From Nemopilema nomurai (taxonomy: Eukaryota > Cnidaria > Scyphozoa > Rhizostomeae > Rhizostomatidae): DNA of 64,000 nucleotides. Location: the NCBI GenBank assembly GCA_003864495.1, contig ML133369.1:1-64000 (forward strand), in the 5' to 3' direction. Below, piece by piece: positions 1 through 64,000 of this stretch. A model generated the notes under the pieces. That model made no database searches. It was not told the origin of the DNA and worked only from the letters and a program-made list of their open reading frames with translations. The position numbers and the translations under genes are program-made. Every line of letters starts with the position of its first letter. The first letter of the stretch is position 1.

Positions 1-144
1 GGCAAATATGCATTGCACTGCCCATACAAGAATCTTTATAGTCATTAAACCCATCTTCTTCAATGGTTACTTTTGATAGTCAAGAATGAAGTCAAGTGGA
101 GACAATGTTCCTTGAATTCTGCTAAATTATGCGTCTTTATATAG

Positions 145-321
145 GAATTCCCGTTGTTGAGCGGTGAAAGTGACCATAAGCAAGTGAAGGATTTGACAAA
201 GGCCTGGCTTCTGTCAACCGATGGTACGGTATTTTCTATGTGCCTGATGGTAATAGTTTTGTTTATCGTTTACCGTGTTGAAAGACATAGGGGCAGTCTC
301 AACGCAAAAAAGGATCCTTAG
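145..321 (+). CDS. C-terminal exon of an upstream membrane-protein gene (partial)
   Basis: A 59-codon open stretch starts right after a pyrimidine-rich acceptor (AG at 143-144) in phase 0 and ends with TAG at 319-321. It encodes a short polar lead, one hydrophobic segment (about 18 residues, FSMCLMVIVLFIVY core), a basic stretch VERHR and the C-terminus AKKDP. The last four residues, KKDP, fit the KKXX signal that returns type I membrane proteins from Golgi to ER. The rest of the gene lies upstream of the window, so the protein cannot be named. An AATAAA at 974-979 could be its polyadenylation signal. The exon call rests on splice context plus membrane segment plus stop; a chance ORF is possible. 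Confidence 0.45.
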   Translation, partial: EFPLLSGESDHKQVKDLTKAWLLSTDGTVFSMCLMVIVLFIVYRVERHRGSLNAKKDP

Positions 322-728
322 AGACACAAACAGTACAACATTAGCAATTCAATGCATGAAGTGTCCCCCTAGCTCCAAAATGTATTGTTTTTGTCGTGGT
401 GTAGTTTTCGCGCCACTTGCTTTGACTAATCGTTCCGGATAGGCCAGCAATGACGTATGGAGACTTGTCTCGCCCCAGACCCCATCAAGGCCATTGGCAG
501 ACCGGATTTTGTGTTAAGTAATGTTCCATGAAATATTCACAGTGACTCCGAATTGGGAACTGGACTTGAAGCAATATCAACACGTCATATAATTTCAGTC
601 CACTTAAATGTGGAAATTTAAAGCAAATGTGGATATATTTTATGATGTTTAGTGTTGCCTATCTGAGTTCTGTTAAGCTTTAATTTACCGTTCTTGAATA
701 CTAATCGTAGCTATTTGTCTTGATTTAG

Positions 729-831
729 ATCCCTTGGTGGAAGATGTTGAGGAATTCACTTCGTACTTAGAGAAACTTCTCGGCTGCCTTTGCATGGAGC
801 AGGCCTTCCAATTATTAAAGATGTTGAAAAG
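729..831 (+). CDS. possible internal exon, unknown protein
   Basis: An open segment lies between a good acceptor (TTGATTTAG, AG 727-728) and a donor (AAAAG then GTATTT at 832). Its open frame reads as an amphipathic helix-rich peptide containing VEDVEEFTSYLEKLL and FQLLKMLKR. No partner exon was found downstream, and its phase does not follow from the terminal exon at 145-321. It could be an alternative exon of the upstream gene, an exon relic, or chance. I do not recognise a domain. Confidence 0.18.
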
Positions 832-3800
832 GTATTTGGTATTTGAGTGAAACAGGCTGAATTCTGAAACTCAATCCAGTAATGTGGTCAGCCACTTCTA
901 TTTCAAGCATCCTTAAAAACTCCATTTTTGCATTGAATCAAAACCATTTTCTGAATTTTTGTGTTTGAATTTGAATAAAATTAGAGGGTCGAAATAGAGA
1001 AATTACCCCGTTGACGCGGCTGTAAAATTCATCCATTCAATTGGTCAGGCTATTTCCCTATATGAATTCTTCGTTTCCTTGCTATCCCATATTTAATGAG
1101 GGTACCTGTGGCTGCGTATGTGCGTCCTTTTTTATATCAATTTATTTGCAAGTCAGCTAAGACCTAAACAGATGTTAAAGTACAACATTGATTGTTTAAG
1201 CAGGAATAGAAACGAATCTAGGTCCGACCTTTTGATGATTTAGTCACATGACAAATAAGCATTGTCTATTAACCGTAGGTTCTCAGGCAAGTCGGACCAA
1301 TGGACAATGAATTGGGGATACATCAGCGATAGGGTGCAAACCTTGGTCGAAAACCGGTACGGTGGGACATTGTCCTTATAAATAACCACTGGGAAAGCAA
1401 TAAGATTCATTTGACTCCTTTACCACCCCATATGCCCCAACTAACTCCCACCCACCTACTTGGGGTATTCGAAAGTGAACTAACGCATGGGGAAGTTCAT
1501 TTTATAATGTCATTAATGGCTTATGGAATGTCATGTCACTTTTAAGTTAGGCAAAAGGGAATCGATGTAGCCTACAATGATGTTTTCTAAAGAGATCTTA
1601 TTAATGCTGTTACTTTTTTGCCCTTCCGAACCCCAACCGCAGCAGCGAGATTGTACGCTTAATGACGTCATAACCAATCTGTTTTGTCCCAGTCCCTGGA
1701 AAGGCTTTTGACCGGCCAACCCCAAACTCTCCCTCGAGTAATAAAAGAGGATCAACTTTTTATAGCACAACTAATTGTGTCATTCAAGCTAATTTGTCAA
1801 GCTCATTTGCTCTATAAGACAATCATATTTAGTGTTTATTGTTAGTAAATCGTTTGGTAATATTGTCAGAATTATGCTTAAATGCTTTATATTGCAATTT
1901 TGAAAGAATAATCTTAGATAACGCGATTTGCTTGCGCATTTCCCAAATCCGGTTACCTTAAGACATTTTAAAGAAATTTATCTCGTTCTTTCCTGACACG
2001 AAGTTAAATGAATTTATGCTTTTGTATTTGACAAACGCTCATTCTGCCACCCTCTGCGGGGTTTTTCTTAAGCCTTTACAGTGGGACTTGGCTATGAAGG
2101 CACAAAAGTGCAATGACATTATGCAAGGAACATTATTAGGTCACTTATTTAGGCCATTGTTGTTTGTTTTCCATATTCAAACGTGCAGAAAAGTAGATAG
2201 CCTTTCCTCCAAAGAAGTGTAGACAAATAATTTTGACACCCTAGGTTACAGAATTTGTGGAAATCCAAATAAAAATGTCTGCCAGTAAAAGAATCAAAAT
2301 TGTCTTAAAGAGGGGAATCAACCCTTGTGACTGTAAGAATGCTCCTTTGAAAGTCCAGAAGTCTTGGGTGGCATTGATGCTATTTGCCGTTTGAACTTAT
2401 CAGTTTGAGAAGAAAATATATAGGCTGTTTTTAAGGATCGACAAGCAACGAAATTATGGTTACATGGGTGCATTCTCGGATATGTTTAGATCCCGGGGGC
2501 TGCCACTGTAAATAACTGCAAGGCTTTGTTGCTAGTTGTAGCATACTATCATGCATCTTCTTGGTTGCCTCTCTGCCCCCTGATTTTAAATTTGAAGCAC
2601 AGTTTTTTCCCAGCTACTTTGGTTCATTTCGATGCTACATTTTGAACTTTCAAAATCTCTCATTCTCATATTTCTTTTGTTTGGTAACTATCACATTCGC
2701 CCTTAAGACCAAACAGATGTGGAATTGCATTTACAATGATTTGATGATTGTTTTCAATAATTATTTAGCTACGCTGATTGGCACAAGAACATCATGTATT
2801 GTTATAACTGCGGCTACATAATGCTTAATCTTAATGTTTACATTTTTAGGTTAAAACCAGGTAAATATTAGAGTAAATATTGTTAAAACATGATCTGTTT
2901 TGTTAATGTTTGTTGAAAAAGTTGCGCTTTATTGATAACAAAAATTGAATAATACACTATATTCTTAAGGATTCAGCTATTTAATTTTTTGTAAATAAAT
3001 GAGCAACATTTTCTATATGTTTCTTAGTGTCCTTTTTCTTTGGTGTCCTTATCTTCAAAGAATTCAAATCTCCTCTAGGCGACCAATATTAATTTCTCTG
3101 CTGGCCCGTATAAAAATTTCAATCATTGCATGTTTTCTGTTTCGCATGGCATACCCGACACAATGTCCAGAATTTCGCAGTCCCCAAAAGCTCAAGGCCT
3201 GTTTAAGGTTGAGTGACTGGGATTACTAACACTATTTGTCTTTAGATCCTTGTTTTTATTGGATCTATCAAATTCATCCTTTCCTGCTTAACTTTGGTCG
3301 TTGCAGAATCGCCTGAATTGCCTGAAAGAGGCTATAAGTCTGTTTTAAGAGGCTATAAGCATTGAGTCATGGTAAATAGCGGTTTTCCACGGGCTGTTGT
3401 CTGTTTTCATGTGATAAATTGGCTTTCATGTGGTCAGACATCAACATGGTAAAACATCATGTGTGCAGTTTGCATGACAGCCAATCAGATTAACGGAGCT
3501 ATCATCAATGATCATTTTTGCAATTCGGGTATACGCTTTCCATTTATCATGACTCAATGCCTTTTAATATCAGACTTCCGGACGAACCCACCGGGCATGA
3601 CTCCAACACGACACCCGTGGTATCTTTGTGCGAGCATCACTTTTCAGCATTTTTTCTTTTTCTTCAGGGGTTACTAAGCCTGTCGACTTAACAAATAGCA
3701 TACATTGTGTTTTTAAGGTCAGGCAAGGTGCAATCACGGTTAACAGACATGAGAGGCTCATTTGATCTTGGTTTTTCTTTAGCTTGGCATATTTTAAACC

Positions 3801-4753
3801 GAAGGAATGCATGCAAAACAACCATTGTTTTGGGACTATGCTAGTTCATCCTTACTTGCTAGGAGCAAATTGGAAGCTCCAAGATTTTGGTTTCTTGACA
3901 TCAAGAATCTAACCATCAATGGGAATGTTTATAGGAATGTGATACATAAGCTTAAACTAGTTTTTGCTCGACTCTGAAACTTTAGATTCCCTGTTCAAAG
4001 GTCTCTTTTGTATTTTTGCAAACGGTTCCTTTAATTTAAAGCTATTTTCAACAAAGTGCTAATAAAAGCTAATGTGCAAGCTGGATAGATAATCAAGACA
4101 TTTCATTCAAAAAAGATTCGATAAAAAGCATTATTATGCGCCGAAGTACATCATAATATACATTATATACATTAAATAAACTATTATATATTGAATATTT
4201 AAATGTTTTAAATACACAAATGCATTGAAATTACAAATTTGAGTGCAAATACTGCTTGTTTTTCCTTGCAAATATATTATTTTGCAAAATTCGTGAAAGA
4301 TCCTGTTATGAACAGAGACGCCCCGGGTTCTCAGAAGTGACGCGACCGTCATCTGGCGAAGACTGGGCACCACTAGTCAATGTATGTACTTTCGGTATTT
4401 TTATAGTTGGGAATGACAAGGAGTGGTAAATGCAATACAAAAACGAGACGAAGTAACTTCTTATAGCTCGGATTAACTTTAACATTTCAAGACTAAATGG
4501 ATGCTTGACAGTTGAAATCAACGCCAACACGAACATCCGATGACGAACGGCTAGGCCGTGTTGTCAAACCAAATTGAAGAGTCCTGGTGGCGGACAAAAG
4601 ACCTTGGATTGCAATAGATATATTTATATACGACCTCTGATGTCTTGAAATGACTCCTTTCTTTAGTTAAAAGGTAGCATCATCGATGTTTTTACGATGC
4701 CAAACTGAAAGGATTCTGCAGATAACTGGGTCTTAACGAGTATAAAAACATTG
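832..4753. other. intergenic region upstream of Eph gene 1
   Basis: About 3.9 kb of AT-rich sequence with no ORF or exon I can support. The short open stretches have no splice context or domain. The 5' end and promoter of Eph gene 1 should lie in the last few hundred bases. An AT-rich TATATTTATATA-like stretch near 4617-4630 is the only TATA-like candidate at a sensible distance from the start codon, and I give it little weight. Confidence 0.4.
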
Positions 4754-16404
<11,651 letters not shown>

Positions 16405-16419
16405 CCGTCAGAACCTGCT

Positions 16420-16675
16420 TCTTGTCGTGTCGTGTCGTAAATTGTGTTGTCGAGTCGTGTCGTAACTTATGTTGTCGTGTCATGTAGTGTCGCGTCGTTT
16501 CTTGTGTTGTCGTGTAGTGTCAAGTCGTGCCAAGTCATGACGTGTCAAGTCGTGTCGTACTGTGTCGTGTCATGTCTTTTCTTGTGTTGTCGTGTCAAGT
16601 CGTGTCGAGTCGTGTCTTTCTTTTCTTGCTTTGTCTTGTTTTGTCTTGTCTTATCCAACCTTGTCTTTGTCAAAT
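16420..16675 (+). repeat. degenerate GTCGT/GTCTT simple repeat just after Eph gene 1 stop
   Basis: Starts about 15 bp after the stop codon. It is roughly 250 bp of TGTCGTGTCGT-like units drifting into TTGTCTTG-like units, with imperfect 5-10 bp periodicity. It probably lies in the 3' UTR. It creates open frames rich in Val, Ser and Cys that are low-complexity artefacts, not genes. Confidence 0.85.
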
Positions 16676-18620
16676 GTCCTATATAGTTCACTCCGGATGG
16701 TGCCCAGAGTACTTCATAATATGAACATAATGTATATAGAAATTATTTTTATTTAGCAAGATTATTTTGTAAACATAACACCATGAGGCCAATGACACAT
16801 CAAAAAGCTAGCCCCATTTTAAAAACGTCGGCGTTATAGTATTCGACCAGCCATCTGACTCCATTGCCGTAAGAATTACACTGACTAGAAGTACAGCATA
16901 GGATCACAGCCCCCGAAACATTTGCCGAAAACAGATCTCAACCACTCTGGTACACTCACAAGGAAATTGCGTTACTAGGTCACATGTAAATGCGACATAA
17001 GGTTTCGCTTTCAACATCAAGGAAGCAAGAGATAGGCAATCATGGTAATCAGGATTACAAAGCAATATTCCAACACTTAAAAAGAACCTGGAATTGTCTT
17101 TTATCTTGTCATGGACTCCAATTGTTTGTACTAGTATTGTGAACAGTTTTGATATAAGCCGACCCGCGCAAATCTACCAGCATCTTTGATCCAGTCCTCT
17201 TCTGTCCACGCGCTTTTTTCTGCTCATGTATTATACCATGGCATCTTGCTTACATTCACCCACCATACAGCAACCCCCGGCCATAGTTCTGACCTTTCAA
17301 TATCAATTGTCTTCAGAAGGTGATTGGTTGGCCAGCCGATGGTTTTATCGCATTCACCAAGCAACGGAACCCTCGGCCCCCGGTTTATGTATGACGACCC
17401 TTCCTCTAATATGTAATGATATTTAAAGCTCGATTATTAAAGAGCTTTGTAATCGATATTAACTGTTGATATTTCTCGTTAGTTTTTAGTATTCTCTTAG
17501 TCTACGGTAGTCTCGTAGTACTCCATGCTGGGACAGAATCCCGTCTTGATTCAGGGACTTGTTAGTGGTACCTTTATGAAAGCTAGACACATCTGTAAAT
17601 TCAAGTGTATGTGTTGGAACTTGGGTGATCTTTAGTTGAACTGTTTTGAGCCAGAAAACTATGAAGACTAGGTGAATAGAGTGACTGTTAGGCAATCATC
17701 TTATTCACACCAGATCCTCTATTTGTGCTGGTAAAGAGGAAATGGGGAGGGGGAGTTGGGGGTCAGCGGCCAACCCTACCAGCTTCAGGTTTTATGTTCA
17801 TATTTTTGTTAGACTTCATAATTAATTCTCTGGACTGTTAGCGGTATATTTCCCGACAATAACTCTTCACAAGGCACTCCAAGTATCGCGAAACAGGCCT
17901 TCTTTGCTGAAATCCATGATCTCTTCCCTTGATCGAAACCTTTTCTAAGTCACTCTGGTATCCATTTTTGAAAGCACGATATCTAATTCTCGAACAATGA
18001 AAGCTTCTTATGTCGTTTATCAACATCTTGTTAAGGTAGTTTTTACTTGATCATATTCTCCCTTAGCAAATTAGAACCCGCGTCTCCAGATTTCCCAAAC
18101 GTATTACACTCCACTATGTTCCAAGGTGCCTTTATTTTTGTTACAAAGAAGTGATTTGGTCTTTCTTTTGTTTTTAAATCGAGGTGATAGCAATGAGAAA
18201 TGCTGCTTGTTGAATAATTTAGAAAAACAGTATACGAACTTCAGATGATAGTGTTTATTAAAAGTCACTGAAATTCCCATAAACAGAGTCACCAACCTTA
18301 ACCGTAGTATGAATAGTTTACCTTTGTATAGTTGATATTAATAAATCATAGAATTTTAAACTCGTTTTTTCTATGCTAAGTGAACCATGTAAATTGCTAT
18401 GTGCCGATGCTTTGTTTTAACATGTCGCGCTGCAATCTTTTCTGTCTCAGACTTTCAAGTCATCAACGGTCATAAATGCTTCGCCGCATAACCCTGGTAT
18501 CCTTAAGACGTAGCAAAATAGAATTGTTATTAAAAAATTACTTTATATTATTTTTACATTTTTTGGATTGTTTTAAAGAACCCTTTGCGTGCGTCCTAAA
18601 ACAAGGAGATTCGTTGACTT
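16676..18620. other. intergenic, 3' side of Eph gene 1
   Basis: About 1.9 kb with no supported exon. Several short open stretches exist on both strands but none has domain content or splice context. An ATTAAA near 17436 could serve as a distal polyadenylation signal for Eph gene 1, but this is weak. Confidence 0.4.
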
Positions 18621-18627
18621 AAGCACG

Positions 18628-18710
18628 GTTTACACATGCAACTTTTCATATGCAACTTCATGCAACTTGTCGCACTAACACGATGAGACAGAAAAGTTGC
18701 ATGTGTAAAC
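18628..18710. repeat. perfect 19-bp inverted repeat (hairpin) at the Harbinger-like end
   Basis: GTTTACACATGCAACTTTT at 18628-18646 is exactly reverse-complementary to 18692-18710, with a 45-nt loop. Such subterminal hairpins often mark the ends of DNA transposons. Confidence 0.85.
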
Positions 18711-18868
18711 GGACATGCGACCTACTACAACTTTCATTTTGCAACCTACTGCAACCTACTGCAACTAATTTAGGATCAAGGTCCTATTTTCCGGTGAAGT
18801 TGCAATAGGTTGCAGGTCACTGGCCAATGAAAATACTACAAAGTATCATGTGATTTTTACGCTGTGTT

Positions 18869-19126
18869 GTGATCATGGGTTTCCTGGCGACGACTAAATT
18901 CAAAATGGCGAAGTCGATCAAGTTCGAATGGTCATCCGAGGCAGAAAACACGTTAGTTGAAAATCTCGAGAGGTACCCGTGCCTCTATAACACTAAATTT
19001 GAGGAGTATAAGGATAGGACCAAGCGGCTACCATTATCTGAGAAGGGAATGCTAAACCCCTACATTTTTGCGTCTGGCGATCCACGGCTCCACCCAAAGT
19101 CTTTCTTTTCTTTGCTTCCGTCTTAA
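18869..19126 (+). CDS. MADF/Myb-like DNA-binding ORF of the Harbinger-like element (truncated)
   Basis: 86-codon ORF. From about residue 18 it reads KFEWSSEAENTLVENLERYP, then CLYNTKFEEYKDRTKR. This matches the start of MADF/Myb-SANT-like domains (acidic helix, then ERYPCLY and YKDR). In PIF/Harbinger transposons such a protein assists the transposase. The domain stops early, and after about residue 55 the sequence no longer fits the family, so it is probably truncated or non-functional. A start at the internal Met 13 (AKSIKFEW follows) is equally plausible. Confidence 0.5.
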   Translation: MIMGFLATTKFKMAKSIKFEWSSEAENTLVENLERYPCLYNTKFEEYKDRTKRLPLSEKGMLNPYIFASGDPRLHPKSFFSLLPS

Positions 19127-19330
19127 TGTTCGTTTGTGCAGCAATAACATTAAAGCTGATACACAACCAGCGTCTGCTTCAATTTTGGCTGATTTTTTCT
19201 GGATGTCCAGGGTCCCCGCCAAAAGTATTGCAACTTGTTGCGGATTTTTGCAACCGGATATCGCTGAAAGTTGCATTCTTTTTACGTGTAAACAGCGCAA
19301 GTACGTTGCGACAAGTTGCAGGTTGCAGCA

Positions 19331-20466
19331 ACCAAAGCTTGTGTTCTCAATATGGATACCACAAGAAAGAGCTAAGATTAGAACTACCTGCTAATTTTCT
19401 TGTGCATTTATTATTCCTAGGAACAAACTTTAAATTTGAAAATATTTTTTGACTTTTATCTTCCCTCTTTGTTTTCTTGCAGTCATGCCTTTTTTACCCT
19501 AAATGATATCCATTTGTTGGTAATGCTTACTTTAAGTCCAAGTTTAACGATAATTCATCCAACAATGTCGATTATTGTTGACATACTGCATAAAATGAAA
19601 AAATCGGAGCGGAAGTTAGAAGAATTTTGGGTTGTAGAAAATTTCTTTTTGAGCTATTTCAGCTAAGACAGTTCTTGCGACTTGGGAATGCTGACATTAA
19701 TTTTTATCATTCAAAATGTTTATACGTAATCCATATACAAAATGCCTGCATGATATTTATACAAGATGACGTCTGATATCTTCTTCGTCCTCTAAATGCC
19801 AATAGCTCGCACTTTATTAATTCTCAACAGATCTTAGCATCATTGCATATTGCTGGCAGCAATTGTTGGCAAGAAGGAATGGTTTGTGTTCCCCAAAGAT
19901 GTCTCCTCACCCGTTCATTACCTCCACACTGATTGGAATGTTTCTTTGCCATAGTAAGTTATTTTTATAGTTGTAGTCGAGTCAAACTTTTTCAATCTAA
20001 AGAAAATGGGTGTTGATTCATACATTGATTACACATGCTGGTAGAGTGAATTCTTTATGCGTCTCTATTAATTAATAACATCTAATTTATTGTATTGGTG
20101 ATTTTCCAAAAAATGTATTTGGTGACATCTCTTTACGTAAAAGTGCATCGACTTTTCCCTAAGGAAATTGCTTTTCTATTATCTGCGAGGCATTTCATAT
20201 ATTTAAGTAGACATTTTCCATTCTTAATTGAAACAACGAGCGAATCCATTATTTTAAGTTGCTGTGCTAAAGGTAAAAAGAAATATATAGCACATTTTTC
20301 AAGAAATGTAAACAGCGATATACATAAACACATCCATGCAGTGAGAAAGAAATTAAGATATACTGTACATGCCGAGCTTTAATAGAGTCAAAGTTATGAA
20401 GTAGTTTTGCAATATTTTCAGCTATGAAGTCTTTTCTTCCCGCCGCTTTGATTTTGAAAAGCACCT
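19331..20466. other. spacer before the fibrinogen-like gene pair
   Basis: No supported exon. From 19739 onward the sequence is the start of the first tandem unit and is matched at 23217 onward. TTTATT at 20086-20091 (AATAAA on the minus strand) is conserved at 23807-23812 and is a candidate polyadenylation signal for the minus-strand gene ending at 20467. Confidence 0.4.
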
Positions 20467-22183
20467 TTAATCCATGCATTCCAGCCAACCAATTGTGAAT
20501 TTCCCAATTTCGCCTGCATCCCCAGTATCTCCCAGTCTCACTTCCGTGATAGGAAGCCTTCGTCTATCAGTGACGTAGCCTTCATCAAAGCGCTGGATGC
20601 TGTCATTAGCATCACAGTTGCAGAGGGTTCCAGCTTTTGCACAATTGCCATTTACACCACATTGGCAACCTAAAGATCGAAGTATGTGTTTCATGCAATG
20701 AAGTACGTTCTTCAGGGAAACATAAAATAATCTACTATTTCTCATTTGGCAATTGACATGAAAATGACCACATGACTTTATTCTTCTGTTAATTACAATG
20801 ATCACCCATCTATCGAACGATGTAGTGGGTATACAAACAATCTGGATTTTTACACTTAACTCTTAATTTGCTATGGCATTTGTTCAAAATTTGTTTTGGC
20901 TAATACTCGATATTTATCTTTGCAAATGATGCAACGACCTCACGAACACTTAGCTTTTGCTTATTAAGTTTGCTGTCTCTTTTCTAACTTCATGCGAATC
21001 CTTTTTTCATTCGTCTTCAGGAATGTTACGTCATGTACCTCTCCCGTCGGCAGGACCCCCTCCAATGTGATTCAATTGCTGCCCAATTCTATCAACAAGG
21101 TAGCCATAAAATTTGTTTGCATAGAGCACCATTTTGTAACAGTCGATTCTTGTAAACTGTCTGCAATTCTTTGCCATGTCAACAAACTTAATGATGTCCT
21201 CTACGTTGTTGTTGTATTTTATCTTGTGCCTCAAAGAAAATTGACAAACTAGGCATGCGAGGAAGATCATTTGCTTATTTATCTATGAGAGAAAATGCAG
21301 AATCTTTTCAGGAAGTTGACAGTTAAACTGTTTATCATATGCTAATATCAGATAAATGAACCAGTGAATTCTCTGCTTTTTAAGTCAAGAAATTAACTCC
21401 TTGTCACTCATTAGTAAATCGACGAGAAATGGAGAGAAGAATCACCGTAGCCTTACCGATATGAACCTGGAGGATTATATCCCTTCACTTCTATCGTCCT
21501 TTCACTGTTGTGGTTAAATACTGTTTTGATCAGCCCGCTCTCTTTGATGCATCTCACATTGAGTGGATTTGCGATGTTGAATGGTTTCACCAAGTAATAG
21601 CCATCTTTAACTTTGTCATTTTGCATTGCTTTACTGCAAGATCCCGGAAACTCTGCAAAGTCATATTACCTTGAATGTTAATACTGGCAAAAGTGCTAAT
21701 TTCATTTCATTATTCCTTCGTTTAACAAGATGATTCATTTTCTAAACGATCAATTCTCACACCTTAGAAAGCAATGTTCTACATGGAATAATGAGAATTT
21801 CCATTTACATTATTGACGACAGACAGTTTGTCTGTGGCACACAATAACGCTTTCATTTGACAAAGACAGAACAAACATTTTGAAATTATCACTGTTACTA
21901 GCTGGTTTGCATGTTGGTAGAATCAATTGTCAAATGGAATATAAATACCTTTCACCCAAACTGATTTCCTTGTAGTAACAGCATTTTCATCTGCTCTAAG
22001 CTGTACATCTTGGCATTTGGAATCTCTATCACAGACGAAAAACGGCTCGTCCAAATAAAGATGCGTAGGTGAGTTTGTTTCCGATTGTTCCGTGGGGCCT
22101 CTTGGGTAGAAAAAAGAATTTGAGCTTGCAGAAGCAATAAAAATGAAGAAGAATATAGTAAAGAGTGTTGAATTGTACTTCAT
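20467..22183 (-). CDS. secreted CNTNAP/neurexin-IV-type fibrinogen-like protein, copy A
   Basis: Four exons on the minus strand: 22183-21949, 21652-21457, 21229-21039, 20669-20467. They sum to 825 bp (274 residues) with GT-AG introns and consistent phases. It begins with a signal peptide (MKYNSTLFTIFFFIFIASAS). Exon 2 gives GSC, then DGYYLVKPFN and VRCIKESGLIKTVFNHN. Exon 3 gives NCRQFTRIDCYK and YGYLVDRIGQQLNHIGGGPA. Exon 4 gives GCQCGVNGNCAKAGTLCNCD, then LPITEVRLGDTGDAGEIG. This order matches the fibrinogen-like module between laminin-G domains of CNTNAP/neurexin IV, but here it stands alone. No membrane segment or GPI tail is seen, so it is probably extracellular. Ligand unknown. Confidence 0.85.
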
Positions 22184-22370
22184 TTTCAGCTATCAGAACG
22201 TTATGCTCTGTAACAGACACAGTTTGCAAAGAAAGAGTTGCAGAAATCGCGTTTTAAAGCAATCAAATGCATTATTCATGGTACACCAAGCTTGTTTGAG
22301 CGTAGCGTTTACTGACGTCAGCTAGCCATTATCAGACAATCGAAAACAGCCAGTGGACATAAGAAATTTA

Positions 22371-22621
22371 CTTTTAATCAAAGAGAGTGCGGAAAAATAA
22401 CCGACCCGAGCGGGACTCGAAGTCATTTTTGCTACAGAGAAGGGCAGTGCGGATAAATGGCTTGGCCTTGAGTGCTGGCTTGAAAGCATGACCCGATAGC
22501 TCAGGGGTAGAGCACTTGGCGTACAAAGTCAGCGGTCGTGAGTTCGAGTCCAGCTCGGGTCGGTTATCTTTCCGCACTATCTGATTCTTCGTAAACAATC
22601 TTGTTGCGTATGAAAAATTTA
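22371..22621. mobile_element. tRNA-like inverted-repeat insertion with empty site in the sister unit
   Basis: Unit 1 has 251 bp absent from the matching place in unit 2 (near 26317-26323). The insertion is flanked by direct AAATTTA repeats (22364-22370 and 22615-22621), which look like a 7-bp target duplication. Inside, two 36-nt arms (22386-22421 and 22543-22578) are inverted copies matching at 34 of 36 positions. The right arm overlaps the 3' half of a tRNA-like sequence. This looks like a tRNA-derived, fold-back non-autonomous element. Confidence 0.7.
22490..22562 (+). pseudogene. tRNA-like sequence (anticodon-position ACA), probably SINE-derived
   Basis: GACCCGA (22490-22496) pairs perfectly with TCGGGTC (22555-22561). 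The D arm is GCTC/GAGC around AGGGGTA. The anticodon stem TTGGC/GTCAG pairs with two G-T pairs and loop GTACAAA, putting ACA at positions 34-36. The T loop TTCGAGT is good, but the T stem GTGAG/CCAGC has two mismatches. A-box and B-box motifs (TAGCTCAGGGGTAGAGC and GTTCGAGTCC) are recognisable. The poor T stem, unusual anticodon and position inside an insertion argue against a working tRNA. Confidence 0.55.
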
Positions 22622-23216
22622 TTATTGTAAACTTCGAGAGGCTTTCTAAAATAGACGAAATTTCAATTACCAATTATTAAAAAAAGTACGCTCCCATTCA
22701 TTGTAATATTTGCTTTGCTTCAACTGTTTATAAAGCCTTAAAACATTAATAGCGACGCATCAGATAATACCAGTTGAGGTTGAAAACCGAGTGATAACTT
22801 TGAATGTTAACGGGCGATTGGTTGTGATATGACCAATCAACGTCTCCTCTTGTGGCAAACTCTTTCTGCTAAATTAGTTGGGATCTTCGCATTGTAATAA
22901 ACCTTGTATGGTACCTTTATAAGCAGAGATCCCCGTTCTTGTAAGGAACCCCTCCATAATCAATTCTCAGATTTTTTCAACCCCTCCCGCTTATGTCAGG
23001 ACCCCCTCTGCTTATCAGTTTTTGGCTTTTTCCAATCTCTCCCACTCTTACAATGCTTGCCTTTGCTATCGAACTTGATCTACTGATAGCGTGTTTCTTT
23101 GTGTTTCTTCCAACCAACAAAGAAAAGGAAACTTATTTGTACTTAGAATAAAGCAAAGCTTGAAGTTTGCACTATGAAAATTTTGAGGGAAGACTTGCTG
23201 AGCCAATGATAGTAAC

Positions 23217-26200
23217 AAAATGCCTGTATGATATTTGTACAAGATGGCATCTGATATCTTATTTGTCCCCTAAATGCCAATAGCTCGCACTTGATTAATT
23301 CTCAACAGATCTTAGCATCATTGCATACTGCTGAGCTTTGCAGAAGGCAAGAAGGAATGGTTTATGTTCCCCAAAGATGTCCCCTCACATTTCCTCCACA
23401 TTTCCTCCGCAAGCAAACTCCTTCCGACCTACTTCTTCCACTATTTGTGGTTGCTGTATGCTTGGCGTTTTCAGTGAGCTGCAGTCAAATGCATCTCAGT
23501 AGAGTTTTAATAGTCACCAGAGAGTATCAGCTACGATTGCACCAAAACACTCTCAGGACGTTTTTCAGATTTGTTGGACGTTTCAAATTAGAAACAGGGG
23601 CCATTGGAAGGTAGCTTAAATAAGACTATGATGTCATGACTTATTGGAATGTTTCCTTGCCATAGTAAGTTCTGTTTATACTTATAGTGGAGTCAAAGTT
23701 TTTCCATCAAAAGAAGTCAGAATTTTGCTTGTTGAAAGGGTGTTAATTCATACATTTGCTGGTACAGTGAATTCTTTATGCGTCTCAATTAATTAAAAAT
23801 AACTTATTTATTGTATTGGTGATTTTCCGAAAAATGCATTTGGTGACATCTCTTTACGTAAAAGTGTATCGACTTCGGCATAAGCAAACTGCTTTTCGCA
23901 TTGGAAGATAAAGCCAATTTTTTTATTATCTGCGAGGCATTTTATAAATTTAAGGAGACATTTTCCATTCTTAACTGAAACAACGAGCGAAGCCATTATT
24001 TTAAGTTGCTGTGCTAAAGGTAAAAAGAAATATATAGCACATTTTTCAAGAAATGTAAACAGCGATATACATAAACACATCCATGCAGTGAGAAAGAAAT
24101 TAAGATATAATGTACATGCAGAGCTTTAATAGAGTGAAAGTTATGAAGCAATATTTTCAGCTATGAAGTCTTTTCTTCCCGCCGCTTTGATTTTGAAAAG
24201 CACCTTTAATCCATGCATTCCAGCCAACCAATTGTGAATTTCCCAATTTCGCCTGCATCCCCAGTATCTCCCAGTCTCACTTCCGTGATAGGAAGCCTTC
24301 GTCTATCAGTGACGTAGCCTTCATCAAAGCGTTGGACGCTGTCATTAGCATCACAGTTGCAGAGGGTTCCAGCTTTTGCACAATTGCCATTTATACCACA
24401 TTGGCAACCTAAAGATGGAAGTATGTGTTTCATGAAGTGAAGTACGTTCTTGAGGGAAACATAGAAGAATCTACTATTTTTCATTTGGCAATTGACATGA
24501 AAATGACCACATGACTTTATTCTTCTGTTGATTACAATAATCACCCATCTATCGAACGATGTATCTGGATTATTACACTTAATTCTTAATTTGCTAAGGC
24601 ATTTGTTCAAAGCTTGTTTTGGCTAATACTCGACATTTATTTTTGCAAATGATGCAACGACCTCACGAACACTTAGCTGTTGCTTAGTTAAGCTTGCTGT
24701 CTCTTTTTTAACTTCATACGAATCCTTTTCATTCGTCTTCAGGAATGTTACGTCATGTACCTCTCCCGTCGGCAGGACCCCCACCAATGTGATCCAATTG
24801 CTGCCCAATTCTATCAACAAGGTAGCCATAAAATGTGGTTGTATAGAGCGCCATTTTGTAACAGTCGATTCTTGTAAACTGTCTGCAATTCTTTGCCATG
24901 TCAACAAACTTAATGATGTCCTCTACGTTGTTGTTGTATTTTATCTCGTGCCTCAAAGAAAATTGACAAACTAGGCATGCGAGGGAGATCATTTGCTTAT
25001 TTAGCAATGAAAGGAAGAGCTCTATTATCCATCCTCTCCATTCTCAAAGTTCTACTTCCTCATGAAAGTTTTGCAAAACACATATAATTGAAAAATGTTG
25101 CTGCTACATTCAATGAGCTTAGATGAGACCTTGCCTAAAGAACCAAAGAAATGCTGCCTCTTATGTTGCGGGGCAGGAGCACTAAGTTCAGAGAAACCCC
25201 TTGCCAAATGTTTTTGACGTTTCCTCTTCTCTTATTTCCACGTGAATATGATTGAGAATGCTTGCAGGAAGTTGACAGTTAAACTGTATATCATATGCCA
25301 ATGTCATATAATTGACTTAATGAATTCGCTACTTATTAAGACAAAAAATTGTTTCCTTATCTTTTATAAGTAAATTAGATGAGATTTAGAGCGAAGAATC
25401 ACCGTAGCCTTACCGATATGAGGCTGGAAGCTCGTATCCCTTTACTTCAATCGTCCGTTCACTGTTGTGGTTAAATACTGTTTTGATCAGCCCACTCTCT
25501 TTGATGCATCTCACATTGAGTGAATTTGCCATGTTGAATGGTTTCACCAAGTAATAGCCATCTTTAACTTTGTCATTTTGCATTGCTTCACTGCAAGATC
25601 CCGGAAACTCTGCAAAGTCATATTACCTTGAATGTTAATACTGGCAAAAGTGCTAATTTCATTTTCATTATTCCTTCGTTTAACAAGATGATTCATTTTC
25701 TAAACGATCAATTCTCACACCTTAGAAAGCAATGTTCTACATGGAATAATGAGAATTTCCATTTACGTTATTTACAACAGACACTTTGTCTGTGGCACAC
25801 AATAACGCTTTCATTTGACAAAGACAGAACAAAAATTTCGAAATTATCACTGTTACTAGCTGGTTTGCATGTTGGTAGAATCAATTGTCAAATGGAATAT
25901 AAATACCTTTTACCCAAACTGATTTCCTTGTAGTAACAGCATTTTCATTTGCTCTAAGCTGTACATCTTGGCATTTGGAATCTCTATCACAGACGAAAAA
26001 CGGCTCGTCCAAATAAAGATGCGTAGGTGAGTTTGTTTCCGATTGTTCCGTGGGGCCTCTTGGGTAGAAAAAAGAATTTGAGCTTGCAGAAGCAATAAAA
26101 ATGAAGAAGAGTATATTAGAGAGTGTTGAATTGTACTTCATTTTCAGCTAATAGTATGCGCTTTAACAGACACAGGTTGCAAAGCAAGAACTTGAAAAAA

Positions 26201-26890
26201 GCGCATTTTAAAGCAGTCAAATGAATTATTCATGGTACACCAAGCTTCTTTTAGAGAGTGTTTATTGTCGTCGGTTGGCCAATATCAGACTTTTGAAACC
26301 AGCTAGTGGACATAAGAAATTTATTATTTTAAACTTTTAGGGGCTCTTTAACACAGACGAAATTTCAATTACCAATTATTGTAAAAAGTACGCTCTCATT
26401 CATTGTAATATTTGCTTTGCTTCAACTGTTTATAAAGCCTTAAAACATTAATAGACACGCATCAGATAATACCAGTTGAGGTTGAAAAACCGAGTGATGG
26501 CTATGAATGTTGACGCGCGATTGGTTGTGATATATGACCAATCAACGTCTCTTCTTGTGGATCTTCCCATTGTAATAAACCTTATATGGTACCTTATATG
26601 CAGAGCTCTTGTAAGGAACCCCTCCATAATCAATTCTCAGATTTTTCAACGCCCTCCCCCCGCTCTTGTCAGGACCCCCTCCGTTTATTATTTTTGTGGC
26701 TTTTTCCAATCTCTCCCACTCTTACAATGCTTGCCTTTGTTATTGAACATGATCTACTGATAGCGTGCTTCTTTGTGTTTCTTCCAACCAATAAAGAAAA
26801 GGAAACTTATTTCTACTTAGAATCAAGCAAACCTTGAAGTTTGCACTATGAAAATATTTCGGGAAGTCTTGCTGAGCCAATGATAGTAAC
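23217..26890. repeat. tandem duplication unit 2 (fibrinogen-like gene)
   Basis: Direct head-to-tail copy of 19739-23216, sharing start AAAATGCCTGTATGATATTT and end CCAATGATAGTAAC. Coding exons are nearly identical to unit 1. Extra sequence relative to unit 1 lies near 23380-23640 and 25016-25263. The site of the tRNA-like insertion is empty here. Confidence 0.85.
24206..26141 (-). CDS. secreted CNTNAP/neurexin-IV-type fibrinogen-like protein, copy B
   Basis: Four minus-strand exons: 26141-25907, 25609-25414, 24951-24761, 24408-24206. They total 825 bp (274 residues), with the same exon sizes and phases as copy A (235, 196, 191, 203 bp). Signal peptide MKYNSTLSNILFFIFIASAS. The fibrinogen-like body has GSCSEAMQNDKVKDGYYLVK, NCRQFTRIDCYK, YGYLVDRIGQQLDHIGGG, GCQCGINGNCAKAGTLCNCD and ITEVRLGDTGDAGEIGKF. 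Differences from copy A are a few conservative residues, e.g. around MALYTTTF versus MVLYANKF. Both copies are intact, which suggests retained function after a recent duplication. Confidence 0.85.
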
Positions 26891-27089
26891 TGTGGGACAA
26901 ACACGTATATATTACAAATTTTCATAACTGCGTTCTCTGAAATTTTCGAAAACGGAGCTTTTAAGGTCGCATGTATATTTATCAGGCATTACCTTGCTGT
27001 TTCTAGTGGTTATGTAAACATTTAGCTAAGTTTGCACCACTCTAAGTAATGGAGAGCGAATATACTTTTCTATGGTAGCCCTGAAGTGT
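26891..27089. other. short spacer, nothing recognised
   Basis: About 200 bp between the second fibrinogen-like unit and the integrase-bearing element. No feature seen. Confidence 0.5.
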
Positions 27090-27680
27090 CACATCAAATA
27101 CTAAATTCGCCACATCAAATACAAATTCGCCACATCAAGCGCAACTAAACAATTTTCAGTTCCAAGATGTGAAATAATTGTCACAGGACATCCACCAGAA
27201 TTCTTCAATGCAGACAAATAATTTCCGTCAGAATTTCTTCGTGAATTATTTGAACCTGATACTTCCAATCGCAATATTTTCCAACTGAAGCCATCTATGC
27301 ATCCTTGAACTAGAAAACCCAAACGGCTTCTGCTTATCATAACCATCAATATGGCATGCAGAATTAAGTCCAGGATTCTCATAAAACTTTCTTCGGAGAC
27401 AATTTGCCTTTCTCTGTTCAATGCCAAAGGGTGAATTTCTTTGAGGGGTTCTTGAACCAAAATTGGAGGCATCCTCAGGTCCTTTAGTTGCAACGGGTGC
27501 CACACCGTGTGATAACCTCCTTCTGAGCCTGGTCCTTTTATAACAGCCCTTCTATCCGATTAATTGCTTCTTATACAGTTGTGCCGTTTACCTCTCCTCG
27601 ATAACCCAAGTTGCTTAAACTTTCTTGACAGAGTACTCCTGCGTATTCTGATTTGATGTGGTGAATTTGCATTTGATGTG
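27090..27680 (-). mobile_element. integrase-bearing transposon remnant with 28-bp inverted repeats
   Basis: Inverted arms at 27111-27138 and 27653-27680 match at 26 of 28 positions (CACATCAAAT, A/G, CAAATTC, A/G, CCACATCAA). A tandem near-copy of the left arm sits just outside at 27090-27118. Between them lies a minus-strand fragment of a retroviral-type integrase catalytic domain. The size (about 0.6 kb) and frame breaks show a dead, internally deleted copy. An integrase with terminal inverted repeats recalls Ginger-type DNA transposons; this assignment is inference. Confidence 0.5.
27101..27505 (-). pseudogene. broken integrase catalytic-domain fragment
   Basis: Two overlapping minus frames carry pieces of one domain. 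One frame has CHIDGYDKQKPFGF, with the first catalytic Asp of the DDE triad in HIDGYDK. After a frameshift the other frame has GCIDGFSWKILRLEV and later HLGTEN, where the usual second Asp before GTEN is replaced. This is the integrase family found in many repeated copies in marine invertebrate and fish genomes. It cannot encode an active enzyme. Confidence 0.55.
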
Positions 27681-28605
27681 ATGCGAATGGGCGACCATGC
27701 ATTTCAAACCTGCATCTATAACAAATAATGTGAATATATATCTACTTATGTGCCTAATTTGTAGTGCTGCGAATTTTGATTAGGTAAGTGGAGCCATTAA
27801 GTCAGAAGTGTGGCTGTTATTGGCAACGCTTTTAGAGCTCAAGTTTTACCACCAACTCTTAAATTTCGTTTTCAGAATGAAGGCCTGTTTGACCCTCTGC
27901 AGAAAGCTGTACGCGGCAAAAGCTAGAAGTTTAATGAATGTAACAAGCCTTCTAGAATAACGACGTTTTTTTGTTTTTGTACACTCATAACATAACTTGA
28001 TAACAGCTCTATCAGACTACGCCTATCAAGTTTCTTCTATTCAAATGCTAGAGCCAAGGTTAGGACATTGTTTCCATTGTTTATGCATGACCTGTGTTTT
28101 ACAAATGTGCTTCCCAGAGTCAATCACGGAAGTGAATATGTGGTTTTGTCGGTTTCTTGGGATTTGAAGGAGAAACGTGCTTCATGGTAAGGCTTTTGAA
28201 GGATATTCCTAATAATATCAAAGTTTTAACTGTATCCAGCAATGACGGAATATTGTATATATGCATCATCTGGCGGATACTCCACGAGTGCCTTGATTCG
28301 ACTGATTGAAGTTCACTTCTCACTCAGTGGCCTAACAATGTTCTATTAGCGATCTGCACGTTGTATTACTTCTGACGAACATTTGTGCACGTTTTTGTCA
28401 TTGATCTTTACCCCTAAAACTGCTTTTGCATCTTCCAAATTAAAGATTTCCCCATGAGGTGTACATGGCTTGGCGAAAAGATGAGGTTAAGCGTTCTCTT
28501 TCGGAAATTTTGGACATTTATCGCCCAGTCTCTGGTTTGTTTTCATAGCATTAATTGGTTGAATCTTTGAAGTCAATAAAAAAATGTTTCTCTGCCAGGT
28601 TCATC
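27681..28605. other. 5' flank of Eph gene 2
   Basis: No exon supported. From 27995 the sequence is shared with the flanks of genes 3 (39565 on) and 4 (51564 on), so the presumed promoter region was duplicated with each gene. A pyrimidine tract and AG (TTTCTCTGCCAG, ending 28598) just before the start codon could be the acceptor of a 5' UTR intron, and it is conserved in all three copies. Confidence 0.4.
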
Positions 28606-31600
28606 ATGGATTTACGATGGAAACTTGAGCTGATTTTAGGTTTGGCCCTAATAACATTTGTGATAGTGGATATTTCAAAAGGAATTCATGGTATGTGGAG
28701 GCTTGATTTTCTTGTTTATGCACTGAAAACTTTGTAACATTTACAAAGGCCTCACAATTTGGGCGATTCCCTCTGGCGATTCGCACACTTGCGACTTCTT
28801 TTGTTTTCTTTTAATAAGTTTTCGCAGAAATATAATAAAAATGTATGTTGAAGCGTAGCCAATATATCATTGTTTGCTGCACTTTTTTCAATTGTGCTAG
28901 ATGCCTAAAGTGCTGGGCGTTAGTTTCTGCTGGTGTGATGACTGTCATGAAATTGCTTTTATTCTACAATTAACGATCATTTAAAAGATATGCGATGCGA
29001 TTTCATTACTGTCTGGATTCCTTTGTATACAGCCATAGATTCATCAAAAATGGCTTTAGAACTTCAATGCCGACATAGGTCTTCCGTTTGATATTGGTTT
29101 CTCTCTTTCTGTGCAGCTCTCAAGAGCGAGTCAACTTAGATCAGGCATTACGTAAATTAAATGTTTAAACATCATGCTGAGGTGTTTTTGAGAAGCATTC
29201 TACAATGAAAATATTCTAAACTCGCATGTATACAAAGAAGGCGCATTTGCTTTCTAGATCTTGTGATGTGATATTCAATCATTTCTTCCTGCACGTGTTT
29301 TAACACAACTTTTCTTTCCTGATTATTCTTTTAGTTCCATTGTCAGTGCCTGGCTTTATGCAATGGACAGGTGTAGCTAATGCATCAAAGCCACGAGCTC
29401 GAAGTAATGTAAGTGTGACTTTGGAAACCACAGCTTGTTGATGTGTTTTGTAATGAGAACCACGGCGAATAAATATGTGTTTTGTAAGTGGCTTTCTAAA
29501 AAACCAAGCAAAGATAGATAACGAAGAGATTAAAAAATCATATATCCATTAATTGATTTTTTCGTTAGGCTAGATCAATGCAAACAATTTTGCATTTCTC
29601 TGAAAGCTTGCTAGCTAAAATATTCGATTTTTGGAAATTAGATTTTAGATCCGGAGATCTAAATATATATATATATATTCAAATGTTGTCACTGTATTTA
29701 AGAACGGGTTCTTTTTAAAGGCTTGAGATTGTCCAAAGAAATGATGGCAATGCTCTCTATGGAAATACGAAGATAATATGATAGTATGATACAATCGAAG
29801 CCCAGTCAAAATCGCATTTTCGAGACTAAATCTAAACCAGATCTTATCATCAGTATATATATATGCTATATTTCAAATCTATAATTCGATTGATTGACAT
29901 AATCCACTTTTTATTGGTCACTCTATTGTTAGTGAAAGACAGCTATCAATCATGATACGGTCGGTTGCTTTTTACCCCTCCTGCACAGCTCACAGCCGCC
30001 ATTGCATGTTTCATAGGCCATCGTTTCCATACTTTTGCGACCCCAGTGTATACTATATTTCAAATCTATAATTCGATTGATTGACATAATTTTTCCAACA
30101 TTATACGAGCTTCAGCACCTTTACTGGCTTGGCTCTATTTAGAATTAGTAAATGCTTTAATATTTGAAATCTTGAGTTTTGGATGGATTAACTGAATTTT
30201 TGCTTGCTTGTTTTCAATTCCATTCGAAATAAATTTCCTTCACATTTATGCAAATGCGACCATCTTTTGAATTACAGTTCTTAATAAACTTAACTTTCTT
30301 TGATTCGCTTTCCAGTGGCAGCTTTCAGCTGATAATCGTCTCACAGCCTGCAAAGTTGGAAATGATGTTATCGATGGTTATATCATTTCACCTTTTGTCT
30401 CTACGAACCCAGCCAATCAGATAAACTTAGGAGTTACATATCAGCTGGCGTGCTGTTCTAACCTGTTGTCAATCGGTGTTTATGCCTACTTCAGCTCAAG
30501 CAGAGTTGATGGTTTGAATCCCAATACACACACTTTTAAGTACATTTCTTCACTGAGGAATACTTCGTCAATGATTCCCAGTAATTCTCAAGTGCAGTTC
30601 ACATCACGTTTTGCAATCGAAATGGAGGGACAAACGGGAATTCATTTAGCATTCCGTGATCAAGGAATCTGCGGAAGAATTGTCTCTTTGATAACCAATT
30701 ATACATCATGCCCAATCTCTGCGGGAGATTTGATGTCATTCCCATCCAAATCTGCTCCAAATAGCACAGTTGCTGTACAAAAGGTACCAGGAGCATGTGT
30801 TCCCAACTCAAAGATGCGATTTTCACAGTCGGATAATTACATGTTTTGCTACACAAATGGCTCGACAAAGGTGCATGGTGGATGTCGCTGCAATGCTGGA
30901 TACCGAAATGTTTTAACAACAAGATGCGAGGGTAAGTATCTTTCCCGCCTACATTGAAATACTGCTTAGTGTCATGGAAATGCAGCAACATAGATAGTGA
31001 AATGCTCATCTCCCGACTGAAGTTCAAAGGCTAAATAAAAGTAAAAGGGTGCTATTTGGTTAAAAGTTTCAGAAAGAAGCAGTTCCTGGCAAAAATGAAA
31101 TTTGTATTTTTAGCATCGTCTGAATACTAAATTTGACCTGCAGCTTGATAATTCCTTATGTGAAATTTTAGGAACAACACAGGTACATTTTCAAATTTAG
31201 AAAGTCATTTCTGTCAAAATTTGGGCCTCAAGATTTTCTCTGTGACTTAAGATGAAGTAATATTGATGGTTAATTGGAAGGCCATGCTAAATGTTAAAAA
31301 ATGATGGCTAAAATCGCTATTTGAAACTTCTTGACTTTCTAAAGATACGATTTACAAAGGTGCGTTGAAGTTCAATTAATTAGATAACGCAGATAACGCT
31401 TGTCTTTCCGATCTTCTGTGATTCGGCTTTGATTTTCAATCAGTTATTTCCACACGCATAATGTGTAGAACACATCTTCTTTAATTTGCTTCACTATTTA
31501 TTTTTAGAATGCCCCCCAAAGACCTTCAAGTCATCCCCTGGTAACGTTCAATGCACAAAGTGTGCTGCAAATGTGCAAGATGGTCGGAAGCCAAGAACGA

Positions 31601-34600
31601 CAGTTTGCAAATGCAAGGATGGCTACTTCAGGCCAACTTCATCTCCAGACGATCCAAAAGTTGATTGTGAAGGTGAAATTCTAACTTACGCCTAGTTTCA
31701 TGCTGTTTTTAGTGTCTAGCCTTATCGATTTTAAGAGATTACAAATTAAAGTTGAATTTGAAAACTCAGCAGTGGAAGGCTACGAAAAACCATTTCATTA
31801 TTTGAAAATATGCAAATCAAAGCACAGTAAGAAGAAAGTAAGAAAAAGCTTTTGCTTTTAAACTTTGGTCTAAAGCAACCCAAAAGACCATCACCATTCG
31901 ATTTTAGATTATTCTTCCATTTCATATGCTCACTCCTTAATTATTCTAGCATGCTATTATTCAATGATTACCCTACTATAACTTATATAAACTCATTCTT
32001 ATCTTTCCTCTAGCCTCTTCAATAAAGTCGAGCTTGCTCAATTTTTCCTAGCCACAAACCACATCTTGCTCATTCTATTTAGCCTCGCTAGCTATTTCCA
32101 ACTTTGTAGTTATGGAGCTTCGATTCTCACCCCACAGCGACAAAATACGTTTGCAAAAGTAAACTCTGAAATGAGGCTTTTTGAACACAAAAGCATTTGA
32201 TATCTAGCCCATAGTGTAACATTCGGCCTCCATTTTGTAGTAATTGACTAAGTTGTCATTCCAAATAGCGGCACCATCCTCTCCGATGCACGTAAATACA
32301 AAAAAGGCTGGATCGACCTGGGTTTCATTAGAGTGGGGATCACCATTGCAACAGGGAACTGGAGATAGCCCGCGATACCGAGTCAAAGCTGGCTGCTCAA
32401 AATGCATAGCGCCACGTGACAAGACGACATCGAACACTTACCTCAATTTCACCGGATTGAGTGCCTACACCCGTTATGTGTTCAGCGTCTATTCCATCAA
32501 CAATGTCACTGACGCTATTGGATTCGACAAAGCGGAATATAACAGCACATCTGTGATGACTGGATCAGGACGTGAGTTGAATCATTGCCAAGTTGTAAAC
32601 ATAAATCCATTAAGGCTTTTACCAGAGTGCTTCCTCAGTGAGTCTGATTTGTCATCTACGCAATGCCGTCACTTATTCGTACATGGCCTTGATTTTAAGA
32701 GGAATGTCAATAATCATGTAGTGAAATTCAAGTGACAGTAATTTTGGGGCTTTAAGAAGTGATTTGAATAACGCACTCATTTTATGAAAATGCCCTAAGG
32801 TCTTATTCATTATTTTATTACCGAGTAAAGTCGTTGCATTTCTTCTGGGAAAAGGTATAAGATTTTTATCTAATATTAGCTATAGTCTATGTTAGGAAGT
32901 AGACTTTCGATTTCATATGCAAGTGGGATAGAAGTAGCATTTTTATGAGATGGTGAAAATGACTATAAACAGCAAGTGCAATAGAGTATTTCATTTAGGC
33001 GTTTTGCCTGGCTCTAAATAAACACTTCTGGAATTCTCAATTGTAAATAGAAAAGGTTGTTCTGTGTTAAAATGGTATACATGTCATTTTAGTGCCTTCG
33101 GAAGTACAAAACTTAACGAAAAGGTTTAACCTTGATGGATCAGTGACAGTAACCTGGAATGAGCCAGTCACCAAAGGTGGTGATGATTTGCGGTACTATG
33201 TGACTGTCAATGGGCAAGGCACATTCTTGACCAAGCGAGAATACACCGTGAAGCAGAAACAAGGAAAGAAGAAGTATACAGTATCTGTAAGTAATAGGTT
33301 TTAGTGCTCCCGCGAAGGGTACTCAGCTCGAAAAAGATTGATTACTCCAACAAGTAAAGTAATGAAATTATACCAGTCTACTTCTTATTAGAAGGGTACT
33401 TATTAGAAAGGTTTAAAAGTACGTAAAGAATGTGCAGGTGGAGAGAGAGGCTTATAATTGAATTATGTATAGCTTGCTTCGTTCGATGCCTCAGATGTAT
33501 TTATTATTACTACTTCCAAACATCTACTCTAAAAGACGCTCTGATATCCTTGGTTTTTGTAAAATGGCCTTATTGCCATTATAGGTAAAGGCCCACACAA
33601 GCAGCGGTTTCTCCAAAGAAGTCGTTATCACTTTTGAAATTAGAGGAAAAGGTAAGTATTAGCCTGTTTCAGGCCTATCTTGCGTCCTCTGTCTGAAGAC
33701 TTCTAGCATCAGGAATAGTAACTTGAATATTGTTAGGGTTTTTCAAGTCTGTTCGTCATTTTGCGCTGCTCTGTTAATAGAGAGAGTTGAGAGGCCCTTG
33801 AAAAGAATAGACAAATATGAGTCAAGCTTAATATATTTTGTAATTGATTAATTTTAAATAAAAGGGATATAAGATTGAGGAAGTTCAATTTTCGTTGTAG
33901 GTATTTCAAAATCGCTGCTGGTTGCAATTGGAGTTCCCATACTCGTTGTACTGTTGATTGCTGTTGCTGTTGTTGTCGCGTGTAATCGAAGGTTTGGCTT
34001 CAATGTTTTGTTTGATTAATCAACCTATTATCAAGTCATAGGGCCTATAATCAAGACAAGTCTTTTTAGAAATGCCAGAAATGCTTCAAGTGATCCAGAA
34101 ACTGAAACATAAATGAAACGAGCAATCTCATAGTAATCAAGAACAATTGAAAAAAGTCGAATGTGACTGAAAAGCGTTAAAAGCTCAATCTTCCTTGTTG
34201 ATGCAAAAATTTTAAAACTTAATCAAAGATATTTGCTGTATTCATACTCCTAATGTCTCAATAATGCATGTTTGAGGAAAAGTCAGTTTAATTTTTCCAA
34301 GGCGGCAGTCAAAGAGTTTGCAAGCAGCCTATCTGGCAGGCGGAGGTGGTACGTATATTTTTGCCTCAATCTGAATAACTAGCTTCTCGTTAGTGGTTTA
34401 CCGACGTGTTATAAACTAGCCTGAATAAACATGATCCTATTACCCTAGTCATAAATTGGCCAGTTAAATAACATGTGGTGATTGCCATCAAACATTAATC
34501 CATCATCCTTGAATCTGGTCTTAATTCCTTCTTTGAGTGCCTTGTTTTCTTGGTTGCTGATTTTCAGTGACTTTGCCGAATGAGTACAATTCCATGGTGT

Positions 34601-37600
34601 ATGTCGACCCAACAACATATGAAAACATAGAGGATGCTCTGCAGGAATTCGCAAGGGAGCTAGATCGATACTGGGTGCGTCTGGATTGCCTGATACGTGG
34701 AGGTAAGCTTGCAATACCATTTTATGGACTGCATATTAACTTGAATCAGGACCAGGTCACATGACCAAGATCATTATTGTAGAATTTGTCTTGTTTGCCT
34801 AAGTTCAATAAATTATTTGGCTTCACCCAAATTAAGACTGTTTTGTTTTTACTTTTAACTGTGTTTTCCTTTTATTTTAAATGCAAGATATTGTAAGTTT
34901 TATAAAATTCATTTTCTTAAATGATTTTAGGGGAATTTGCTGATGTTTACAAGGGGACTTTGGAGAAGCCTCTTCAGAAAGAGAAACTGGTTGCCATCAA
35001 GGTCCTAAAAGTAGGTATACAGCGAAGTAATACTTCTTGCGTGGATAAAAGTAGACTACTATTTCAAGTTTTCCCACTCAACTTGAGTATGGATAATGAG
35101 AAACAAAAATTGAAGCCATGAAGTTTGGATTTCGAACCATACTTATACTGCATCATAAACGGAAAAATGAAGGAAACAAATAGTATACATATAAGTTAGG
35201 ATTTTGAATCGATACTCTAAAACTCAAAAGATTCCCACTTCTGTCTCTTATTCTGTAACTTCATTGTGAAGTTGAGTAAACTTGATAATTGTCTTGAAAG
35301 ATGTTGAAATATATTTTGAAGCCTCTTTCTAAACGTTTTGCAGACAAACGCAAGCAAGAAAGCAAGGGACGATTTTTTGGCAGAAGCTGCATATACGGGA
35401 CAGTTTGAAGACCCAAATGTCATACACCTGGAGGGTGTAGTAGTGAAAAGTATTGCCTCTTACCTTCGAATATTCACTTTGCCTTGTTATAAGCCTAGAC
35501 AGTAGCTCTCCAAGCGATGCTCTTGATACCAAACTGTGCTCCTCTTTTTCAAGCAATCAAATCGTAGCTGGTTAAGTTTTTAGTGAGACCATGAAGATAT
35601 ATATTTGAACGTGTTTAATCCGGCAGAAATATGACTCATTGCATTTCTCAATACTGATATATGATCTTTTAATTTTAGGTCACCCAACATTGATTGTTAC
35701 TGATTTCATGAGCAATGGGTCACTAGACTCGTTCTTGAAAGTAAGTTAAGTGCAAAATGCCTGTTCAAACATGTTGCAATTACCATTCTTGTAGTAAATA
35801 GTTAATAAGTTAGAAAAGGCTTCTTGGCTAAGGGATGCCACATTTGCTTAAAGATTGTCGATGTTGACGCTCATTATAATATTAACAGAGTATTGTCCAG
35901 ATGGATTCAGGTATCTTTTATGACGAGTGTACCTCTACCTCAGTTCTGCTAAACAGGGAAGGAAAATGCTTGAAATAATGATTTTATTTCCCTAGGAAAA
36001 CGATGGAAAATTCACCCCATTTCAGTTACTGAGGATGGGTCGCGGTGTAGCTTCAGGGATGACGTATCTGTCAGAGATGAGTTACATCCACAGGGTAAGC
36101 ATCTGCATCGATTCATTGCAGTGACAACACTTTGATGTCTTGGCGTTTAAATGCTGAACAGGAAGCACGGCAAGATTGTTAGGCCTAGTTCTTGGAATTT
36201 CAAAGCGGATGCTTTCAAGGTATTGACTCGCAAAATCGTTGTGCACACCTTTCAAAACAGGCAGAGATTATCGTCCGGTTGAAATATTACATTTTTGTAT
36301 TTTTTTGGACTGCTTGAAAGTTTTTGCTAATTACACCATCTGGCAATAGATTGCAGGGAATTCTTGGCTTTTGCAGTTACATATGTATTGAAGTGTCTGT
36401 GGATTGTAAGATGCAAGGTAGTGTCTGTGGATTGCAGCTTCAGGGAATGTTCACTAAATCGACTAACAAGCACTATTAATCCTTGTAGTATCTGGCGGCC
36501 AGGGATATTTTAGTAAACAAAGACATGGTTTGCAAAATTTCTGGATTCGGAATAAGCAGAGAACTGATTTCTGATGAGAAAAACACCATCAAGGTAATCA
36601 ATTATTTCTCATTGGTTCAACTACATGCAAAATTTATTTGGAGCCAACCAATACTAAACTCCCATACTTCCATTTATCAGATTCGCTATCCGATGCTGAG
36701 AGCTTCCATTTACTAATCCACCGTTAAGTGTGCTCTGTTTCTTCCAACTTTGTTTAGAAGCGGTTTATTCTTGCAAAAGAAACGGTTAGATCTGCAGATA
36801 TCTTAAAGACCTTGCGATGATTTTTTTCAGGATGATGAGGTCGCTTTCAGATGGATCGCTCCTGAAGCCGTCAAGCAAAAAAAGTTCTCCATTGCGTCCG
36901 ATGTTTGGAGTTATGGAGTCCTTCATATGGAACAGCCCCTACATTGGCTGGGGCAACAATGAGGTACGTGTCTCGTGGTAATTTGGCCAATATTGGGTCT
37001 TGTTGCGTTCAGGTAGCCATTATGCTTAAATATGCACTTTCTTTACTATTGCTTACCTCCATTACATGTCAATAAGTTCCAATGGAGTTAGGTAGGGTAA
37101 TATTTACTTTTGACTCACTTTTGTTTTCAACTTTCAAGTTTTTGTATGAGCCCCTTGAGTATTTTTTGAGAATGTCCAAACCTTTTGAAGATAACTTTGC
37201 ACTGTTCTCCTTCATTTTGGACACTCCTTTATTGCAGGTTCTTGAAAGATCGATTTCTGGCTACAGATTACCTCCGCCAGTGGTACGTAACATTTTCAAA
37301 CGATCATTTTTAAAGCTGGTTGCTTTTAGAGGATTGCTCTTTTTCAATTTTGCAAGCACTCCATTCGGATGTGCTTCCTTTGATGCGATGCAGGAGTCTA
37401 TCAAACAGTTTACCTTGGCAATAAGTTCTGCGCGCGTAGGTGTATACATTAGAATGCATGCGCTATCGATTCTCCACTTTTACTGCAAAATGTTCACTTA
37501 GGAAATACTATGACGTTTGCCCACTATGTTTCCTCTATTTTTGTTGAGTTGCTCTAAATTAAGCTACACTTGTCCATTTTAATGAAATTTGCTTAGACAT

Positions 37601-38182
37601 TGCGATGTTTTCAGATGCCATGAAAGACTTTATAACCGGAAAGAACTGTTTTCTTCTTCGAATCCCAGGCAGAGGTGGGCCGTCTGGTCATGCTTGCTTC
37701 CGCGAGATGGTGTTTGCATGCTCGTGACTATTTTGGTTGCACGGGACAGTGTTTACATGCTCGTGACTGTGTTTGCTTGCGCGTGACAGCGTTTGCATGC
37801 GCGTGACTGTGTTTTTCACGCCAGACTGTGTTTGCTTGCGCGTGACTGTGTTTGCTTCTGCGAGATTGTGTTTGCTTGCGCCAGACTTTGTTTGCATTCG
37901 CGGGATCGTGTTTGCTTGCGCGTGACTGTGTTTGCTTGCGCGGGACAGCGCTTGCCCTTGCATGCTTGCCCAAGCATCCATAGTCTAGCTTCTTCTGCAT
38001 CATTTCTATAATGACAAACAGTCTAGAGTTGTGATTCGTTGCAGAATTGTCCAAAAGTCGTACACAATCTTATGCTATCCTGCTGGCACAAAGATTGCGA
38101 GGAGAGGCCAAAGTTCAAAACAATTCGCAACATGATTGATAATTGGATTCGAAGTCCTGAGTTGCTTGGACAGGAGACATAG
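28606..38182 (+). CDS. Eph: Eph receptor pseudokinase, SAM-less, with frameshift in kinase exon 16 (Eph gene 2)
   Basis: Eighteen exons: 28606-28690, 29335-29408, 30316-30931, 31508-31672, 32269-32571, 33093-33286, 33585-33651, 33901-33991, 34302-34348, 34568-34702, 34931-35010, 35344-35449, 35679-35740, 35996-36094, 36489-36593, 36831-36963, 37238-37282, 38045-38182. Signal peptide [18 protein letters not shown]. Domain order is as in gene 1 but without SAM. Catalytic residues are missing. Exon 16 is 133 bp instead of 150, so the frame shifts and meets TGA at 36960-36962, predicting about 786 residues; without the deletion it would be 853. It could be a pseudogene, a truncated receptor, or a copy with an assembly error. 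Confidence 0.8.
29866..30090 (+). repeat. 38-bp direct repeats flanking 149 bp in Eph gene 2 intron 2
   Basis: The 38-base stretch starting CTATATTTCAAATCTATAAT is present identically at 29866-29903 and 30053-30090. Gene 3 has a single, slightly diverged copy at the same place (near 41356-41394). The 149 bp in between is unique to gene 2 here. Confidence 0.85.
30316..33651 (+). CDS. Eph: Eph gene 2 exons 3-7: ephrin-binding, Cys-rich and FN3 domains
   Basis: Exon 3 (30316-30931) encodes the ephrin-binding domain: [13 protein letters not shown] at the start, [15 protein letters not shown] as the family signature, and GGCRCNAGY at the end. Exon 4 (31508-31672) is the Cys-rich module with [11 protein letters not shown] and [10 protein letters not shown]. 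Exon 5 (32269-32571) is FN3-1 with [11 protein letters not shown] and a Cys pair in GCSKC. Exons 6 and 7 (33093-33286, 33585-33651) form FN3-2 with [20 protein letters not shown] and VKAHTSSGF. All frames are open and splice sites canonical, so the extracellular part looks intact. Confidence 0.85.
33901..34702 (+). CDS. Eph: Eph gene 2 exons 8-10: membrane helix and juxtamembrane YVDP motif
   Basis: Exon 8 (33901-33991) encodes [20 protein letters not shown] plus VVAC and a basic NRR stop-transfer. Exon 9 (34302-34348) is a 47-bp linker. Exon 10 (34568-34702) has [20 protein letters not shown], keeping both tyrosines of the Eph juxtamembrane motif, and ends CLIRG, which leads into the altered glycine loop. 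The tyrosines are kept although the kinase is dead. Confidence 0.85.
34931..38182 (+). CDS. Eph: Eph gene 2 exons 11-18: pseudokinase domain
   Basis: Glycine loop [11 protein letters not shown] (first and third Gly replaced). VAIK lysine and the AEAAYTGQF glutamate are kept. Catalytic loop HRYLAARD (Asp to Tyr, Asn to Asp) spans 36094/36489. [11 protein letters not shown] replaces DFG by GFG. The activation loop DEKNTIK lacks the usual Tyr. Exon 16 (36831-36963) lacks 17 bp compared with gene 3 in the part encoding LLWEIMS, with the downstream frame lost. Exon 18 (38045-38182) would end [13 protein letters not shown]. Confidence 0.8.
36920..36945 (+). other. 17-bp net deletion (frameshift) in Eph gene 2 exon 16
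   Basis: Gene 3 reads GTCCTTCTTTGGGAGATCAT then GTCATATGGAGACAGCC; gene 2 reads GTCCTTCATATGGAACAGCC. A 16-bp block plus one base is missing. Gene 4 and gene 1 have the full 150-bp exon, so the loss is specific to gene 2. The shifted frame reaches TGA at 36960-36962, still inside the exon. Confidence 0.9.
37696..37953 (+). repeat. 20-bp minisatellite, about 13 units, Eph gene 2 intron 17
   Basis: Diverged 20-base units of the form GCWTGCGCGTGACTGTGTTT. One unit is 19 bp. It is followed by a boundary GCCCTTGCATGCTTGCCC shared with gene 3. Open frames across it on either strand are artefacts of a repeat lacking stops. Confidence 0.9.
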
Positions 38183-40164
38183 GTTAGTTCGAGGTGATTT
38201 GATGACAGATCTCTCAATTTCCAATTGAAATGTGATGAATAAAGTGCTATTGGCTCAACATATGTGAAAAATGTTTGTCTGTTACACTTAATGGCCCCTC
38301 TGCAGAGGATTAACAATGATTAATATGTATTTTGTATATGGCGTCTTGTTGACAATCTATGACGTTCTTGTCTAAAAGTGTCCAGAAATTAACTGTGTCC
38401 TTTAATGACTAAAACAGTTGCCCTAAAGTGTCACATAGGGCGTTTTCAGAGTAAGAGTAAGGCTTATAATGTTCCTTTGTTCCCAGAGTAGAACCGCCCT
38501 TGGACCACGTATCAAATGGTGACGTCAGACAACAGCAGCCATTACATGAATGAACCAAAAGTATCCAAATGTGGAATGGTTTTCATCGTTATTGCTATAT
38601 ATCATCGTAATGATGTTGCAAACCAAATTTGTTGATTTTATGCTATAGAGTTTTTTAACGCTAGAACAGTTTAAGGTACTTCTTTAGAAACCATCACGAG
38701 GCAGTACGTAAGATTTAAAAAACATTATCTTGGTATATCGTTGTGTAATGTGTGAATATTATATGAGAAGTTGTGGTTTCGGCTTGTACACGTAATCTGT
38801 TTTAGGTTTGATGTTTGCATCAATCTCTTGATTCAAACTTTGTCTTTAGATCAAACTTTATTGAATCTTCTTCTGTTATCGAGGGAACTATAACAGACGA
38901 ACCTGCATACCAAAACGTTATGCCTTGATCATGCACACTACCATCTTTTTATAAGACATTCTTGATGAAAATGTTTGTAGCCTATAGACTAAATTTGTAA
39001 TTTTGCGGCCTAAATCTGGAAATCTTGCTGTGATAAGATCTTCAAGCCATTGCTGTAGGCCTGCTTTGAACCTTGACTTCGTGGCAATAAAAGTTGTAAG
39101 TTTCCTTACCCATAGCCAGGGCTACCTCATCAATAAATGAAACAATGAGGTAACGTAGGGCTATTTTTGAGACCATCCCTTGGAATCTCAGGGTGGCAAA
39201 GCAGCTGTTAATTCTGTTCCAACTTTGGCCTTCGCCAGATCAATGTAATCCATAGGTGAATATGATATAGTTTGAGTCTCTTTGAAAGCTTTACGACGAA
39301 TATACACACTTTTTCAAAAGCGTGAACTTGTTACACTGATTTAAAGAAAAAGCTATTGAATTTACAGCTTCGGAATTCCGCGAAAATGGATATATATATA
39401 GAAAGTTACTTTCTTCTGAAAAAAACGGTACGAAAAAATAGAAAAAATAGAATTTAGGTTTTTCTAAGACAACGGGGAGGAACAAAACTTGTGCTAAGGG
39501 GACTTTAGTAAGAAATTTTTATGAATTGCTTCAAGACTAACTATTTTTTTTGTATTACAACAGAACTTGATCCAGCTTTATCAGGCTTTGCCTATCAAGT
39601 TTCTATTTAAATGTTAGAGCCAGGATTAGGACATTGTTTCCATTGTTCATGCGTGACCTGCGTTTTACAAATGTGGTTCCCAGAGTCAATCACGGAAGTG
39701 AATATGTGGCTTTTGTCGGTTTCTTGGGTTTTGAAAGAGAAACGTGCTTCATGGTAAGGCTTTTGAAGGATATTCCTAATAATGTCGAAGTTTTAACTGT
39801 ATCCAGCAATGACGGAATTGTGTATATATGCATCATCTGGCGGATACTCCACGAGTACCTTGATTCGACTGAGAGAAGTTCACTTCTCACACAGTGGCCT
39901 AACAATGTTCTATTAGCGATCTGCACGTTGTGTTACTTCTGACGAACATTTGTGCACGTTTTTGTCATCGATCTTTACCCCTAAAACTGCTTTTGCATTT
40001 TCCGAATTAAAGATTCCCCCCAGAGATGTACATGGCTTGGCAAGGTTAAGCGTTCTCTGTCAGGGTTTTTGTACATTTAGCGCCCAGTCTCTGGTTTGTT
40101 TTCATAGCACTAATGAGTTGAGTTTTTGAAGTCAATAAATAAATATTTCTTTGCCAGGTTCATC
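38183..40164. other. spacer between Eph genes 2 and 3
   Basis: 3' flank of gene 2 (to about 39564) and 5' flank of gene 3. No SAM-like exon or other gene found. The 3' part contains an open frame (39634-39942) that is broken in the corresponding places of units 1 and 3, so I do not call it a gene. Confidence 0.5.
38238..38243 (+). promoter_or_regulatory. polyadenylation signal of Eph gene 2
   Basis: AATAAA 56 bp after the exon 18 stop, in a flank (TGTGATGAATAAAGTGC) conserved at the same distance in gene 3. The conserved signal so close to the stop supports exon 18 being the true last exon, i.e. real absence of SAM. Confidence 0.6.
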
Positions 40165-43100
40165 ATGGATTTACGATGGAAACTTGAGCTGATTTTAGGT
40201 TTGGCCCTAATAACATTTGGGATGGTGGATATTTCAGAAGGAATTCATGGTGCGTTGAGGCTTGATTTTCTTGTTTATGCACTGAAAACTTTGTAACATT
40301 TACAAAGGCCTCATACTTCGGGCGATTCCCTCTGGCGATTTGCACACTTGCGACTTCTTTTGTTTTCTTTTAATAAGTTTTCGCAGAAATATAATAAAAA
40401 TGTATGTTGAAGCGTAGCCAATATATCATTGTTTGCTGCACTTTTTTCAATTGTGCTAGATGCCTAAAGTGCTGGGCGTTAGTTTCTGCTTGTGTGATGA
40501 CTGTCATGAAATTGCTTTTATCCTATAATTAACGATCATTTAAAAAATATGTGATGCGATATCATTACTGTCTGAATTCCTTCGTATACAGCCACAGATT
40601 CTCAAAAAAATGGCCCTAGAACTTCGAAAGCAGCTCCTATGCCGACATAGATCTTCCGTTTGATATTGGTTTCTCTCTTTCTGTGCAGCTCTCAAGAGCG
40701 AGTCAACTTAGATCAGGCATTACGTAAATTAAATGTTTAAACATCATGCTCGCGTGTTTTTGAGAAGCATTCCACAATGAGAATATTCTAAACTCGCATG
40801 TGAACAAAGAAGGCGCATTCGCTTTTTATATTTTGTGATGTGGTACTCATATATTTTTTTCTGCACGTGTTTTAACACAACTTTTCTTTTCCAATTATTA
40901 TTTTAGTTCCATTGTCAGTGCCTGGCTTTCATCAGTGGACAAGTGTAGCTAATTCATCAAAACCACGAGCACGAAGTGTGGTAAGTGGCTTTTTAAAAAC
41001 GAAGCAAAGATAGATAACAAAACTATTGAAAAATCATATATCCATTAATTGATTTTTTCGTTAGGCTAGATCTATGCAAACAATTTTGCATTTTCTCTGA
41101 AATATGCTAGCTAAAATATTGGATTTTTGAAATTAGATTTTAGATCCGGAGATACGCAAAATAGATTTTCAAATGATGTCACAGTATTTAAGATAGAGTT
41201 CTTTTTAAAGGCTTGAGATTGCCCAAAGAAAAGATGGCAATGTTCTCTCTGGAAACACGAAGATAATATGATAGTATGATACAATCGAAGCCCAGTCATA
41301 ATCGCATTTACGAGACTAAATTTAAACCAGATCTTATCATCAACATATATATATACTATATTGCAAATCTATAAATCGATTGATTGACATAATTTTCCGA
41401 AAATTGAACGATGAGTTTCCAACATTCAACACCTTTACTACTGGCTTGGCTTAGTTTTGAATTAGTAAATGCTTTAATATTTGAAATCTTGAGTTTTGGA
41501 TGGTTTAACTGAATTTTTGCTTGCTTGTTTTCAATTTCATTCGAAATAAACTTCTTTCACATTTATGCAAATGCGACTATGTTTTGAATCATAGTTTATT
41601 TGACGAATTTATTTTCTCTACTTTCACTTTTCAGTGGCAGAAAAGTGCTGTTCGTCTTACTGCCTGCAAAGCTGGAAATGATGTTATAGATGGTTATATC
41701 ATTTCACCCTTTGTCTCTACGAACCCAGCCAATCAGATAAACTTGGAAGTTACATATGAGCTGGTGTGCTGTTCTCACGTGTTGTCAATCGGTGTTTATG
41801 CCTACTTAAACTCAAGCGGAGTTGTTAATTTGAATCCCAATACACACACTTTTAAGTACATTTCTTCCCTGAGGAATACTTCATCAATGATTCCCAGTAA
41901 TTTCAAAGTGCAGTTCACATTACGTTTCACAATCGAAATGGAGGGACGAACAGGAATTCATTTAGCATTCAGAGATCAAGAAATTTGCGGAGCAATTGTC
42001 TCTTTGAAAATCAATTATACATCATGCCCAAGCTCTGCAGGAGATTTAATGTCATTCCCATCTGAAGCTGCTCCAAATAGCACAGTCGCTGTGCAAAAGG
42101 TACCAGGAACATGTGTTCCCAACTCAAAGATGCGATTTTCACAGTCGGATAATTACATGTTTTGCTACACAAATGGCTCGACAAAGGTGCATGGTGGATG
42201 TCAATGCAATGCTGGATACCAAAATGTTTTATCAACGAGTTGCGAGGGTAAGCATTTTCCCGATACATTGAAATTATTGCTTAATTTCATGGAAATGCAG
42301 CAACATAGATAGTGAAATGCTTATCTCCCGACAGAAGAGTTCAAAGGCTCAATAAAAGAAAAGGGTGATTTACATTTTGGAGCAGACGACTCGAGCAGTT
42401 GATTGGCTGTCATTCTGACCAATAAAAGACGTCATTGTCAGAAGGGCTAAAGGGAGAAAGAGAAACAATTTCATCGTTTAACTTCAACATTACCCGAAAT
42501 AGTGTTCTGAAGCCTTTTATATGGAATTCAATGTCCATCTTCTTATCGCTTTTTTCATGCGATATTTGGTTAAGGGATGCAGAAAAAGCAGTTCCAAGCC
42601 AGAATAAAAATTGTATTCTTAGCAACGTTTGAATAGAAAATTCGACATGCAACTTGATAATTTCTTGTGTTAAATGTAAGGAACAACATACCTACACTCT
42701 CCACATGTCAGTAAAATGATTCTGATTAATATGCATTGATCTGAAAAAGTCTTTTGTAAACGTGCCATTATTTTTTGTTTGACTTGAAGTGAAAGAATTT
42801 CGAGGGTGAACTGGAAGGCCATGCTAAATGACTAAAAAGTGTGGCTAAAAATCGCTATTTGAAACTTCTTGACTTTCAAAACATCTAGCTTTCAAAGATG
42901 TGACGAAAATGAAATTAATTAGACAAAGCAGATAAAAGATAGCATTTTATTAAAGTAGCCTATGCTACAGTACAGGTACAAAACACCTTTTCTACTACAA
43001 ATTTTAGAGAAGAGAATGTCAATAATGGTGAAAAGTGCTCAATTCTAAGTACTTAAAGCTTGTCATTTTGGCATTCTCTTACTTGTGTTTCCGATCTTCT

Positions 43101-46100
43101 GTGATTCGGCTTTGACTTTCAATCAGTTGCTTTGACACATAAGATGTGTTGAATACATCTTATTTGATTTGCTTTACCACTTGTTTGCAGAATGTCCCCC
43201 AAAGTCCTACAAATCTTCTCCGGGCAACGATCAATGCACAAAGTGTGCTGCAAATGTGCAAGATGGGCTTAAGCCAAGAACGACAGTTTGCAAATGCAAT
43301 GATGGATACTACAGACCAACTTCATCTCCAGGCGATCCAAAAGTTGATTGTGAAGGTAAGCTATATTTCGTTCTATTTGAAAAGAGTAAAATTCTAACTT
43401 ACGCCTAGTTTCATGCTGTTTTTTAGAGTCTAGCGTTATCGGTTTTAAGTGATTACAAATTAAAATTGAATATGAAAACTCAGCAGTGGAAATCTACGAA
43501 AAACCATTTCATTCTTTGAAAATATGCAAATCAAAGCACAGTAAGAAGAAAGTAAGAAAAAGCTTTTGCCTTTAAATTTTAGTCTTAAAGACCCAAAAAG
43601 ACAATCACCATTCGATAATAGTTTATTCTTCCATTTCATATGCTCACTCTTTCATTATTCTGGCATGCTATTATTCAATGTTTACCCTACTAAAAGACAA
43701 GAAAGAAAAGTTAATTTGGAAAATTCAGCAGTAGAAAGCAAAAAGAATTGTTTCATTCTTTGAAAATATGCAAATCCAAGCACAGTAAGAAGAAAGTAAA
43801 AAAAGATTTTGCTTTTAAACTTTGATCTAAAACAACCCAAAAGACCATCAAAATTCGATTTTAGATTATTCTTCCATTTCATATTCTCACTCCTTCATTA
43901 TTTCAGCATGCTAACATACAATGTTAACCTTACATAAACTCATTTTTATCATTCCTCTAGCCTTTTCAATGAAGTCGAGCTTGCTCAATTTTTCCTAGCC
44001 ACAAACCACATCCTGCTTAACAATATTTCATTCTAATTATTCTCGCTAGCTTTTCCAACTTTGTAGTTATGGAGCTTCGATTCTCACCCCACAGCGACAA
44101 AAGTAAACTCTGAAATGAGGCTTTCTGAACACAAAAGCACCCTGATATCTAGCCCATAGTGTAACATTCAGCCTAAATTTTGTAGTAATTGACTAAGCTG
44201 TGATTCCAAATAGCGGCACCATCCTCTCCGATGCACGTGAAGACAAAGAAAATTGGATCGACCTGGGTTTCATTACAATGGGGATCACCATTGCGACAGG
44301 GAACTGGAGATAGCCCGCGATACAGAGTCAAAGCTGGCTGCTCAAAATGCATAGCGCCACGCGACAACACGACATCGAACACTTACCTCAATTTCACCGG
44401 ATTGAGTGCCTACACCCGTTATGTGTTCAGCGTCTATTCCATCAACAATGTCACTGACGCTATTGGATTCGACAAAGCGGAATATAACAGCACATCTGTG
44501 ATGACTGGATCAGGACGTGAGTTGAATCATTGCCAAGTTGTAAACATAAATCCATTGAGGCTTTTACCAGAGTGCTTCCTCAGTGAGTCTGATTTGTCAT
44601 CTACGCAATGCCGTCACTTATTCGTACATGGCCTTGATTTCAGGAGAAATGTCCATAATCATGTAATGAAATTTATCAAGTGACAGTAATTTTGAGGCTT
44701 TAAGAAATGATTGGAGTAACGCACCAATTACATGAAAATGCTCTTCGGTCTTATACATTCATTTACTACCGAGTAAAGTCGTTGTATTTCTTCCGGCAAC
44801 AGGTCAAATATATTTATCTATTATTAGTTATGGTCTATGATAAGAAGCAGACTTTCGTTTACATATGCAACAGAGATAGAAGTCGCATTTTTATGAGATG
44901 GTGAAAATGACTATAAACAGCAAGTGCAATAGAGTATTTCATTTAGGCGTTTTGCCTGGCTCTAAATAAACACTTCTGGAATTCTCAATTGTAAATAGAA
45001 AATGTTGTTCTGTGTTAAAATGGTATACATGTCATTTTAGTGCCTTCGGAAGTACAAAACTTAACGAAAAGGTTTAACCTTGATGGATCAGTGACAGTAA
45101 CCTGGAATGAGCCAGTCACCAAAGGTGGTGATGATTTGCGGTACTATGTGACTGTCAATGGGCAAGGCACATTCCGGACCAAGCGAGAATACACTGTGGA
45201 GCAGGAACAAGGAAAGAAGAAGTATACAGTGTCTGTAAGTAATGGGTTTTGGTGCTCCCTCGAAGGGTACTCAGCTCGAAAAAGATTGATTACTCCAACA
45301 AGTAAAATAATGAAATTATAACAGTCTACTTCTTATTAGAAGTGCACTAAAAGTTTGGTTGAAAAGTGCGTAAAGAATGTGCAGGTGGAGAGAGAGGCTT
45401 ATAATTGAATTATGTATAGCTTGCTTTATTCGATGCCTCAGATGTATTTATTATTACTACTTCCAAACATCTACTCTAAAAGATGGTCTGATATCCTTGG
45501 TTTTTGTAAAATGGCCTTATTGCTATTATAGGTAAAGGCTCACACAAGCATCGGATTCTCTAAAGAAGTCATTATCATTTTTGAAATTAGAGGAAAAGGA
45601 AAGTATTAGCCTGTTTCAAGCCTATCTTGCGTCATCTGTCTGAAGACTTCTAGCATCAGGAGTAGCAACTTGAATATTGTTAGGGTTTTTCAAGTCTGTT
45701 CGTCATTTTGCGTTGCTCTGCTAAATGACAATGGAGAGACCCTTGAAAAGAATAGATAAATATGCGTCAAGCTTACTATATATGGTAATTGATTAATTTG
45801 AAATAAAAGGGATATAAAATTTAGGAAGTTCAATTTTCGTTGTAGGTATTTCAAAACCGCTGCTGGTTGCAATTGGAGTTCCCATACTCGTTGTACTGGT
45901 GATTGCTGTTGCTGTTGTTGTCGCGTGTAATCGAAGGTTTGGATTCAATGATTTGCTTGCTTAATTAACCTATAATCAAGTCATAGGGCCTTTAATCTTT
46001 TTAAAAATGCCAGAAATGCTTCAAGTGATCGAGGAACTGAAACATAAATGAAATGAGCAATCTCATAGTAATCGAGAACAATAGAAAAAAGTCGAGTGTG

Positions 46101-49100
46101 ACTGAAGAGCTAAATCTTCCTTGTTGATGCCAAAATTTTAAAACTTAATCAAAGATGTTTGCTGTATTTATACTCCTAATGTCGCAATAATGCATGTTTG
46201 AGGAAAAGTCAGTTTAATTTTTTCAAGGCGGCAGTCAAAGAGTTTGCAAGCAGCCTATCTGGCAGGCGGAGGTGGTACGTATATTTTAGCCACAATCTGA
46301 ATAACTAGCTTCTCGTTAGTAGTTTACCGGCGTGCTATAAACTAGCCTGAATAAACATGATCCTATTACCCTAGTCATAAATTGGCCAGTTAAATAACAT
46401 GTGTTGATTGCCATCAGAATTTGATCCATCTTCCTTGAATCTGGTCTTAATTCCTTCTTTGAGTGCCTTGATTTCTTGGTTGCTGATTTTCAGTGACTTT
46501 ACCGAATGAGTACAATTCCATGGTGTATGTCGACCCAACAACATATGAAAACATAGAGGATGCTCTGCAGGAATTCGCAAGGGAGCTAGATCGATACTGG
46601 GTGCGTCTGGATTGCCTGATACATGGAGGTAAGCTTGCAATACCATTTTATGGACTGCATATTAACATGACAAGCCCACATCACCAAGAACCTTTCTGAA
46701 CATTTTGTCTTGTTATGTAAGGTGAATAAATCATTTGGCTTTACTGAATTTAATACTTTTTAATACTTTTGAATAAAGATGTATGTGCTTGACTTATGTA
46801 GTTGAGGATGCATCAAGTCCATTTAGAATATTTTACTTGCCTAGACATAAGAAGCCATGTTTAGCTAACTGTAAATTTGGCCAATGGTCCAATGTGATTT
46901 TGAAAAACCCTATTGTCAGTTTCCCTTTCATTCTGAATGCAAGATATTGTACATTTTATCCGCTTTATCTTTAAAATGATTTTAGGGGAATTTGCTGATG
47001 TTTACAAGGGGACTTTGGAGAAGCCTCTTCAGAAAGAGAAACTGGTTGCCATCAAGGTCCTAAAAGTAGGTATACAGCGAAGTAATACTTCTTGCGTGGA
47101 TAAAAGTAGACTACTATTTCAAGTTTTCCCACTCAACTTGAGTATGGATAATGAGAAACAAAAATTGAAGCCATGAAGTTTGGATTTCGAACCATACTTA
47201 CACTGCGTCATAAACGGAAAAATGAAGGAAACAAATAGTAAACATATGAGTAAGGTGTTTGAATCGAAATCCAAAAGACATAAGGTTCTCATTTCTGTCT
47301 ATTATTCTCTAATTTCATTGTGATGTTGCGTAAACTTGAAAATTGTCTTGAAAGATGTTGAATTATATTTTGAAGCCTCTTTTTAAACGTTTTGCAGACA
47401 AACGCAAGCAAGAAAGCAAGGGACGATTTTTTGGCAGAAGCTGCATATACGGGACAGTTTGAAGACCCAAATGTCATACACCTGGAGGGTGTAGTAGTGA
47501 AAAGTATTGCCACTCACTTTCGAATATTTACTATGCCTTGTAAAAGGCCTAGACAGTAGCTATCTAAGCGATGCTCTTAATACCAAACTGTTCCCTCTTT
47601 TTTAAGCAGTCAAATCATAGCTGGTTGACTTCTTTGTGAGACCATGCAGATATTCATTTGAACGTGTTTACTCCGGCAGAAATATGACTCAAACCTTTTT
47701 TCAATACTGACATATGTTTTTTTAAATTTTAGGTTATCCAACATTGATTGTTACTGAATTCATGAGCAATGGAACACTAGACTCGTTCTTAAAAGTAAGA
47801 TTAGTGCAAAATGCCTGTTCAAACATGTTGCAATTACCGTTGTTGTAGTAAAGTAGTTAATAAGTTAGAAAAGGCTTCTTGGTTAAGGGATGCCACATTT
47901 GCTTAAAGATTGTCGATGTTCACGCTCATTATAATATTAACCGAGTATTGTCATGATGGATTCAGGTATCTTTTATGATGAGTGTATATCTACCTCAGTT
48001 CTGCTAAACAGGGAAGGAAAATGCTTGAAATAATGATTTTATTTCCCTAGGAAAACGATGGAAAATTCACCCCACTTCAGTTACTGAGGATGGGTCGCGG
48101 TGTAGCTTCAGGGATGACGTATCTGTCAGAGATGAGTTACATCCACAGGGTAAGCATTCACATCATTTCATTGATTCATTGCAGTGGATACACTTTGGTT
48201 GGGGATATCTTAGTTTAAATGTTATACAGGAGGCACGGCAACATTTAGAGTTCTTAGAATTCCAGAGCGGATGCTTTCAAGGTATTGACTCGCAAAATCG
48301 TTGTGCACACCTTCAAAACAGGCAGAGATTACAGTTTGCTTGGAAGATAACATTTCTTGTATTTTGCGGACTGCTTGAAAGTTTTTGCTACTTACACCAT
48401 TTTGCAATAGATTGCAACCAATCGGGAAATTCTAGGCTTTTGCAGTTACGTAGAGGAACTATCGATGGATTTTAGCTTCAGAGAATGTAATTAATTATCG
48501 TCATTTCTTTGTAGTATCTGGCGGCCAGGGACATTTTAGTGAGCAAAGACATGGTTTGCAAAATTTCTGGATTTGGAATAAGCAGAGAACTGATTTCTGA
48601 TGAAAAAAACACCATCAAGGTAATCAATTATTTCTCATGAGTTCAACTACATGCAAAATCTATTTGGAGATGACCACTACTAAACTCCCATACTTCCATT
48701 TATCAAATTCTCTATCCGTTGCTGAGAGCCTGCTTTTACTAATCCACCGTTAAGTGTGCTCTGTTTCTTCCAACTTTTTTTAGAGGAGATTAATTCTTGC
48801 AAAAGAAACGATTAGACCTGCAGATATCTTAACGACCTTGCGATGATTTTTTTCAGGATGATGAGGTCGCTTTCAGATGGATCGCTCCTGAAGCGATCCA
48901 GTATAGGAAGTTCTCCATTGCGTCCGATGTTTGGAGTTATGGAGTCCTTCTTTGGGAGATCATGTCATATGGAGACAGCCCCTACAGTGACTGGAGAAAC
49001 TATGAGGTACGTGTCTCGTGGTAATTTGGCCATTACTGGGTCTTGTTGCGTTCAGATAACTATTTCAGATAGCTTAAAGTTGCATTTTCTTTATTAGTGT

Positions 49101-50144
49101 TTACCTCCATTAGTTTCCAATAAAGTTAGGACCAATTTGACCAATTTTTACTTTTGACTTGCTTTTGTTATAAATTTTAGTTTTTCTATGAAACCCTTGA
49201 GTACTTTTTGAGAATGTCCAAACGTTTTGAAGATAACTTTGCTCTGCCGCTGGTAAAAAATTTTGGCATATAAATTTTGAGCATTGCTTGTCATAGAACG
49301 TACAAGGACTAAATATAGTCCTTGGGAACTGTTACCCTTCATTTTGGACACTCCTATAATTGCAGGTTCTTGTAGGATTGGTTTCTGGCTACAGATTACC
49401 TCCGCCAGTGGTACGTAACATTTTCAAACGATTGTTGTTAAAGCTCGTTGCTTTAAGAGGATTCCTCATTTTCAATTTTGTTAGCACTCAATTCGGATGT
49501 GCTTACTTCGACGCGCTGTAGAAGTTAATTAAACAGTTTACCTTGGCAATAAGTTCTGCGCGCGTAGGTGATTAATGCATGCGCTATCGATTATCCACTT
49601 TTACTGCAAAATGTTCACTTAGTAAATAATATGACATTTGCCCGCGTATCTATATGTTTCCTCTATTGTTGCTGAGTTGTTCCCAATTAAGCTAACCTGT
49701 CCTTTTTAATAAAGTTTGCTTGTAGACATTGCGATGTTTACAGTTGCCATGAAAGACTTTGCAACAGGAAAGAACTGTTTTCTTTTCCAAACCAAGGCAG
49801 AAGTGGGCCGTCTGGTCATGCTTGCTATCGCGATATGGTGTTTGCTTGTGCGTGACTGTGTTCACATTCGCGGGATTGTGTTAACTTGCGCGGGACAGCG
49901 CTTGCCCTTGCATGCTTGCCCAAGCATCAATATTCTAGCTTTTTCTGCATCATTTCTATCATGACAAACAGTCTACAAACAGTTTAAAATTTTTATTTTG
50001 TTGCAGAATTGTCCAAAAGTCGTACACAATCTTATGCTATCCTGCTGGCACAAAGATTGCGAGGAAAGGCCAAAGTTCAAAACAATACGCAACATGATTG
50101 ATAATTGGATTCGAAGTCCTGAATTGCTTGGACAGGAAACATAG
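40165..50144 (+). CDS. Eph: Eph receptor pseudokinase, SAM-less, with mutated splice donor before membrane exon (Eph gene 3)
   Basis: Eighteen exons: 40165-40249, 40907-40980, 41635-42247, 43191-43355, 44214-44516, 45041-45234, 45532-45598, 45846-45936, 46228-46274, 46494-46628, 46986-47065, 47398-47503, 47733-47794, 48051-48149, 48515-48619, 48857-49006, 49366-49410, 50007-50144. If all are joined, the frame is open for 852 residues. The exon 7 donor, however, reads G|GAAAGT instead of G|GTAAGT. Read-through adds Gly-Lys-Tyr and stops at TAG 45607-45609, predicting a secreted ectodomain of about 503 residues. Signal peptide [18 protein letters not shown]. Kinase landmarks are degenerate exactly as in genes 2 and 4. 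Confidence 0.8.
41635..45598 (+). CDS. Eph: Eph gene 3 exons 3-7: complete ectodomain
   Basis: Exon 3 (613 bp) starts [14 protein letters not shown], one codon shorter than in gene 2, and keeps [15 protein letters not shown] and [10 protein letters not shown]. Exon 4 has [14 protein letters not shown] and [12 protein letters not shown]3-1 (44214-44516) has [20 protein letters not shown]3-2 (45041-45234, 45532-45598) has [20 protein letters not shown] and [14 protein letters not shown]. All frames are open. This is the part that would be secreted if the exon 7 donor is not used. Confidence 0.85.
45599..45609 (+). other. lost 5' splice site after Eph gene 3 exon 7
   Basis: At the position where genes 2 and 4 have AAAAG|GTAAGTATTAG, gene 3 has AAAAG|GAAAGTATTAG. 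The only nearby GT (45603-45604, GTATTA) is four bases into the intron and would change the phase. Direct read-through gives GGA AAG TAT TAG, a stop before the membrane exon. Confidence 0.9.
45846..46628 (+). CDS. Eph: Eph gene 3 exons 8-10: membrane helix and juxtamembrane motif
   Basis: Exon 8 (45846-45936) encodes a membrane helix almost identical to gene 2 ([20 protein letters not shown]). Exon 9 is 46228-46274. Exon 10 (46494-46628) has [20 protein letters not shown] and ends CLIHG. Frames are intact, so the membrane-anchored form remains possible if a cryptic splice is used. Confidence 0.85.
46986..50144 (+). CDS. Eph: Eph gene 3 exons 11-18: pseudokinase domain
   Basis: [11 protein letters not shown] glycine loop, VAIK and helix-C Glu kept. 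[14 protein letters not shown] replaces [19 protein letters not shown] has GFG. DEKNTIK has no activation-loop Tyr. Exon 16 (48857-49006) is the full 150 bp with [20 protein letters not shown]. Exon 17 differs from genes 2 and 4 ([15 protein letters not shown] versus [15 protein letters not shown]). The last exon ends [13 protein letters not shown] with a TAG followed at once by GTTAGT. Confidence 0.85.
49824..49903 (+). repeat. 20-bp minisatellite, 4 units, Eph gene 3 intron 17
   Basis: Short, diverged version of the same array: four 20-base units ending GGGACAGCGCTT, then the shared boundary GCCCTTGCATGCTTGCCC. Confidence 0.85.
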
Positions 50145-52170
50145 GTTAGTTCGAGGTGATTTGATGACAGATCTCTCAATTTCCAATTGAAATGTGATGA
50201 ATAAAGTGCCCTTGGTCCAACATACGTGAAACAAGTTTGTCCGTTGCATTTAGTGGCTCCTCTGCAGAGGATAAACAATTGATTTAAATGCTTTTGTATA
50301 TGGCGTCTTGTTGACAGTCTATGACGTTCTTGTCCAAAAGTGTCCAGAAATTTACTGTGTCCTTTAATGTCTAAAACAGTTGCCCTAAAGTGTCACATAG
50401 GGCGTTTTCAGAGTAATAACGAGGCTTATAATGTTCCTTTGTTCCCAGAGTAGAACTGCTCTTGGACCACGTGTCAAAAGATGACGTCAGACAACGCCAG
50501 CCATTACATGAATGAAGCAAAAGTATCCAAATGTGGAATGGTTTTTCATTATTGCTATATATCAAAGTAATAATGTTGCTACACGTAGACAAATTTGTAT
50601 CATTAGCGAACCAAATATGTTAATTTTATGCTATAGAGGTTTTCACGCTAGAACAGTTTAAGGTATTCTTTATAAACCATCACGAGGCAGTACGTAAGTT
50701 TTAAAAAACATTCTCTTGGTATATCGTTGTGTAATGTGTAAATATATTTTATGATCAGTTGTGGTTTCGGCTTGTACACGTAATCTGTTTTTAGTTTGAT
50801 GTTTGCATCAATCTCTTGATTCAAACTGGATTGACTCTTCTTCTGTCACAATTATCGCGGGAACCATAACAGTCGAACCTGCATACCAAAATTTTATACC
50901 TTGATCATGCACACTACCATCTTTTTGTAAGACATTCTTGATGAAAACGTTTGGAGACCATAAATTGAATTTGAAATTTTGCGGTCTAAATCTTGAAAAT
51001 CTTGCTGTGATCAGATATCCAAGCCATTGATATAGGCCTGCTTTGAATCTTGACTTCGTGGCAATAAAAGTTTCCTAACCCATAGCCAGGGCTACATCAT
51101 CAATAAATGAAATCAATTCTTTTTCACACAAGAAACAGTGAGGTAACGGAGGGCTATTTTTGAAACCATCTCTTGGAATCTCAGGGTGGCAAAGCAGCTG
51201 TTAATCCTGTTCCAACTTTGGTCTTCGCCAGATCAATGTAATCCATAGGTGAATATAATTTAGTTTGAGCCTCTTTGACAGCTTTACAACAAATATACAC
51301 ACGTTTTTTCACAAGCGCGGACTTGTACCAGCGATTAAACGAAAAAGCTGATGATTTGGTAGCTTCGGAATCCCGTGAAAATGGATATATATAAAAAGCT
51401 ACCTTCTTCTGAAAAGTCGGTACAAAAAATTAGAAAGAATAGAAGTTAGGTTTTTCTAAGACAACGGGAAGGAACAAAATTTGTGCTAAGGGGACTTTAG
51501 TAAAATTGATTATGAATTGCTTTAAGCCTAACTATTTTTTTGTTATTGTACTCTTACAACAGAACTTGATCCAGCTTCATCAGTCTATGCTTATCAAGTT
51601 TCTATTCAAATGCTAGAGCCAGGACTAAGATATTGTTTCCATTGTTCATGCATGACCTGCGTTTTACAAATGTGCTTCCCAGAGTCAATCACGGAAGTGA
51701 ATATGTGGTTTTGTCGGTTTCTTGGGTTTTGAAGGAGACACATGCTTCATGGTAAGGCTTTTGAAGGATATTCCTAATAATTTCGAAGTTTGAACTGTAT
51801 CCAGCAATGACGGAATATTGTATATATGCATCATCTGGCGGATACTCCACGAGTGCCTTGATTCGACTGATTGAAGTTCACTTCTCACACAGTGGCCTAA
51901 CAATGTTCTATTAGCGATCTGCACGTTGTGTTACTTCTGACGAACATTTGTGTATATTTTTGTCATCGATCTTTACCCCTGAAACTGCTTTTGCATCTTT
52001 CAAAATAAAGATTCCCCCATGAGATGTACATGGCTTGGCGAAAAGATGAGGTTAAGCGTTCTCTTTCGAAAATTTTGGACATTTATCGCCCAGTCTCTGG
52101 TTTGTTTTCATAGCATTAATGGGTTGAATCTTTGAAGTCAATAAATAAATGTTTCTTTGCCAGGTTAATA
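50145..52170. other. spacer between Eph genes 3 and 4
   Basis: 3' flank of gene 3 (matching 38183-39540) and 5' flank of gene 4 (matching 39565-40164). No exon, in particular no SAM exon, recognised. Confidence 0.5.
50200..50205 (+). promoter_or_regulatory. polyadenylation signal of Eph gene 3
   Basis: AATAAA 56 bp after the stop codon, in the same conserved context as in gene 2. Confidence 0.6.
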
Positions 52171-53579
52171 ATGAATTTACGATGGAAACTTGAGCTGATT
52201 CTAGGTTTGACCCTAATAACATTTGTGATGGTGGATATTTCAAAAGGAATTCATGGTATGTGGAGGCTTGATTTTCTTGTTTATGCACTGAAAACTTTGT
52301 AACATTTGCATAGGCCTCATATTCCGGGCGATTGGCTCTTGCGATTCGCACGCTTGGTAATTCTTTTGTTTTTGTTTTAATAATTTTTCGCAGAAATATA
52401 ATAAAAATTTATGTTGAAGCGTAGCCAATATATCATTGTTTGCTGCACTTTTTTCAACTGTGCTAGATGCCTAAAGTGCTGGGCGTTAGTTTCTGCTGGT
52501 GTGATGACTGTCATGAAATTGCTTTTTTCCTACAATTAACGATCATTTAAAAATTATGCGATACGATATCATTACTGACTGAATTCCTTCGTATACAGCC
52601 ATAGATTCTTAAAAATGGCTTTAGAATTTCAAAGGCAGCTCCAATGCCGACATAGATCTTCTGTTTGATATTGGTTCCTCTCTTTCTGTGCAGCTCTCAA
52701 GCGCAAATCAACTCAGATTTGGCATTACATCAAAAAAATGCTTAAACACCATGCTCATGTGTCTTTAAGAAGCATTCCACAATGAAAATATTTTAAGCTC
52801 ACATATATGCAAAGAAGGTGCTTTTGCATTTTAGATTTTGAGATATGATATTCATTCATTTCTTCCTGCACGTGTTTTAACACAACTTTTCTTTCCTGAT
52901 TATTCTTTTAGTTCCGTTGTCAATGCCTGGCTTTAAACAGTGGACAAGTGTAGCTAATACATCAAAACCACGAGCTCGAAGTAATGTAAGTGGCTTTTTT
53001 AAACATTGCAAGTTTTTTAAAGATCAAAGCGATGATAGACAATGATATGATTCAAATATCCATCAATTTACTTCTGCGTTATGTTAGATCTATGAAAAAT
53101 TTTTACTTTCTTTCAGAAATTTGCTAGCTAAATATGGAAATGTTTTGCAAGATAGATTTTCAAATTTTGTCACTGTATTTAAGAATCGGTTCTCTTTTAG
53201 GCTTGACATTCAACAATCAAATATCAATTAATTGATTTTTTTCGTTAGGCTAGATCTATGCAAACAAATTTGGGTTTTCTCTGAAATTCGCTAGCTAAAA
53301 TATTTGATTAATTCGATTGGTCGTCATAACTTATTAAAAGTCGAACCATAAATTTCAAACATTATACGAGCTTCAACACCTTTACTGGCTTGGCCTCATT
53401 TAAGATTAGCAAACACTTCAATATTTGAAATCTTGAGTTTTGAATGAATGAATTGAATCTTTGAAGTGTTTTTAATTTGATGTTAAATGAATTTCTTTCA
53501 TACTTATGGAAATATGTTTCTAATCACAGTTTATTCAATGAATTTATTTCAGTATATCCTTTCTTTTTTCGCTTTCCAG

Positions 53580-54194
53580 TGGCAGTTTTCATCATATAAT
53601 CGTCTCGTTGCCTGCAAATTTGGAAATGACGTTATAGACGGTTATTTCATTTCACCTTTTGTCTCTACGAACCCAGCCAATCAGATAAACTTAGAAGTTA
53701 CATATCAGCTGACGTGCTGTTATTACGTGTTGTCAATCGGTGTTTATGCTACTACTTGATCTCAAGCGGAGTTGTTAATTTGAATCCCAATACACACACT
53801 TTCAAGTACATTTCTTCCCTGAGGAATACTTCGTCAATGACTCCCAGTATTTCTAAAGTGCAGTTCACATCACGTGTCACAATCGAAATGGAGGGACACA
53901 CGGGAATTCATTTGGCATTCCGTGATCAAGGAATCTGCGGAGGAATCTCTTTGAAAATAAATTATACATCATGCCCAAGCTCTGCAGGAGATTTGATGTC
54001 ATTCTCAAATGGAGCTGCTCCAAATAGCACAGTTGCGGTGCAAAAGGTACCAGGAACATGTGTTCCCAACTCAAAGATGCGATTTTCACAGTCGGATAAT
54101 TACATGTTTTGCTACACAAATGGCTCGACAAAGGTACATGGTGGATGTCGATGCAATGCTGGATATCAAAATGTTTTATTAACAAAATGCGAGG
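53580..54194 (+). pseudogene. Eph: Eph gene 4 exon 3: ephrin-binding domain with +2 frameshift
   Basis: The first frame gives WQFSSYNRLVACKFGNDVI and runs to SIGVYATT-stop. The second frame resumes with [19 protein letters not shown] and continues to the exon end with [14 protein letters not shown] and [10 protein letters not shown]. Compared with gene 3 (GTTTATGCCTACTTAAACTC), gene 4 reads GTTTATGCTACTACTTGATC, a net gain of two bases with a tandem ACTACT. Confidence 0.85.
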
Positions 54195-54452
54195 GTAAGC
54201 ATTTTCTCTGCTACATTGAAATATTGCTTATTGTCATCGAAATGCAGCAACATAGATAGTGAAATTTTTATCTCCCGACTGAAGAGTTCAAAGGCTAATT
54301 AAAGGAAAGCTTTACATTTCAATAATGGTGACAAGAACTTAGTGCCGGTCATTCTAGCATTCTGTTGCTTTTCTTTCCGATCTTCTCTTTTTGGTCTTCT
54401 TTCCCGGTCGATTTTTAAAGGCCGATGCTTTACAATGCGATTTTGTTTGCAG

Positions 54453-54520
54453 AATGCCCCCCAAAGACCTCCAAGTCTTCCCTTGGCAACGTTCAATGCT
54501 TTAAATGTGCTGCAAATGTT
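54453..54520 (+). repeat. partial duplicate of Cys-rich exon 4 in Eph gene 4
   Basis: After an acceptor-like TTTTGTTTGCAG, the first 68 bp of an exon-4 copy appear (AATGCCCCCCAAAGACCTCC ... GCTGCAAATGTT), then the sequence jumps straight into the intron end that precedes the real exon 4 at 54561. The upstream context resembles gene 3's intron end and the downstream one gene 2's, so it looks like a recombination joint. It lacks a donor and is unlikely to be spliced in. Confidence 0.75.
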
Positions 54521-54560
54521 GAACACATCTTCTTTAATTTGCTTCACTATTTATTTTTAG

Positions 54561-56456
54561 AATGCCTCCCAAAGACCTTCAAGTCTTCCCCTGGCAATGT
54601 TCAATGCACAAAGTGTGCTGCAAATGTGCAAGATGGGCTTAAGCCAAGAAGGACAGTTTGCAAATGCAAGGATGGCTACTTCAGGCCGACTTCATCCCCA
54701 GGCGATCCAAATGTTGATTGTGAAGGTGAAATTCTAACCTTCTCCTAGCTTTATGCCTTCAAGCTTTACCGTTTTCAAGACACAAGCAACAAAAATGAAT
54801 TTGAAAAATTCAGCAGCGGAAAGCTACGAAAAACCGTTTCATTCCTTTAAAATATGCAAATCAAAGCATAGTAAGAAGAAAGTAAGATAAAAACGTTTGC
54901 TTTTAAACTTTGATCTTAAGCATCTCAAAAGAGCATCACCATTGTCCCCGACAATGACATAATATTGTTCTTTTTTGCAAAAGCAAACTCAGAAATGAGG
55001 CTTTCTGAACACAAAAGTACCCTGATGTCTAGACCAAGTGTAACTTTAGCATGCATTTTAAAGTGATTGACTAAGTTGTGATTCCAAATAGCGGCTCCAT
55101 CCTCTCCGATGCACGTAAATACAAAAAAGGCTGGATCGACCTGGGTTTCATTAGAATGGGGATCACCATTGCAGCAGGGAACTGGAGATAGCCCGCGATA
55201 CAGAATCAAAGCTGGCTGCTCAAAATGCATAGCGCCACCTGACAAGACGACATCGAACACTTACCTCAATTTCACCGGATTGAGTGCCTACACCCGTTAT
55301 GTGTTCAACGTCTATTCCATCAACAATGTCACTGACGCTATTGGATTCGACAAAGCGGAATATAACAGCACATCTGTGATGACTGGATCAGGAAGTGAGT
55401 TAAATCATTGCCAAGTTGTAAACATAAATTCATTAAGGCTTTTACCAGAATACTTCCTCGTTGAGTCTGATTTGTCATCTACAAAACGCTGCCACTTACT
55501 TGTACATGGCCTTGATTTCAAGAGAAATGTCATTAATCATATAATGAAATTCATCAAGTGACAGTGATTTTGGGACTTTAAGAAATGATTTGAGTAACGC
55601 ACCAATTATATGAAAATGCTCTTCGGTCTTATACATTCATTTACTACCGAGTAAAGTCGTTTAATTTCTTCAGGCAACAGGTAAAATATATAATATTTTA
55701 GTATAGTATTCGTAAATATTAAATATATAATATATAGTATTCGTTTACTTATGCAAGAGAGATAGAAGTCGCATTTTTATGTGCAATAGAGTATTTCATT
55801 TAGGCGTTTTGCCTTGCTCTAAATAAACACTTCTGGAATTCTCAATTGTAAATAGAAAATGTTGTTCTGTGTTAAAATGGTATACATGTCATTTTAGTGC
55901 CTTCGGAAGTACAAAACTTAACGAAAAGGTTTAACCTTGATGGATCAGTGACAGTAACCTGGAATGAGCCAGTCACCAAAGGTGGTGATGATTTGCGGTA
56001 CTATGTGACTGTCAATGGAAAAGGCAAATTCTGGACCAAGCGAGAATACACCGTGGAGCAAAAACAAGGAAAGAAGAAGTATACAGTGTCTGTAAGTAAT
56101 AGGTTTTGGTGCTCCCTCGAAGGGTACTCAGCTCGAAAAATGTTGATTACTCCAACAAGTAAAGTAATGAAATTATACCAGTCTACTTCTTATTAGAAGT
56201 GTATTTATTAGAAAGGTTTAAAAGTACGTAAAGAATATGCAGGTGGAGAGAGAGGCTTATAATTGAATGATGTATAGCTTGCTTTATTCGATGCCTCAGA
56301 TGTATTTATTATTACTACTTCCAAACATCTACTCTAAAAGATGCTCTGATATCCTTGTTTTTTGTAAAATTGCCTTATTGCCATTATAGGTAAAGGCCCA
56401 CACAAGCAGCGGTTTCTCCAAAGAAGTCGTTATCACATTTGAAATTAGAGGAAAAG
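54561..56456 (+). CDS. Eph: Eph gene 4 exons 4-7: Cys-rich module and FN3 domains
   Basis: Exon 4 (54561-54725) has [14 protein letters not shown] and [10 protein letters not shown]. Exon 5 (55092-55394) has [15 protein letters not shown] and ends with an A before the donor, making the junction codon ATG rather than CTG. Exons 6-7 (55898-56091, 56390-56456) contain [20 protein letters not shown] and VKAHTSSGF with an intact GTAAGT donor, unlike gene 3. Confidence 0.8.
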
Positions 56457-56705
56457 GTAAGTATTAGCCTGTTTCAAGCCTATTTTGCGTCATCTGTCTG
56501 AAGACTTCTAGCATCAGGAGTAGCAATTTGAATATTGTTAGGGTTTTTCAAGTCTGTTTGTCATTTTGCGTTGCTCTGTTAAAAGAGAGAGTTGAGAGAC
56601 CCTTGAAAAGAATAGACAAATATGCGTCAAGCTTACTATATATGGTAATTGATTAATTTAAAATAAAAGGAATATAAAATTTAGGAAGTTCAATTTTCGT
56701 TGTAG

Positions 56706-59546
56706 GTATTTCAAAACCGCTGCTGGTTGCAATAGGAGTTCCCATACTCGTTGTACTGTTGATTGCTGTTGCTGTTGTTGTCGCGTGTAATCGAAGGTTT
56801 GGATTCAATGATTTGTTTGATTGATCAACTTATAGTCAAGCCATAGGGCCTATAATCTTTTTAAAAATGCCAGAAATGCTTCAATTGATCCACGAACGGA
56901 AACATAAATGAAACGAGCAATCTCATAGTAATCAAGAACAATTGAAAAAAAGTAAAGTGTGACTGAAAAGCGTTAAAAGCTCAATCTTCCTTGTTGATGC
57001 AAAAATTTTAAAACTTAATCAAAGATATTTGCTGTATCCATACTCCTAATGTCACAATAATGCATGTTTGAGGAAAAGTCAGTTTAATTTTTCCAAGGCG
57101 GCAGCCAAAGAGTTTGCAAGCAGCCTATCTGGCAGGCGGAGGTGGTACGTATATTTTTGCCACAATTTCAATAACTACAATGCCCGCCAAAAGTGTTGGA
57201 ACAGTCCAATCATCTTTCCTACTAAACGTATGCATTTATTACAAGTAGAATCTCGGTGTTCCAACTACTTTTGGCGGGCATTGTCTTTTACCAATTTCAA
57301 AGGCGGGCAAATAGAGCATGACCAAAAGGCTCTTTATAGGGGTTTTCGGTGGTGCTCATTTCATTGGTGAAGTCAAAATTGTGATTTGGTTGACTCGTGA
57401 CGTCATAATTGCTCAATGGCCCATTTTTGGCCCAATTTTACAGGTTTATGGAGGTGTTGAGGTATTAATTTGATAATCTGCAGATAATCAAGTTGAAATC
57501 ATATTTGAAGACAATTATTAGTTTTTATGCAATGTATTAACCTTGTATTTCACATGAGTTTGAAAAATCTGGCTTAGAGAACAACAAAATAGGGAGAGCA
57601 GTCTTTTCAGGTGCCACCATAAAACTTGTTGTCGTAGGTCGTCGAAAGGGACGCAACATTTGCATATGTCGGCCAGCAAAATGTGGCAAAATATTCATTT
57701 TCGATCCTCTTCAGTTCATTTTTAAGTCATTTCTTTCTCCTGCTACACGTTCATATGCTTGGCTTGGTGTGGAGGACAAAGACATAATTCCTGAATGATT
57801 TCAGGTACTCGCCAATAATTCTACCTTGGAGCGATATGTTACTTCCCTTTGAAGGCCATATTGTTCATTTTGCGGCCCCGAAAACCTCATATAGCAAGAA
57901 CATTCTCTTTGAAAAAGATAGGCATATCTTTGCGACATCCAAGGCCCCAATAACTTTCGTAAAGAACGGTGTTTTCGACGACCGCGAGACTGAGTTGATG
58001 AATGTACGATGGCGAATGTTTAGCTTCCGCTTTCAAATACCACCGGAGAAACAAAAGGCTGTCCCCATCTGTGCACGTTGCTTTGCAAGCCTTTTGTTGT
58101 CTTGAACACTATAACATTGTTTCTTGCACTATTGTTGTTGATGCTGCTCGTTTTCGTTGTCATTCAACCAACGAGTAACGGTTGGAAAATGTTTGAAGAT
58201 TTATCCACAGCAGGACTTTCCTTTAACTTGTTATTTTGAAAATGTCATGCAGGAGGGTGCAGTAGTTTAATCAACATTGTGAGTAACCTATTTCTCGGCT
58301 TTTCCTTTCTTACGTCAAGATACAAGAGAAAATTTCACGTTCAACGGCACTTTGAAAGTTCAAATGACATCATTCAATATGTTACTATCAGAAAAGCGTT
58401 GAGCGTGGAGAAATCATGAAAATATGCAGCTTCTATTCTATTATTGTTCAAGAAATTTCCTGCAACATCATATATCGTGATGCACACCTATCTAACTATT
58501 TACTTGGGAGATTTGAATCTTAACTGCTTTGTATTTCATCGAAACTCACAAGTTTTCCAACCGTTAAACGTTTAAGAAATGACACTTCAATTCAATTCAA
58601 TTCAACTTTTTATGCTGGTCTAGTCAAAGTTCTATCGAGGCACGGTTGTCACTGCGATGCATGTTGTAATGGCCGCTGTATAAGAGCATACTGTGGACAT
58701 TTGCTGTACTAGCCATTGTTTAAAACAAGCTTTTACCTTCCCTGTTTCAAAATATACTTGTTTTCCCGGCAATCAACAGTAATTGCCAAGAAAATAAGAC
58801 GGAACATTGAACATATACCGATTATGACGTCACACGTTAGTCGTACACCTTCGATTTTAATTCCATTGGAATGCTCGCCCCCAAAAACCCTAGAGTAGTT
58901 ATACTTTACATGTCAGTCTTTCGCACACAGAAAGAATGCAAAAAGACAATGCCCGCCAAAAGTGTTGGAACAGTCCAATCATCTTTCCTACTAAACGTCT
59001 CCCCTCCCTCATATACAATGTTGGTTTCCGACTGGAAAATGAAAACAAATGTATGTTGGAGCGCAGATTGTGTAGCCCATGTTTAGCGACATGTTCACCT
59101 ACCTTTACAACATTGTTTAAGGGGGGGAGGGGGCTCCGTCTGCTTGAAATAGGGAATTGAAGTGAAAATATGCATTTATTACGAGTAGAATCTCGGTGTT
59201 CCAACTACTTTTGGCGGGCATTGTAGCTTCTCGTTAGTAGTTTACCGGCGTGTTATAAACTAGCCTGAATAAACATGATCCTATTACTCTAGTCATTAAT
59301 TGGCCAGTTAAATAACATGTGGTGATTGCCATCAAACATTAAGCCATCATCCTTGAATCTGTTCTTAATTCCTTCTTTGAGTGCCTTGATTTCTTGGTTG
59401 CTGATTTTCAGTGACTTTGCCGAATGAGTACAATTCCATGGTGTATGTGGACCCAACAACATATGAAAACATAGAGGATGCTCTGCAGGAATTCGCAAGG
59501 GAGCTAGATCGATACTGGGTGCGTCTAGATTGCCTGATACATGGAG
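56706..59546 (+). CDS. Eph: Eph gene 4 exons 8-10: membrane helix and juxtamembrane motif
   Basis: Exon 8 (56706-56796) repeats the gene 2 membrane helix. Exon 9 (57098-57144) precedes a 2.05-kb transposon insertion in intron 9. Exon 10 (59412-59546) has [20 protein letters not shown] and CLIHG. Frames intact. Confidence 0.8.
57178..57283. mobile_element. 106-bp inverted-repeat element A
   Basis: Bounded by CAATGCCCGCCAAAAGTGTT and a matching inverted end (arms about 25 bp, one indel). The interior AGTCCAATCATCTTTCCTAC and ATGCATTTATTAC segments are shared with element B. Looks like a miniature inverted-repeat element. Confidence 0.75.
57836..58105 (+). CDS. ORF inside the composite insertion, helicase-like C-terminal fragment (tentative)
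   Basis: 89-codon ORF with LLPFEGHIVHFAAPKT, then HIFATSKAPITFVKNG, DDRETELMNVRWRMF and a late Cys pair CARCFASLL. From memory this resembles the tail of a transposon-encoded protein family repeated in invertebrate genomes, possibly a superfamily-3-like helicase (FATSK at the sensor position). I am not sure of the family. The N-terminal part is missing, so it is a remnant. Confidence 0.35.
   Translation: MLLPFEGHIVHFAAPKTSYSKNILFEKDRHIFATSKAPITFVKNGVFDDRETELMNVRWRMFSFRFQIPPEKQKAVPICARCFASLLLS
58947..59223. mobile_element. 277-bp inverted-repeat element B
   Basis: Same ends and shared interior as element A, but with about 170 bp extra between CTACTAAAC and ATGCATTTATTAC, including a G-rich GGGGGGGAGGGGG stretch near 59120. 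Its right end is also the right end of the whole insertion. Confidence 0.75.
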
Positions 59547-59746
59547 GTAATCTTGCAATACCATTTTATGGACTGCATATTAACTTGAATCAGGACCAGG
59601 TCACATGACCAAGATCATTATTGTAGAATTTGTCTTGTTTGCCTAAGTTAAATAAATTGTTTGGCTTCACCTAAATTAAGACTGTTTTGTTTTTACTTTT
59701 AACTGTGTTTTCCTTTTATAAAATTCATTTTCTAAAATGATTTTAG

Positions 59747-62147
<2,401 letters not shown>

Positions 62148-62560
62148 GTACGTAACATTTTCAAACGATTATTGTTAAAGCTGGTTGCTTTTAGAGGATT
62201 GCTCTTTTTCAATTTTGCAAGCACTCCATTCGGATGTGCTTCCTTTGATGCGATGCAGGAGTCTATCAAACAGTTTACCTTGGCAATAAGTTCTGCGCGC
62301 GTAGGTGTATACATTAGAATGCATGCGCTATCGATTCTCCACTTTTACTGCAAAATCTTCACTTAGGAAATACTATGACGCTTGCCCACTATGTTTCCTC
62401 TATTTTTGTTGAGTTTCTCTAAATTAAGCTACACTTGTCCATTTTAATGAAATTTGCTTAGACATTGCGATGTTTTCAGATGCCATGAAAGACTTTATAA
62501 CCGGAAAAAACTGTTTTCTTCTTCGAATCCCAGGCAGAGGTGGGCCGTCTGGTCATGCTT

Positions 62561-63460
62561 GCTTCCGCGAGATGTTGTTTGCATGCGCCAGACTGTGTTT
62601 GCTTCCGCGAGATGGTGTTTGCATGCGCCAGACTGTGTTTGCTTGTGCGTGACTGTGTTTGCATGCGCGTGACAGTGTTTGCATGCGCCAGACTGTGTTT
62701 GCTTCCGCGAGATGGTGTTTGCATGCGCCAGACTGTGTTTGCTTCCGCGAGATGGTGTTTGCATGCGCCAGACTGTGTTTGCTTGTGCGTGAATGTGTTT
62801 TCTTGCGCGTGACAGTGTTTGCATGCGCCAGACTGTGTTTGCTTCCGCGAGATGGTGTTTGCATGCGCCAGACTGTGTTTGCTTGTGCGTGACTGTGTTT
62901 GCATGCGCCAGACTGTGTTTGCATGCGCGTGAATGTGTTTGCATGCGCGTGACAGTGTTTGCATGCGCCAGACTGTGTTTGCTTCCGCGAGATGTTGTTT
63001 GCATGCGCCAGACTGTGTTTGCATGCGCCAGACTGTGTTTGCTTCCGCGAGATGGTGTTTGCATGCGCCAGACTGTGTTTGCTTGTGCGTGACTGTGTTT
63101 GCATGCGCCAGACTGTGTTTGCTTGTGCGTGACTGTGTTTGCATGCGCGTGACAGTGTTTGCATGCGCCAGACTGTGTTTGCTTCCGCGAGATGTTGTTT
63201 GCATGCGCCAGACTGTGTTTGCTTCCGCGAGATGGTGTTTGCATGCGCCAGACTGTGTTTGCTTGTGCGTGAATGTGTTTTCTTGCGCGTGACAGTGTTT
63301 GCATGCGCCAGACTGTGTTTGCTTCCGCGAGATGGTGTTTGCATGCGCCAGACTGTGTTTGCTTGTGCGTGACTGTGTTTGCATGCGCCAGACTGTGTTT
63401 GCATGCGCGTGAATGTGTTTTCTTGCGCGTGACAGTGTTTCCATGCGCGTGACAGTGTTT
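62561..63460 (+). repeat. 20-bp minisatellite, 45 units with internal higher-order repeat, Eph gene 4 intron 17
   Basis: Forty-five consecutive 20-bp units of a few types: A GCATGCGCCAGACTGTGTTT, B GCTTCCGCGAGATGGTGTTT, C GCTTGTGCGTGACTGTGTTT, D GCATGCGCGTGACAGTGTTT, plus point variants. A 15-unit block (62641-62940) recurs at 63121-63420 with a single-base difference, i.e. a 300-bp segment duplicated at 480-bp spacing. Long open frames exist on both strands because the unit lacks stops; they are not genes. Confidence 0.95.
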
Positions 63461-63489
63461 ACATGCTCGTGACTATTTTGGTTGCACGG

Positions 63490-63696
63490 TGTCATGAGGT
63501 AGAGAAAAAGAAAAGAGACGTAGTTTAAACCTAAACTAGGCTCTAATCAACGCATATCCACTAGTAATAAAAAACAACAAGTACGCTTCAATGCGCTAAT
63601 AAGTTTGAACTATAATAGCGATTGTTCTTCATTGAATGTCAACACAATCTATGGAAATATTTCTAAGGAAGGTGTCAATAAGCTAGTTTCACCACA
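63490..63696 (-). mobile_element. 3' LTR of an antisense LTR retrotransposon
   Basis: On the minus strand the 207-bp segment starts TGTGGTGAAACTAGC and ends CCTCATGACA, i.e. TG...CA, and is preceded by a purine-rich tract (GGGGGAGAA, 63697-63708). It starts exactly where gene 4 intron 17 stops matching gene 2 (after GGTTGCACGG). The 5-bp target duplication is probably CACGG (63485-63489), but the other copy is outside the window. Confidence 0.7.
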
Positions 63697-64000
63697 TTCT
63701 CCCCCAGTAGGGAAAGTTACTTATGGACTTGAAAATCCATATCTCTCAGGTTTCTTCCTAAAACGAGTTGACCGACGAAGTTGCTCAACGGGTTCCACCA
63801 TTTCACACCTAACATTCTCTGTTATTGGAACTTCAACGGTATCTGATTGGCCAGGTTCGACGGCAGTAGTCCCGTTAAGCTGGTCTGAATCGGCTCCGTC
63901 TTCTGCATCTGTGCTCTTTGGGCAACTGACGATTCACGGCCATCTTTAAAGCGAATAAAAGCATACGTTGGATTCAGATGAGTCAGCTCAACTTCCTCCA
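63697..64000 (-). mobile_element. 3' end of Ty3/gypsy-like pol (partial, probably frameshifted)
   Basis: Read on the minus strand, the end of the coding region carries an acidic linker, then a basic RRSTRFRKKPERYG motif typical of the tail of Ty3/gypsy polyproteins, then a stop shortly before the polypurine tract. An upstream stretch with FKDGRES lies in another frame, so the copy seems decayed. It is antisense to Eph gene 4 and continues beyond the window. Confidence 0.55.

Follow-up and report, generated by a model that had tools for sequence, protein, structure and literature searches.

The closest described systems are the kinase-dead Eph receptors of vertebrates and the paired receptors. 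EphB6 is a precedent for a kinase-dead Eph acting with active partners, according to the part of PMC8347583 used here, and the part of PMC6993872 that we draw on finds kinase-dead Ephs no deeper than Gnathostomata, some invertebrates having altered isoforms. Our literature search, mainly at the level of titles and abstract openings, found no invertebrate kinase-dead Eph lineage. EphB6 is said to be trans-phosphorylated by EphB1. In the paired receptors CD300A/CD300C, gene conversion keeps the heads alike over different tails (PMC12447643, in the part used here); like the jellyfish receptors described below, these are neighbouring genes with like ligand-binding parts and tails of different signalling. 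For the Nemopilema nomurai locus, our data suggest, with moderate confidence, a paired-receptor-like Eph system in which nearly one pool of heads is carried on live and dead tails, conversion is confined to exons and the dead receptors modulate the active ones.

The window, that is the whole stretch of 64,000 nucleotides that was analysed, lies on contig C5, and a second contig, C149, also holds an Eph array. A tblastn scan with exon peptides, covering C5:1-144000 and C149:155001-315000, gave gene 1, three kinase-dead Ephs (genes 2 to 4) and three Ephs with intact catalytic motifs, in that order, on C5; on C149, gene 1 is accompanied by six dead copies and two active ones, and one further dead copy is found on C31. 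The sequence-only reading had described an array of three dead copies beside an active Eph, and three do lie in the window, but the set is larger, with six more on C149. Gene 1 (4754..16404, forward strand; signal peptide 4754-4816, LBD exon 6582-7206, HRDLAARN/DFG exon 13403-13507, SAM exon 16174-16401) keeps its catalytic motifs as that reading held, namely HRDLAARN, ADFG, DDVYSTT and the glycine loop GGGEFGDV. It is a catalytically intact neighbour but not the natural partner of the dead copies, its LBD exon being 35% identical to that of gene 3, and with an ectodomain far from those of the other copies it stands outside the exchanging set. The pool of ligand-binding exons seen in the dead copies recurs in the three active Ephs immediately beyond the window, whose LBD exons are at 74006, 91886 and 109847. 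These copies read HRDLAARN, DFG and EDTYNTT, and two of the three have a SAM exon, the third ending early, after e14; overall, SAM occurs in both gene 1 copies (C5 and C149) and in 4/5 active copies. A search of the genome with the Ephrin_lbd profile matched 17 places, one of them a different Eph-like gene on C23; gene 4 is outside this count because its LBD exon is broken in the assembly.

All three dead genes in the window are on the forward strand and are without SAM. Gene 2 (C5_p2) spans 28606..38182; its signal-peptide exon is at 28606 and not, as first proposed, at a start of 27995, and is followed by the first LBD exon at 29334, the LBD exon at 30304, the catalytic exon at 36489-36593 and the last exon at 38045-38176, then ACA TAG. 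Gene 3 (C5_p3) spans 40165..50144 (signal peptide 40165, LBD exon 41623-42247, catalytic exon 48515-48619, last exon 50007-50138, then ACA TAG). Gene 4 (C5_p4) covers 52171..64000 and continues past the window (signal peptide 52171, LBD exon 53568-54199 in two frames, catalytic exon 61271-61372, e15 62103-62147), its last exon being found at C5:68652-68783. In splice-consistent models, some of whose splice sites are weak (e.g. e05b to e06), the dead C5_p3, C149_pA and C149_pF have 16 exons counted from the LBD exon, and gene 1 and the active C5_a6 and C149_a8 have 17. The signal-peptide and first LBD exons sit upstream of the modelled exons; judged by eye, the former appear class-specific and the latter common to both classes. 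Pfam recovers Eph architecture in both classes, with SAM in the active protein and none in the dead one. For gene 3, the ephrin-binding LBD scored 33 bits with PF01404 (cut-off 27), the cysteine-rich domain 24.5 bits with PF25599 (under its cut-off of 27), EphA2_TM 39.6 bits and PK_Tyr 280 bits, and fn3 was found in two stretches. A model of the gene 3 LBD exon (pLDDT 85) matched EphA2 and EphA4 ectodomains best (TM 0.78), and the best solved relatives of the kinase are Eph kinases. Since SAM-less Ephs are reported elsewhere (PMC6485061, in the part used here), Eph membership of the dead copies rests on these remaining features.

The catalytic exons of genes 2, 3 and 4 read YLAARDILV[N/S] followed by 24 further residues, and the preceding exon ends in SYIHR, which bears out the HRYLAARD, GFG and missing activation-loop Tyr that the three genes had been said to share. 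HRYLAARD and GFG occur in 10/10 dead copies, and the glycine loop of genes 2 to 4, altered as had been said, is [R/H]GGEFADV, against GGGEFGDV in gene 1. The dead class is without the HRD Asp, the catalytic-loop Asn, the DFG Asp, the activation-loop Tyr, two glycine-loop glycines and the SAM domain, and it keeps the beta3 Lys and alphaC Glu; judged by its residues, the dead kinase should be incapable of phosphorylating. A SAM exon was found in none of the 10 dead copies (the C31 copy examined to e13), and in genes 2 and 3 a TAG comes directly after ELLGQET. The first juxtamembrane Tyr is readable in 10/10 dead copies and the second is present in 8/9 readable ones, the other having Phe, and the exon that bears them has a dN/dS of 0.065 among dead copies.

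In the kinase tree, built without C149_E1, C5_p2 and C149_pD and without EphB6 and EphA10 themselves, the dead kinases form one clade (100/100), sister to the active and Rhopilema kinases (90/87), and all of these are grouped (97/90) far from three bilaterian rows. This nesting supports the earlier suggestion that the kinase-dead set arose independently of vertebrate EphA10/EphB6. The single dead clade also makes one loss before copying, as had been proposed, the simplest reading, although conversion among copies could also spread the loss. The AU test did not reject dead and active copies as one clade (p 0.10 and 0.158); the dead kinase may have split off before or after the Rhopilema lineage. 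Protein searches were considered for the best 120 of 655 and the best 120 of 6,414 matches. HRDLAARN is found in 200/204 listed relatives, the others having HRDVAARN (P0128), FKDLAARN (P0014) or no match (P0015, P0151), and HRY is found in 0/204, as far as the catalytic loop is concerned. The best-matching relatives, among the best 120 of 655, are Rhopilema esculentum (65% identity) and a EukProt source, followed by octocorals and hydrozoans.

In the ectodomain tree (rows from the genome under study, Rhopilema, P0006 and P0009, with C149_E1 left out), the heads of both classes form one clade (100/99) that excludes Rhopilema, and are mixed inside it; the kinase topology forced on the heads is rejected (p-AU 0.018) and a single dead clade is not (p-AU 0.0625). 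The gene 2 head, e02-e04 (LBD, cysteine-rich, first FN3), lies at 30304..32564 on the forward strand, with equivalents at 41623-44509 in gene 3 and 53568-55387 in gene 4. Its class-specific part, e05b-e16 (late FN2, TM, juxtamembrane, dead kinase), lies at 33585..38179 on the same strand, with equivalents at 45532-50141 in gene 3 and from 56390 to past the window in gene 4. With broken copies removed, dead and active heads show 0 fixed differences over 1,095 sites and 107 shared polymorphisms, e05 shows nine fixed and seven shared sites, and the tail shows 220 fixed differences over 1,077 sites and 2 shared, so that genes with like ligand-binding parts stand on different tails, as in paired receptors. 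Counts that include the broken rows, and with them out-of-frame stretches in C149_pC (e02), C149_pD (e10) and C149_pB and C149_pE (e14), are 0 fixed and 109 shared for the head and 216 fixed and 4 shared for the tail. Such out-of-frame stretches were also present in the comparison that gave the juxtamembrane dN/dS and the LBD-exon base differences between copies. In the LBD exon, dS is 0.165 among dead copies, 0.172 among active copies and 0.175 between classes; the corresponding values for the catalytic exon are 0.074, 0.096 and 1.83. A weak class signal is found in the heads by label shuffling with near-copies included (e02 p 0.016, e03 p 0.044, e04 p 0.057), and a runs test for mosaics was weak, with p 0.016 for e02 and non-significant results for e03 and e04.

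Within the kinase, between-class dS is lower in e10-e12 (0.39, 0.50 and 0.15) than in e08, e09, e13, e14 and e16 (0.90-2.33), where the catalytic changes reside. This pattern fits selection holding the dead state apart, but could also reflect chance placement of conversion tracts. It bears on the somewhat unlikely alternative that the dead Ephs simply serve as co-receptors or decoys, the role first proposed for them, and that their common heads are an incidental outcome of concerted evolution in a tandem array, without selected pairing. Tandem arrays are expected to undergo conversion, and catalytic losses with juxtamembrane tyrosines kept, together with purifying selection, require no pairing. 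However, array-wide homogenisation alone would not halt at late FN2, nor would it touch e10-e12 and spare e08, e09, e13, e14 and e16, which are of similar length.

Introns lying between the shared head exons show little or no relationship from one class to the other but can be aligned within each class. In controls with four copies per class, between-class scores were 24 for e02-e03 (shuffled 22), 40 for e03-e04 (24) and 39 for e04-e05 (21), against within-class medians of 254 to 723; the e12-e13 intron is exceptional, at 136 between classes vs 20 when shuffled. Class-specific introns next to common head exons indicate that the classes split long ago and that the heads seem to have been homogenised later, exon by exon. 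It seems that the two classes, though long separated, trade ligand-binding exons and keep different tails (kinase and SAM vs dead kinase without SAM), and the shared polymorphism together with the class-specific introns lends some support to heads being kept alike by gene conversion, for which the runs test is weak. A single recent fusion of an active head to an old dead tail, in place of continuing exchange, is a very unlikely source of the common head: the single dead ectodomain clade that was not rejected and the small class signal in e02 and e03 would agree with such an event, but introns would have travelled along with the exons, and the absence of fixed differences amid 107 shared polymorphisms also argues against it.

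Omega was obtained from changes counted among distinct codons, and conversion renders all these counts approximate. The frame-intact dead kinases (C5_p3, C5_p4, C149_pA, C149_pC and C149_pF) have an omega of 0.26 (p 1.3e-9), which answers the dN/dS check proposed in the sequence-only reading in favour of purifying selection on the pseudokinase exons; it is 0.11 in N-lobe and 0.41 in C-lobe exons, and 0.14 in active kinases. The cysteine-rich and FN3 parts have values of 0.39 and 0.43, and the whole LBD exon 0.66, below 1 (13 rows, with C5_p4 and C149_pC left out). Change in the LBD is concentrated in columns assigned, by alignment with EphB2, to what we take to be the ephrin-binding D-E and G-H loops (omega 1.23 vs 0.55, Fisher p 0.009, in 12 rows with C5_p4, C149_pC and C149_pD left out and with loop limits chosen after the diversity was seen). 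Columns 48-55, which adjoin these loop columns, reach 4.36 on 15 changes, and the presumed J-K loop columns have 0.29, which counts against diversification of every binding loop.

That the dead copies are a decaying, functionless by-product of duplication is unlikely. The loss of SAM, the higher omega in the C-lobe than in the N-lobe, and frame breaks in 6/10 dead copies vs 0/4 complete active copies would suit decay, but the omega of the dead kinase does not, and three copies are whole (C5_p3, C149_pA and C149_pF, unbroken in 16/16 exons; the C31 copy is unbroken in the 13 examined). There is reason to doubt the breaks themselves. Over 8,272 bases, gene 4 is separated from its C31 twin by 1 substitution but 22 indels (for the 18,978 bases compared in the gene 1 flank, the figures are 67 substitutions and 32 indels), an indel excess which suggests that many indels are likely consensus errors; the 2-nt break at 53750 in the gene 4 LBD exon is absent from the twin, and in e14, C149_pB and C149_pE each lack just one base, within a G run and a C pair. 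Gene 2 has 16-nt and 1-nt deletions in e14 relative to gene 3, and the 16-nt loss is less easily put down to error than the single-base breaks. A 1-nt deletion common to gene 2, C149_pB and C149_pE was rejected, the DNA having three different breaks. Most probably, the frame breaks in dead copies are assembly errors.

Distortion of copy number or class structure by the assembly, through a segmental duplication represented by C149 or through partly artefactual copies, is very unlikely. The rightward part of C5 is a doubtful scaffold, matching C107 and then C44 at 139-142 kb, and gene 4 was probably assembled twice, the C31 copy being the duplicate. However, the order of gene 1, dead and active copies is found on two contigs independently, with mostly distinct sequences, and the contrasts between classes hold whatever the copy number. 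In the LBD exon, about 60 of 630 bases distinguish gene 2 from gene 3, which eases the earlier concern over artefactual copies, and 56/633 distinguish gene 2 from the C31 twin of gene 4. C5:1-19001 and C149:167204-186205 match at 99.4%; C149:155001-158000, which lies farther to the left, has one full match, as does the C23 Eph, so that both count as single copy. C5 and C149 are likeliest two haplotypes that differ in copy number, C149 probably being the other haplotype, with a segmental duplication of the C149 array as a possible alternative.

In the paired-receptor-like reading, gene conversion restricted to exons would renew the heads of both classes, confined there because the introns of the two classes no longer pair. 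Dead receptors would share the ligands of the active ones, join their clusters and reduce kinase output, and, since they keep their juxtamembrane tyrosines, they may be phosphorylated in trans to become SAM-less scaffolds. A dead class acting as substrate or scaffold, clustered with ligand-sharing active partners, would be the simplest inference, with EphB6 as precedent. With variable binding loops and varying copy number, the pair could track diverging ligands; an ephrin search of the genome, in which two candidates were scored, gave only one match, at C16:1099150-1099509, which counts against this reading. A doubtful extension is that the locus is polymorphic and serves recognition (of self/non-self, mates or microbes), and that exon-confined conversion would deal a loop-diversifying pool of heads to live and dead tails, copy number varying by haplotype.

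If the paired-receptor-like reading is true, paired-receptor logic extends beyond vertebrate immune receptors and has arisen in cnidarian receptor tyrosine kinases. The locus also offers a natural experiment in which features a dead kinase has to retain: exchange with active partners seems to have reached the heads and a few kinase exons, and the exons bearing catalytic changes stay apart. It further places a kinase-dead Eph lineage outside jawed vertebrates, contrary to the tracing to Gnathostomata in the consulted part of PMC6993872.

Among the matches listed, the Rhopilema esculentum Eph cluster comprises four matches on one 9.8-Mb contig, and it resembles this locus in that P0001 has SAM, P0002 has no SAM match and the heads of the two group together. 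P0002 has NFVNLTY in place of the Y[VI]DPTTY of the others. The cluster differs in that P0001 and P0002 keep HRDLAARN and ADFG and no dead copy is among the matches listed. With EphB6 and EphA10 the jellyfish dead Ephs share Eph architecture, the loss of HRD, DFG and activation-loop residues, and juxtamembrane tyrosines usable as substrates (PMC8347583, as above), but they are of separate origin, keep the beta3 Lys and alphaC Glu, have lost SAM, and form a tandem array with heads common to their active neighbours. CD300A/CD300C are mammalian immunoglobulin-type immune receptors, whereas these are jellyfish receptor tyrosine kinases in which exchange is apparently exon-confined and opposed signalling is predicted; the parallel would be one of working principle, not of descent.

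Beyond the three kinase-dead genes of the window, further Eph copies have left remnants, and lone fragments of the ephrin-binding domain (LBD) interrupted by stop codons lie upstream of an active-type LBD exon both on the contig holding the window (C5:91424-91624) and on the second contig, probably the other haplotype (C149:284614-284814). These fragments are relics of such copies. The third active copy on C5 ends after exon e14 (C5:118823-118981), and its match to C149 stops at C5:118981; the copy may be genuinely truncated, or two sequences may have been joined there in scaffolding.

Repeats occur around and within the array. An interspersed repeat of about 210 bp upstream of gene 1 (window 3354-3567) has at least 38 further places at 89-92% identity, among the 40 that were scored out of 418 candidates. 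Between genes 1 and 2 a segment of about 3.7 kb is duplicated in tandem (19777-26891), with translated stretches identical up to 100%; of seven frames tried on its minus strand, six gave no Pfam match. On the same strand, an open frame at 27101-27559 gave an integrase core domain match of 23.3 bits, below the cut-off of 26, and is perhaps a mobile-element remnant adjoining the Eph array. Minisatellites with 20/40-nt based units occupy the e15-e16 intron of both gene 2 (37694-37955) and gene 4 (62559-63466, an array of about 0.9 kb).

Elsewhere, the single-copy gene L034 (C23:2230384-2237333) combines an Eph-type LBD (about 32% identical) with a divergent kinase reading DLACRNILVG..ISDLGLARE, and possibly represents another Eph-like receptor type. 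In the related jellyfish Rhopilema esculentum, the first juxtamembrane Tyr motif has been lost from P0002, an Eph that lacks SAM and has intact catalytic motifs. Tails have thus split there under alike ligand-binding heads, in parallel to the array described here.
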